From Sphaerolaimus hirsutus (lineage: Eukaryota > Nematoda > Chromadorea > Monhysterida > Sphaerolaimidae), in assembly GCA_964036195.1 (NCBI GenBank), contig OZ038450.1:21047208-21111207 (forward strand): a DNA stretch of 64,000 nucleotides, given 5' to 3'. The translations under genes were made by a program, and so were the position numbers. The notes under the pieces are model-generated. The model was not told the DNA's origin. It was given only the letters and a program-made list of their open reading frames with translations, and made no database searches. Positions 1 through 64,000 of this stretch are shown here, in pieces (the first letter of the stretch is position 1; every line of letters begins with the position of its first letter).

Positions 1-76
1 GTGCCCTACCTTTCCAAAACTCACTGGTGACAGTCATAGAGGGAGAAATTTTGTCAATCAAAAAAGTTTCCAATGG

Positions 77-271
77 CCCTGCGCACACTAGTTTTCACAC
101 GAAATTTCTAAAACTCATAAATGAGCTTTGCACGTGTTTGAGTTTTCCACAAAGAGTCATTTGTAATCTCTGTCAACTGTAGTTGACGGCCACCTCATTG
201 TAGAAAACTCAAATGCGTTCTGAGCTGATTAGTGAGTTTTCGAAATTTCGTGTGAAAACTAAGTGTGCGCA
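77..271. mobile_element. Foldback MITE, GCGCACACTAG family
   Basis: The left end CTGCGCACACTAGTTTTCAC returns as its reverse complement at the right edge, about 30 bp per arm with one indel, and the middle is partly self-complementary. Related copies lie near 23574-23790 and 28651-28865. There is no coding capacity. Bases 272-1375 show no gene or other structure that I recognise. Confidence 0.75.
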
Positions 272-1375
272 GGTGCAATGCAGCATTTCCACGATTTTTC
301 GCCGATACCCGAAAAAGTGGCTCATGCATCAATCGGAGACGTGATATTTTATAAAATGCACATGCTAGAGAACGTGTTGAAAGGTGTGGCCTTGGCCTGC
401 GTTGAGTTTAGCAAATATAACGAATTTTACTAAAAATAAAAAAATCTAATGGAAATATATTTAAGGTATTTATTCATATTGTACTCGAAATTTCATCTCA
501 TCTTATCATATTTTGTTATGAAAATTGCATGTGTTAGTAAAATATGATAGGTAATTTATACTACAATTTTATTCTAATTTCAGAAAAATACAAAAAATCT
601 GAATCTTGGAGGCACATATCGAGACACGGTATGGCTTAACTCTGTGCAACTGCCCACGACAGTGTTTAAGGGAGGGGGTAGTAAGATTTACGAAAAAGGT
701 AGAGTTTGGATAAATTTTAGTAAAAACCAACGATGGGGGTCCATCAATTTTCCGTCTCAGGTTACCGTTTAGTTTTAATTTTATGTTCTTTCTTACATTT
801 TCCAACTCTAGGTGTGGTATTTTCAGTTCAATGCAATACGTCAGTGTCATGATGATTTTCTGGTTCACATGCTTTTGTGATATTCGAGGAAGTTACCTTT
901 TTTTGTCATGCATTTTCACATGTGCGCGTGCGTGATGCAGACTTTTGACAATTGGCTTTTGTAATTCGATGAAAAGTACAACAACCCACTGCCATTTCCA
1001 AATTTTCCACGTGGAACTCGAAAGTACACGGCATCAATTTCCCTAAAATCCTTTGTTGGATCACCTAAGTCTTCTTTTTTGAAAACTCAATTTAGATACC
1101 TAAATGGAACTCCATTGTGCAACGCTGAAGATAAAATTGGATTTGAGCATGGATTTACCTGTGATCTCAAGCCTCGATACATATAAAAGCGGTTCACAGA
1201 AATCACCGACATTCTGAGGAAATGTATTTGCAGCTATATTGTTCTTGTTTAGGAATGCTGCATTTAGTCAATTTCAAAACGTGGATCATTTGTTTTTCCA
1301 CTCATTGATGGGTCTTAATCTTTTCTATTTAGATAGGTAACATAGTTTTGTGCAATGGAGAGGCAATGCCATGTT

Positions 1376-1403
1376 GATGGGTTCGAATCCCACCTCGGAT
1401 CAC
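1376..1403 (+). other. tRNA-like T-arm remnant (B-box)
   Basis: GGGTTCGAATCCCA is an exact Pol III B-box and T-arm, followed by CCTCGGATCAC and a T-run, as at a tRNA 3' end. No 5' acceptor strand pairing with CTCGGAT is found 70-90 bp upstream and no A-box is convincing. This is a decayed tRNA or tRNA-derived SINE fragment at most, and chance is possible. Confidence 0.25.
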
Positions 1404-1427
1404 ACATTTTTCCAATCTTACGAGCTG

Positions 1428-1660
1428 GTGCCAGTTCCGCAAAATGAGAAGTGATAAGTGAAATGGCATAGGCGAAGTAAAAGCGCAAAGGCGAAGTGAA
1501 TTGGCAAGTGAAACGGCAAAAGCGACGAGAAATAACTTTTTCTTTTAATTTTTTTTACTTCGCTTTTGCCATTTCACTTGCCGTTTCACTTTGCCTTTGC
1601 GCCTTTACTTCGCCTTTGCCATTTCACTTCTCACTTCTCATTTTGCGGAACTGGCCCCTG
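1428..1660. mobile_element. Foldback MITE, GTGCCAGTTCCGC family (introner relative)
   Basis: Left end GTGCCAGTTCCGCAAAATG pairs with right end CATTTTGCGGAACTGGC, and the interior arms are complementary, so nearly the whole element is one hairpin. It is flanked by CTG on both sides, consistent with a 3-bp target duplication. Sister copies lie at 18112, 27780 and 41450. Its terminal GTGCCA...GGCCC resembles the introner family described below, but this copy is intergenic. Confidence 0.8.
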
Positions 1661-1891
1661 GTGTTTACTGTCCTTGCGAATTTCACTCTTATAATAGCAG
1701 GTAAATATGACTAGGACAGTGTCAATGATTCCTTTGATGACACTGTCCCAGTCACACATCCAGTACTTCACTCTTTCATCAATAGGTTAAGATTGAACAG
1801 GTTCTACTTCTAAGCCCCACCCTCTTTGAAAAGTTCCTCTGTCGGCAACGCGGGGAACACAAATAACTTCTCCCCTTGAATAACGAACTCC

Positions 1892-2363
1892 TAGGGTTCA
1901 AACGGGATCCCGATCCCGATCCCGAATCCCGAGACATTTTGGGATTTTGTGGTCCCGATCTAGAAACCTTAACCCGATCCCGATACCGAAATCTCAAAAT
2001 CTAATCCCGATCCCGTTCCGAAACGTTTGAAATCCCAATCCAGATCCCGAAATTTTTTCCTCAATCCCGAAAATTTGCCAACTGTTTTTTGATCTATCAC
2101 TTTTGCACTAAGAAATGTGAACAGAAACGTCCAATGTCCAATTTATGCCACTTTTCTGGCGTTCATGTGTGTTTTTAGACGCATCTTTGCAGTAAATTAT
2201 AGAAAATCCTTCAATATAAAAATGTTAAAAAAATGCCAATCATGATCCCGGAAAAATGTCAAACCCAGTCCCGACCCCGAGACACCAATCCCGATCCCGA
2301 TCACGACAACTCAAAAAACCAATCCCAATCCCGATCCCGAAAAGTCGATCCGGTTTGAACCTA
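1892..2363. mobile_element. hAT-like MITE, TAGGGTTCAAAC family, CCCGATCCCGA word repeats
   Basis: Ends are TAGGGTTCAAACGGGATC and its near reverse complement GATCCGGTTTGAACCTA. Subterminal blocks are iterations of CCCGATCCCGA or the inverted form. A better preserved copy with a perfect 8-bp duplication is at 54507-55119. Here no clean duplication is visible. Its right edge is only 155 bp upstream of the cuticle collagen 1 start codon, which limits that gene's promoter. Confidence 0.75.
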
Positions 2364-2477
2364 CTAGGTTAAACCCCAGTACAAAAAACGCCCCAATAGA
2401 CTCGCTCGAATATTTTTGGTTAGCGCTTGCACACAAAAAAGCACATCAGCCCACAAATCTCCACCCCACGCAGAGGG

Positions 2478-2485
2478 GATAAAAA
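2478..2485 (+). promoter_or_regulatory. TATA-like box of cuticle collagen 1
   Basis: GATAAAAA lies 34 bp upstream of the collagen 1 ATG, inside the short unique segment between a MITE edge (2363) and the gene. Spacing suits a TATA box with a very short 5' UTR. This is a sequence match only. Confidence 0.45.
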
Positions 2486-2518
2486 CCTCCATTTCTACAA
2501 CCAAACTACCCCCCACAA

Positions 2519-5503
2519 ATGGAACCAAAAATGACCACCGACGCCAAGCAAATCCTGTCTGCACAATCCTCAGCGGATATCAAAGTGCACACATCCCTGC
2601 GGCCGGTGGCATTTTGTGCCATCGCTTTTGCCACAGTCGCCGTGTCGGCGTGTTTGATCACGTTCCCGCTGGTGTTCCAGTATGTGCAGACTTTGGACGC
2701 GACTGCACACACGGATATTGACTTTTGCATGGTGGGTTTTTTGGGCATTGGATGGGCATTTGAAGGCGCTCCTGTGTGTGGTGTTTAGTTAATTGAACCT
2801 ACTACAAAATATAGTTAATTGGACTACCGTATTTCTTCTAATGGAAGGGCAGGTCTCTAATAGAAGGGCAGGTCTCTAATAGAAGGGCGTCTCCAATGGA
2901 AGGTACACTTTTTGACTTAATTTGTGTCATGAAATAACTAGAAGGGCGGTCTCCAATAGAAGCTACACAAGGTGCTGGAATTGTGCCAAATGCATAAAAA
3001 CATATCAGGAGACGCTGTGATTTAATGGCTTTCATCCACAATGGCCAGACAAGTGCTCATCTATTTAATTACGGCGTAATATAAACGACCCGTACTAGTG
3101 CCATTTAGTGTCGCGTCACCATGGTGCCATCGTTGTATACCTGGTTCTTTCCCAATGACACCGTTTGATGTGCAGAGGCGGTCGCGTGACATGTGGCGCG
3201 AGGTGGTCACCATCCACGTGGCCAGCGGGCAGGCGAACAGCGACAAACTCGCCACCGCCGTCATGTACCACAAGGAGACTGCGCACAGGTTTGCTACTGT
3301 GCTTTCTTGTTTATCTGCAACTTTTGTGGGTAGTGTGAAAAATGTAGGGTGTAAGTTGGATTTGGTTGAAATTGTTAATGGATTAGGTAGATAAGAGTGG
3401 ACATACTTATGTCTTGAAGTATTCGATGTACCGTATTTCCTCGAAATACCCCCCCCCCTCGAAATACCCCCCCCCCTCGTTTGACCCCCCCCCCTCTCGA
3501 GACCACTATGAAACAATCACCCCCCCCTCGAAATACCTCCCCCCCCAAATTGAGTGTAAAGAGAACGTACATGACAAATATTGCAGTTTGTGTTCTGCGT
3601 AGTGCAGAACACACGTTATTCCAATGTCGGAATCATGTTAGAACAGTGTTTATACCATCTACGTACTAATATTAGTCTACAGAACCTTATAAATGGCGGT
3701 TTTTGTTGCATTTTTCGACGTCTGCGTACGTTTCAGACGACAATTTCGTACTTGGTTTTCAAAAATTTTCTTGTGAAATAATAACCCCCCCCCCTCGAAA
3801 TACCCCCCCCCTCGTTTAACCCCCCCCCTCTCGGGACCACTATGAAACAATCACCCCCCGGGGGGTATTTCGAGTAAATACGGTATTGACATATCTGTAG
3901 TTTTTTAAAGTCGAAATTTAAATAGGTATATCCTATGGGCGTTGTACACCTATTGATTCCCGGGAAGCATTTCAAAATGACTATTAAGTCTAAAAACCAA
4001 AAAAAATAAATATCAAAGTATTTGTACTTCATTATCAGTAATGAAACTTTGCGCCATTTTCAGAGCGCGCCGTTCAGCCGCTGGTGACTCTGAGGAATCA
4101 GCTGAAGATTCCTCTGAAGACACAGGACCAGAGCTGAGAAAGCTGAGGGATCAATATTCACCAACATATAGTAATGGCAATGGCAATGGCAATGGTGGAA
4201 ATGGAAATGGCTACAATGGTAATGGTAATGGCAATGGCAATGGCAATGGTAATGGTGGAGGAGGTGGATGTCAGTTTATGTGCATATTCATCATTTTTAA
4301 ATTTACTGATAAGTGGTGAAATCACAGCTGAAACTCATTCTCATTGGTGATTTCATTGTCTGCTTTTTGTTCAAAATCTGCCCAAGTAGTCAAAATTTGG
4401 AAGTATGTGAACATATATTGCACTATCTTTTTGGCACTGATATGGTACCGAACCTCGCATTGTGTGAAGGTTGACAGCTGTAGTTCAACATCTATTTACA
4501 TGCCACTATATTGTCAATTAGTACCAGTATCTTTAGTCTCTGTGCTTACAACGTGCTTTTCGTTTCAAACAATCAACTGGATTTTCAATCACACCCAGCT
4601 TGCTGTACCTGTCAACGTGGCCCACCTGGCCCCTCTGGGCCACCAGGCCGCGATGGTGTAGATGGTAACCCAGGCCAGAGGGGTGAAACTGGTCCCCCAG
4701 GCCCTCCAGCCCCAATTACAGCAGAGATTTTGCCTCAGCCACCAGAGCAGTGCCCATGCACAGCGGAGAAAGGAGAGCCTGGCCCACCAGGACCTACTGG
4801 CCCAGATGGTCCACCAGGTGATCCTGGACAACCTGGTCAAGATGGCAGACCTGGTGATGGTGGTGACCCTGGTCCTTCTGGACAGCCTGGTGAGTAAAAG
4901 ATAATTAAGAATTTTTGTATAATAAAATTCATTACTCTGTAAGGCAAAGTGTGGGATTGCCTTTTGTAATACATAAATACGTATAAATATCTATGCCTGG
5001 TAATGTTATGCATAGCATTTTTACAGGCCAACCTGGTCAACCAGGAATCAAGGGTCCACCAGGAGATCCAGGACAATTGAGACAGATCCCCAGTCCACCA
5101 GGCAGACCAGGTGAAACTGGCAGACCCGGACCCCCAGGTGAAAATGGCAGGCCGGGACAACCAGGCCAGGATGGCAAACCAGGAGAGAATGGATTGCCTG
5201 GTGATCCCGGTCAGTTCTGGCAAATTCTGGAGAATTATTGTTTTGGGCTATGGTTGAAAAACGTTGCTTTTCTAAAATCATGTTGAAAATGTCATAATAA
5301 TGTAATATGTATGTGGGTTATAAAGAGTCAATCAGTGTGCAAACTCTCATGCAGGTCGCCCTGGCCAACCTGGTTCCCCTGGACAGCCAGGTGTTCCTGG
5401 TGATGCAGGTACACCTGGAGAACCTGGATCTTGTGACCACTGCCCACCAGCCAGATTGGCATCAGGTTATGATTTGCAGAAAGCAAAGGCAAAGGCAGCA
5501 TAG
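2519..5503 (+). CDS. Cuticle collagen 1
   Basis: Proposed exons are 2519-2731, 3176-3288, 4064-4269, 4599-4889, 5027-5209 and 5355-5503; the joined length is 385 codons in one frame. Exon 1 holds the hydrophobic N-terminal domain of nematode cuticle collagens (about residues 25-60, ending DIDFC), which acts as a signal anchor for secretion. Exon 2 continues [10 protein letters not shown], typical of the family. At the exon 2/3 junction AHRARRSA gives a furin/subtilisin-like RxxR cleavage site. Exon 3 has an acidic stretch and an Asn-Gly repeat. Exon 4 opens with CCTC before the Gly-X-Y helix, is interrupted around CPC, and exon 6 closes with [13 protein letters not shown]. The triple-helical exons are split between the first and second base of a Gly codon, so each is a modular unit. 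Secreted extracellular matrix component, inferred. Intron 2 carries a C-rich foldback element. Confidence 0.9.
2827..2980. mobile_element. Partial TA-flanked foldback, CCGTATTTCTTCTAATAGAA family
   Basis: The end CCGTATTTCTTCTAATGGAA, after TA, is followed by four iterations of a word like AATAGAAGGGC. No matching right end is seen, so it is truncated. Full copies of the same subfamily are at 44521-44887 and 48092-48497. It lies in intron 1 of cuticle collagen 1. Confidence 0.55.
3431..3883. mobile_element. TA-flanked C-rich foldback MITE (CCGTATTTCCTCGAAATAC ends)
   Basis: Left end CCGTATTTCCTCGAAATAC and right end GTATTTCGAGTAAATACGG are inverted copies flanked by TA. Between them are runs of 6-10 C separated by TCGAAATA or TCGTTTGA words, and a unique core. 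The core matches the copy at 6138-6586 almost base for base, indicating recent spread. It lies in intron 2 of cuticle collagen 1. Confidence 0.85.
4172..4262 (+). repeat. AATGGC/AATGGT coding microsatellite
   Basis: Tandem AAT-GGN codons inside exon 3 of cuticle collagen 1 encode a poly Asn-Gly tract. The third base varies between C and T, so the protein repeat is at least partly old. It forms a flexible linker between the cleavage site and the first triple helix. Confidence 0.9.
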
Positions 5504-6137
5504 AGTGAACGCAATGGAATGTCTTCTGGGTAGTTTTCTGTCTGTGTATGTGATATATTTTTACAACTTCAGGGTAATAATAAGTTTCAATAATACTGAT
5601 CATCACACCTTGCATTTTAAATTTTTATGAATAGGATTCAAGGTATGATGCATTGGGCAACACAAACTATTGAGTCAAATATTCACCTTTCTTTACAACA
5701 CAGAGATGTATCTATTGGCTGGTGGTTTTGTGGAAATGGTTTTGTATTCTGTGGGAATTGATTTGGAAGTTAAGGATATTCAGAATACACTTCCATGTAA
5801 GACTAGATCAAATCTGTTTTCAATACACTTCTCAAAAGTACAAATTGTACTCAGCAGTTAGCAGTTCCGATTTATTACAAATCATTCTCACAAAAGTTTG
5901 TAGAAATATTAACAGTTTTAATTGGATATCAATGATAATTAAGACAACAAGAATTGACCAGCGCGGCATTGTGCTCTATCCAGATTTCTATCCAATTGCA
6001 GAGTTCTATTTTAATACAGTATTGTTGACCAGGATTTTTATGCTTACGTGATCGCAACCATACATTTGTTGAGCAGTGCAGCAATGATTGCCCTACAGCT
6101 CTTGACTGACGTCAGTGACCGTCTATCAAAAAATATA
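5504..6137. other. Intergenic, nothing recognised
   Basis: This is the downstream flank of cuticle collagen 1. I see no gene, RNA or repeat; it should hold the 3' UTR and polyadenylation signal, but no unambiguous AATAAA was assigned. Confidence 0.5.
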
Positions 6138-6586
6138 CCGTATTTCCTCGAAATACCCCCCCCCCTCGAAATACCCCCCCCCTCGTTTGACCCCCCCCCT
6201 CTCGAGACCACTATGAAACAATCACCCCCCCCCTCGAAATACCCCCCCCCCAAATTGAGTGTAAAGAGAACGTACATCACAAATATGGCAGTTTGTGTTC
6301 TGCGTAGTGCAGAACACACGTTAAAACAATGTCGGAATCACGTTAGAACAGTGTACATACCATCTACATACTAATATTAGTCTACAGAACCTTATAAATG
6401 GCGGTTTTTGTTGCATTTTTCGACGTCTGCGTACGTTTCAGACGACAATTTCGTACTTGGTTTTCAAAAATTTTCTTGTGAAATAATAACCCCCCCCTCG
6501 AAATACCCCCCCCCTCGTTTGACCCCCCCCCTCTCGGGACCACTATGAAACAATCACCCCCCGGGGGGTATTTCGAGGAAATACGG
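6138..6586. mobile_element. TA-flanked C-rich foldback MITE, second full copy
   Basis: It has the same architecture and nearly the same core as 3431-3883: TA, CCGTATTTCCTCGAAATAC, C-runs, core, inverted C-runs, GTATTTCGAGGAAATACGG, TA. It lies between the two collagens. Bases 6587-7426 hold no recognised gene and should contain the collagen 2 promoter. Confidence 0.88.
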
Positions 6587-7426
6587 TATTATAAAAACTT
6601 AGACATTGCTGAAAACGTATTTCCGCCGAGGAAAACGTTTTTACACCTCAATATATTTGATTTGAAGCTATTCATCTTATGAATTGTTTTGCTCACCATG
6701 CGTGACCATAGTGCAATGCCAGACAAATTTGAATATATTGGGCCGGTTGAATTTAACCTCATGCCTCATATTTATATGCGGTCAACCCTGCTCAACAATA
6801 CTGTGCGTGAGTGTGGAATTTTTAAATTTTTGTTTCACCGATGTATTTCAGTCTAGATGCATAAGTGATATAATTTTTCAATGATTCAATTGGTTTTTGG
6901 AAGTGTTTTTTATGCGTATCAAATTTAAAAATATCGGTACCAACCAAAGATTGACGCCGCCTGCATAAATATAGATAGTTTTTGACTTGGACAATTATGC
7001 TTTTGCAGAATTTAAATTGTCGTTTACTTATTAACATTTCACTCTTCACTGCACTCTTCAAAATAAATCGGTGATGCAAATTGGCTAATGTTTTGAACGT
7101 AACCAATGAAGACAATGAATAACTGAAACAAAGTGTAAAAAAGTATTCTTCCAACGAAACTCAATTAGGTATAACCACAAAAACGCTTTCACACAATGAT
7201 GCACTTACAAAATCAGCAGATTTCAATGGCACGCGTGTAAAAATCCAAAAAACATCTGGGGATAGTGTAAAAAATTAAACATCTTCACATTGTCAACAAC
7301 CGACGAAAAAATCTCACACAATCGGTGCCCTTCGGCATGTTAATAGCCGTATTTATACCGCCCGATCCATCAAAAATCACCACTTTCAATTGTGTTTTCA
7401 AGCCTCGGCAAACAGCAGCCGCCACC

Positions 7427-9892
7427 ATGTCCGAACAAACCGACGCCGCCAGCCTGGCTAGGTGGCACTCTCGCACCTTGTAAAATGCCCTGTAAAGTGC
7501 CGAATTTCATGCAAAGTGTCAAACGTCGTGAAAAATGCCCATTGAGGTACCATTTCCCTGGGCACTTCAAATAACCTTTGACATCTTACACATGACACTT
7601 GACATTCTACGGGCCATTTTCCAGGGTGCGTGAGTGCGGCCAGTCTGCGTCGCGCCGCATTCATGTGCATCAGCGGCGCGTGCGTGTCGGTGCTCGCGGC
7701 GGCCATGTTCCTGCCGATGGTCATGCTGCATGTGCAGCGGGTGCACAGCGGCGCCGGCGTGACATTGGATGCGTGCGCAGTGAGTGGAGTGTGGAGGGGA
7801 ATGTCGAATCTGTTGAATATCGACTGAAAATGGCGCGACACAATCTAGTTTTCATGGTTTTTATTTGAAAACTCTATCGAAATCTTGTCGATCTCATGAA
7901 TCACTTTTTCATGTACTTATCATTTTTATAAACTAATACCTAATTGCACCCTAATACTAGGTAGTGCGCTGAGTCTAGGTAAGTGGTCAGTTACGTGATG
8001 GTGGAAGCGTCAATCAGCGTTCACGTCGCCAGTCAGTTCTTGAACGAGTTTTGAAATGGCACCCATGAAAACTAGCTTGTGTGGCCACAATGCGTTTTCG
8101 ACAATAAGTTTTGATGATGTATTTATTATACGTGTGCTCACGTTTTATGTCTGTCAACTGTTCACGCAGGGTCCTTGAATGATTTATTTTCATCCATTCT
8201 CTAAGGTGTTTTGAAAACGCATTTTCAGTTGACCGCTAGTTTACTGTCAACTATGACTGTACAGAGCGCAAATCGACAGTACATCCGCAGCACTCCATCC
8301 AATAATCTGCATATGTAAACATGTAAACGTTAACAACAATACAGAAACGAGTTCGGGAAATGCGCCGCACGGTCGCCAGTGTAAAGGCGGAGTCTAGTCG
8401 ATTGCTGGCGACGCAGAATTTCGATCACGAGTTCGTCTCACAAATATACGAGGACACGGAACTGTGGCAGGAGACAGAACGACACAAAAGGGGATACGGC
8501 CCAAAACCCGAATGTTTGCTAAGCCAAATTTCCACTTCCACCAAAAAATGCACCCTTTGTTCAACCATAACCCACTTTTTAAGGCTGCACATGCCTCAGG
8601 GGTCGCCCAGGGAGTACCGGCCCTCCTGGCGACCCTGGTCAGGATGGATTACCTGGCATCCCAGGATTTCTAGGACGCACAGGGGCTCCTGCCCCAAACA
8701 TAGGCCCTGACTACTTCAACAAACTCAAAAGGAAACAGTGTCCTTGCAGAGGACCAGCTGGGAAAAATGGGAGGCCTGGAAAGTTGGGTAATAGAGGCCC
8801 TCAAGGTTTGTTGGTGTGATTGTAGCATGGACATTTCATGTAGGTAGCTAAAATTCCACCAATTCAGGCACTAGGGGCAGTGCAGGGAGGCCGGGGGTTA
8901 GAGGCCAGAAAGGACTAAAGGGACCTGCGGGACACCCAGGGGGTAGAGGGGATGTGGGCCGTCCTGGAAGAAATGGAAAGCCTGGCTCATTGCGTCCTGG
9001 AAGCAAGGGTCACACAGGTATAGTGGAGTGCGTACTTTGCGCAGAATGCAACCATATGTTAACTAATAAAATCGTGTGATAAATTTCTTAATTGATTATT
9101 TCATAGTAAAAACGAATTATGATGAAAAAGTTTTAGTTTTGAAATTTATTTTGTAATTTTCGGCTCATTATTCAGATGGGTATGGTAGGTTGCCATACTA
9201 AGTGTGATGTATGTCCGCCGAGAATCAAAGCCATAAAAATGAGAGATCGTATTTTCAGCAAGCTCAAGTGTTATACTTTTACAGGTAAGCCTGGAAAGCG
9301 AGGCGGACCAGGACCGAGGGGACCCAAAGGGCCTCCTGGAAAATCTGGCAGGGATGGTTCTGCAGGACATGTGGGCCCGAGGGGAAATCCAGGCACACCC
9401 GGCACACCAGGTAAAACTGACTGGGCCAAAATCAACAACAGTCTCTACTTAAAATAAGTATTTATTGAATTTATCTACAGTTGAAGCTACATAGAGACAG
9501 AATGACAGTTGATGACAGAATAGACCTACCTACATAGAGAAGGTATTATGTGCAGCTTTAAAAATAAATATACAGGGATATCAAAAATATACAGCATAAG
9601 GATTTAAGGGAAACTCCAAAACAGGACATTTTTACCATACACAGATTTGATCCATTCATTCTATAGTGAACTCAACTTTACAGCACTTTACTTTATTTCA
9701 CTTGAAGTTGACTCCCAATCAGAATTTTCCTTTAAAAACATCATCCCTTTCTCACTATCAGGTCACAATGGCCCCAATGGACTGAGGGGTCGCCCAGGTG
9801 CAAAGGGTCCCAGCGGCAGTTGCCAGCACTGCCCCCCACCCAGGCAGGAGCCAGGCTACCCACCCACCAGGTCTCCGTATAACAAGCAGTGA
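7427..9892 (+). CDS. Cuticle collagen 2
   Basis: Proposed exons are 7427-7461, 7644-7779, 8345-8513, 8584-8805, 8868-9017, 9285-9410 and 9762-9892, giving 323 codons without a stop. The ATG follows GCCGCCACC, a strong start context. After splicing the N-terminus reads [18 protein letters not shown] and runs into the nematode cuticle collagen N-terminal hydrophobic domain, ending LDAC. Exon 3 ends [13 protein letters not shown] with a dibasic cleavage site. Exon 4 begins CTC before Gly-X-Y, with an internal CPC, and the C-terminus is [15 protein letters not shown], matching the family. The exon 3 donor (8514, GTTTGC) is weak and the least certain junction. Intron 1 is exactly one introner element. 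It probably arose with collagen 1 by tandem duplication. Confidence 0.88.
7462..7643 (+). mobile_element. Introner: palindromic element that is exactly intron 1 of cuticle collagen 2
   Basis: The 182-bp intron starts GTGGCACTCTCGCACC at its first base and ends GGTGCGTGAGTGCGGCCAG. The two ends are inverted copies, and the interior words CCTGTAAAGTGCC and CATGCAAAGTGTCAAACG are answered by inverted forms. Splicing at the element edges joins GCT AG to T CTG and restores the collagen N-terminus in frame (phase 2). No host sequence remains in the intron except the terminal AG. Confidence 0.9.
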
Positions 9893-11119
9893 CTGTGGTA
9901 TGTACGATAAAGATTGTGCTCTTTGATTTAGATTATTTTTTATTTTGAAAATTCGACAAATTATCTAAATAGTTATTTATTTTATTTAGAATATGAGGTT
10001 AAACATTCAAGCCACGTATTTAGCTAGTGGTTTACAGTTTGTACTGTTACACTGGTGTACTTAAAGTACCTAATTAGTAATTGATTGGACTTATAAAACT
10101 ACATACAAATTTTGAATTCTGATTCTGAATTTCCCATCAAACAAACATTTACTCCAAGGTTTAACTACAATGAAGAATTTGTTCAAATTTTAGTAAATAC
10201 CTAGGTAGTTTGTAGATCTTTTTCGTTATTCAGATTTTGACAGACTTCACTACGCTATTATATTTGCCCACTTGATTTTTGTTCAAATTTGATGCATAAA
10301 TATACATGATCAATATTCCTTCGAACAGAGGAACTATTCAAATTGGCGTTTTCCATTTGTGACATTATTCATTTGTAGAGGACATGTTCCAGCTTCCATG
10401 CAATACAATATCGAGACATGCACATTTTTTTGTTGTAATTTCATTTCACCTGATATTTCACATTTGGTCCTCCAAAAATGACAATCCGCGAGTAGTTTCA
10501 CTTTTTTCAAATCGCAAACAAAAAATTCCACAAACACATGGGTCGGGTATAAAAGAGCTGCGTGCTGGGATTCCAATGGCACTGGCAGACTGAGTGCAAA
10601 CAAACTTCTCCACTGCTCAATTTTATGCCTTTTTTCTCTACCTTTCCTTCTCACACCTTCGAAAACGGAGGGGGGGGGCGAGTGGCGGCACCGCACACCA
10701 CTGGCACAATATAAGGCAATCTATCAAAGTGTTTTCGTACAATTGTGGCTGACTTAAGCCGTAAATTTGTCGACCAATAATTGCACGGCAACCGGCGAAC
10801 ATCTGTCTGGAGAAGGTAACTCTCTTGAATAATTGCGGTGGTCGAGTAATGTGCGGGTTTTCAGTTTTTGGCTGTCGGTTTTTTTTTGTACTTGCGCGAA
10901 AATATCCACCGTTATTTGGCATCAATAAAATGGAACGCGGTCGTGAATTTTTACCTCGTAATAAATATCGCATTCCTTTATTTCAGTACAGCGATAAAGC
11001 TTTTGTTTAGCCAGCTCCGTTCACATTTTATTTTTAACTAGAATTTTTGTACAGGAGATAATTTAAAATCAAAATAATCTTTGTGCGAGAACAGGAATTT
11101 CAACCTCTGTAGTCTGTAG
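9893..11119. other. Intergenic; one candidate core promoter
   Basis: No gene is recognised. A canonical TATAAAAG at 10548-10555 lies in a GC-richer patch (GGGTATAAAAGAGCTGCG), as in a core promoter, but the nearest downstream ATG (10575) opens only five codons and I found no first exon. Bases 10671-10678 are a G-run. Confidence 0.3.
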
Positions 11120-12153
11120 CAGAGCTGTACAAATACTGGTATTTTTAGAAAACGTAAACGTAAACGTAAATACCTTTTCCAAATCAAAAGTATAAATACT
11201 AAAACGTAAGGTATTTTTAAAATACCAAGGAATACGTAAAAAAAAGCGTAAACGTAAAAATGTTATATGTGTCGTATTTGCCACTGTGCTTTGGAATCGC
11301 TGATGTCCATGCAATATCTTCATGTCTTTAGCACTACATGCTCACCATAATCAACAACATGAGTGAGACAACTATAACAAATGATAATGATCTAACACAA
11401 ACAGCGATGAGATAAACATAAAAATTGAGCAAAAGTTACACCTTTTTGTAATGAAATCTGATACATAATTTCCATTCAAATTATTTTGTTCCCAAATTGA
11501 TTATTTTAGCAAATTTCACAAGCCCATGGCAAAATGGCCACTCTACAGCCACCGATGTAAGGGGAACAGACAGTAATTCCAGTGCATTGAAACTTTTACA
11601 ACTGTTTTTAGTCTATTTTGGAAAAACACTCCATCAAATATACTTTGAAATCTGCCACACCTATCTGAAGAGAGTACCTGGAATTGTGTTGAATTTTTAA
11701 TCATAAATATGACATTTCTTTCACTATTTTGTTCATAATTTGTTGTCAGATTATGACAAAATACAGTTACCTACATTCTCTCTGTGTGGCATCGACTATG
11801 GTCAGTAGACAATGGTGACTATGATCGAAGTTTATAATATGTTTTAGCTATGGTTTGTAATCATCCTAATCCCTGCACTAATGGGATCGCCACATCATTC
11901 TGATCATTTTTAGTGCTCGACAATCAAAATCTGTAGAGAATTCATAGAAGTATGCAGTTCCGTCTGAGGGCGCGGCCACTAAGAAGCTACTAAAGATCAG
12001 ACTTTTTACGTTTTCCCTAGTACCCGGGTATTTTGGTTAGGAAAACGTAACAAAACGTAATGGTATTTTTGGAAAACGTAAACGTAAACGTAAATATAAG
12101 TAACCAAATAACCGGGTATTTCGGGTAAACGTAAATACGTTTTTCCAACTCTG
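11120..12153. mobile_element. hAT-like MITE, CAGAGTTG family, target duplication GTCTGTAG
   Basis: The ends are CAGAGCTGTACAAATACTGG and TTTTTCCAACTCTG, flanked by perfect 8-bp duplications GTCTGTAG at 11112-11119 and 12154-12161. Both subterminal regions are tandem ACGTAAACGTAAA words with CCGGGTATTT. The centre is unique AT-rich DNA without a transposase ORF. Confidence 0.92.
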
Positions 12154-12257
12154 GTCTGTAGTACTTACCAATGCTGACTGAGGTTATGTGCGTGCATGAA
12201 TTACCTGCTTTTTGACGAAACTACTCAGCTACCCCACCATTATTTGTATTGTACAAC

Positions 12258-13214
12258 TAGTGATGGAAAAGCGCCAGAAAAAAAGGGCGCCAGGCGCCAA
12301 TGGCGCCATGGCGCCATTCAGAAAGTGGGCGCCAAGCGCCAAGGGCGCCACAGGAAAAGGGCTCCAGGCGCCAAGGGCGCCATGGCGCCATTCAGAGATT
12401 GGGCGCCAAGCGCCAAGGGTGCCACAGGAAAAGGGCGCCATGGCGCCATTCGGAAATTGGGCGCCAAGCGCCAAGGGCGCCACGGAAAGAGGGTGCCAGG
12501 CGCCAAGAGCGCCATGGCGCCATTTGAAAAATAGGGCGCCAGGCGCCAAGGACGCCAGACTAAATAAGTGCATACAATGCCCTGCATGTGTTGAAATTAT
12601 GTCTCCAGCACTGCAGTCCACACACTCACTTCTTTTTTCATGTTCTCCAGAATGTAATCAACAAAAACAAGACTTGCAACAACAAAATTTGAAAAAATCT
12701 CACCCACACGTGACAGTCAATTCAAACACGTGAAAATTGTCATTCGACAAAACAGTGCAAAACACTACACTACTATGTGCTTCCCTCTACCCATGGAGGT
12801 TTCCTTGCAGTGGACAAAAACGGAATTGCAACGATTTGAATTTATTTGTTATGAGTTTGCTAATTTAACAGTCCATCATCCTCAGGTTCTTATCCGAATG
12901 AACCGTTGGATGAAATAATTTCATCCACTCGCATATCTTAGCCCGTATTCCGGCGAATTTAGTTCATCCACGGACACGCTTTTTTCATTTTTTTTCATTT
13001 ACGCTGCACTCACCTCGAAACCCTGCTGGCGCCAATTTGGCGCCTTGTCAGGGCAGGGCGCCACGGAATAAGGGCGCCAAGCGCCAAGGGCGCCATGGCG
13101 CCTTTCAGAAAGTGGGCGCCAAGCGCCAAGGGCGCCACCGAAAAAGGGCGCCATGGCGTGGCGCCCTTTGGCGCCCTCAAATGGCGCCAGCGCCATGGCG
13201 CCATTCCATCACTA
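12258..13214. mobile_element. hAT-like MITE, TAGTGATGGAA family, GGCGCC word repeats
   Basis: Ends TAGTGATGGAAAAGCGCC and GGCGCCATTCCATCACTA are flanked by perfect 8-bp duplications TGTACAAC (12250-12257 and 13215-13222). About 280 bp at the left and 180 bp at the right are iterations of GCGCCAAGGGCGCCATGG, islands of high GC in AT-rich DNA. Apparent proteins across these islands are repeat artefacts. The core has no recognised gene. Confidence 0.93.
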
Positions 13215-13631
13215 TGTACAACCCTAAACCAAAATGTGCATACAAAATGCACTTCAATAAATTCCCAAGTGATCTTTTCCTTGAATAACCCCTCCGCGTG
13301 AGCGAAATGATGATAATAACCCCCACCCCCACCTGAAATACTCTGCCCCCTGTGACGTGACATTAATGTGTGCGTAGAAAAGCTGTGAAAGTTTGAAACA
13401 GAAAATCTGACCGAAAACGTCAAGCTGGGCTTGAGGGTTATGTAGTTGAACAAAATGTTGTATTATTCACAGTGTCCCCAATCGAATAACAACATCAGTG
13501 TCAAAACTGCCTGCCAAAAATATTGAATTACTGTACTTAGAGAATGGATGGTAAATACATTGACACAACCATCACTACCTTGAGAAATGACGCGAGTTTT
13601 GTGCTTTTGGCGCCACAGTCATCAGTGTATG

Positions 13632-14115
13632 CAGAGTTGTTAAAAGTACCGAACTTGTTTCAAAGTATGCGTAAGTGTAAAGTATTTTGTTTTTACTCAA
13701 CCCCCCCCCCCCGAGAACAGAAAGCGTAACGTACACTTTTTATACTTTTACTTGCTAGTAAAAAACAGTAGGCAAAATACTTTTTCCAAGAAAGCGTAAA
13801 TGTGAGTATTTTTTATTAGAAAAGCATAAAAGCAAGTAAAATAAAAATGTAGAAGGGAGCATTATGAATGTTTACCCAGGACATCAAAAATGTGCTTTCC
13901 TTCTTTAATAAGTATTCTTTATAGAAAGCGGTGGTCTCAAATGGCAAAACTACTTTTACTGCAAAAATTACTCTATTGTACCTGAATACTCTCAAAATGT
14001 AAGTGTACAGGCGAGTACAGATACTGTTTTCAAAGTATGCATACCTATGCGTATTTTCCCGGTACTCGAGTATGCGTACTTTTTGAGTAAAAGTAAATAC
14101 TGCGCATCAACAACT
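13632..14115. mobile_element. hAT-like MITE, CAGAGTTG family (diverged)
   Basis: It begins CAGAGTTGTTAAAAGTAC and ends near ATCAACAACT. GTGTATG flanks both sides, a 7-bp match to the expected 8-bp duplication. Subterminal words are GCGTAAGTGTAAAGTA-like. It is close to the copy at 33228-33757. Confidence 0.75.
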
Positions 14116-14243
14116 GTGTATGTAGGCATTTATAAATAATTACAAATGTGACACTGATTCATCTGATGATTCACGAAGCCCGTTCTGAAACTTAAAACTT
14201 AATTTTTCATTGTGACAGCGCATCGTTTTTTTCTTGTCGCCAC

Positions 14244-15106
14244 TAGGGTGTCACATTTCCGTTACCATTTTCCGTTTCCGCCTTTCCGCAGGAAAATTTT
14301 TTACCTTTCCGTTTTCTGTTTTCCGGCAGCCAAAAATTTTTTACCTTTCCGTTTTCCGTTTTCCCCCAAGCTGAAATTTTGTTTACTTTCCGTTTTTTGT
14401 TTTCCTGCAGCTCAGAAAAATTTTTACCTTTCCGTTCCATTTTTCCATCCCATTTTTCCGTTTTCCGGCTGAAAAATTTTTACCTTTCCGTTTCCATTTT
14501 TCCAGGCCATTTTTCCATTTTCTGGCTCGATTTTCAGTTTTCTGGCATTTTTTCATTGTTTTTCCAATCTGTATTTATCTTTTTCCGCTATGGTGTTCTT
14601 AACTACCAGGTTCTTCTGTCATTCATAATTTTTATCTGTATCCAAATCTATAAAAAAACACAAAGTAATTTTGGACACTTACTTTGCAGTCTGCTGAGTA
14701 TACTTTTTACTGTTCAGTTACATCAAAGTTCACTTTTGCCTCCATTTTTCTTGTTGTAGTGTATTTTTGCTACCTTTTGATGATTTTTTGTTGGTTCAGT
14801 TAAGCTTGAACTACAAGTGAAGTTACTGGCATGATCCATAGTTGCAGAATGTACAGCTACCACAATCAAAGCCAAACAGGCAAACCTGCATGCAGGTTTT
14901 CCTTCTGCAAATTTGTCTATTACCATGCAAATTTCACTTTATTTTTTCTGTTTCCATGAAAATTTCGCTTTCCGTTTTCCGTTTTCCGGCATTTCATTTT
15001 TCCGTTTTCCATTTTCCGGCTGACAATTTTTTTTACCTTTCCGTTTTCCGGCAGAAATTTTTTTTTACCTTTCCGTTTTCCGTAAAGATTTTTTTTTGAC
15101 ACCCTA
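14244..15106. mobile_element. hAT-like MITE, TAGGGTGTCA family, CCGTTTTCCGG word repeats
   Basis: Ends TAGGGTGTCA and TGACACCCTA are flanked by perfect 8-bp duplications GTCGCCAC (14236-14243 and 15107-15114). About 320 bp on the left and 150 bp on the right are TTTCCGTTTTCCGGC-type words, both in the same orientation, so this family is only terminally inverted. A sister copy is at 56780-57339. Confidence 0.92.
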
Positions 15107-18100
15107 GTCGCCACGTGATCTAACGCAATATGGATCAACATCGCGTGTTTTACATCGAATCGCGTCTCAATAATTATCAATCTGATGAATTTGGTGTACG
15201 AATCGTTATTTAGGCTTAGTGTAGCCGGAAAAAGCACTTATTGATTTCTATCAATTAAAAACGTATCCCAATGGGTCAGTTTGTGATAAAAATTTCGATC
15301 AAATACACCAAAATTGATTACTATGTTATTCAAATTTACGACCAACTTCATTCTGACAAGCACCCTGTACGGCAGCCTGTTGACTTGAAACTTCAAGTCT
15401 TAAAAACGCAAAATGAACAGACGTTCAGCTAGTGCAGCTGTTTCCATTTTATTGTTTGTGACTTCTATGTGGCCTCACCTCGCGTATATAAAGGATAGTT
15501 TGATGCATTAAAATATTTAGTAAAATGGGCTTTTGCGGCTCTTTGCCATTGTGAAACATTTGTTTCGAAAATTTCAATGCTCCGAATTAGTCAAAAGTGA
15601 AACTGCACTGAGCGGTAATATTTGCTTGTATTATTTTTTTGCTTTTACTTTCGCAGTTTTCTTCTGAATCACGGGTGCCTTTTCGCTGTTTGATAGCGTG
15701 CTTTTGTATGAAGATACAACGAGTTTTTTATCGGTATTCTTGTAATTTCAGAATGAAAACTTCCATGCTGTACCTATTTCTATAAGTTTCATCCAGCAAC
15801 CCCTAAGCTGTCTACTGGCACCCACCCAATTTTTATTGGAAACATTTAAAATGCGCAATTTTATCCGATACTCTTTCTGTGCTGTATAAATATAAATATT
15901 ATATATAATATATCTCGGTAGTGACTCATCCACATAAAAAAACCACTGGCGGAATAAATTTTCCAGGATTTTGCTCAGCGGCAGACATTTTTCACTCCGA
16001 TTTGCTGCAGCCAATTTCTGTGTTCACGTGTTCCCCTCATGTATTCAATGGTCAGTTCCACAATGACTGGGACAAACAATTTTTATAGGTTTGGTAATAC
16101 TTAGATACCGTTCATAATGATGTAAAATAGATTACTCAAAAGGGAAATAAACTGTTACACAGATGTTCAATTCAAATGCAAGCATTGTTGGAGAAATGAA
16201 ATTTACCCAAATGCTTTACAAACTTTGCTGAGTTTTGAGAATTGATGGTGGAAATGTTATTGATTTTGAAAATGACCGAGAAATCGTATAATACAGCAAA
16301 AATGCATGTTCTACATTTGAAAGGATCAGATAACTACTTTCAAATGTCACTTTTCCAACCAGATATAAACCAGATATACAACCAGATATAACCAGGTATT
16401 TACCTTCAAATGTATCTGTTTCAGTTCGCCTACAATTTGTTTGCGCTATTCACACGCAAACGCTTATCTCCCGGTTCTTGCAGGACAAACCAAGTACCTA
16501 AATATTATATGCACATAAATACGAACACATGTGAAATATTTATTTATTCTCTATTGCCATGCTATTTCTATATTTCACGAAATACGATTCCAGTTTAAAA
16601 AGCGGGTGCATGAAAAAGCAGCGATTTTTAAAACCATGTGGTACTGAAATAGTACATGAATCAGTCGGACAGGCCAAAATTTTCTGGTCTACTGGAGAAT
16701 TTTTCAATTTTTTTTGGAATTTTGTATTTTATAATGTATTTATATGGTACAGATTGTTGTTTGGTAGTTTTTCACAGAATTTACGTGTACGAAAATTTTT
16801 GACTGATTCGATTCGCTGCGTCAGATTTGTATTCAATTTTAAGAAATCTCTCATCTGAACATCTGCCCCCAATGGCTCATCTTATACGCATCAGTATCTT
16901 TATCCGTGTGCAGTCATCCCTTGAATTTCCAGAGATAAGACACCACATGCATGCAAATACCGACATTGCATGTGACGTAAAATTAGATTGAACCAAAATT
17001 TCTATACTGCGCTCATGTGCACCTCATTAACTTACTACCTATTTGCTACATGAATTTGTGTTAGTGTCAACATTGAGAATTAAATAGCATAACAAGTGGT
17101 CAAAAAGTTTGAGTTGCTGTTTGTGCTCTATGTAAAAAAAAATTACACAAAATAATGTCTTTACTTTGCAGAGTAGTCAAACTCAAACCACAACTCTTAT
17201 AATAAGATTACAAACTGTGGTCCACCACTTTCTCATGGAATTCCATCCACCCTATTCAATGCAAAATCATATGCACAGTTGGGTGACAAATGAGGGGCAA
17301 GTGAGTGACAGAGAAGTGTACACCCACCCAACCAAATCATTTGGGACTGGGAGGCATGCAATCTATTAGACTGTTTGTATTTACATATTTTTATGTTTAT
17401 TTTTACCTATCAGGCATGATGAATGTAGACATAAAACAAGGCATTTTGCCAATATTGCAGATTTGTTTCAGTATTGTTAACACTGTATATATTTACTCAT
17501 GTAAATACATTGAATACATACATGCATGTTTATGTTGTCTTGTCATCTATCTGACTGCAACTGGTCATTTGCATAGTACATAAATTGCATTCATAGTTCT
17601 CACTAACAGATTTTATCAGCTTTCCTCAAAGCATGCAGCAGTAGCCTAAACTGATTTCAGGATTGTGTTACTCTGTGTGTGGTCACTGTTTGGACTTTAC
17701 TCCCATTTTATCTTTGTTTCTACCGACCTTTTCAGTATGGCCTATTGCACATTGGGTCTAGTGCACTCACCCTTCAAACCACCATATGCATTATGGCAGA
17801 TAATTTACTGTTGTGCTTTTTCTTGGAGGGCAGTTGTTCAACATATGCACTTGTTTTTTGCAGTGTACAGATTCAGTGTGATTGTTGTCCAATACATTGA
17901 GGTAAAGCAGCTTTAGTGACCATGAGTTCATATGAATTATGTAAATAAGGTTATGTGTCATCAAGTGACCATTTTCAACTGAAATCCCCAATTTTTAAAT
18001 TTATATATATACCTAGCTCATTATAATAGATTCTGGTTATCAAAATGAAAAAGTGAATAATGAGGTTACTGCATGTAAAATATGTACTGTTTGTTGAATG

Positions 18101-18111
18101 AACTGCATCTG
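15107..18111. other. Intergenic, no gene recognised
   Basis: AT-rich DNA without convincing exons on either strand. The only local structure is a short tandem array of CCAGATATAA at 16357-16398 (four imperfect units). Open frames are short and lack motifs. Confidence 0.5.
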
Positions 18112-18315
18112 GTGCCGGTTCCGCAAGTGGAAAAGTTAAGAGATAAAACTCAAGAGTTGAGTAAAATGATAAATGATAAGTTAAGAGTTGAGTAAAATCA
18201 TTTGTCGGTTTACTCAACTCTTAACTCTTAACTTTTCTCATAACTTGTCATTTGTCATTTTACTCAACCCTTAAGTTTTAACTCCTCACTTTTCCACTTG
18301 CGGAACTGGCCCCTG
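18112..18315. mobile_element. Foldback MITE, GTGCCAGTTCCGC family
   Basis: Left GTGCCGGTTCCGCAAGTGG and right CCACTTGCGGAACTGGCCC pair. Both edges carry CTG, a 3-bp duplication. The interior is an inverted set of AAGTTAAGAGTTGAGTAAAA words. It is intergenic. Bases 18316-19525 downstream show no gene. Confidence 0.8.
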
Positions 18316-19525
18316 CATGCATATCTGGGCTTACTGGGAAATGACAATATTGGAACATGCAATCATGCGCTACTCCACAGATGCAAGAGTCAACAGTGCA
18401 CCGGCCCAAACTAGATACACTGCTCCCCAGTGAAATGCAGCACGAGAACACTATGCATTTAAATCGTGACTAGGTATGTAGTCTGGGCTTGGTAAAATAA
18501 AGGAATTGTATAGTTTTGGAGGTTACCAAGCAGTAGCACTTGTCCCTTCAATTAAATAAATAGATATCTGTTTACTTGTGTTCATTTCTTTCCGGTATAT
18601 AGAACTATTATTCTTCATCGGTGAGTGTTCTTCTTTCTTATCTTAAAAAATTTCACCCCTCGGGCCTTGATAGTTGTTTGTTGCACATGTTTGGGTGTAT
18701 ATTTCACTGAGATCATTGACTTTTCACTCGTCCGATCTCAAATGGCACTTGGCATTTCACCAAATGAGTGTCAATTCCAAGCAGTCGCCTTGAGGCAACA
18801 GAACAGCTCAGAGTAAGCATTAGCATTAGCTCGTGTGTGCACTACACATACGGGGTATTACCCATACACAACACAACTAATAGTGACTGAGTTCTGGCTG
18901 GAACAGTAGCATTTTACTCAGTCGTATAAATACGTGTGTACATAATACGCACAGCGAAATGGCTAGCTATTGACCGCCGTAAATGTGCGTCAGAATTACC
19001 CCAGTTGTTAGGCAGAGTGAACATTTTTATGTTTACCCCAACACGAAATACCATCTGAAATTGCACAAGTTTTTTTTTCATGACAATTGGGAGTGTGGTT
19101 TTTGCTATTTTTATGCTTGGTAAATATTTTTACTGTTGATGAAAAAGTTGCGAGTGCCTTCTGTTGCCCTCGTTGAAAATGTGATCTCTGTATCTGTGAC
19201 TTAAGATCTTCATTTATGCCGTGCTATTTCCTTCATTTCCTGTTAGTGAAGTATGGCTACCTACATTATTTTCTACAAATTATTTCTGCTGCAGCCACTG
19301 TTTCATTTCTTTGTTTCGTTTTTGTTTACACAATTTGCAAGAAGAACATACATACTACAAAAGAATTCTTAAAAATTCCCACCTCACTTTGCATTCAACA
19401 TTACATTTGAATTGAATGAATGTTCTTTTCTCAGCGGGGCAAGATTTTTTGGGAATTCCATGGTGTTCCGATTGTATTACTGTTGTGTGTGTGAGTTAAA
19501 AATGTCATTCGCTGTTCACTTATGA

Positions 19526-19822
19526 TGTAAAACGCGCCAAGACTCTGGCGCCACCCATCAACAGCGCCATGGCTCTTTTCCAAACTACAGCGTCAATTGC
19601 CAATGGCGCCAGAGCAAAATGGCGCCAAGCACATGAAACGATTTTTGCGTTTTTTGCTTTGGTGCTGACGCCAAGCGTCAGCGCCAGGCATTTTGTTCCT
19701 GGCACTGTGCAAAAATATCACCAAGCGCCATAGCGCTTTTCATGGGCATAACGCCAAGCGCCAATGGCGCCACATTAAGATAGTGCCATGGCGCTTTTCG
19801 CGTTGGCGCCAACGCCATGGCG
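19526..19822. mobile_element. Diverged GGCGCC-word MITE
   Basis: Degenerate GGCGCCA and GCGCCATGG words flank a short core; ends near TGATGTAAAACGCGCC and GGCGCCTTTACTG resemble the TAGTGATG family. No exact target duplication remains, so it is older than the copies at 12258 and 30928. Confidence 0.65.
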
Positions 19823-20014
19823 CCTTTACTGGTGACAGAACCTGTAAAAGATGTGGAACACACCTCACCAGCGAATTTGCAGCGACATTTGAGAAAAAAC
19901 CTACTAACACACTCATTTCTGTGCATAAACTGTCATGGGATTATTTATGTAAAATAATACCTACCACTACACCCACATCATTACACTTGCGGTATTCGCT
20001 GAGACATTTGACTA

Positions 20015-20674
20015 CCGTATTTTATCTAATAATTTGGGCACCAATTATTAATTTCGCCAACTTTTTACGCCGGCCGATTTTTGAGGTGGCCATTTATTGG
20101 GGAGTGGTAGATTTTTCACCGTAAAACTTCTTTTGACTGCGTATCACTTTCGCGTAGTAGTCATTTTTGTATTTGTTTCTTTTTTGGCATGTTTTCAAGG
20201 TTACATGCAGGGTTGGCAAAATCTCAGAAAAAAAATAAAAATAAAATAAAAATAAAATGGAAAATTGAAGAAAAATAAAATAAAATGGAAAATAGAAGAA
20301 TAAAATAAAAATACAATTTTAATAAAAATATAATACAATTTTAGTAAAAAAAATTTTACTAAAACCAATCCTGGTCACAAACTAAAATTAAAAATAAAAA
20401 TAAAATCAAAAATTTAATAATAAAATAAAAATAAAATGGAAAATTGACGAATAAAATAAAAATAAAATACAATTTTAGTAAAAAGAATTTTACTAAAAAC
20501 CAACCCTGGTTACATGGCGCCTACCTATCTTTAAGTCAGTGACCGATTATTGTCGACATGTCGAATAGCCCAAATATTATTTTCGTGGGATTCAATAGGC
20601 GCCAAAAAAAAATACGACAGTTACTATAGAGGGCGATTTGTTTGAGACTTGGCCAATTTGTAGAGAAAATATGG
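20015..20674. mobile_element. TA-flanked foldback, CCGTATTTTATCTAATAATT ends
   Basis: It begins TA-CCGTATTTTATCTAATAATT and ends AATTTGTAGAGAAAATATGG-TA, an imperfect inverted pair. It shares the CCGTATTT tip with the C-rich foldbacks, forming a wider family. It is interrupted by the hAT-like MITE at 20208-20508. Confidence 0.65.
20208..20508. mobile_element. hAT-like MITE, CAGGGTTGG family, AAATAAAAATAAAATGG words
   Basis: Ends CAGGGTTGG and CCAACCCTG are flanked by perfect 8-bp duplications GTTACATG (20200-20207 and 20509-20516). The whole interior is made of AAATAAAATGGAAAATTGA-like words, nearly all A on one strand. Confidence 0.93.
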
Positions 20675-20994
20675 TATTTGGTAAATGTGCGTATGTTCTG
20701 CTCTGTGAAAATAAAATTGATATTACTGTCAATTCAGTTGCACAGTGAAATGTGGTATCGGCTTTCACTCCACTTATCCACCCAAAAAAAAACTCTTCAT
20801 GCATTTATGTCGACGGATTATTTAAATCGATATTGTCCATTTTCTAAGGTATTCGTTTTAAGATTTCCCAATACCTGTTTTTTTCGATTGTAATTTATAA
20901 ATGGGGAATTATATTCTATGAATCGGATAGTAAATAGCTGAGAGTGTTTTTGATCTCGGTCTTTGCATTTTCAGCAAAGACAACAATGTTGATC

Positions 20995-21435
20995 AGGGTG
21001 ATTTACTGCATAACGACAAATAGGAGTTGAAGCGACAAATACAGTGTCGAAAAATTACAAATACTCACGAACGCTTAGAAATATCATTACACAAATTGAA
21101 ATTTGTAAGTACTAACCGATATCAACATTGTGTTCAAAAATTATTTAAAAAACTCCAGTGATTCCTAAGATCAATCTGAATTAGAAATTTCGCTATTTGT
21201 GAGCAACTTTCTCATTAGATATGCCGACAAATAGCGAAATTTTTAGTTCAAATTTATATTTCGATAACCACTGGAGCTTTTTGGATAATTTTTGGACACG
21301 ATGTAGATATCGATTAGTGCTTTCAACATCTCGATTTGGGGATGGATATCTCTAAGCGTTTTCAAGTATTATTAATTTGTCGACAACGAATTTGTCGCTT
21401 CAGCTCCTATTTGTCGTTATGTTGTAAATCACCCT
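20995..21435. mobile_element. Foldback element, ACGACAAATAGGAG family
   Basis: The left arm AGGGTGATTTACTGCATAAC returns inverted at the right end, and complementarity continues through most of about 215-bp arms (ATAACGACAAATAGGAG with CTCCTATTTGTCGTTAT). Related hairpins are at 38205-39020. It ends 325 bp upstream of the drebrin-like gene start. Confidence 0.8.
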
Positions 21436-21760
21436 CTATGCCTCTATTTTAAAAACCGCCATGTTTTTATGTGAATACGCATCTTTTTAGTTTACCAAGA
21501 GATAAGGCGATTTGCGTAAACGCTGCTTAGTAATAACAAAATTTACACACAAGTTATTTGCACTGTACCTGCCAGTTCATGACTCGAGTAAACAACGGCC
21601 GTTTTTCTATCTCAGAATTCTACAATTATATTTCTATATTTACTCAATGTGGTTTCATAAATAATTTGAGCGAAAACTTTTGAAAGTTTTGTTCGCATCG
21701 GCCTTTCCAAAACTTTACTTAAACAAGTGGACTAAATTCATTTCAAATTGCTCAATTAAA

Positions 21761-24700
21761 ATGTCAATAAATCTGTCCAGACACAAGGATGAATTACTGC
21801 ACGCCTACAATGATGTTCTGAATGCGGACACTGCAGCAAAATGGTAAAATATTGAACCATTTTCACATAAATGTACAATATCATTCAAAGTGTGAACAGT
21901 CATGACGTTTGATATTTCACAGGGTCTTTTTCTCTTAACCTGGCTGAAAATCGAATTCCCACAGGGCACTTCTGGGCTACGAAGCCAAGTCGAATGTGTT
22001 GCGCCTGTGCGAGACGGGCATCGAGCTGGACGACCTAGTGGCGCAGTTCAACGCTGGCATGATACAGTACGCTTTGGTTGGCTACACCTGCCTCAGCACA
22101 GGCAGGCCAAAGTTGATGCTGATTCATTGGGTTTGTTGCTATCGATTGTGGTGCTATCGACTTTATTCATTTCATCAAAGTGGAATTATTGTGATCTTTG
22201 CAGCAAGGTGAGGCGGCTGGAGGGCAGAGATTGGCTGCATGTGCTACTCATTTGGCTGAAGTACAAAAATTATTTAGTGTTGGTTGGATTTTTATCGGTT
22301 TTTCTATGTTAATGACCATATATTACGATGAAAATGCCGGAATTTCCAGTGCTTCAAGCTTTGGTAGCTTTTAGAAGATGGCATCTAGATGGGGCCACTC
22401 CTAGACCCTGTAGGATGTCAAATGTCAAGCAGTGTTAAAAGTCATGAAAATGCACTTAAAAATGTCAAATATTCTTTTATTTCTTTTACTGTACGTTTGA
22501 CATTTTTCATGAAAATTTTACGTCTTTTGACACTTTCATCATTTTACATTTTACAGGATCTGTGAGTGGCATGTGGCCCTAGCTTAATGGCTTCTACTTT
22601 ATTAGTGCTGCACTAAAGCTGCCTACGCAACTGATCAGCTGACTAAAAATCGATCATCCACTTAATATTGCACCACTTGCAGGCAGTCACAGTCGTTCAT
22701 CACGGTCGAGCTGAGGAACATGTTGACATGGCGGCGCTCGAAGCCAGCGCCAAGAAAGTGCATGGAAGTTTACAACTGGCCCCAAGTGTGGACATTGCCA
22801 TCAAACCGAATCCACCACCAACACAAGCAGTCAAGCCGCAGCCAGCAACGCCACAGCAGAATGACCAGGTGCCACTCCCAGACCCTGTAAATTTCCTTGT
22901 GAAATGTCAAATGTCATGCAAAGTGTCAAAAGTCATGTAAAATGACGTGGAAAATGGCAAACATGTCATTTTACATGACTTTTGACACTTTGCATGACAT
23001 TTGACAGTTTACAGAGCATTTTACAGGGTCTGGGAGTGCCCCCAGCCTGCCGTGATTGTGAATGGCACCAGTGAACCCAGCCCCAGACAGAAACAGCCCC
23101 CGATGCCCAGCGCCAAACCGAAACCTTTGAAGAAGCCGCCAGCGCCGCCGGCGGCGCACAATGGGCACATTGCGACTAGTCCGAAAGTGAACCTAGCGGA
23201 ACAGGCAAAAAAGCAACTTTTTAATGCTCAGGTCGGTTTTAAATGTTTTGACTGAAATTTGTAAAAATTAATTCATTGTGATTTATTAACTTGCTAAATA
23301 GGTATACGTTTTATGCGTTCATACATTTATGTAAATACAACATTTCCGCAGGGCGCCCAATATGAAAAAGTTATCGCCACAACGGACGATGCACTATGTC
23401 CACAAACCAGGGAGCAATTTTGGGAAGAAATTGAGGTTTGTCACAGATTTCATGTTGTAAAGATGCATCTTCAAGCATTTCTTCATAAAAGTGTAGCTAC
23501 AAAATTTTGTTTAAAATGGATATCTATTTACGCTACAAGACATTTTCAATATCGATTTTCAATCATCGTATTGGCTCTGCGCACACTAGTACACCACCGA
23601 ACCTTGGGAAACCCATAAATTGAAAAACCCATAAACTGTTTTGAACAAGTTTGAGTTTACCAGAATCAAGATTCTGTCGACTACTGTTAACGGTGAACAA
23701 AATAATTAATTCTGATAAACTCAAATGTGTTCAAAACAGATTCATCATACCTTTCACAAATTTCGACGTTTGTACCAGTGTGCGCGGCCACATTGCTCCA
23801 GAAATCGGGGGGGGGGGGGGGCATGCAATTGACCAAACTGGCTAGCTAATAATTCAGTTGACCGCATACTTCATACTTGATATTTTTCATCAATTCTTTT
23901 GAGTTTTCGGCCATCAATTCAAAATGTCAACTAAGAAATACCTCTGCAACGCAGCGCGAAGACCGCGAACGCGTCAAATCGGAACAAAAACGACTAGCCG
24001 AACAAACTCAAGCCTTGGAGAGGGACAAAGCGATCCTCGCCAAGGAAATACACTCATCACTGCAGAAAGCAAAGAGTACATTTGGCGCTGGCAATGTGCC
24101 AGTGCAGAAACAGAATGATGGCTCAAAGCCAGAGACGAATGGTAAATCACCATTGAAAAGTCCCAGTGTGAATGTGAAGGTGATCAATCAAGCTGCGGCT
24201 AAGGAGTTGGAAGGGAGGGATGAGTTTTGGAGTCAGATTGAGGTTGGAAAAAATTTGCTTCAAAAATTTATCATATTATTTAAATGTTGTCAAGTATTTA
24301 GAACTACAGGAATCGAAACTTTCAATTTACCTACTCTGTGTATATGTGTGCCCATCAAGTGAACGCATTTGTTTCATTATTATTTTTTTGTAAAATAGAG
24401 CTGATTAATGACTTCGTTTCGCTTTTGCATGGTTGTATTGCTCACACATGACATACAAATTTGTGTCAACTAAATTATGTTATTTCAACTTTCCTAGCTG
24501 ATAGAGCATAGGTAATTTGATATCGTGACACTTAATTTTCATTATTGCGGTCAAGTGTGATGCTTTTTTGTGTCATTAAGTTGACATTTATTTGCTATGT
24601 CAACTACCGTGTGTGTGGGCCCATCGCGTTTGGATCCAGTAATGAGCTACTTAGGTATCCGTGCAGCCTACTAAACCCACCAACAAAACCCCCTATTTTC

Positions 24701-27700
24701 CAGCGTGAAGAGAGGGAAAGGCTGCAAGCAGAGCGATCTCGCCTTGAAGAACAGGAAAAACAGATTCACTTTGAAAGGCACCAACTTGAATGCCGGCTAC
24801 ACGGTCACGATGGGAAAGCACAGGGTGTGGATAATAGACAGCCGGGTATCGATTATATGCCACCCCCAGCTGTTAGCGCTGCTACGGAAGGCGACAGATT
24901 GAGAAAACAGAGGATTAAGGTGATTTAATGCGGTTTTTAGACATTTTGCTAGTTTTTGTTGAACAGCTTACAAACACAGCTAATTTCCATCCATGATTTT
25001 TTTCAACCACACAGGAAGCGCACGAACTTATCGGCTCCAAGAAATCCGAGGTCGGTGCGCTGTGGCGCTGCGTCGATGGCACCGGACCGGCACCCGTTCC
25101 AGCACAAATCAGCACGAAGGCACAAGAGCACCACAATGGTCCCGCAATGGCACCAGGGCACCACAATGGTCAAGAAATGGCACCAGCATCAACAGCGGTG
25201 GAAAATGGCTTGGCTACATCACCTGTCAGCCAACCTAAAGCTAGCACTTCTACTGAAAATGTGCCTGTAGTTCAGCCGGTGAAAGAGAATGTTACTGGCG
25301 CGGTGTTCACTGATTCATTGCCCAGAAGACCTCCGAGTGATAGCGACAGTGAACATGATGACCGAGATCAAGGTTGCTTTATTCCCTTTCATAAACACCT
25401 TCCCGATCAAGTCCGGCCCCCAACTTTTTTATTTTACTTCTGATGTCCTATCTACAGTTCTAGGACGCGCCAGAAGCTGAAACTTGGGGTAGATATTGGC
25501 GCAACCCCCCTCTACTTCGCATGAATTGAAGGGGTCGCAGCGACCCCCTACTGGGTGGGTCGCCGAGTGCAAAAAAATTTTGCAGCTTTTTTAGTGTCCC
25601 ACACAGGTCCGGCCCCAACTGATTTATTACACTGCGGGTGCCGTACCTCCAGCTGTGGGAGGGTTGGTGGGTACCCAATCTAAAATTTTGGGGATGTGTC
25701 GCCGACACCCCTCCCCTACTATACACCGACCAGGCGGTTTTTGGCAACTCACCACAGTGTGGGGTGCAACGTTTAAAATTTATTCAAATGTTACTGTCCC
25801 ACACAAGTCCAGCATCCAATTGAATTTCAAAAAATGGACACTTTTGTGTTGTTTTAACACTAATGTGGTTGACAATGTGATGTAAGCATGAAATATCCTC
25901 CAAAAAATATCGTATCCGACCTAAAACCACCCACCACATGAACCCCTCCCCCAAGTGGGTAACAAAAAATTCACTTTTTACAACTTTTTTTATTAGACAC
26001 TTGAAATGCTGGTTTACAATAATTTATAGGGAAGGGTTAAAGGTTTCAAATTGTGTAAAAAACCTTGCCTCAAAAATGCCTTCATAAGAAAATTTGCTGG
26101 GGGTAAATTTAAAATTGTAAATTTTGCCTATTTTTGTTCCTGCAATGATGTCATTTTTACAATTTGAAATTCACCCCCAGCAAATTTTCTTATGAAGGCA
26201 TTTTTGAGGTAAGATTTTTTACACAACTTAAGACCTTTTACCCTCCCCTATAAATTATTGTAAACCAGCCGTTCAAGTGTCTAATAAAAAGTTGTAAAAA
26301 GTGATTTTTTGTCAACCACCTGGTGGGAGGGGTTCATGTGGTGGGCTGTTTTGGGTGGGATAAGATATTTTTAGAGGATATTTCATATTTATGTCACATT
26401 ATCAAACACTTAAGTGTTAAAACAACACAAAAGTGTTCATGTTTTTGAAATGCAATTAGGTGCTGGACTTGTGTGGGACCGTAATGTTTGACCAAACTTT
26501 TAGCGCTGCGCCCCACACTGTGGTGAGTTGCCAAAAACCGCCTGGCCAGTGTATAGTATGGGAGGGGTGGTGGCCACACATCCCCAAAAACTTTATATTT
26601 ATACCCCTCCCACAGCTGGAGATACAGCACCCAAAGTGTAATAAATCAAGTGGGGGCCGGACCTGTGTGGGACAGTGAAAACGCCGTAAATTTTTTTCAC
26701 AGATACAGCGCCCCCCACTATAGTGAATCGCCGCTGCCCCATTTATTCATGAGGGGTAGTGGGGGGTTGCGCCTATATACCACCCAAGTTTTAGTTTTCC
26801 ACCCATACCACAACCGGAGATATGGCCTGCGAAGTGAAAAAAAAAATAAGCGGCCGGACTTGATCGGGAAGGTGTTTAGTTTATTGTTTTTCACAACAAA
26901 GCGCATGTACTCACCTGTACGCGTACTTTTGGAAAGTACATGTATACATAGAAAATGTGGGTATTTCAGAAATTTTAAATTGCAATTTTTGTTGCTAAAA
27001 TAAAGAAATCTTTGAAGAAATCATATCTTTTCTCATCAAGTTACTAAATAATCACTAAACATTGACATCAGTTATATTTTCCAGTGTAAAAATTGCTCTC
27101 ACATGTAAATAGTAAATACCTATTAGCCTTTACATTTTCCATGAAAAAAGTACTCACTTTTACAAAATTCTATGAAGAAAACTACTCGATTTTACATTTT
27201 CCTGGGAAACAGTATTCGATCTTAAATTTTCCTGGAAAATAGTTTTTTACTCACATGTGCTCATGGGTACAGGTAAATTTACATTTTACATGTTACTTAG
27301 TATTTTACTTATTTTACATTGTCTGTACTCAGAGGTGAGTAAAAAAGTATTTTACATATACATATACTTAGAAAAAGTTAAATTTTTTCACAACTCTGCA
27401 CATCCCTGGCATTAAATCGTGCAAAAACAGCCCTAAACCTCCAGAGCAAAACGTACTGCAACTGCAAGCGCCGCCGGCCGGCCGACGCAGTGCTTCTCCA
27501 CAAAAACCAGCACAATCAGCTAACAACAATCAACCAGCTAGCCCAGTTAACCCTCCATCAGCACCTCTGGCAAAGGCAGAAGAAGTCATCGACAATGATC
27601 TGAATGTTGCGTCTGGACAGAACGCAAGTCAGCCGCAGGCGGCCATGACCGCCAGCCAGCACAGCATCGGCGTGGAAGCGGTCACATCGCCGGAAAAGCC

Positions 27701-28302
27701 AAAACCCATTCCCGGCATGGGGCTGCAGGCTTGGGCGTTGTGGGATTATCAAGCTGGTCGGTTTTGGGTTCGTCTGCAGAGGCCAGTTCCGCAAGTGAAA
27801 AGATAAACGGCAAAAACAAGTTGAATGAGAAGTAAAATGGCAAAAGCAAGTGAAATTACTTTTTATTTTTATTTTTTACTTGGCTTTTGCCAATTTACTT
27901 GCCATTTTACTTCTCACTACTCCACTTGCGGAACTGGCACAAGGTGCGCATAATTTAATGGAGTTGACAAAAAGTCAGCTCAAAGCTTTTTGTAAAATGC
28001 CTATCAAACTCCTTGGCTCGCTGCCAAGTAATCATGTAATGGCGCCTTTTCTGTATCGCCTTGGTAACCGGCGCCATTGTTGAAAAGCTTCTCTACCACT
28101 ACTCCAAAGTGTCAACTCATAACAACACCACAAACAATTATAATATCCAAATAATCACTCAGCGGACGAGACGGAAATCAGCTTCGAGCCGGGCGACATA
28201 ATCTGCAACATTGACCAAGTCGACCCCGGCTGGTGGCGCGGCCAGACTTTGACCGGCATGCACGTTGGCCTGTTCCCTGCTAACTACGTCGAGTTGCTCT
28301 GA
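21761..28302 (+). CDS. DBNL: Drebrin-like/DBNL actin-binding adaptor
   Basis: Proposed exons are 21761-21843, 21965-22130, 22204-22260, 22683-22868, 23046-23231, 23352-23435, 23955-24242, 24704-24919, 25015-25372, 27431-27756 and 28163-28302. Exons 1-4 give an ADF-H domain ([20 protein letters not shown], then [13 protein letters not shown] and [10 protein letters not shown]), as in Abp1/drebrin proteins that bind F-actin. The middle is Pro-rich followed by charged predicted coiled coil ([17 protein letters not shown]). Exons 10-11 form a C-terminal SH3: [19 protein letters not shown], then GWWRG and FPANYVELL. It likely links actin to endocytosis at the cell cortex. Exons 6-8 show an internal duplication. 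Phase matches everywhere except exon 9 to 10 (phase 1 into phase 2), so a small exon inside the repeat-filled 2-kb intron or a sequence error is unresolved. Intron 4 is exactly an introner. Confidence 0.9.
22391..22579. mobile_element. Introner-family element inside DBNL intron 3
   Basis: GGGGCCACTCCTAGACCCTG at the left and CAGGATCTGTGAGTGGC at the right are inverted ends of the introner family, with TGTCAAATGTC words between. Here it sits inside a longer intron (22261-22682), so its edges are not used as splice sites. Confidence 0.8.
22869..23045 (+). mobile_element. Introner that is exactly DBNL intron 4
   Basis: The 177-bp intron begins GTGCCACTCCCAGACCCTG and ends GGGTCTGGGAGTGCCCCCAG. 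The preceding exon ends CAG and the intron also ends CAG, which fits a 3-bp target duplication with the element's own GT as donor and the duplicated AG as acceptor. Removal joins NDQ to PAVIVNG in phase 0. Interior CAAATGTCATGCAAAGTG pairs with the inverted CACTTTGCATGACATTTG, so the intron RNA can fold into one long hairpin. Confidence 0.93.
23574..23790. mobile_element. Foldback MITE, GCGCACACTAG family, in DBNL intron 6
   Basis: CTGCGCACACTAGTACACC at the left is answered by GTACCAGTGTGCGCGG at the right; AACTCAAATGTGTTC and its inverse lie inside. It is related to 77-271. A G-run of 12 follows at 23809. Confidence 0.7.
25393..26877. mobile_element. Long foldback element (about 1.5 kb, arms about 700 bp) in DBNL intron 9
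   Basis: AAACACCTTCCCGATCAAGT at the left end is repeated inverted at the right end. Further inverted pairs run inward in order: TCCCACACAGGTCCGGCC, CCACACAAGTCCAGCA, CACATGAACCCCTCCC and CAGCAAATTTTCTTATGAAG, converging near 26135. The arms differ by point changes. No protein-coding content was recognised. Confidence 0.88.
26921..27398. mobile_element. Repeat related to CAGAGTTG elements (right end CACAACTCTG)
   Basis: The sequence from ACTTTTGGAAAGTACA through TTGTTGCTAAAATAA is repeated at 54190-54480. It ends TTTTTTCACAACTCTG, the inverted tip of the CAGAGTTG family. No left tip or target duplication was found; it is probably truncated by the neighbouring foldback. Confidence 0.6.
27780..27943 (-). 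mobile_element. Foldback MITE, GTGCCAGTTCCGC family, in DBNL intron 10
   Basis: GGCCAGTTCCGCAAGTG at the left and CACTTGCGGAACTGGCAC at the right are inverted. The GTGCCA end is on the minus strand, opposite to the gene, so it offers no donor in sense and lies as a passenger in the 406-bp intron. Confidence 0.75.
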
Positions 28303-28650
28303 TGAGTTGACAAATGAGTTGACTTAAATGAGTTGACTGATGAGTTGACTGATGAGTTGCCTTTTTACAAACACACTTTACAGTCATGGTGCGAATGATT
28401 TTGATGCGTTTTAAATATTTAGTTGCCTATGTTTGCAATGTGTGACTGAATTTGTAATGTTCGATGTTTGGAGTTGAATCTTTCTTCTGAGGATAATGGA
28501 TGTTTTATTTTACGACAAAAGACACAGGTAAAAATATGTGTGAAGAATGTGGACACAAATTGCAGAGCAAAACTTCTGAAATACAATTTTTAGCTTCAAA
28601 ATTACCTATGCATTTACATATACCATGCACCTTTTCTGACGAAATATAAT

Positions 28651-28865
28651 GGCCCTGCACAAAGTAGCTTTCAACTGAAATATCAAAAAATGGGAAACTA
28701 AAGTCAGCTTGGATGCTTTTGAGTTTCCTTAAATGAGGTGTCCGTCAACTACTGTTGACAGTGATTAAAGATGACTCATTCTTGTAATCTTAAATTCGTT
28801 CACCACAGCTGATGTAGTCCCGAATTTGTTGAAATTTTAGACGAAAACTAGTGTATGTGGGCACA
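28651..28865. mobile_element. Diverged foldback MITE 3' of DBNL
   Basis: GGCCCTGCACAAAGTAGC at the left and AACTAGTGTATGTGGGCAC at the right form an imperfect inverted pair of the GCGCACACTAG family, with a central TCAACTACTGTTGA hairpin. Between the DBNL stop and this element are tandem TGATGAGTTGAC units (28300-28359). Confidence 0.6.
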
Positions 28866-28925
28866 TTACGATGATATTTAAATAGCCAGATAATCAATTA
28901 TGGAACCCTGGTAAAATAATGACTA

Positions 28926-29350
28926 CCGTATTACCTCGAAATACCCCCATGGGGGTTTATTATTTCGCCAGCAAAATTAGAGGGGGGTTAATTCGAGTGG
29001 GGGGTTTATTCGAGGGGGGTTTTATTATTTCGTCAGAATTTTTCGTAAGGATCGTAGTAAAAAGTGGGTACCCAAAACAGGTAATTTGCGTACCCAAAAC
29101 AGGTAATAAATGTGTCCAAATGGGGTATTTTTGGACATAGAAACGTGGATAGCTAAACAAACTAGTCCATGTGTAGCTGCAATGCAAATTAGCAGTAATA
29201 TACATCATGTACATTGTATACATGACGTATTTATTACGTACATGACGTACATCATTCCGAAGGGGGGTTTTTCGAGGGGGGGGGTTATTATTTCCCCAGC
29301 CCATTTTGAGGGGGGGTTAATTCGAGGGGAGATAATTCGAGGTAATACGG
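28926..29350. mobile_element. TA-flanked G-rich foldback MITE
   Basis: CCGTATTACCTCGAAATACC and its inverse TTCGAGGTAATACGG are flanked by TA. Inside, words like GGGGGTTTATTCGAG replace the C-runs of the collagen-region copies. Bases 29351-30378 hold no recognised gene; TATAAAAA at 30262-30269 lies 110 bp upstream of PDGF-like gene A. Confidence 0.8.
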
Positions 29351-30378
29351 TATCTTGATCTTGGCAAGTTTTGATAAATTGCTCTTTTCTGCTGCTCTTC
29401 ATTGCCACTTGCTTTAACTGAACCATGATGAGTGGCCGTGGAAAAGTTTGTGTACTTTCTCATTTTCTGATACGTTTAAAAGTTAAATTAATAAAAAATC
29501 TACTCAATTAAAACTAGGGGTATTTAAATGGTCACCAATCAACGATGCAATATGTAGATAAATCATTTATATGATTGAATTTAGTTTTACTTTTTAGAAT
29601 TTTTTTCTGTATAAGTTTCCGACAAAAATGTGAGATTTTTGCAATAAGTCAGACTCGAAATTCTGCATTTCTCCTGTTTGATAAATATTTATTATCCATA
29701 CCTATGTATTTACCCCTCTTTATGATTTAGTTTAAGTTATCTGCTTCATAACGAACCTAGTCGTTTGATTCATCATTTGATTGTCAAATTAATTAACTTA
29801 TTTGTTATTTATCACGTGTACTTCCCACAAGAACCACCTACCTATCTATAAATCGTTTCACGCGAATTTCCACAGTTTAATATCAAGTTCTACATGGTCA
29901 ATCCTGTCTGTCAACTGCCGTTCGTCAACAAATCTGAAGAAACAAATGGGGGACAATAAATTTTTATCAAACGTGAACGACATATTGGCGCTGCGCGCGA
30001 TAGTTTACAAACACTACTAAATTGAAAATTGAGCGCTGTTAAATCAGCTTTGAACGTATTTGAGTTAAATTTTGAGTTTGCTTTTCCATCTCGCTTCAGT
30101 AAAACGTTCGAAAGGAATTGAAAACTTTTGCAGTTCAATTTCAATGCACAATAACAGAAACAACCAACCGTTGACATGCGGGAATTAAACAAAACGCCAA
30201 ACAAAAATCACCGCGCTATGTTCCCCAGCAATGTGCACATTGGAACTTCCCAGAATTTTTGTATAAAAAATAAGTGAACCACCAAAAACACCAACGAAAA
30301 CCGCAAACTTAAGCCAGCAGCCGACAAAAAAGCTATCTATTTACAAGGATCGCAGAGACACTCGCCAGTGTCTACAGG

Positions 30379-33300
30379 ATGAGAACTTTAACGTCGATGT
30401 GGCTTTTCCTGGGTGCAGTTTTGATGGTAAGTTTGTGGCATTGAATTGTAAATAGTAGGGATGGAATGGCGCCACGGCACTGGCGAAAAAGGGCGCCGGA
30501 CCTTGGCGCCATTTTTGGCGCTAATCCTTCACCTCACCAATCTGGTGGGAGTGTGGTAGGATCGGCTGTTGCAGACATCTCTCGCTTATGTCATCAGAAT
30601 TTCCATGTCAGCATGGCAAAATTAGGTAGAATGCCGAGATTTCTATTTGCGACGATTCGCTTTTCTCCAACACGGGTATTTTATACTCGGCGTACGTGAT
30701 ACTCTGCCCTCGCACTGATTTATGTCTCGTGTTGGAAGCGTGCCAATGATTATTAAATCATGCGATTTCCGTAAAAATATGAAAAAAATTCATCGATGTG
30801 AATATGTTAATGAATAACATTATAACAACAATCAATTTTGTCATCTTTTTATGAAACTCAGACGCGTTAACCATCGTTGGCACACTTCCAGCGGGAACCA
30901 CGCGTGCAGGGTGTAAAGTAACCGGAGTAGTGATGTAAAAGCGCCATGGCGCTGGCGCCTGGCGCTAGCGCCAAAGCAAAAAGCGCCATGGCGCTTTTGG
31001 CGCTTGGCGCTTTTTTGCTGTGGCGCCATTGGCGCTTGGCGCTGTGCTACGGAAAAGCGCCATGGCGCTTTTGGCGCTTGGCGCTATGATGCCGTGGCGC
31101 CATTGGTGCTTGGCGCTAGCGTTTTAAAAAGCGCCAAAAAAGCGCCAAGAAGTTCAAAGAATTTATCATTTTTTATGTAAAAAGACCTTGTGTGCATAAT
31201 TTACATAAGAAAATGTGTTACTGTAAGTGTATACCAGGAAGAACAAACCCTCTATTTACTAATTTTGTAAACTACCGTATATCCTCGAATAAGTCCCCCG
31301 GGGAGTTATTTCTTCGTCAGAGTTTTTGAGGGGGGGGGGGTATTCAAGGGTGGGGAGTTATTCAAGGGGGGGGGGTTATTTTTTCATCATAACTTTCAGG
31401 AAAACTTGCAGGTAGGTAGATGTGTATACACTGCGTAAAATACACACTGTGCATCCTGCTTTCGCTGCGTAGGCTAACATCATTTAGTATTTTTTGTCAA
31501 ATACGCAGCACTGCATTTGTACTTCGTTTTTTTCACTTGTTGCAGTATCTTTTCCATTCATCATAGGGGGGAGTTATACAAGGGGGGAGTTATTTTTTCG
31601 TCAGTGTTTTTGAGGGGCGAGTTATTCAAGGGGGGTCTTATTCGAAGATATATTGTATGTCCATGCAATTGCAAGGATATTCAAATTTTTTTCTAAATAA
31701 TGGGCCTAATAGTTCCCATCCCAATTCAAAGCTAGCTCATGAGCGATGTACAAATACATAGTGTTGCATTATGTTGAAAATGATGTTGTATTGTTGGTAT
31801 GTGCAATGTACTAGGCCGGAATGAAGTAAGTATATGCGTATACAACACTGGGTAGAGTTACTCATTAGCAACCATTGGATTGGGATGGGAACTAGTTGAC
31901 ATTGGCTGTCGTTGTTAACTAGTGCACTTTATGAGCAGCAAATTTTTTGGCGCTGGCGCTATTGGCGCTTGGCGCCAACATCCTCTGGCGCCATTGGCGC
32001 TTGGCGCCGTGGTCTAGAAAAGCGCCATGACGCTTTTGGCGCTTGGCGCTATTTTGCTGTGGCGCCATTGGCGCTTGGCGCTCGCATCCCAAAAGCGCCA
32101 TGGCCAAAGTCTGGCGCTTTTTACATCACTAAACCGGAGTATACCATCACCCACCCCAAACTAAATATAAAAAAACTTCCAATGCGGCGACTTATGGTCC
32201 CGCAGACGTTCGCCATCTCTTTCGCGCAGGCGGCTTCTGCGGAACTTCCCGACGCTGGCAGCGTGCCAATGACTTACTTACAGAGGTGCTGTCTAAACGC
32301 CAAGACGCCGGAAGAGCTGGAGCGGGAGTACACAAGAGTAAGGTTGTTGGCTAAAACAGCAAGCGACACCTCCCTCCCAACCAGAGGTTTACTTGAGGGT
32401 AGCATTGTAGTGGGGTGGGGGTGGCCATGGAGCACACAGTTATAAATCGGGAACCGTTTGGCCGAAAGTGCTCAAAATCGGTTTTGTATGGCTGAACTTC
32501 AATCTAACTAGAAATCGGATGCGTTTGAAAAAGAACAACAAATTTTTTGAATTCCAGTAAGAACAATCTACGGTAACGCATGCTTCATGGCGTACTGCCA
32601 CCCTCCCTAAAATGCCACCGTCCAGTGGAACTATGCACCCACCCGCCGCCGCGCCCGCTTACGTACAGGGTGCGGCAATTTAGACGCCCCCACTAGATTT
32701 CGAATAACTTGTCACTGGGTCGTCGGATTAACGTCACATGTTAGGTCAACATTCACAACTAAATAGGAAAGGATCCCTGAAAATATGGCCGCGATAGCTC
32801 CACTCGTTCACAAGTTATTCATGTAAACGCGTAATTGTCACTTTTCCACCACCAAGCTTTACGACCAATTACGCAAGCGCCCGCCGATTTCCTTATGGGC
32901 ATAGCGAATTGGTGGCGGGTGTGCACGCATTTAGGCATGCCGCTGCGAAAAGAAAATATAAAAAAACAACTGAAAAAACAATCCGATCCCGATAAATCAA
33001 TCCCCTTTGAACGATTTCACAAAAGTGACAAATACGCATGAATAACTTGTGAATGAGTGGAGCTATCGCAGCCATACTTTCAGGCGTTCTTTCCTATTTA
33101 GTTGTTAATGTTGACCTAAAATTTGACGGCAATCCGACCACCCAGTGAGAAGTTATTCGAAATCTAGTGGGGGCGTCTAAATTGCCGCACCCTGTATGTC
33201 TGCGGCTGCGGGTGTGCGAGTGGGGATCAGAGTTGTTAAAAGTACTGAACTTTTTTCAAAGTATACGTAAACGTAAAGTTTTTATTTTTTACTCACCCCT

Positions 33301-36300
33301 TGAGTACAGAAAACGTAAAGAAATTTTTTTAACTTTTACTCATGAGTAAACATGAGTAAACGAGCTATATGAGTAAACGTACTTTTCCCCACAGAAAACG
33401 TAAACATGAGTACTTTTAAGAAATGTCGCCTAATTTTTCAATAAATTTCGCTCAAAATCAGTCATTTTAATAACTTTTTGCGTATTTTATGCAATTTTTG
33501 ACTATATTTTTGGTTCTATACCCATTTTCGACTAGTTTCCCGTAATTTTATTTCATTCGCTCCCTTTTTTCACTTCTATGTCTTTAAAAACCTATATAAA
33601 AGATGATCTAAAATACGTTTTCTGTACTCGAGTACTTTCAAAAAGTATACATAAAAGCGAGTACCAGAACTTTTTTCGGAGGAAACGTATACGTATTTAC
33701 TCTGTACTCGAGTATACGTATTTATCGAGTAAAAGTAAATACGTTTTAACAACTATGGTGGGGATTTTAAATTTAGAATTTTCGAAATCGCAGTTCAAAT
33801 AAATTCGCAGATCATATTCGGTGGCCGCGGGACTAGATCGCGTTTGCATGAACCCCCGAAAGATGAGCGGCATTCTAATACTTGTTGGTTTGTGTTGATT
33901 ATGAGTTTTTATTACACATCTTGCAATTCGATGAGATGTAGGTGAATTATAAAAATTGATTTGACTTACCGTATGCAGCAACGGGCCCACACAAGCTAGT
34001 TGACATCGCAAATTTGTGGCAACTCAATGTCAATATAAAAAATTTAAGCATCACACTGCACAGAAACAATGAAAATTAAGTGTGATGATGTAAAATTAAC
34101 TATCTATATAGATGGGGAAGTTAACTAGGTATGCTCTATCGGTAGGAAAGTTGGAAACCACCCATAATTCACTGAATTTTAGTTGACACGAATTCAGTTG
34201 ACATCCAGAGTGTGCGGCGCAAACAAATCCAATTTACCCAATACCCTAATACACGCTGTCATTATGTTGGGCTTTTCCAGTGTTGCAAAAAGGTATTTAC
34301 GTTTACCTGAAATACCCGGGTTTTTGGTATTTATCCTTACATTTACGTTTTCACAAAATACCGTTACATTTTGTTACATATTCCTGGCCGAAATACCCGG
34401 GTACCGGCGAAAACGTAAAAATGCTTAAAATTCATTTGCACGAACCCGAGATTCAATATAAATAATTTGTGACATGGAAGCTTGACATGAAAGCTTTGAA
34501 TTTGTTTACAATGCACATAAAATGTAAATTTGTATGTTTAACATCAATTGACATCAACATGTTGTTAAACATCAACTTTTTAACTTTAACTGAGGAAACT
34601 GAATTATTTTCATAGTGGTTGAATATTTGTGTGGTCTATTTATAGGTTTGCTGGAACATCTACATAGGTAATTTTTTAACTCCCAAATCAACCGACCATC
34701 GTCAGCCCCATTTTCAAACTCGCGTAGATAAAATATAAACACATTTATCCTGAATATGGACTCCCATAAAAATTTCCCAACAAATTTTAAAATAGATTCC
34801 CTAAAATCAACTACTGTGAACCATTTGTTCTGAAATGTATGCAGAAAATGTAGATGGAGATCATAGGGACATTCAATACATAGCAGTGTAACAACATGGT
34901 TTTTCAATTGCACTTATACACTACCGTGCAGAATAGTTGAGACTTTTCACACATAGAGAAACAGTAGGCTAGGGCAGGGGTCCACCACACTTTTTTGCTT
35001 CCCAATTTCTTGTCCCTTGCCCAATTTTGATGCCGTTTGAGTATGTTGGGGTTTGATGCTGGGGCTACTAGGAGAAAAATTTGTTTGCTCAAATAATCCC
35101 CCAGGCCCAAGATAAGGAGGGTCTATAAAAAGATGATCAATAAATATACCAAAAATGGGCAATCTGGATGAGTGTGTTTTAAGCTTAATAACTCAACCAT
35201 TTTTGGGCTGATTTGAATCATTCAACACTTAAAATGATCGGGACAACCTGCAGATTCTATTTTTGTGGTCGGTTTAGTGATGCCTAAATTTCGTATGACG
35301 ATTTGACCCAGTTTTTGAACATGAAAAAATATTTTTTTAACAAGCTATCATATACTTTAGACAACAAGGATTCATTTAAAACAAAAATGAGTTCAATATC
35401 TCTTTCCAATCAAAAGTTATTGCATTTCAAAGTTTTCAAGTTGGTGTTTAATTATTTTATGCTTATTTTACTGGGGTTTGCAGCATGAAAATTTTGTTAT
35501 TGAACAGTCTATAAAATACTTTAGACAGAGAGAATTAATATGACAAAAACATTTTTTCAATATCTCTTTCCAATCAAAAGTTTTAGCACTTACAAACTTC
35601 CATGTTCATTCCATCCAAAATAATTGCACATTACTCATTCACAGTTGGGCCAACTTTTCTCCCTAATAGAGCAAAACCAAAACCTCAAATTTACACACCA
35701 AATAGCCCCATTCAGTAGTATGCCTACCCCCAATTCTGAGTTGCTGGCAATTGATGCAAAACTGCAGCAAAAATAAATAAATGCCACATTTCCATATATG
35801 CATTGCCACATGCTGTTCATGCTTAGAATGTTTTTTGCTGCACACAGAGCTCAGCAATGCAGGCAAGCAGTTGCCATGGTAAAATTTTTGTTAAAAAATG
35901 AACGTAGGAATTGGATACAGACTTTAAAGTGAGATATTGGGTGGCTACTGCCCAAAACAAGAAAAGTCTAAACTATTCTGAAACATGAACAAACTGAGTT
36001 AATATGTTTGTACACTAGGAATATACACAGATTTGAACTTGAGGGGCAGTCATCCCGGGCATGTGTAGTCAACCCCCCAGGGTACCCATGTATGGTATCT
36101 AAATGTTTTGCATATCGACCATTTCGAAATTGTGGCAACATTAATCACACAGTGCAAAAAGTCTCAACTATTCTGCACGGTAGTGTATTAGGAGCACTTA
36201 ATATTAATTTTTACGTTTACGGTTTATTTCAGGTATTCCCAGGTATTTTAAAAATACCTTATGTTTTAGTATTTATACTTTAAGTTCGGAAAAGGTATTT

Positions 36301-39300
36301 ACGTTTACGTTTACGTTTTCCAAAAATAACAGTATTTTAACAACACTGGGCTTTTCTGGCATAGTGTAGTATGTATAGTCGGCAGACATGATATTATACA
36401 GGTTTGGTCCACTTATGTTTCCCTTCGCTGAGCGTCAATGAAATTCAATATCTTACTGAACAGTGAAGTGCGATACATCTTAAATACGGTAGAAAAACGG
36501 TGCACAGTGGGTCGTGAATATGTGAATATGTATAGTCGACGGACATATCATTCTACAAAATTGGAAAGTTATATTTTGTTCTTGTAGAGCGAACGAGAAA
36601 GGAATTTAGTATAAAAAAAAATATAAAGATAGTAAGAAGGAAAATAAAAATGTGCTGTTCTTTACGCACTCGTTTACTCCAATTTTTGTGCCGATAGGTG
36701 CTGCAAATTTTTGATTATACGTTTACCTACGTTTAATCTAATTCATATTTAGAAAAGTTACACACTATCGATTCATTTTGACGAAAACTTGTTACGTTCA
36801 AAATTTTGAATTCAGAAAACTTTCCCGCTTTGTATTTATTCAGATCCAGACGACGCTTGGATGGCATCATGCCAAAAAACTCAACTACACTTTGACGGGG
36901 GTTTGAATTGTGCGGGCACAATTGAATAGTTTCATTCCGTATATGCGTAAGCACGAGTCACCAAAACAGAGTTCTACGGGTTGGATACAGCGTGCATGAT
37001 ATGACATCATGTGACTCATTGTATAGTATCATGTCTGCCGACTATACTTGAATGAACTTAAATAATAAGAACAAAGTAAAATGTAAGTTCAATCAACGAC
37101 TATAATACAATAGGGATGAATACCTAATTGACTGTCATCATGAAATTTTATAGATCTATACATTTGTACTAAAGTCGGCGGACATTTCACCCTACAAAAT
37201 CGGAGAGTTAGAATTCGCTCGCGAATAGAGCGAACACAAAACTTGGGTCCCACCCGGACACTCGGCAATCAAAAAGAAAAAAATATTAAAAGAGAAATGG
37301 ACGCTTCGCCTGTCTGTGCGTGCACGCCGCCCGTTTCAACGTTTCGTTTCAACGTTGTCCGTTGGAAGCGAAAAAATTTGACTGTTTTAATGATCCTTTT
37401 ACCGTCTTTGTTAATTTTTCATTCGTTGGCTCCGTTCCAAGGGAAGAGTCCCCATATGAGAACTTGGCGGCCAGCCAAAATTGCGAAATCCGCTATAAAT
37501 GTGAATAAAAAAGGCTAACACTTAACTATATAACCATGTATATAAACAAAAATAGCGATTATAAAGGTGGATTTTGGCAAAGTGGAGCAACTTTTAACGA
37601 TTTTTACCTAACATTGACTTTTCACTCGCATTTGTATAATACGCAACTGGAAACTGGGATACGAGCCAAGTTTTCATACGTGACCCGATCCATTCCAATC
37701 ACTAAAATATTGCGTCACAATAATGACGACATGCACTCTCCACTGGAGAGACTGACGCAAATGTTTGTAGGGCGATACGTCTGCCGACTTTATCTTTCGA
37801 CATCGCAGCAGCGGATAATCACTGCGCACCGAAAAATGCGTGCATGCGCATTCCGTGGCGGCCGCAATTAGATAAGGTCCTGCACCCCAGGTGCGTGCTG
37901 GTGCCAGTCCTAGACCCTGTAAAATGACCTGTAAAAGTCAAATGTCATGCAAAGTGTCAAAAGTCGTGTGAAATGCATTGTAAAATGAGAAACATTTGCT
38001 GTTTTCCAAGGCATTTTACGTGAACGTTTTGACTCCCTGCGTGGGATTTGACATTTACAGGGCATTTTACAAGGTTTAGAACTGCTCCCAGATCCCCCGA
38101 TGTTCGGGAATCTGTGAAAACGAGAACAGCGCCTGCACTGCGGACCATTCCAAACGTGTCAGCGTACTTGTGCGTTGTTTGAAATTTGTCTTTAGGTGCA
38201 GTTAAGCATAACGATAAATAGAAGGTGATATGACAAATAAAACGTCACCGAAAAATTCATTATTTACATTTTTCAAGTTTTTTTTGAAAATTCATGTTTC
38301 ATACTCTATTTTTCGCAATAATTTATCATGTGCGAGGTGTGAAATTCGAATTTGAATGAAAGACGTTCGATGAAAAATATTCCAACGTCAAATCAATTTC
38401 ACGGTGATGCCCTAAAATCAATTTGTCGGCAGTCATTGTTCATCGAACGTTTTTCATTCAAATTCAAATTTCACACCTCGCACATAATAAATTTTTTGCG
38501 AAAAAAAGAGTGAAACATGAATTTTCAATAAAAAAACTTGAAAATATGAATTTTTCGGTGACGTTTTATTTGTCGTATTACCTGAGTTACAGCACAACGA
38601 CAAAATAGGAGCTGAAGCGACAAATTCAGTGTCGACATATCACAAATACCCAAGAACGCTAAAATACCTATATCTATCCATTCTTAAGGATGTTGAAAGC
38701 ACTAACCCATATCTGCATCGTGTCCAAAAATCATCCAAAAAGCTACAGTAGTTTTCGAAATATAAATTAAAAATAAATATTTCATCTATTTGTCGGCAAT
38801 TCCAACAAGAAATGTTGCCGACAAATAGCAAATTTCCTATTCTGATTTATATCTTAAGAACCAGTGGAACGTTTTGGATAGTTTTTGGACACAATGTAGA
38901 TATCGGTTAGTGCTTTTAGCATCTCAATTTGAGGATAGATATCTCGAAGCGTTCTTGAGTATTTGTAATTTGTCGACACTGAATTTGTGGCTTCAGCTCC
39001 TATTTGTTGTTGTGCTGTCTTATTTTGCTTATTTTATTTTGTGGTGAAGCTTTACATATTTTACGTCAGACTGTGATTTGAAATGATATTTTTTGGGATA
39101 GGTTGCCTATTGTGTAGTTTTTAAATATTTGAATCATCGAAACTCATATAACAAGACCAGTCCTGCTGCAAACTGCTCTAAATACTAAATATTTACCGTA
39201 TTTCATCAAAATACCGCCCTCGTCTAATCCGGGACAGGCCTATATTGCACATAAACCCGTTTCGCACATATTTACGCCCATTTCGCACATGGATGTAACC

Positions 39301-40064
39301 CGGCATGCACATAGGCCCGTTTCACACATAACTGGTGCTATGTGCGAAACGGGCATATGTGCGTAATGGTCATATGTGCTTGCGGGGCAGGGGATTAGTG
39401 GGGGGAGGTTGTGGGCGACCATGGGGATGTGTGCACAGTACTTGGTGCAGCAAACAGAATATGACTAAAGTGATTAGCATGTTAATTCACACACCTTTGT
39501 GTTTGTCACCCAAATAATGACAGCTGGCAAACTCTGGCATTTGAAGTATTATATGGCCAGTGTCATGTCATTCGGGTGGTTTTGGCGCTGGCCACAATTT
39601 TTAATTGCCAGCCGTGAACTAGCATGCAATAATCGCCAATAATAAGCCGCACGCACATATGCCCGGCACACACATAAACCTGGCACGCACATTGGCCCGT
39701 TTCGCACATAGCATCAGTTATGTGCGAAACGAGCCTATGTGCATGCCGGGCTGCATCATGTGTGAAACGGGTGTATGTGCGAAACGGGCATAAATATGTG
39801 CTTAACAGTGCACCCTCGTTCAATCCCCCTCAAAATTTGCAGTATGAAAAAAAAACCCAGGGGCTATTTCGAGGAAATACGGAAGTATTTAGGAACCTAA
39901 ATAAAATCGAGCATTAACCGCAGACTACGGTATATGTATACGCCGGAAAAGGTAAGTACATCGGCTACAAAAGCCGCACTTCAATGACGGAGGACACCCG
40001 CTGCGCATGCCGGTGCACCAATAAGGAGTCCAGGGAGAAATGTGATCGTGCGTCGGGGACGTGA
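30379..40064 (+). CDS. PDGF/VEGF-like growth factor A (one exon missing from model)
   Basis: Supported exons are 30379-30426, 32230-32337, 37812-37900, 38092-38169 and 39924-40064. Exon 1 plus the start of exon 2 encode a signal peptide (MRTLTSMWLFLGAVLMAASA). Exon 2 carries a prodomain segment KTPEELEREYTR, like SPEELGEEF of paralogue B. The cystine-knot exon reads DNHCAPKNACMRIP then VLHPRCVL|IPRCSGICENENSAC, aligning without gaps to paralogues B and C and to the PDGF/VEGF pattern PxCVxxxRCxGCC. The last exon gives YAGKGKYIGYKSRT and CACRCTNKESREKC. Exon 2 ends in phase 0 but the next exon starts in phase 1, so a small exon (as in paralogue B) is missing between 32.3 and 37.8 kb. A 191-bp introner splits the knot exon. 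It lacks the C-x10-C-x-C-x-C tail. Secreted ligand for a PDGFR/VEGFR-type kinase, inferred. Confidence 0.8.
30455..30525. mobile_element. Truncated GGCGCC-word MITE end
   Basis: TAGGGATGGAATGGCGCC matches the tip of the TAGTGATGGAA family, followed by about 50 bp of GGCGCC words, then unique DNA. Only one end is present. It lies in intron 1 of PDGF-like A. Confidence 0.55.
30928..32131. mobile_element. hAT-like MITE, TAGTGATG family, GCGCCATGGCGC words
   Basis: Ends TAGTGATGTAAAAGCGCC and GGCGCTTTTTACATCACTA are flanked by perfect 8-bp duplications AACCGGAG (30920-30927 and 32132-32139). Both subterminal regions are GCGCCATGGCGCTTTTGGC-like words. It lies in intron 1 of PDGF-like A, about 100 bp from the exon 2 acceptor, and contains a nested G-rich foldback. 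Confidence 0.93.
31275..31657. mobile_element. G-rich foldback nested in the hAT-like MITE
   Basis: CCGTATATCCTCGAATAAGT at the left and a decayed TTATTCGAAGATATATTG at the right enclose GGGGGAGTTATTCAAG words. It is a diverged member of the CCGTATTTCCTCG family inserted in the older element at 30928-32131. Confidence 0.65.
32666..33194. mobile_element. TA-flanked palindromic element, CAGGGTGCGGC ends
   Basis: CAGGGTGCGGCAATTTAGAC and its inverse are flanked by TA, a Tc1/mariner-type duplication. The arms continue for over 200 bp (GAATAACTTGTGAATGAGTG with CACTCGTTCACAAGTTATTC). No transposase is visible. It lies within intronic DNA of PDGF-like A. Confidence 0.85.
33228..33757. mobile_element. 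hAT-like MITE, CAGAGTTG family, duplication GTGGGGAT
   Basis: Ends CAGAGTTGTTAAAAGTACTG and TTTTAACAACTATG are flanked by perfect 8-bp GTGGGGAT (33220-33227 and 33758-33765). Interior words are TACGTAAACGTAAAG-like. It inserted 33 bp from the previous palindromic element. Confidence 0.92.
34278..36348. mobile_element. hAT-like MITE, CAGAGTTG family, split by a mariner-like insertion
   Basis: Ends CAGTGTTGCAAAAAGG and ATTTTAACAACACTG are flanked by perfect 8-bp GGCTTTTC (34270-34277 and 36349-36356). Subterminal words are ACGTTTACC and GGTATTTACG. The element at 34919-36185 is inserted in it; without that it would be about 0.8 kb. Confidence 0.92.
34919..36185. mobile_element. Tc1/mariner-like element with TA duplication, transposase not recognised
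   Basis: CACTACCGTGCAGAATAGTT and its exact inverse bound 1267 bp flanked by TA on both sides; the terminal repeats run about 27 bp. Length fits an autonomous mariner, but no open frame over 113 codons and no catalytic D..D motif is seen, so it is non-autonomous or decayed. Confidence 0.88.
36376..37044. mobile_element. TA-flanked MITE, TAGTCGGCAGACAT ends
   Basis: TAGTCGGCAGACATGATA and its inverse are flanked by TA. A second left-type end (TAGTCGACGGACATATCA) at about 36534 suggests a nested or composite copy. Sister element at 37172-37790. Confidence 0.8.
37172..37790. mobile_element. TA-flanked MITE ending 21 bp before a PDGF-like A exon
   Basis: AAGTCGGCGGACATTTCACC at the left and GGGCGATACGTCTGCCGACTT at the right are an inverted pair flanked by TA. 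The right edge lies 21 bp upstream of the knot exon (37812), so much of the branch-point and pyrimidine region for that acceptor is element-derived. Open frames across it (37243-37518, 37536-37871) show no recognisable domain. Confidence 0.82.
37901..38091 (+). mobile_element. Introner that splits the cystine-knot exon of PDGF-like A
   Basis: The 191-bp intron begins GTGCCAGTCCTAGACCCTG and ends GGTTTAGAACTGCTCCCAG. Interior CAAATGTCATGCAAAGTG and the inverted half are present as in other copies. Splicing at the element edges joins HPRCVL to IPRCSG in phase 0 and recreates the PDGF core. The same exon is uninterrupted in paralogues B (48586-48752) and C (55253-55408), so this intron was gained after the duplications. 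Confidence 0.92.
38205..39020. repeat. Two adjacent hairpin elements, ACGACAAATAGG family
   Basis: 38205-38588 folds on itself (TTCATTCAAATTCAAATTTC with its inverse), and 38595-39020 folds separately (GACAAAATAGGAGCTGAAGC with GCTTCAGCTCCTATTTG). The second is related to 20995-21435. They lie in the last intron of PDGF-like A. Confidence 0.75.
39196..39882. mobile_element. CCGTATTTC foldback carrying two CGCACATATGCCCG hairpins
   Basis: The ends TACCGTATTTCATCAAAATA and TTTCGAGGAAATACGG are the C-rich family tips. Inside, 39240-39390 and 39650-39805 are hairpins made of CGCACATATGCCCGTTT words, the same vocabulary as the hAT-like element at 52215-52602. Confidence 0.7.
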
Positions 40065-40270
40065 ATATAATGTATTTGAACATTTGGATCGAATTTCCGC
40101 CCGTTTGGCGACCCGCACACTAGTTGACACATGCGTATCCTGTCAACTGGACTGTGTCAACTCAGATTTCGGCTTCACGTGTCGCAGAGCGAACTTTCAA
40201 TGCACTTGCCGTAATATTTATTATTCAACATTGCGGCATGTGCATTCAGGATCGCTCTGCGACGCGTGAT

Positions 40271-41414
40271 TAGTGTTCCAAAAATGGCCGATTTTGAGAA
40301 AATATAATTAAATATAATCTCAGAAAACCTCTCTAATATCTCATGCCATTTGCAAAATATAATTAAATATCTGAGAAAATCTCCCATTCTTGAAAAAAAT
40401 CTCAAAAACTCTCCCTGCTGGAATTTTAGTTTTATTTGATATTTCAAGGTGTTTGGACAACACAGAGTAAATATGTATTCAATAAGCTCTTATGTGTTGC
40501 TTAAACAGTTTTATTTGAAATTACAAACAACAGAAACAACAATATAATTTTCAAACAGAGTCAAGTTAAACTATCAAAAGTCACAAATGTTACTTCAACA
40601 CTAAATTCAAAAACAAATCGTTCCAAAAATTCTTCTTGCTCAAATTCAAAAGCCTATTTGTACAACTGAAGTCTGACTGAAAACCTGATTAGCACTAACA
40701 GCACTTATATACAGAGTATATTCAGTGCAAAATGTTGGGCATTTGTTTCAGCCAACTTTATACAAATGGCATAAACTGTCAAGCATAAATGTGAAGAACC
40801 CGGCAGGTGATTACGGTAATGGTGCATCGTTTGATTGCTCTGGCTGCAGAACTTCTGAAACAATAACATCACCATCTGAAACCTCAGAATTCACTTAATT
40901 GTAACTTTCACCAATTTTACCATTCAACTTTTCTCTATTTTTTCCAAAGTTGCTAAAACATTTTTATGTTTTCTCACCAAATATGTATACTAAAGTTTAC
41001 TGAGTTTAATGAGTAAATATGTTCACATTTCTCTGAAGAAAGTACCTGTACCTACTCAAGTACAGAACTTGTATATCACATAGGCTTTTATGTAAGCTTT
41101 TTTAAAACATAAAAAGGGATAATATAGCCATACATGGTATAAAAATAAAGCACATGTATGGCCAAAAATAAGGGAAAAAAGCATGGATTGTAGTAGTGGA
41201 AGGTGAAAATGAGCATAACGTATGCAAATTGGGGCAAAATTTCTCCAAAAGGTGACTTCAGAGCGATTTTTTTATATTTTCTCCCACAGAAATAAAAAAT
41301 ATAATTTAATCTCTCTGAAAAATCTCAAAAAATTAAATATAATTAAATTACCATTTAATTATATTTTCTGAAATTTTTTAAAATATAAATCTCCCAGAGA
41401 TTTTTAGAACGCTA
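40271..41414. mobile_element. hAT-like MITE, TAGTGTTCC family, AATATAATTAAATATAAT words
   Basis: Ends TAGTGTTCCAAAAAT and ATTTTTAGAACGCTA are flanked by perfect 8-bp CGCGTGAT (40263-40270 and 41415-41422). Subterminal words are AAATATAATTAAATATCTC. The core lacks a recognisable protein. Confidence 0.92.
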
Positions 41415-41449
41415 CGCGTGATGCCGAAAGTTGGGTTGATACAGACCAA

Positions 41450-41657
41450 GTGCCAGTTCCGCAAAATGAGAAGTGAGAAGAGAAATGGCAAAGGCTAAGT
41501 AAAAGCGCAAAGGCGAAGTGAAATGGCAAGTGAATTGGCAAGTGATGTGGCAAAAACGACGAGAAATTACTTTTTCTTTTTCTTTTTTACTTCGATTTTG
41601 CCAATTCACTTGCCGTTTCACTTCGTCTCACTTCTCATTTTGTGGAACTGGCCCCAG
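41450..41657. mobile_element. Foldback MITE, GTGCCAGTTCCGC family
   Basis: It begins GTGCCAGTTCCGCAAAATG and ends TTTTGTGGAACTGGCCCCAG, so like the introners it has GT at one end and AG at the other, but no gene surrounds it. Bases 41658-42561 contain a truncated CAGAGTTG-type end near 42080 and no recognised gene. Confidence 0.8.
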
Positions 41658-42561
41658 TTGACAGACGTGTCAGCTAGTGAGCACTAAATGCAGTCAAATT
41701 GCAAAGATCTGCAAATGGTTCGCGCAAATTTACGCGGTATATTTAACATTTTGGAACTCACGCAGCCCCGGACGTTTGGGACGAAAAGAAATGCGAGTGC
41801 GTGGCAGCTTAGCCTTAGAACAAAAATTTATTCGGAGAACGATCTAACTTTAGATTCACCAGGCTGGAGGTTACGAAATAAATATTAATCGGGTATTTTC
41901 TTACAGGCCGCATTTTCGGAACTGTATCTTTCGATGAATTCTCTACGATTTTGATGGTTGTTTAAAATAATGTGGTGATCCTTTGATGAAGTAATTAATA
42001 AATGTACAAATATAATATGCTCCATATTGCTCAAATATTTAATATGCTCCATAACACATAGTCAGTAGTCCAGACTAGAGTTGCTGAATTACTGAACTAG
42101 GTATTTTAAAAGTAGGTATATGTAAATGTAAGTATTTTTTTACTCATCGTAAAGTATAGAAAATGTAAAATCCTTTTTTTACTCGTACTCATGCGTAAAT
42201 GTGAAATACGTGCCCAGCACCGAGGCACCGATCCCACGGTGCCTTTCCATCATTAGCCACATCCACCAGCAACATGAGAATAAATTTACTACACCTGCTA
42301 AATTGCTAGGTAAATTTTTCCAAATCTAAATACTTAATCGAAATGGTACAACTACACAACTACAAATGCAACATATTTTTTATACAAAGCATTTTTCACT
42401 TCATGTTCGTTGTCTATTAGCTGCGATCGCAGCTTTTGTCCATCAAAACTTATGAACCACAAACGTGCACTTCATTCATTGTCTTCCTCAGCCCCCTCTC
42501 AGGCCAAAACAAAATCCACACAAAAACTCCAAAATCACAAAAAAAGTCAATCCAATCCAAT

Positions 42562-43404
42562 CTAACAATCCTCGCTGCGTTTCGCGGGCGCCCTGGAATT
42601 GGTCACTGGCACAGTGCACGCATTGCAGGGGATTCTTTTCCGGCCCTCGGCGATCTCGTTGCCCACGAGCATGGTGCCCTCGATCTCGACGCCGTTGTGC
42701 GCGATCACGCACATGCTGAATGGTTGCAATCTGCCATCGATCACCCTGGTGCCGGTTTGCTCGTAGGCGAAGTCGCCTGTGGGGGGGGGGGGGGGGGTAA
42801 TTGAGCCGGGTGCCACTAAACGACATTGTTAAGTGCCCTGTGAAATGAAAAATGTCATGCAAAGTGTTAGAAGTGATGTGAAATGTCCTGTGAAATGCAC
42901 TGTGAAATGTGAAAAAATCGGTCAAAAATTGACATTTATCATGACATTTTGGCTGCGCGCACAGTGTATCAACTGGTATGTGTCAACTCAGATTTCGCTT
43001 GTCGCAAAGGGTTCTCCAAACGACCACAAGTCAATGTTGAAGAATAGACATTAGGCGAGTGCATTGAAAGATGGCTCTGCGACTCGTGAAACCGTGTATG
43101 GTGAAACACGTGAAACACATGTGTCAACTAGTGTGTGGGCCGCCTTTACTTCACTTTTGACACTTCGCTTGACATTTGGCATTTAACACGGGATTTTACA
43201 GGGTCTAGCTAGGGTGCCCGCAAGCTTTAATCTGATTCCCAACAGGCTTTCTAAAGCACCTAAATAATTCAGTAGGTTTCTAGTTTGCACCTGATCAATA
43301 TAAATTTGTATTTTACCCACCGTTATCCTGGCACTGCGGGACTGCCACATTGTGTCCCGCATCTTTATCAGCCTGAAGCGCTTCGCGAAGTCGCACGCAC
43401 TCCG
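42562..43404 (-). CDS. Small cysteine-containing protein, 3' exons only, family not recognised
   Basis: Two exons are supported on the minus strand: 43404-43317 (preceded by CTCAG, donor GG|GTAAAA) and 42776-42562 (acceptor CCACAG, ending in TAG). They join in phase 1 to give RSACDFAKRFRLIKMRDTMW, then DFAYEQTGTRVIDGRLQPFS, and a C-terminus with PCNACTVPV and SEDC. I do not recognise the family; spaced cysteines suggest an extracellular protein. The 5' end is not found, and upstream exons may lie beyond 43.45 kb. The intron holds an introner copy with another MITE nested inside. The short VGNEIAEGRKRIPCNAC stretch vaguely recalls the VGHNI...CAC segment of the neighbouring growth factors, but not enough to call it one. 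Confidence 0.55.
42810..43220 (-). mobile_element. Introner-family element with a nested MITE, in the minus-strand gene's intron
   Basis: GTGCCACTAAACGACATTG starts the left side and ATTTTACAGGGTCTAGCTAG with GGGTGCCC ends the right, with CATGCAAAGTGTTAGAAG inside. At about 42955-43142 a CACACTAGTTGACAC-family MITE (GCGCACAGTGTATCAACTGG ... CAACTAGTGTGTGGGCCG) is inserted. It lies wholly inside the intron 42777-43316. Confidence 0.75.
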
Positions 43405-43570
43405 CTGAGAATAAAAGCCATTGGTATTTTGATGATAAATTTTTTTCATGTGCCAGGTCCGCGGGCCGGTTTACAAACTAATGTTTCGAATACGAGAAAT
43501 GAAAAACTTGATGAAAGGTCGGAAAATGCCGGACGATAACTTAAAATAAGCGCGCACGTCGCATTTAAGT

Positions 43571-43675
43571 TTTCCCCGAAATATCCCCAGGGGGTTTATT
43601 TTCGGCCAGCCCGCCCACTCAGACCAGGGTAATTTCGACCGGCTTTATAGGGGGTAATTCGAAGAAATACTGTAC
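43571..43675. mobile_element. Short relic of the CCGTATTTC G-rich foldback
   Basis: TTCCCCGAAATATCCCCAGG at the left and GTAATTCGAAGAAATACTGT at the right are decayed family tips about 100 bp apart. Bases 43676-44520 show no gene. Confidence 0.5.
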
Positions 43676-44520
43676 GTTGAAACTATTTCATCTCTATTTC
43701 AACTTTCACTTACGTAGAACTGGGCTCACAGCAAACGCGCAGCCGGCCATCTGTGTGTTTTAATCATTTTTTTTTAACGACAGGTAAATTCAATTGAAGC
43801 TGAGTTCTGGGCGCAATTCGCTATGACTCGCTGACCATAAGAACGACGCAAACGACGGTATTCATGGTGTCAATCGTAGATATGAATGGTCTCGTTGTGG
43901 GACTTTGAACAAAGTTTGGTGATTACTGATTGTGCGCCCAAATGGTGAAATTTGACAAACTGCTTGCTTTTATGGGTAAAAAATTGTGTAATTTTCAATG
44001 TCATCCATCAAGTTCAATAAAATACATAGGTGCTTTAACCGCGCTATGCTTCAAAATGAATTCACCGGTTATGTAAAAGCTTTATTATGATTAGCGATGT
44101 AATCATGATTTTGTCGAATTGTAAATTTAATTTATGAATTCACGTTGTAAAAAGCTGATTTTAAACCGAATCCCACAGCAAATATCTTTCAGCGTTTATG
44201 ATAACTTCAAAGTTCATTTTAATGTTCGAATGTGCTGTTTTGAACCGGATTCAGCTATCGAATGCGATTGGCGGCGACTGCAAAAAGTCACCTTTCACCG
44301 GGATATTTGGCACGTTTTGGGGCGACAAATGTCACCTGGGTTATATGCGCATAAAAATAAAAGACGAAATGTGTTGTTTACGTCTGGAAACAACTTTACT
44401 GGAAGATCGAGGTAGGAGAAATGAATCATATTAACAATTTCTGTTGCAGTTTCATCCAATCGGAACAAAGTCAACAGTCAGCCAGCCTACACAATCCCGC
44501 GCTCAACATTTCATGAATTT

Positions 44521-44887
44521 CCGTATTTCTTCAAATAGAGCGACACACCTCAATATAACGGCATCTCCAAAAGAACTGGTATGTTTTGCAAGTCATGAAA
44601 ACAATGGAACGGCAGCCTTTATCTCCAATAGAACGGTAGGTAAATTTTTTAGGTAGAAACACAAAAAAGGATGATAAGAATGTTCAAGGCATTCGAACAG
44701 ATTTTAAATATCGAATTGATACTCTGATATAAAAATATTGCTCATGTTTGATTGAAAAATAAAGCAATTAAGCAATGAAGCAATAAAGCAATATGTTCAA
44801 ATTAAAAATGTTTGTAAAAATTTCGTGAAAAAATTGAACGGCTGCAGCCCCCAATAGAACGGCGCTCTTATAATAGAAGAAATACGG
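44521..44887. mobile_element. Foldback, CCGTATTTCTTCTAATAGAA subfamily
   Basis: CCGTATTTCTTCAAATAGAG and TATAATAGAAGAAATACGG are inverted ends. Words ATAGAACGGCAGCC flank an AT-rich core. The same subfamily occurs at 48092-48497 and, truncated, at 2827. Confidence 0.75.
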
Positions 44888-45200
44888 CAAGATGAAATGA
44901 GTCACGGTTATTGTGACGAGATCCCTATGCCGCTTCAATGCATGCATTCATCTATGTATAATAAAACTACTTTCATTGCACGACTTTTCACTGCAAAATC
45001 AACCAAAAAACTGTCAACTGTTATTCAACTGTTATTCAATCCGTTAACCCAAACAAAGCATATCGATCGTTTACACCGCCACTTTAAGCTTATAAACCGC
45101 GTGCGAAAAGCACCGATAAATATATCCCCGCCATTATTTCGCCTCGGTAAAATGTAGAGTGAAAATCTCCCCAAAAATTTAGCATAAATAAATATTCTAG

Positions 45201-48200
45201 ATGCCAAACAAATTGATCGAGCCGCGTGGGTGTCCGCTGACAAGAAACTCTGCAATAAAACCAGTCGCCAACATGTCAAAAGCGGCGATATTAATATGGC
45301 TCATGGTTAGCGTGATTTCGGCTGTGGTGACATTTGCCGCGTTGTTCATGATTCTGATGCGTGTGAATGTGAACGAGCAGCCGAGACCGGATCCAGAAAA
45401 TGGATCGGTTATGACGATGGAGAATATTCTATTGAATCGAACTGAAGGTTTTAATGAGGTAAAAGTTGAATGTTTGCGACTCTGTTGGAGAATGATCAAT
45501 ATTTAGTTATTGCAATCATTTTATCTTGATATTTACACGCGTGTATTCTTTGCAAGGAGCAGTAAGTAACAATCTTTGAAAACAACATGGAGTTTGAAAA
45601 CACCATGGGGTCGTCCCGCACCCTGAAAAGTGTTAAATGTGATGCAAAATGTCTTACAAATTTATCAGATGTCATACCAAATGTCAAAAGTTCAGTATTA
45701 AAATAAAATCTCTTCTTTTCAATTTGATTGTCATTTCGCGCGACATTTGACATTTGCCACGACATTTCACAGAGTGCTGGACTGCCACCACACTGAATCA
45801 AAAACCCATCACTAGTATCACCAGCAACACCACTCCCAACCCACCAAAACCCAGACGCTCACCTGGTCAACCACCGAGGGCCACTCATCTCACTCTGGCC
45901 AGCCCCTCACAGCGGGCATGCACGAACAGGCGGGAGCGCCCATCCCGGAGGACGTGCGCAGGCGCCTCAATCGCATCACCTCCCCCGAGGAGCTCGGCGA
46001 GGAGTTCGTCGTGACCATCGACAATGATAATGAGAGTGAGGGGCAGGTATATGGATTTGGGGTGGGCGAGGCCATGCCGCCGCCTGCGGTGCCTCTTGTG
46101 CAGGTTGGGGTGGGGGGGGAGGTTGAGTGTGACTGTATTTTGTGGATCTGGATGCGGATTCATTTCTTGTTTTTAGGCATTTCAATTGATTTTCGGAAGG
46201 TGATGTGATGTGTCAGCAGTCAGCACTGTAAATATAAATTGATGATAATAAACATGAATGTTACCAGTTTAAGTTGAATGCCAAAATAATTGGTTAATGA
46301 AAACCTATTTTTACAATAGGTAAGTTGATCGCAAATTCTCATGAAATTCTCACAAAAATTTACTTCACCCCTTGTATAACTCCCCAGTTAAAAAAACTGA
46401 TGAAAAAATCTCCACTGATAACTTATTCCAGGATTTCCCACTTCGTAAATACCGTATTTCCTCGAAATACCCCCGGGGGGTTTATTGTTTCAGAGTGAGA
46501 ATTTTGAGAGAAAAACGTGATAAATGCAACAATAACCACCATTTTTAAGTTTTTACAGCCTTATATAAGGATGTAGATGGTATAAACGATGTTCTAACAC
46601 AACACAGTAAGTGTTTTGAACATCTGTTATGCGTTTCCCGGACCACAAATCCATAGTGCCCATTTTGAGGGGAGGGGGGTATTTCGAAGGGGGGGGGGGT
46701 ATTTCGAGGAAATACGGTATATTTACGATATCATACTTACGACCTGTCAAATTTCTTTCATCAAAAAGTTCAAACTGAATTCAGAAAGGCGAGGGAGGTG
46801 CCGCGTCCATGTCCAAGCCGGTGGTCAATTTCGCCATCAGAGACATCAACCACGAGAGAAACCGCAGTTAGTGCATTGGAAATTGATTGATCTGTATTTT
46901 GTTTGTTTGTTGGATATTGGGGCGGGGGCCGGGGATGCTGTGTTTGTCGAAATTTACTTTTTTTAGCTCCACAAACACGGAAAAAATGTTTGCTTTTGGT
47001 ATTCTACTTGACAAGCTTCCGATATGTGTGGGCGGACTTTCAACAATAAATTTTATAAAATGTACACAAACATTTCCATTGTATTTTTTTCGGTCGACTC
47101 TTCTGCGACAAAAATCGAGTACAAGCGGTAAAAAATTTTCAACTAAAATATCTATGAATCATAACTAGGTAATTGTGCCGCATTGTGTGATAGAAAGAAC
47201 GGAATGTTTATTTATGGACCTTGTCCTTGAGTTGTACAAATGGACTCGACTTCAAAACTATTTACAGTCTAGTGGAATGATGTACCCGGACATGAACAGT
47301 GAGGAAATTTTATTGCCAAAAACGTCCAGAATTATTAGACAACCTCGGCAGTTTGCTTACTTGATTGAAAACGAAAAACCTGCCCGATATTTGCAATGAA
47401 TTCATAATTGGTAGCTACACTAATACAATGAATCTAGCCCGAGAATATAATGCGGTCCAATTAAATCCCGCCCCAAGTACCATTTTTCGATACCTAGCAA
47501 TACTATCAATCTCGATGGAAATCACTAATAGCTGCACATCAGGCAAAACTACAAGTGCGGTTTGCCCTAACAAAAATCAACCTTCAGATCTGTACCAGAC
47601 GATTACGAGCGGAAATGTAGCGAATGGAAACGCATCTGATACTGGTGGAGATTCGGATACTAGCGGTGAAGATATTGAAGTTATCAGGCATCCGAGGAAA
47701 GGTGAGCGTAAGAAATTGCGTTGGTATACTCGGCGGACCGCAAAGCATGCGCAGAATTATACCATAATTAAATTAATAAAATCTTGTGAAAAATTTCGTA
47801 ATTAATTACTCCACAGTAAAAACCAAATAAAAAAAACTGTATAATTTTTGGTTATTTGTTCAGATGGGTTATGGTAGGTTTCCATACCAAGTGTGATGTC
47901 TGCCGAGTATAAGAATTTGTTTATTATTTCGAGTTAATGCAAAAGTAAAATGGGAATAGCGCACCACCACTGAACTGACATCATTCACTATAATAAAATC
48001 TTTTTCGGTAACTTAAACCTTCCTGAAGTATGCATACTGATCGGACTGAACGCAAAGCGTGTTAACGTTTCTGATGAATAAAGTCATGTTACCGTATTTC
48101 TTCTAATAGAAGAGCGCCGTTCTATTTTTTTCGTCTGCTTTTTTACCTGCCGTTCTATTGGAGGCTGCCGTTCTATTTTTTCACCATTTTTTCTCACGCA

Positions 48201-50021
48201 GATTTCTCATTTCAACATAGCCTTTTTTTAGTGAAGCTTGAGCAATATTTTAATATCAGAGCATCAATTGAAATTTATTTGAGTACTTTGAATGCTCTCA
48301 CAATCCATTGTGATTGATTTCTGTGTATTGCTGGCACACTCCCAACTTAATTCCTACCTGCCGTTCTATTGGAGGTGCCGTTCAATTAGAGGGTGCCGTT
48401 CTATTGTTTTCGTGAGTGCAAAAACGTGCCAAAACCTGCCGTTCTATTGGAGGTGCCGTTCTATTGGAGGTATGCCGTTCTATTAGAAGAAATACGGTAC
48501 ATTATAAAGCGTGTGCGCTCAGTAGACTCTATGCACGATAGAAAAAACAACTTCCCAACCCCCAACCTCCCAACCCACTCACCAGCGGGCGACCAGTGCG
48601 TGCTGATGGAGATCTGCGTGCCCTTGCCCGTGCCCAAGCAGATCTCCCAGTACGTGTTCCCCGCGTGCATCGCTCTACCCCAGTGCGTCGGCGGCTGTTG
48701 CGACCAGGACGATGCCTGCCACGCCAGCGAGACCAGGCCAGTTATTGTACATGTGAGTGATGGGGGTTGCGGGAAGATTGGTGGATTTTGAGGGTGGTTT
48801 AGTTTGCCCCCTCCCCCCCAATGTTATTGTGATCTGTCACATATGTCACATTTTAGTTAAAAAACAGAATGACCAAAACAAATTCCTTTTCTAAATTGTC
48901 TATGTTTCAAATATGTCTATGTCTATAAATGGTGAATACCCCTGGATATCTGCGCTCAGTGGACATCAGCAGCACATGTGCCGCTGCTACATGGTGCCAC
49001 GAAGCTGGTGCCAATACACTGGTGCCGCGCCACATTCCCAGCTATCATCATCTCTGCATGCAGCTGCATTTGGACAATGGCTAGTTGCCTTGCAGCATCT
49101 GCGCTTTGCCACCTAATGATGCACACATCCTGCTCAGAAGATGTTGTGACAACACAATAGACTATCGCAATGTGCAGCACAGTTGGTGTGTTGAGCACAC
49201 AGCCATGGCGGCAAAATGAAGAAGTTACAGATGGTTACAAACTTACAGCTGGCGCATGTGTCCAGATGTCCAGTGAGCGCGGATGTCCGCTGCGCCGAAA
49301 TGTCTAGATTTTCAGGAAAAAAATTGCACGAAACTGCAGCACCCATCAATAATAATGAGACGCTCTCTAACACTTCTACCACTATAAAGGTACCAATCAC
49401 CTCTAACCCCCCCCCCCAACCAAAAGGCCCTACGCTACGTCTACTCGGGCACGGGCAAGTTCGTCGGCCACAACATCACCGTGCGCATGGAGAAGCACAT
49501 CGAGTGCGCCTGCAGAAAGTGCACCAGGCAGAAGCGCTCGTGCCACGCCAATCAGATCAGGCACAATTGCAACTGCGTCTGTCCCAATGCATATGAGAGG
49601 GCCCAGTGCACTTGTGAGTGTTGGGTTAGGGAAGTTGAGAGCCTGAATTTGAAGCTTCAATCTGGTGCCAGTTCCAGACCCTGTAAAGTGTGAAATGTCA
49701 CGCAAAGTTTCAAAAGTCATGGAAAATGTCCTAGACAATGACAAATGAAGAAACGAAGTTCAGATAAATTTACATTACTTTTGACAATTGCACGACATTT
49801 GACATTTTACACGGTCTGAGAGTGCTCCCAGATGGATGGAACCACATTCAATTTTCCTTGGTGTACTGTGTGTAGATCGCTGAGTTCGCCCAAAATTGTT
49901 TTTTTAATGATTTTGTTGTGCACACGCAGACCCGCGGTCGTGGGACGAGGACGCGTGCGAGTGTCGGTGCAACATCGTGTGCCCCCCTGGACAGCTGTCC
50001 GACGCCCAGTCGTGCATGTGA
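45201..50021 (+). CDS. PDGF/VEGF-like growth factor B
   Basis: Proposed exons are 45201-45458, 45903-46103, 46785-46866, 48586-48752, 49427-49613 and 49930-50021; phases match at every junction and give about 328 residues. Exon 1 supplies a hydrophobic segment (AAILIWLMVSVISAVVTFAA) after 24 residues, so membrane insertion as a signal anchor is possible; a shorter start at MSKAAIL fits a signal peptide better. Exon 2 is a prodomain (SPEELGEEFVV, FGVGE). Exon 4 holds the cystine-knot core CVLMEIC, YVFPACIALPQCVGGCC. Exon 5 gives VGHNITVRMEKHIECACRKC. Exons 5-6 create CTYPRSWDEDACECRC, the C-x10-C-x-C-x-C motif of VEGF-C/D and invertebrate PVFs. Assignment of exon 1 to this gene and the GTTAGT donor after 46866 are the weakest points. 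Secreted ligand for a receptor tyrosine kinase, inferred. Confidence 0.82.
45607..45790. mobile_element. Introner-family element in intron 1 of PDGF-like B
   Basis: GGGGTCGTCCCGCACCCTG at the left and ACAGAGTGCTGGACTGCCAC at the right are diverged family ends, with GTTAAATGTGATGCAAAATG and inverted CATTTGACATTTGCC words inside. It sits within a longer intron (45459-45902). Confidence 0.7.
46452..46717. mobile_element. TA-flanked G-rich foldback MITE in intron 2 of PDGF-like B
   Basis: CCGTATTTCCTCGAAATACC and GGTATTTCGAGGAAATACGG are a near-perfect inverted pair flanked by TA, with G-runs of 6-10 between words. Short and little diverged. Confidence 0.85.
46950..47920. other. Unresolved repeat-like region with two short open frames
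   Basis: Open frames at 47175-47399 and 47365-47805 have no recognised domain and overlap in different frames. The 47785-47910 stretch (ATGGGTTATGGTAGGTTTCC, CAAGTGTGATGTCTGCCGAG) is repeated at 9060-9225 in a collagen 2 intron, so part of this is a dispersed repeat whose edge resembles the GTCTGCCGA element tips. It lies within intron 3 of PDGF-like B. Confidence 0.45.
48092..48497. mobile_element. TA-flanked foldback, CCGTATTTCTTCTAATAGAA subfamily
   Basis: CCGTATTTCTTCTAATAGAA and TTCTATTAGAAGAAATACGG are exact inverted ends flanked by TA. Words TGCCGTTCTATTGGAGG repeat on both sides. It ends 88 bp before the cystine-knot exon of PDGF-like B. Confidence 0.88.
49665..49831 (+). mobile_element. 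Introner-family element in the last intron of PDGF-like B
   Basis: GTGCCAGTTCCAGACCCTG at the left and CGGTCTGAGAGTGCTCCCAG at the right have the GT and CAG edges in sense orientation. It is embedded in a longer intron (49614-49929) whose outer sites keep the reading phase, so its own sites are probably redundant or alternative. Confidence 0.85.
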
Positions 50022-50686
50022 GGCACAACTCTGATCTTTGTTTGAGTGTGCAAGATTACTGGCGTCTGAAAAACATGGTCCTCAACATGTGGGGTCAGAA
50101 GTTTTGGCGCTAAATTTAGGTGTAAACCGGTTTGCTAAGGACCAGTGCCAAGTGCCAAGTTAAAGAGGTTGACAACTTTGTAGTTAGTCACACGCTTATT
50201 GCATCGCAGTTGCATGCTGCCATTCAACGCGTGGAAAAAAGACAATGATGCAGTTCAGCAGCACGATTACATGTCCAGAGATGTTATCAGAAACAGACAG
50301 AGGAGGCTTGATCAGATACTCCCTGATATCGGATTTGTCAGGGCTGACCACAACTGAAAATAGCCACCATTTGCGCATTTAAGTGTTAATGAGCTTGTGA
50401 TCAAAGTGAAAACATTGTATTTTCTCCGCGGGTGGATTTCAGTCATTTTTACACAACTCACTTTGTTCACGATTGATTTTTAGTGCCATCTGAGAGTTGT
50501 TATTCATGCATAATAAACTGATATTTTATGACAAAACTTTTTGGAGTTTTTTTTGGAACTTCCAAGTGATTTTTTTGGAGTTTTTTGGAACTATTGTAAG
50601 TGTTTTGTAAAAATATTTTAAGTACCATTAGCGTTCCAACTTGACTAGCTTTAGGTACTTGACCAACATTTTTTAATAGAAGAAAC

Positions 50687-51635
50687 CAGAGTTGTACAAA
50701 TACTGGTATTTTCGGAAAACGTAAACGTAAATACCTTTTCTAAATTGTGAGTATTAATACTGAAAACGTAAAATACTTTTAAAATACACGGGCAAACGTA
50801 AAAAAAACGTAAACGTAAAAATTTCTTTGAACTGCACAACCCGTGATCAGATGCATTCAGGACGTAGCCAGGATTTTTGAGCGGGGGGGGGGCGAATTGT
50901 ATACGGAGCCCGGCGAACGGGGGGGCGGCGCCCCCCCCCCCCTAAAATTTTGCCTCTGCAGTAAGGGAATAGCGCCATGGTGCTGGCGCCATTTGTAGGC
51001 GTAACGCCATGGCGCCACTGGCGTTGGCATTGGCGCCAGAACGGCTGTATATGTCTGTATCTCAGGCATATAAAGCGACATAGAGCGAAATTTTGGGGGT
51101 TTTTACGGGCTTTGAGGCCGCGGATACTGGTCAACTGAAAATATATGTTGTGTGACGGTAAAATGCGCGCTTGCGCGCAAAATTTTTTCAAAATGCTACC
51201 AAATCGTCTGCTGGAAGTGCCATTTCTGGCACATTTTTTTAACCGGCCCGGGAAGGGGGAGGGGCGGGCCCCCCCCCGCCCCCCCCTGGCTACGTCCTTG
51301 GATGCATTAAATAACACCTTTGTTTTTCCTATTTCAAGCATTTCTCTGCTAATACGATCACATTTTTGCTTACCCATGTTATTTATCAAACAATTAAGCA
51401 GCTAATTGGCCAAAAATATAAATTGTACTTATTGTATCAGTAAAAGTTCAAAAATGCACTGTTTTTGTGCATATTCCATACGATTTTTACGTTTTCTCTG
51501 GTACCCGGGTAATTGTGCCAGGAAAACGTAACAAAACGTAATGGTATTTTTGGAAAACGTAAACGGGTAACGTAAATATAAATACCCAAATAACCGGGTA
51601 TTTCGGGTAAACGTAAATACGTTTTTCCAACTCTG
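50687..51635. mobile_element. hAT-like MITE, CAGAGTTG family, duplication GAAGAAAC
   Basis: CAGAGTTGTACAAATACTGG and TTTTTCCAACTCTG are flanked by perfect 8-bp GAAGAAAC (50679-50686 and 51636-51643). CGTAAACGTAAA words are subterminal. It hosts the nested element at 50858-51300. Bases 50022-50678 upstream contain no recognised gene. Confidence 0.93.
50858..51300. mobile_element. hAT-like MITE, CAGGACGTAGCCAGG ends, duplication GATGCATT
   Basis: CAGGACGTAGCCAGG and CCTGGCTACGTCCTTG are inverted ends flanked by perfect 8-bp GATGCATT (50850-50857 and 51301-51308). Long G and C runs lie just inside the ends. Nested in 50687-51635; it carries GGCGCC words near 50970-51045. Confidence 0.92.
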
Positions 51636-52214
51636 GAAGAAACCTATGATGAAAATCATAAATAGGAAATAAATAAACAGAAATCATTATAAGATTTTCG
51701 GTGAGTATTTGCCACAGTTTAAAATAGCATCAACTTTTCACTGTTTTGGAAGATTTCTCTATCTCACGATTTACATATAAAATCGACGGAGAATAAATTA
51801 TTAACAGGAACACAACAAAGAACAGAAAAAATTCCGAGAAACGCTGTGTTTCCAGTTACGTACAAGAATTGTAGCAACAAAAAACAACAAAGAAACATAA
51901 TATCTCATATAGATAAGAACGTAGAATATTTTAGTTTCTTTCACTCAATCAGACGCGTTTTAGATTGCTTCTTTTCTCCGCTATTATTCCCAAAAAGTTT
52001 TTTTGCACTGCACTGCGCCACCACAATTCACAACCTATGTTTACAAAAATTGTGGCAGAACTTCCAAAACGGCCAGTTCCGTACCGCTAAATTGGCGTTC
52101 TCGGTTTGGAAATAAATAAATACATTGATTAACAGTAGATATGACATCGTCAGAGTAGCGAGCACTTCACCATGAAAATGTTCCGTTGTTTTTGCAAAGT
52201 CGCGACCGACACAG

Positions 52215-52602
52215 GGGGGGTGCACTGATACGCACATCTGCCCGTTACGCACATTTGCCCGTTTCTTTCACTTGACACTTTTTAAAGTGATTTTCAGATA
52301 TGAGTGAAGTGAAAAACGCTGTGCAATGACATTAGTGAACTTTTTTCACTTCACTCATATCTGAAAATCACTTGAAAAAGTGTCAAGTGAAAAACAGTGA
52401 AAAATGGCTATTTTTCACTGTTTTTTTTTCACTTGACACATTTTCAACTGATTTTCAGATATGAGTGAAGTGAAAAAAGTTCACTAATGTCATTGCGCAA
52501 CTTTTTTTCACTTTACTCATATCTGAAAATCACTTGAAAAAGTGACAAGTGAAAAAACGGGAAAATGTGCGTAACGGGCATATGTGCGTATCAGGCCTGC
52601 CC
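52215..52602. mobile_element. hAT-like MITE, ACTGATACGCACAT ends, duplication CGACACAG
   Basis: Ends with ACTGATACGCACATCTGCCC and ATATGTGCGTATCAGGCC are flanked by perfect 8-bp CGACACAG (52207-52214 and 52603-52610). The centre is two hairpins of TTTCAGATATGAGTGAAGTG. Bases 51644-52206 show no recognised gene. Confidence 0.88.
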
Positions 52603-52896
52603 CGACACAGGTAGCAAATTTCGTTGCACATTTTCGTACAAAATTAAATGCAAACCGTCAAATACTAGGTCTTCCATCAGACAATGCCGTCTAATAATCA
52701 AGGGTTTACCCTGTAAAAGAACTGACAAGTCTCCGTGAAAACTGCGAGCACCGCCATCCCAATTATGTATCCTCGGAAACATGCAGGAAGTTTCCCAAAA
52801 ATGGAGAATAAATAAACCTCTGAGGCGCCAAAACACAGATCGACGTGGGGAAATAAATACCAGCTGCCAACAGACTCTACAGAACTGGTTGACAAC

Positions 52897-55800
52897 ATGG
52901 CAAAAGGGTTGCTGTTTGTGTGTCTAGTGGTAAGTAAGAGTGTGATTACGGCTGTGGAAAAAGTGTAGTGGTGCTTCGCTGGTTTAGAGCACTCATGTGA
53001 ACATTCAGCCAAGAAGCCTGGCCAGAGACCGCGCCATAATTGCCATTTTGCAGGACATTTTCCATGACTTTTGACACTTTGCACGACATTTGACATTTTA
53101 CAGGGCTTTTTCCAGGGTCTGGGCTTGGCTCCTGGCCGAAATTTTCTGCAAAGCAAACTACAAAGAGTAAACCGCAACACCAAAAACGCAGACACTCGGC
53201 TGGCCATCAATCAGTTCGGCTCAGTTTGAGCAGCACTTTTGGCAGCGACCGGCAGCGGAGCGGCGCGACCCGTCGCCCGACGAGCTCAGCGAGCAGATCG
53301 AGTTCGCGCTGGCAGGTGACCGTGGCAACGTGAACGGCTTCGGCGTGGGGGATGAAACACCGTTTGTGCAGGTCGGAGGGGGGGGGGGGGGGTTGTGAGT
53401 AGGTAGACTTTTGTGTGTCGGGGTGTACTGGGACTGGGTCTGGTGAAATCAAAAATAAAACTGTGTATCACTAATCGGTTCTCAGAAATCAAATCGGTAG
53501 GTCCTCCTGATCATTTGCATCTATTGTTGAATGGAGTCAAAATCGACCATCACTGGTGGGCCCATACCCAAAATACCCCCTCTATTTTACCCATTGCCAA
53601 ACCCTATGCTCTATGGTGTTCATACGAGTGATATCGCAGAGAGACAAAGGTGAATCCAAATCGGGGGCGCAGCAGCCAGCGCCAGGAGGCGTCGCACGCG
53701 ACAGCCCACCAGGCGGTCAGTCTGTGATACAAAAATAGGCGTTTACTGCTTTAGTTTGTATTTTTTACCACACGCTTGTAGAATGCTCGCAGAAAAAATC
53801 ATGGTGAGTCACTCACATCACATCTAATTTTGATAGAAAGAACATAGGTATACGGTACTTCCTCGAAATACTCCCAGCTTGTTTATTATTCTGCCAGCAA
53901 ATTTTGAGGGCGGGGGTTAATTCGAGGGGGAGGGGGTATTTCCCCCCAGCACATTCAGCGATACTCCTAAATAGTGCATTTAAATAGTTTCTCCAACACA
54001 AACAGATCCCACAGACACAGATGCTGCACCTGCCGACAAAGAACCTGCTGAGGTACTTTGGTCTCCGAAACAAGGTCAGTTTGAAACTAGGTAAATGCAC
54101 CCGAATATCTACCTAGGACCTACCTAGGTAGATTCATTTTAAAAGTGCAAAAGTGTCATACTGTGAAAAAGGCGGCGCTTGTATAAAGCATGTAAAAAAA
54201 CTTTTGAAAAGTACACGTGTACAGCAAATGTATTTCAGAAATTTCAAATCGCAATGTCTTGTTGCTAAAATAACGAAATCTTGATGATATCATATCATTT
54301 TTCTACAATAATATTTACTAAATAATCATTAACAACAACATCTATCATTTATTTCAGTGTAAAAATCACTCTCACATGGTAAAAAGTATTAGCTTTTACA
54401 TTTTCCATGAAAAAATACCCGTAAAAATATTCTAAAAATACCATTTCCATATTCTAAGTAAAACTCAATTTCACATTTTTCTGGAAAAAAGTAACTTACT
54501 CACATGTAGAGTTCAAACGGGATCCTGAATCCCGAGAAGTTTCAGGATTTTGTGGTCCCGATCCCGATCCCGAAACCTCAATCCCGATCCCGAAATTTGA
54601 AAAAGCCAAACCTGATCCCGATCCCGAGATTTCGAAAATCCCAATCCCAATTCCAAAAAATGCCCCAATCCCGATCCCGGAAAAATTCACAGACACAAAA
54701 GATGCCAGAAATGGCACTTTTAAAGGACCATTTTGTATCCAGTTTGCAAAAATTTTGCACGCGAGTGCGCATTTCCCAACCTCCCTCTATATCTCTGTTG
54801 CGTGGGCATGGACACCACTACAAATGGACTCGATACAGTGCCCATTACCATAGTTTAAGGTTAATACACAAGCATAAATGGTAGACAGTGGTGTGAATGA
54901 CAATGCCAGGCAGCCCATTGCGCAGTGCCTAAATGATTCCATAGCAGTGTTTTGGATGCCAATTTAATCCAACGTTTCTGGCATTGTTTCGGTTTTGGGT
55001 CATTTTGTGAATTGTCAGGTAAAAACCGTGACAACCAATTTTTTAGGCCTAAATCCCAATCCCGAAAAAAGCCAATCCCGATCCCGAAATCTCAAAAAAT
55101 CAATCCCGTTTGAACCCTACTCACATGCACTCACTACTACAAATGATTACAGAAAAAATACGTATTTTACATTTTCCACGCCCAGCAGTGTCTCAAAAAA
55201 GTATTTTACATAAATACACTTTAAAAAAGTACCTTCAACAACTCGGCGACAGTGTACGACCGGTGCGTGCTGCGTGCCGGTGCCGGGCGCCGAGGACACA
55301 GAGCTGTACGTGTTCCCCCGGTGCATCGAGCTGCCGCGGTGCGTCGGCGGCTGCTGCAGTCGCTACCGCACCTGCGACGCGGAGATCACCAAGCCAGTCA
55401 TAGTGCACGTGCGTTTGAGTGGAGGGGCGTCATACTGTCACCTAAATAATTGGCGGCCTACACATTAGTTGACACATGTGTGTCAACTCAGATTTCAACT
55501 TAACGTGTGGCACAGCGATCTCCCAATGCACTTGCCTAACATTTATTTTCCAACATTGTCACATGTGCATCAGGAAGCGCTCTGCGCATGTGAGGCCGAA
55601 ATCTAAGTTTACACAGGTGTCAAATAGTGTGCAGGCCGCCAATTAGTCCCCCAGTGAGAATTATGAGTGATAGCTCTCCTACTTTCACCCAACACCAGTA
55701 GTTGACAATGACACCAGATATCAACTATCAACAGTTTCCGATCTCAATTCAAAGTTTCCTGACGAGGCGACAAATGACGTTCCAATGCAAAACCGTTGTA

Positions 55801-56433
55801 TAACGTAGCAAATGCAGCTCTAGTGTTGAATTAACGGTTCGGGTGTCGGTTCCGGATATCAAGTTCGATCCCAAAAGTTCCGGTTGCGAATTAAAAATAA
55901 TACGGATTCGGGTAATGATGTCCCTTGGCTTATGATCCTCGCATCATTATTCAGAACTCGCCCCAACTGGGTCTAGGCTCCCTACCTCCAGCACATGAAC
56001 ATCCCCTGCTACGCCCCCCCCCAACACCGCAGGCGCAACGCTTCAGGCACGTGGGCGGCACCACCCTGGTCGGCCACAACATCACCGTGACCATGGAAAA
56101 GCACGTTGAGTGCGCCTGTCAGAAGTGCGAAAGGTGGAAACGCGGCGACTATGTGGTCAAGGATGATGTGCCAGATAGTGGACTGGGGAAGGAGCAGGTG
56201 CCAGATAGTGGACTGGGGAAGGAGCAGGTGCCACTTCCGGACCCTGTAAAATGTCATGTGAAATGCCAAATGTCATGCAAGTGTCAAAAGTCGTGTGCAA
56301 AATGCCCTGGAAAATGGTAAGCGAGTTTGAGCGGAAATTTTACATGGCTTTTGCCACTTTGCATGACCTTTTACTTTTACAGGGCACTTTACGGGGTCTG
56401 GGAGTGTCCCAGTTGTTATCCAAATATCTTTAG
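52897..56433 (+). CDS. PDGF/VEGF-like growth factor C
   Basis: Proposed exons are 52897-52929, 53225-53371, 53640-53715, 54006-54052, 55253-55408, 56033-56227 and 56413-56433; phases agree throughout, about 224 residues. Exon 1 starts MAKGLLFVCLV, part of a signal peptide. Exon 2 carries the prodomain SPDELSEQIEF and NGFGVGDETPFVQ, parallel to paralogue B. Exons 3-4 are a charged/Pro-rich linker. Exon 5 is the cystine-knot core CTTGACCVPVPGAED, YVFPRCIELPRCVGGCC. Exon 6 gives VGHNITVTMEKHVECACQKC and then diverges from B into a duplicated VPDSGLGKEQ. An introner forms the last intron and the final exon adds only LLSKYL. It lacks the Cys-rich tail of B. An alternative exon 5 start at 55230 is possible if exon 4 is skipped. 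Secreted ligand, inferred. Confidence 0.82.
53008..53132. mobile_element. Diverged introner-family element in intron 1 of PDGF-like C
   Basis: AAGCCTGGCCAGAGACC at the left and GGGTCTGGGCTTGGCTCC at the right are an inverted pair; GACTTTTGACACTTTGCACG and TGACATTTTACAGGGC are the family words. The left half is shortened. It is inside a 295-bp intron. Confidence 0.7.
53854..53955. mobile_element. Fragment of the CCGTATTTC G-rich foldback
   Basis: CTTCCTCGAAATACTCCCAG and AATTCGAGGGGGAGGGGGTA match family words, but the right tip is missing. It lies 50 bp before the small fourth exon of PDGF-like C. Confidence 0.55.
54150..55246. mobile_element. CAGAGTTG-related repeat with nested element, ending next to a PDGF-like C exon
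   Basis: 54190-54480 matches 26921-27270 (for example AAATCGCAATGTCTTGTTGC). The right end TACCTTCAACAACTCGG resembles the inverted CAGAGTTG tip. It is interrupted by 54507-55119. The right tip stops 6 bp from the knot exon, so the region before that acceptor is element-derived. The left tip and target duplication were not resolved. Confidence 0.6.
54507..55119. mobile_element. hAT-like MITE, TAGGGTTCAAAC family, duplication CTCACATG
   Basis: TAGAGTTCAAACGGGATCC and CCCGTTTGAACCCTA are flanked by perfect 8-bp CTCACATG (54499-54506 and 55120-55127). CCCGATCCCGA words lie at both ends, as in 1892-2363. Confidence 0.93.
55452..55640. mobile_element. MITE, GGCGGCC-CACATTAGTTGACAC family
   Basis: GGCGGCCTACACATTAGTTG and AATAGTGTGCAGGCCGCC are inverted ends flanked by AATT on both sides, a possible 4-bp duplication. 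It is the cleanest copy of the family interrupted at 40110-41680 and nested at 42955-43142. It lies in intron 5 of PDGF-like C. Confidence 0.82.
56168..56227 (+). repeat. Two exact 30-bp tandem coding repeats beside the introner
   Basis: GTGCCAGATAGTGGACTGGG plus GAAGGAGCAG occurs twice, encoding VPDSGLGKEQ twice. Each unit begins GTGCCA after a G, as the introner does, so the exon end carries two in-frame CAG|GTGCCA junctions (56197|56198 and 56227|56228) that could both act as donors. Confidence 0.95.
56228..56412 (+). mobile_element. Introner that is exactly the last intron of PDGF-like C
   Basis: The 185-bp intron begins GTGCCACTTCCGGACCCTG and ends GGGGTCTGGGAGTGTCCCAG. CAG lies on both sides, a 3-bp duplication, so splicing leaves one CAG. 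The paired words CAAATGTCATGCAAGTG and CACTTTGCATGACC fold it into a hairpin. The reading frame continues for six codons to TAG. Bases 56434-56779 downstream hold no other gene. Confidence 0.92.
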
Positions 56434-56779
56434 AGGGTGGCTGACCATAACTGAGAAGTAAATTTTCCAACGATACAATTTTCTCAAGTTTTTCCAAGCC
56501 TAAAAATGCCCACCAGTCTGTGCATTAATTTCGATGTGATTTGTGATTAAAGCGGTGTCAGTATATTGATTCCAGAGATTTCAGTGTTTTTGTGTGTAAA
56601 ATGTAAAGGTATTTTTCGTTCAACATAAAAGTTTTCATAAAAGTGTCATCCATAGGGATTGTCCTTGTGCAAAAATAGACTTCAAATAGAACACAGCTGC
56701 TAAATCCGAGTAACAACCGCTGTTGAGTGAGTGCAGTTACCGGTCTCTACGGATGCAGACTTTTAAACATAGTCATGAT

Positions 56780-57339
56780 TAGGGTGTCAACCTTCCGTTT
56801 TCCGTTTTCCGTTTCCGCTTTCCGCAGGCAAATTTTTTTCCGTTTCCGTTTTCCGGCTGCTAAAATTTTTTTCCGTTTCCGTTTCCGTTTTTCCGGCTCA
56901 TTTTCCGTTTTCCGGCAAATTTTTTCAGTTTTTCTGCCTTTTTCCGGTTTCCGGTTCAATTGTCTATTTTTCCAACTTTTTTCCACTTTCCAGCTCAATT
57001 TTCTGTTTTCTGTTTCAGCCAAACTGGTAAAAATGCATGCAGGTTCTAAATGAAGTGAATTTTTCCTATTTCTAGTGAGATTTGTGCAAATTTTTTTAAT
57101 TCAGGACAAATTTCTGCAATTTTTTTTCAGTTTCTGGCAAAATTTCAGCAAATTTTTTCCGTTTCCGGCATAATTTCAGCAAATTTTTCCGTTTCCGTTT
57201 CCGTTTTCCGGCCTTCCATTTTTCCGTTTTCCGTTTTCCGGCAAGTGCAAAAATTTTTCCGTTTCTGTTTCCGTTTTCCGGCATGTGCAAAAAATTTTCC
57301 GTTTCCGTTTTCCGCCAAAAAGTTTTTGTTGACACCCTA
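56780..57339. mobile_element. hAT-like MITE, TAGGGTGTCA family, duplication GTCATGAT
   Basis: TAGGGTGTCAAC and GTTGACACCCTA are flanked by perfect 8-bp GTCATGAT (56772-56779 and 57340-57347). TTTCCGTTTTCCGGC words fill both halves. It sits 9 bp from the next element. Confidence 0.93.
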
Positions 57340-57513
57340 GTCATGATGCACACAGGTAGGGTTCAAACAGGACTACTTCTTCGCGCCGGAACCGGAAATT
57401 TTTCATATCGGGACCGGGACTGGCAGCGTTTTAGACGCTCAGAGCTGTGCACAGAGAGTTGACGGATTAGAGTTGACAGAGAGCAACCTCAGGATTATGA
57501 ATGTCTCGAGAAG

Positions 57514-58122
57514 TTGGTTAATTTTGAGAGATTTTTTGCCATGGTTTTTATGTCGCCTCCATTTTTAGAAATGGAAAACGGCGACTTGCGCGATGGTAGG
57601 GCGGCCTTTAGGCAGATTATCTCAGAGGGCCTGGGATTCGACCTGGCCACAACTGACGCCATTTGCCACAAAAACAGTTTACAACAAGCTAGGTGGCTTC
57701 AACAGCGAAGCCGTGCCCGTGGTGGCGGGCAGGGCGGAGCTGGCGCCGGGCTGGAAAATTTTGCTCTGATCGTTAAACTGACTAATGAGGATGATATGAT
57801 CTCGATTTTGAGAGCTAAAAGTAAGGAAAGGTTTAGAGAGTATAAGTTAGGGTGTGCGAGGCCCGTAGGCATTGATCGCAATTATACGGCTGAGGATAAA
57901 TGGGATAGAAACAGGGCTTTTGAGGTGGCCCGCGCACTTTGTGAAAAGAAGGGTATCAACCAGAAAAAAGATGTGAAAATGAAAGGTAAAGCTTTTGAAG
58001 TGGCGGGTGTGACCAGGACTTACGATCAGTGGATCGTAATGGAAAACCTGAAGGTGGACCCAGCCAAGATGGGGGAAGGCTGGACCCCCCCTGCCAATGA
58101 TCAGCCCAGTACCTCTAAGTAG
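57514..58122 (+). CDS. Penelope-like element accessory ORF1, putative RNA-binding protein
   Basis: A 202-codon frame in the same orientation as the reverse transcriptase, ending 552 bp before it. The start could equally be MENGDLRDGR at 57571. After an RG/GG-rich stretch (RSRARGGGQGG), FALIVKLTNEDDMISILRAK and the later RNRAFEVARALCEKKG recall the beta-alpha-beta layout of RRM-like ORF1 domains in LINE elements (short hydrophobic strand, D-D-I-L-R-A helix, then a helix rich in R and A). The C-terminus is Pro/Ser-rich. By analogy it could bind element RNA. No similarity search was possible, and a host gene remnant is the alternative. Confidence 0.55.
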   Translation: MVNFERFFAMVFMSPPFLEMENGDLRDGRAAFRQIISEGLGFDLATTDAICHKNSLQQARWLQQRSRARGGGQGGAGAGLENFALIVKLTNEDDMISILRAKSKERFREYKLGCARPVGIDRNYTAEDKWDRNRAFEVARALCEKKGINQKKDVKMKGKAFEVAGVTRTYDQWIVMENLKVDPAKMGEGWTPPANDQPSTSK

Positions 58123-58674
58123 CCTGGAGCGGATTTTTGGCAGCGGGCCAAGGCCACCCCCCATCTTGGGTGGGTAGTTTTTTATGGACTCCTTGCAAGA
58201 AAAGTTGTATTTACCTGTCACCTGGTTTTATACAATCCACTGAGCGGGCTTTTCCGTTTTATGGTATTACTTATATTTATCCCTAAAAAAATTTTTTACA
58301 GCGTGTTTTCGTCTTTTCTAGTACAGCTAATTCGCTTTTTCGGTGAAGGGATTTTCTTTTAAAAAATTTATACGTGAGTCGAACCGCATAGAATACTGAT
58401 TTGAGTGTTTTTCGAGTCGTCTATTTTACTGTGCTAAATGATTTTTGGTCAGTTGACGATGAAATTTTCAAATTTAAAAAAATTTTTGGGCATCAATAAA
58501 GTGGTGTTTTCTGAGTTGGTTGGTTGTTGTCAAAGTTGAGTTAATATTCTGTTGCTGACATGCACAGAGGCTCTAGAATAGACCTCATACATATGCACCT
58601 AGTTTATGAACTTTTTCTATGAGCGTACTCCCTATTAAGTCAATTGGCTACCCCGGAAAAAATTTCAGATTTTC

Positions 58675-61600
58675 ATGCATCGTTTCATAGCCTTTTCAAG
58701 TATGGTATCAGGGGGTGGAACCACTTTTAAGTGTGGCGTGGTGCCAGTCACTCCACACGGTAGGCCACCCCCTGAGATAAATGGTGGGAACCCCTATTTA
58801 GGGGGCACTGCCCGCCAGAAAGGCTTCACGCCCAATAGAACTGGCACCCCTAAACAAGCACCGTGTGGTCTGGGCCGGCCCACGGGAAGACTTTGGCCTG
58901 CTTCAAACTCACACCCCAACCCTCTCGCAACCTTCCGCAACAAAACGTACAGACTCTCAGGAACGGCAACGAATTTTTCGGCTGACTTATGCACAACAGC
59001 GACAGCACATTTGGTGACAACAACATGTGGAAAACGATGTTCACTGTGCCCATATATTGACCAGGACTCAGTGGTACCAGCCTATAGCACAGGTTACAGC
59101 TTTATGAGTGATTTTGGTAGAGTAGCACATTGTGACACCAAAGGCGTGGTTTATGCGATTCACTGTAAGAAATGTAAAATAAGTTACGTAGGTGAGACGA
59201 AAAGAAGCCTGAAAAATAGAGCTCTTGAACACCTTAGATCGTTTAGAAAGAAAACGCTGCATACAGAAGTAGTCAGTCACTTTGCAAACTGCGACACTAA
59301 TCCGTGCTTTCAAATTTTGGGGGTTTATGATGAAATGGATCTTTTTCGAGCTGAGAAAGAGTGGATACTTTACCTTAATACAGCGTGGCCATTCGGTTTG
59401 AATACAAGAATTTCAGGGTACGGCAATATAGAAAAACATGCTTTACCGAAATTTGAAAATTGTCCATACTTTACTAGACCCCTACCAAGAGTTCATGCAG
59501 ACCGAGTTCGCAGAAAACGTCGAAAGCGCCAAGCCAGAACGCTAGACATTCTTATGCAAGACTTGATGCAACAGAATGTAACAAACACAGGCTATATGGA
59601 TGTCATAAAGAAAATCAGAGCATGCACAAAACAGGAATTGGATACCTTGCACACAAATATAGGTAAAGTGCATAGAAAACTTTGTGATTTTTCATGTGCA
59701 ACTGCTTTAGCTGTGACAGGTTTTCTCACCAGCAAAATTAAGCCAATTTCGAGCTCTAAAATAGATACAAGGAAAAAACATTTTGTGTCGCTTTTCTTCC
59801 CAGGTCCAATAATGGACACAATTCGACCCTCGAAAATTCTTAACAGTAAAAAGTTATGTGATCTTATAAGAGATAATTGGCTCAAGGATAATAAGTTTGT
59901 TGTTAGCTATAAATATGATGTCCCCCTGTCTAACTTACTTTGCAATCACAATAAAATTTTTAAGAATTGTACTAAAGATGACATAATCGACCTTCTAAAT
60001 TTTCCCTGTAACTGCTCCAATTCAAGGTATACTGACAGTTTCCATAATCACATTATCACGGGTGATTTGTCTGTAGTGGGAGATAGTTCACTTGAGAAAT
60101 TATTAAGCGCAGGATCTAAATACCGCTACGCAGAAAGATTTTCAGTGGAATCGTGCAATCTACTGCTAGATGACCTCATCGATAGAATATGTGAAAACAC
60201 TGGCAATGACAAGAAAACAGATATGAAAAAGCTGGTACGTGATTTTACATATAAAAGGTGTAAGAACTGGGTCGACCCGGGACTACATGACACCAGTAAA
60301 TATGACATTTTACAGAAAGCCCGGTTTTTACACAGAAATTTTATGGTGGCCCCGGCAGATAAAGCTACCAGCAACCTTGTAATTAACTGCAAAAAATTCG
60401 CGACGGAGCAGATTTGTAAAGAACTAGGCGTGTTTTGTGACAATGGGGTTTTAAAATTCATGGGCAACAATACCTACAAGCCTATCGCCGGGGTAGAAAA
60501 TGACATCCTTAACGCGCAAAATAATATTTTGCGGAATTTATTTATAAAACCAAATCCCGATTGGCAAGAAGTCCCTCGCCTGTTCCCGATACCAAAAATG
60601 CATAAAAACCCAGTTAAATTTCGCTTTATTAGCGGTGGCAGCAAAGCGCCAATTAAAAAAGCTGCCATTTTACTTCATAGAATATTGCGTCACTTTAAAA
60701 GTCACATGAATAAATATTGCGCCAGCTTTTCAGGAACTGGATCTACAACATTTTCAGCATACTGGCCATGTGAATCAGCTCTAGAAGTGGCAAAATTCTG
60801 TGATCAACTAAAAATGGAAGGTAAAACAGCAGAATGTTACTGTGGCGATTTTAGCACCTTGTACCCAAACATGGACCACCTATTAATACTACAGGAAATT
60901 GGTAAATTGGCAAGAAGGTGCTTTTTTAATTCAAAAAAGAGGTATATTGTGGTTGGATGGGGTCGTACTTGGTATGCAGATGAATATGTCAGCCCTCAGC
61001 TGGCATTTGATTTAGAAGGCGTTGAAAATCTAGTTAGAATCGTTCTTAAAAATTCTTTTTTACTGTTCGCCGGACAGCTTTTTCATCAAGTAGCAGGTTT
61101 ACCTATGGGTTGTAGTTCTGCACCCAGTTTGGCGTGTGCGAGTTTAATGAACAGAGAAATAGAGTGGTCACTTAAAAATCGTGAGACAAGCTCTAAAATG
61201 TTTAAGTGTTTTCGGTATATTGATGACCTTTTGATGTGTTTTGAAAAGGGTAAGGGGGTCGATCCAAAAATAATAATCGAGTCTATTTACCCCCCCAATT
61301 TACCTATAAACCGTACACACCGCACTACTACTGACACAGACTTTCTCGACCTTACAATGGACTTCAGTGACCACACGTGGCAGCTTTACGATAAAAGACT
61401 AGATTTCAAATTTCAGTGTGTCACAGTGACCGATTATACCTCTGGGCACTCAGAACAGGTAAAAAGGAGTTGCTTCTACGGTCACTGGCTGAGAGCAATG
61501 AGATTAAGCTCTAGTTGGGTAAAATTTGGCAGTGGAATTACACCAATTATTAGAGGACACAAATACAATGAGTATTCGTGTGACGTTCTTTTTGAAACGG

Positions 61601-61704
61601 CGTTACGCTGTTGTACCAAATATAGAGACTTAGTGTGGTATTTAGATAGAGATTTGAATTTAGAGTTCTTAGAAGAAATAAGAAATCTGATTATTGACGC
61701 ATAG
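58675..61704 (+). CDS. GIY-YIG endonuclease / reverse transcriptase of a Penelope-like element
   Basis: The intact frame of 1009 residues copies element RNA at a target nick made by its endonuclease. A Cys cluster CGKRCSLCPY lies near residue 118. The GIY-YIG core VVYAIHCKKCKISYVGET is near 158-175, with the expected downstream Arg (SLKNRALEH), Glu (AEKEWILYL) and Asn (FGLNTR). The reverse transcriptase shows PADKATSNLVI (about 563), IPKMHKNPVKFRFIS (about 640), motif A GDFSTLYPNMD (about 722), motif B LPMGCSSAPSLA (about 808) and the catalytic YIDDLLM (about 848). Both catalytic Asp pairs are present. No frameshift or stop suggests recent or continuing activity. The annotated ATG may not be the true start, because homologous-looking sequence begins near SGGGTTFKCG. 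Confidence 0.92.
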   Translation: MHRFIAFSSMVSGGGTTFKCGVVPVTPHGRPPPEINGGNPYLGGTARQKGFTPNRTGTPKQAPCGLGRPTGRLWPASNSHPNPLATFRNKTYRLSGTATNFSADLCTTATAHLVTTTCGKRCSLCPYIDQDSVVPAYSTGYSFMSDFGRVAHCDTKGVVYAIHCKKCKISYVGETKRSLKNRALEHLRSFRKKTLHTEVVSHFANCDTNPCFQILGVYDEMDLFRAEKEWILYLNTAWPFGLNTRISGYGNIEKHALPKFENCPYFTRPLPRVHADRVRRKRRKRQARTLDILMQDLMQQNVTNTGYMDVIKKIRACTKQELDTLHTNIGKVHRKLCDFSCATALAVTGFLTSKIKPISSSKIDTRKKHFVSLFFPGPIMDTIRPSKILNSKKLCDLIRDNWLKDNKFVVSYKYDVPLSNLLCNHNKIFKNCTKDDIIDLLNFPCNCSNSRYTDSFHNHIITGDLSVVGDSSLEKLLSAGSKYRYAERFSVESCNLLLDDLIDRICENTGNDKKTDMKKLVRDFTYKRCKNWVDPGLHDTSKYDILQKARFLHRNFMVAPADKATSNLVINCKKFATEQICKELGVFCDNGVLKFMGNNTYKPIAGVENDILNAQNNILRNLFIKPNPDWQEVPRLFPIPKMHKNPVKFRFISGGSKAPIKKAAILLHRILRHFKSHMNKYCASFSGTGSTTFSAYWPCESALEVAKFCDQLKMEGKTAECYCGDFSTLYPNMDHLLILQEIGKLARRCFFNSKKRYIVVGWGRTWYADEYVSPQLAFDLEGVENLVRIVLKNSFLLFAGQLFHQVAGLPMGCSSAPSLACASLMNREIEWSLKNRETSSKMFKCFRYIDDLLMCFEKGKGVDPKIIIESIYPPNLPINRTHRTTTDTDFLDLTMDFSDHTWQLYDKRLDFKFQCVTVTDYTSGHSEQVKRSCFYGHWLRAMRLSSSWVKFGSGITPIIRGHKYNEYSCDVLFETALRCCTKYRDLVWYLDRDLNLEFLEEIRNLIIDA

Positions 61705-62108
61705 AAGGCGTTCAGGCAACTCTAATCCGCCTCCTAATATCTCTATAGTCACTATATTTCAAAGAAAAATATATTTTTTCCGGAAAAATATGAATTTTGA
61801 GAGATTTATCAGGCTCGACAGCGGGCTTGCGCTATTTTCTATCTCTGTTTAAGCAAGGAAAAAATTATTTTCTGTTTTTTTGAATATTTGGGTTTAATAC
61901 CCTGAAAGTCAAGGTGGGGCAAATCAATAAAATATTCACACGCGAAATTCCAGAATTCAAAATTGTTTGAAATTATTCATTCATTTTGTTTTCTGCTTTT
62001 TAGCGGCGCAAATATATTTATTTATCTGCTGCAAGGGTAACTGACAAAAAAAGTATTTCACGTTATCCGCACAGCTTCACTTCTGGCACACCGTAGCCGC
62101 ACAGCACC

Positions 62109-62171
62109 ATGAGCGACTCGGACAGTGCGGACGAACGGCAGGGCGCAGCGAATGGCAAGAATACCGGAAAT
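62109..62171 (+). CDS. Possible first exon of a further gene (partial)
   Basis: ATG in good context (AGCACCATGAGC) opens MSDSDSADERQGAANGKNTG and reaches a consensus donor AAT|GTGAGC at 62172. An AT-rich TATATTTATTTA lies about 95 bp upstream. The start resembles the short hydrophilic first exon of collagen 2 (MSEQTDAAS). No second exon is seen before the window end, and the position may fall inside the Penelope-like element, so this is tentative. Confidence 0.3.
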
Positions 62172-62898
62172 GTGAGCGGAAAACGGGATAAACAGAAAAC
62201 GGACACAGGGAAAACGGTTGGAAAACATTTTGTTGTTTGCAGTTGGTGTGGAAAGGGGGGGGGGGTTTTCCGGTTACGGTAAGTAGTTGCCTAGAACCTG
62301 ACCACTGACGAGATCCAGTGCTAGGCAGGGTTGAGCTAATCCCGGTCTGGCTTGAGGATCGAAACCGGGCATAGCAGCATTTTTATGTCACTGGCGTATA
62401 TTTTTCTTTCCCTCTACTGGGTTCAAAGTGGGTAGGTACCACCTACACAACCTTCCTTACCTTGCTTTACACTTGTAGTTTTTGTGGACGGCTGACGTTA
62501 TGACACTTTACCTTCAAGTTGGTGTTTATGAAAGGTTAAATGTACTTTTTCTGATTTTTATCCATTATATAGGGACCGGGACTGGGATGTTATGGCCGGG
62601 AGCGGCAACCACCTCATTCCCGGAATTTCGCCGAACCATCTACCGGGACCGGGACTGAGGTATCAGGAGCAGAGGTAACAGTATAACTGTATAATGGAGC
62701 CTTTGAAAAGACTATTTTATAAAAAACTTTGTTTATTCATAACTAGGTTGAATCAACAATCATTGAAAAACAACCTTTTCATCCCTTATCATACCATAAA
62801 ATTCCGGGACCGGGGTGTCGGGACCGGTACCACCTCAGTCCCATTTTTGCCGAACCAGGTACCGGGACCGTGGTCCCGTTTGAGCCCTACACACCAGT

Positions 62899-63359
62899 CA
62901 GGGGTCTCCTAGGGGGGGGGGGGCTGGGGGGTCTGCCCCCCCCCAAATCCGCCAGCATGCTATCTATCCCGGAGGCCGCTCAGCTATCTATCTATCCCGA
63001 GACAAAATTTTTGGCTACTACCCCCTCAGCCCGCCCCTCAAATCCTCACCTATCTGGAGCGATTTTTGATCAATTTTGGCCCGATTTTCGCTCAAAATCG
63101 TTAATTTTCATAGCATTTTATAGTTTTTCACCTTCAAAATCGCGGCTTTCACCTATACACTGTTTATATACCTATTTTCAGCAATTTCTAGCTACTTTGA
63201 ACCTGTTTTTAGTCATTTTTTCCCTTTCTGCCTTCTACGCACTGAGAAAGCCTATCTATTTTGCCCCCCCCCAGAAAATTTTTCAGTTATCTATCCCTCC
63301 GGAGGAGCGATTTGCTATCTATCCAGCCCCCGCGAGGGCCAAAATCCGGGAGACCCCTG
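62899..63359. mobile_element. hAT-like MITE, CAGGGGTCTCC ends, duplication ACACCAGT
   Basis: CAGGGGTCTCC and GGGAGACCCCTG are inverted ends flanked by perfect 8-bp ACACCAGT (62891-62898 and 63360-63367). G/C runs and GCTATCTATCC words lie inside. The long frame 62870-63460 across it is not a gene. Confidence 0.9.
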
Positions 63360-63367
63360 ACACCAGT

Positions 63368-64000
63368 CACATTTCTAAGGCGGCCAAGTCAAATGCGGTC
63401 AATTCAGAAATGTTTATCGAACTGGCTAGTGATCGCAATTTTTATGAACTCAATTTTTGAGTAGTTTTTCGCATATCTGGTTGCACTAAGAATTAAAAAA
63501 ACAGCGTACCTTCGAAGTTAAAGTCGTAATTCATTTACAAATTTATTAATCCTGAATAATAGATTTTATGCAAAACGTAACCATAAATACACGCAAAAGA
63601 CAATCACAACAACTTTACCACATCGAACGAAATTAATTATGACAGCGAACTTTTTTGCTAACGCGTTATATTCGCATTGCATGAATGTAAAGGGAATGGA
63701 CCCATAAAATTTAGGCAACATATTTCGCCTCGACAAATAGATGGAATATCGATGAAGGTTGAATTTTAAACAATCAACTAAATCTTACTCCAAACATGCG
63801 GAATCTAGGAAAATCAACGCGACAAAAATACGGTCATTTTACATTTCGTGCGTATATATACAAATAGCCATAGAGGCTCAAATTAGTAGATTTGTCATAA
63901 TAAAAACAATAATAATCAGACATAATAATTGTTAATCAAGTTTCGGAGTTCCCACTCAATGGCGCCGAGCGCACTGAAAATTTCGAACCACAAAATGATT
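63368..64000. other. No recognised feature
   Basis: AT-rich DNA to the window end. I see no exon, RNA gene or repeat. Confidence 0.5.

What the first reader, a model, noticed from the sequence alone, without database searches (positions are those of the whole stretch)
7462..56412. A transposon family that makes introns (introners) in a nematode-like animal
Four palindromic elements (7462-7643, 22869-23045, 37901-38091, 56228-56412; 177-191 bp) are exactly coextensive with introns of four different genes. The donor GT is the first two bases of the element (GTGCCA or GTGGCA) and the acceptor AG sits at its right edge. Splicing at the edges restores phase and homology in each case. Introners are established in some algae, fungi and other eukaryotes; I know of few animal cases.
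Basis: partly seen in the sequence, partly recalled or inferred. Interest (0 to 1): 0.97.

Follow-up and report, generated by a model that had tools for sequence, protein, structure and literature searches.

The report
Jumping DNA that becomes introns
A family of short jumping DNA elements in a roundworm-like animal appears to insert into genes in such a way that the cell can splice each copy out as a brand-new intron, which has rarely been reported in animals and shows step by step how introns can be born.

Summary
The four elements are real, at the stated edges, and belong to a very large family in the window's own 348-Mb genome: the 23-base left end occurs 1,126 times exactly, reversed control 0. 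A fifth copy placed as an intron lies at 49665-49831. The family is a palindromic DNA transposon (MITE) with a 3-bp CWG target duplication: 922 of 1,126 exact left ends follow CAG or CTG, and an empty site confirms it. When the target is CAG, the left end supplies GT and the duplicated CAG supplies the acceptor, so splicing would restore the original sequence. Exact removal restores the frame better than shifted removal (24 of 36 decided cases, p 4e-5). Spliced products match known proteins across the junction in six genes, one below cut-off, including PRP8, the core splicing factor. CTG copies, about as common, lack the acceptor. Target and GGG right end match NuwaI transposons (PIF/Harbinger relatives); the transposase search did not complete. 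Introners are a known kind; this animal case is a new, unusually transparent member. RNA evidence is missing.

The parts
7462..7643 (+). Element 1 = intron of a cuticle-collagen-like gene; left flank TAG, right end CAG; 23% diverged from majority
7427..7461 (+). First exon of the cuticle-collagen-like gene (ATG to donor)
   Evidence: read; Pfam on the spliced peptide
22869..23045 (+). Element 2 = intron in a drebrin-like gene (name from eye reading of ADF-H- and SH3-like exons, not tested); CAG/CAG duplication; 82-bp arms 89% complementary
37901..38091 (+). Element 3 = intron inside the PDGF/VEGF domain of a PDGF-like gene; left CTG, right CAG
   Evidence: (PDGF E 5.2e-6 across the junction)
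49665..49831 (+).
56228..56412 (+). Element 4, CAG/CAG duplication, near the 3' end of a third PDGF-like gene; six codons then a stop follow, so the intron call is weak
56168..56227 (+). Two tandem 30-bp copies directly upstream of element 4, each starting GTGCCA like the element
48567..48755 (+). Intronless paralogous PDGF exon (31% identical): reads straight through the position where element 3 sits
55250..55414 (+). Second intronless paralogous PDGF exon (33% identical) across the same position
2483..2788 (+). Cuticle collagen gene with uninterrupted N-terminal domain (no element)
   Evidence: Col_cuticle_N 8.3e-9
1428..1657 (+). Related subfamily B copy, CTG/CTG duplication, not an intron
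18112..18312 (+). Subfamily B copy, CTG/CTG duplication, not an intron
27780..27940 (-). Subfamily B copy in antisense, by eye inside a larger intron of the drebrin-like gene
41450..41654 (+). Subfamily B copy, flanks CAA/CAG; joined flanks show no clear reading frame
22390..22572 (+). Degenerate family-A copy, by eye inside a larger intron
42810..43218 (+). Longer, degenerate family-A copy (about 409 bp), not seen to be an intron
45608..45790 (-). Degenerate family-A copy; flanks show no open frame up to its edges
53030..53132 (-). Half copy of family A
21869..21971 (+). Fragment resembling family A (E 0.0002)

Best explanation
It is an introner: a non-autonomous DNA transposon of about 165-210 bp, almost wholly palindromic, that inserts into CWG (CAG or CTG) and duplicates those three bases. 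One end differs from its twin (GTG.. instead of GGG..), so that insertion into CAG on the coding strand yields CAG|GTGCC....CCCC|CAG. The element brings the 5' splice site and the duplicated CAG becomes the 3' splice site. Removal from GT to the second CAG restores the original coding sequence to the base, so the insertion is nearly silent and can be kept as a new intron. Insertion into CTG lacks the acceptor, and insertion in the other orientation lacks the donor, so such copies can survive only where splicing does not matter. Shown: family size, the CWG duplication with an empty site, the end asymmetry, frame restoration, and homology across the junction. Inferred: splicing in RNA, NuwaI-type transposase in trans, and the direction of the G-to-T change at the left end.
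For: Family size: 1,126 exact 23-mer left ends, reversed control 0; 7,045 places at up to 2 mismatches for CAG plus the left end, control 0. Target duplication: 490 CAG and 432 CTG of 1,126. Of 83 full copies with flanks, 43 are CAG/CAG and 7 CTG/CTG (sample partly chosen for CAG). Empty site: the joined flanks of the CTG/CTG copy in L044 match L043 over 398 bp at 97.2% with 0 gaps, and L042 over 337 bp at 93.5% with 8 gap positions. End asymmetry: in 37 deduplicated CAG/CAG copies (chosen for GT at the left), position 2 is G in 34 of 37 right ends; the full subfamily B copies mostly show the same asymmetry. Frame: exact removal gives the longest spanning reading frame in 24 of 36 decided cases, 8 for +1 and 4 for +2, p 4.4e-5. 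Retention puts a stop in frame in 37 of 37. Homology across the junction: PRP8 (E 3.6e-47 against 8ro0, no gap at the joint), carnitine acyltransferase (2.5e-16; ungapped at the joint with 1xmc), PRMT5 (4.2e-10), PDGF (5.2e-6), COMM (8.4e-5), MFS (3.5e-4, below cut-off). Controls: 0 of 10 shorter peptides from copies without a GT-AG pair at their model edges gave any Pfam match. Two PDGF paralogs in the window have no intron at element 3's position.
Against: No transcript was examined. Many copies are not introns: in the window only 5 of 14 are placed as introns, one of them (56228) weakly supported. Three of those five have unequal flanking triplets (e1 TAG/CAG, e3 and e5 CTG/CAG), so their history is not fully explained. 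Twenty-two of 28 junction peptides gave no convincing domain across the junction; one of these 22 had only a viral-family match that I judge chance (L013, NSs, 3.1e-4, below cut-off). Among 36 'other' copies exact removal also won 16 of 31 decided cases (p 0.027); that group includes copies that look like real introns with altered edges. Antisense reading of the joined flanks is also fairly open (median 96.5 bp against 125 exact and 86 shifted, 46 GT-AG copies). The intronless paralogs are only 31-33% identical, so loss there is not excluded by them alone. The flank sample was partly chosen by CAG or by similarity to one intronic copy.
Confidence: 0.93

Rival explanations
1. Ordinary MITEs that landed inside older introns, with the edges matching splice sites by chance or by slow erosion of the original intron ends.
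For: Some copies do seem to lie inside larger introns (22390-22572; 27780-27940 antisense). MITEs often sit in introns (general knowledge).
Against: In the coextensive copies no intron sequence lies outside the element; the duplicated CAG is both the last exon triplet and the acceptor. Removal at the element's edges restores frame and protein sequence without a gap in PRP8 and carnitine acyltransferase. Two distant paralogs lack the intron.
Confidence: 0.04
2. Introns that multiply through RNA (reverse splicing and reverse transcription), as proposed for some fungal introner-like elements (recalled), and only look like transposons.
For: Copies in genes are exact introns; the family is highly repeated.
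Against: Terminal inverted repeats, a 3-bp CWG duplication, CTG copies without an acceptor that are about as frequent as CAG copies (432 against 490), reverse-oriented copies and a paralogous empty site all point to DNA transposition.
Confidence: 0.02
3. The reading frames around many copies are spurious or belong to dead genes, so the intron match is an artefact of choosing the best frame.
For: Open frames of 60-120 bp are common by chance here (shifted joins reach medians of 84-94 bp; antisense 96.5 bp).
Against: The paired test against shifted joins controls for this; PRP8, carnitine acyltransferase, PRMT5, COMM and PDGF are recognisable genes.
Confidence: 0.03

Closest known systems
Introners (Gozashti et al. 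2022, PMC9860276; found passages and section 7 were read)
   Same: Many similar introns in unrelated genes, similarity reaching the splice sites, and in many families terminal inverted repeats and short target duplications; a described subtype carries the 5' splice site and co-opts the 3' splice site (their Fig. 2C legend).
   Different: Host is a nematode-like animal; [quoted passage not shown] Target is CWG, and one end differs from its twin so as to form GT.
NuwaI transposons of the PHIS (PIF/Harbinger-related) superfamily (PMC4482050; found passages and section 7 were read)
   Same: CWG target duplication; TIR usually beginning GGG (right end here); animal hosts.
   Different: Published hosts are bony fish, a beetle, a crustacean, a mollusc and an anthozoan; the section read mentions no nematode and no link to introns. 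Left end here begins GTG. Transposase not seen.
MITE-derived introns of the tunicate Fritillaria borealis (Henriet et al. 2019; seen only as a reference in a passage of PMC9169325, content recalled)
   Same: An animal in which transposon-like elements gave many introns (recalled).
   Different: Those introns are largely non-canonical (recalled); here they are GT-AG.
Nematode intron gains (PMC9169325; found passages only)
   Same: New introns in nematodes were studied.
   Different: The passage discusses the failure to identify source sequences for gained introns; here the source family is identified.
Introner-like intron in a bdelloid rotifer gene (PMC10597677; found passages only)
   Same: An animal intron described as having introner-like features.
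   Different: A single 940-bp intron judged by motifs, not a repeated family. The same passage lists Oikopleura, and 'Meloidogyne graminicola' called a fungus, which I take as a slip for a Mycosphaerella species.

Membership tests
Introner | Introns of unrelated genes share sequence up to the splice sites | tested here: met
Introner | Edges of the mobile element equal the splice sites, removal restores the reading frame | tested here: met
   24 of 36 decided cases against 8 and 4 for shifted joins
Introner | Intron absent from the pre-insertion gene | tested here: inconclusive
   Two intronless PDGF paralogs at element 3's site, 31-33% identical; the clean empty site found is for a CTG copy, not an intron; no orthologs available
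Introner | Spliced out of transcripts | not testable with these tools
   No RNA data
NuwaI (PHIS superfamily) | CWG target site duplication | tested here: met
   922 of 1,126 left ends after CAG/CTG; empty site
NuwaI (PHIS superfamily) | TIRs usually start GGG | tested here: inconclusive
   Right-end consensus GGGG.., left-end consensus GTGC.. in 37 copies
NuwaI (PHIS superfamily) | DDE transposase plus Myb/SANT protein in autonomous copies | not tested
   Family search PF13359 in the genome did not complete
CACTA/EnSpm | TIR starting CACTA/CACTG with a 3-bp duplication (recalled) | tested here: not met
   Ends are GTGCC/GGGGC

The most novel reading that the evidence does not exclude
A NuwaI-type DNA transposon became an intron factory through a single-base change at one end, because its preferred target CAG is itself the ideal exon edge, and has seeded hundreds to perhaps a thousand or more spliceosomal introns (a rough extrapolation) across a nematode-lineage genome, including one in the gene for PRP8, the heart of the spliceosome. 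This would be among the larger single introner families and, as far as the searches made here show, the first reported in this animal group.
Probability: 0.6. Interest if true: 0.85.

Novelty: new member of a known kind. Interest (0 to 1): 0.76.

Why it matters
How new introns arise, and why some lineages gain them in bursts, is a long-standing question, and few animal cases are in print. Here the whole route can be read from one genome: the target, the end asymmetry that makes a donor, the duplication that makes an acceptor, a built-in control (CTG copies that cannot splice this way), and intronless paralogs. Because many copies are little diverged from the majority (median 7.4% for 37 CAG/CAG copies), population data might catch introns while they are still polymorphic.

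Tried and rejected
Tried without result: the end motif in viral contigs (0 hits) and in bacterial/archaeal genomes (1 hit in a bacterial contig, taken as chance). Finding a transposase: the family search did not complete; the 12 open frames of 190 aa or more in the fetched loci, judged by eye only, showed none that I recognise as a transposase. Placing the animal by its mitochondrial COX1: not completed. PDB search with the COMM-domain peptide: 0 hits. Of 16 nucleotide matches that span a joint, only those of the L044 copy to L043 and L042 are clean empty sites; the rest are heavily gapped, partial, or fall in another repeat family.

Considered and rejected: MITEs in old introns, RNA-propagated introns, artefact of frame choice (see rivals). 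Set aside before counting: 58 partial hits, and full copies without 310 bp of flank or with identical surroundings (95 full reduced to 83); near-duplicate left flanks (83 to 80). Of 44 junction peptides printed, 28 were tested in Pfam (two of them, L013 and L053, with the acceptor moved by a base or so); 16 were not, some being duplicates.
Full report
WHAT IS THERE. The four elements are at the stated coordinates and share ends and body. A model built from them finds further copies in the window, and a second subfamily (B, GTGCCAGTTCCGC ends) is present. Element 2 with its flanks folds as RNA into a single hairpin of -125.5 kcal/mol, z -18.7 against shuffles.

GENOME-WIDE. The window lies in a 348-Mb assembly of 762 contigs. 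The 23-base left end occurs 1,126 times exactly and its reversed control 0 times. CAG plus that end with up to two mismatches occurs 7,045 times, control 0; these include other triplets than CAG. Exact CAG: 490; exact CTG: 432. So 922 of 1,126 left ends, 82%, follow CWG; three random bases would give about 3%. The near-even CAG:CTG ratio is what a strand-symmetric CWG target predicts.

TARGET DUPLICATION. In 81 sequences (350 kb, window included) I found 95 full and 58 partial copies; 83 full ones passed the flank filter. Both flanking triplets are CAG in 43 and CTG in 7. The sample was partly chosen for CAG. Removing the CTG/CTG copy of L044 with one triplet gives DNA that matches L043 over 398 bp at 97.2% with no gap, and L042 over 337 bp at 93.5% with 8 gap positions. 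The first is a clean empty site and shows 3-bp duplication.

END ASYMMETRY. In 37 deduplicated CAG/CAG copies, chosen for GT, the left consensus is CAG|GTGCCACTCCCAGACC and the right one, read inwards, CTG|GGGGCACTCCCAGACC. Position 2 is G in 34 of 37 right ends. Most of the full subfamily B copies listed differ between their ends in the same way. The two ends of a palindromic transposon should be alike; the difference creates a donor on one side and leaves a C-rich tract next to the acceptor on the other. That GGG is ancestral is inferred from the published GGG starts of NuwaI TIRs (PMC4482050, section 7).

INTRON TEST. For each copy I joined the flanks after exact removal and after removal one or two bases longer, and took the longest reading frame across the joint. 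Among 37 CAG/CAG copies exact removal won outright in 24, +1 in 8, +2 in 4 (one tie); p 4.4e-5 against one third. CTG/CTG copies: 1, 1 and 2 of 7, the rest ties. All other 36 copies: 16, 11, 4 (p 0.027); this group contains likely introns with altered edges such as elements 1, 3 and 5. Before deduplication, in 46 GT-AG copies, the median spanning frame was 125 bp exact, 86 bp shifted and 96.5 bp antisense. If unspliced, 37 of 37 CAG/CAG copies put a stop codon in the frame. Flanks of CAG/CAG copies are richer in G+C, median 52.3% against 46.0% (p 0.014).

PROTEIN TEST. I scanned 28 junction peptides with Pfam, one protein each. Matches across the joint: carnitine acyltransferase in L047 (2.5e-16), PRMT5 in L053 (4.2e-10, with the acceptor one base inside the model end), PDGF at element 3 (5.2e-6), COMM in L008 (8.4e-5) and MFS in L006 (3.5e-4, below the curated cut-off). 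The peptide of L060 gave no Pfam match but aligns over 108 residues to PRP8 in solved structures, E 3.6e-47 with 8ro0, with no gap where the element sits (TEDP|D). L047 also aligns without a gap at the joint with carnitine octanoyltransferase 1xmc. L050 has weak PI-PLC-Y and C2 matches on the two sides of its joint, in the usual order. One further match across a joint (L013, a viral NSs family, 3.1e-4, below cut-off) I take as chance. The remaining peptides gave nothing decisive, and the COMM peptide found no solved structure. Ten control peptides from copies without a GT-AG pair at their model edges gave 0 matches; they were shorter (56-70 aa against 66-120 for the test peptides), and one carried eight stray letters.

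PARALOGS. Two other PDGF-like exons in the window, at 48567-48755 and 55250-55414, run without interruption through the position where element 3 sits. They are 31% and 33% identical to it, so they show that the intron is not general to these genes, not when it came. A cuticle collagen gene at 2483 has an uninterrupted N-terminal domain (E 8.3e-9), while its neighbour carries element 1 shortly before the equivalent domain.

HOW IT WORKS. CWG is cut and duplicated. If the triplet on the coding strand reads CAG, the result is ...CAG|GTGCC...CCCC|CAG..., which the spliceosome can read as exon end, donor and acceptor. Splicing returns the target sequence unchanged. CTG targets have no such acceptor, reversed insertions no such donor. 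Splicing itself is inferred.

HOW MANY INTRONS. If exact removal always wins for true introns and one third of the time otherwise, 24 of 36 implies that about half of CAG/CAG copies are introns. Half of the full copies fetched by the CAG pattern were CAG/CAG (15 of 30). Applied to 490 exact copies and scaled by 7,045/1,126 this suggests several hundred to about a thousand introns. This is a rough extrapolation from a sample that is not random.

COMPARED WITH WHAT IS KNOWN. Introners are established. A survey of 3,325 genomes found them in 175, and among animals and land plants in only two groups, both animals (PMC9860276, passages); copepods are named. A study of nematode intron gain discusses failing to find source sequences (PMC9169325, passages). 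In the rows listed by searches of the open-access library for introner (40 of 67 papers listed), introner with nematode (3 of 3), introners with horizontal transfer (2 of 2), intron gain with MITEs (5 of 5) and introners with copepod or tunicate (10 of 363), I saw no report of a nematode introner family by title or abstract start; subscription papers and preprints are not in that library. By target and right end the parent is most likely a NuwaI transposon, but without the transposase I do not file it there.

LIMITS. No RNA, no ortholog, no transposase, no name for the animal. The flank sample is not random.

Noticed in passing
58639-61704 (+): A stop-to-stop open frame of 1,021 aa with a GIY-YIG domain (E 6.5e-5), by eye a Penelope-like retroelement (name recalled).
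   Followed up: partly
L060 and L061 (G000 C1, about 22.196 and 22.240 Mb): The PRP8 exon joint seems to occur twice about 44 kb apart, both with the element between the same flanks: a duplication after the insertion, or an assembly duplicate. Only L060 was tested as PRP8.
   Followed up: no
56168-56227: Two tandem 30-bp coding repeats that each begin GTGCCA sit directly before element 4; the second begins right after a CAG and so offers a further GT donor.
   Followed up: no
L002-L031: The 30 copies most similar to element 2 (itself included) are 24 CAG/CAG and 2 CTG/CTG, although exact left ends are nearly even (490 and 432). Intronic copies may be better preserved; the query's CAG flank biases this somewhat.
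   Followed up: partly
37901-38091 and 49665-49831: Both older copies have CTG on the left but CAG on the right, so either the left triplet drifted or a CTG insertion later gained an acceptor.
   Followed up: no
L080, subfamily B copy: CAG/CAG duplication around a subfamily B copy: a possible B-type introner.
   Followed up: no
3428-3889, 6135-6592, 28923-29356, 46449-46723 and others: Another repeat family with ends like ATACCGTATTTCCTCGAAATACCCC and inverted partners; not tested for introns.
   Followed up: no
12277-13179, 30977-31101, 31954-32066: Arrays of GGCGCCA-rich repeats that give long, probably spurious open frames.
   Followed up: no
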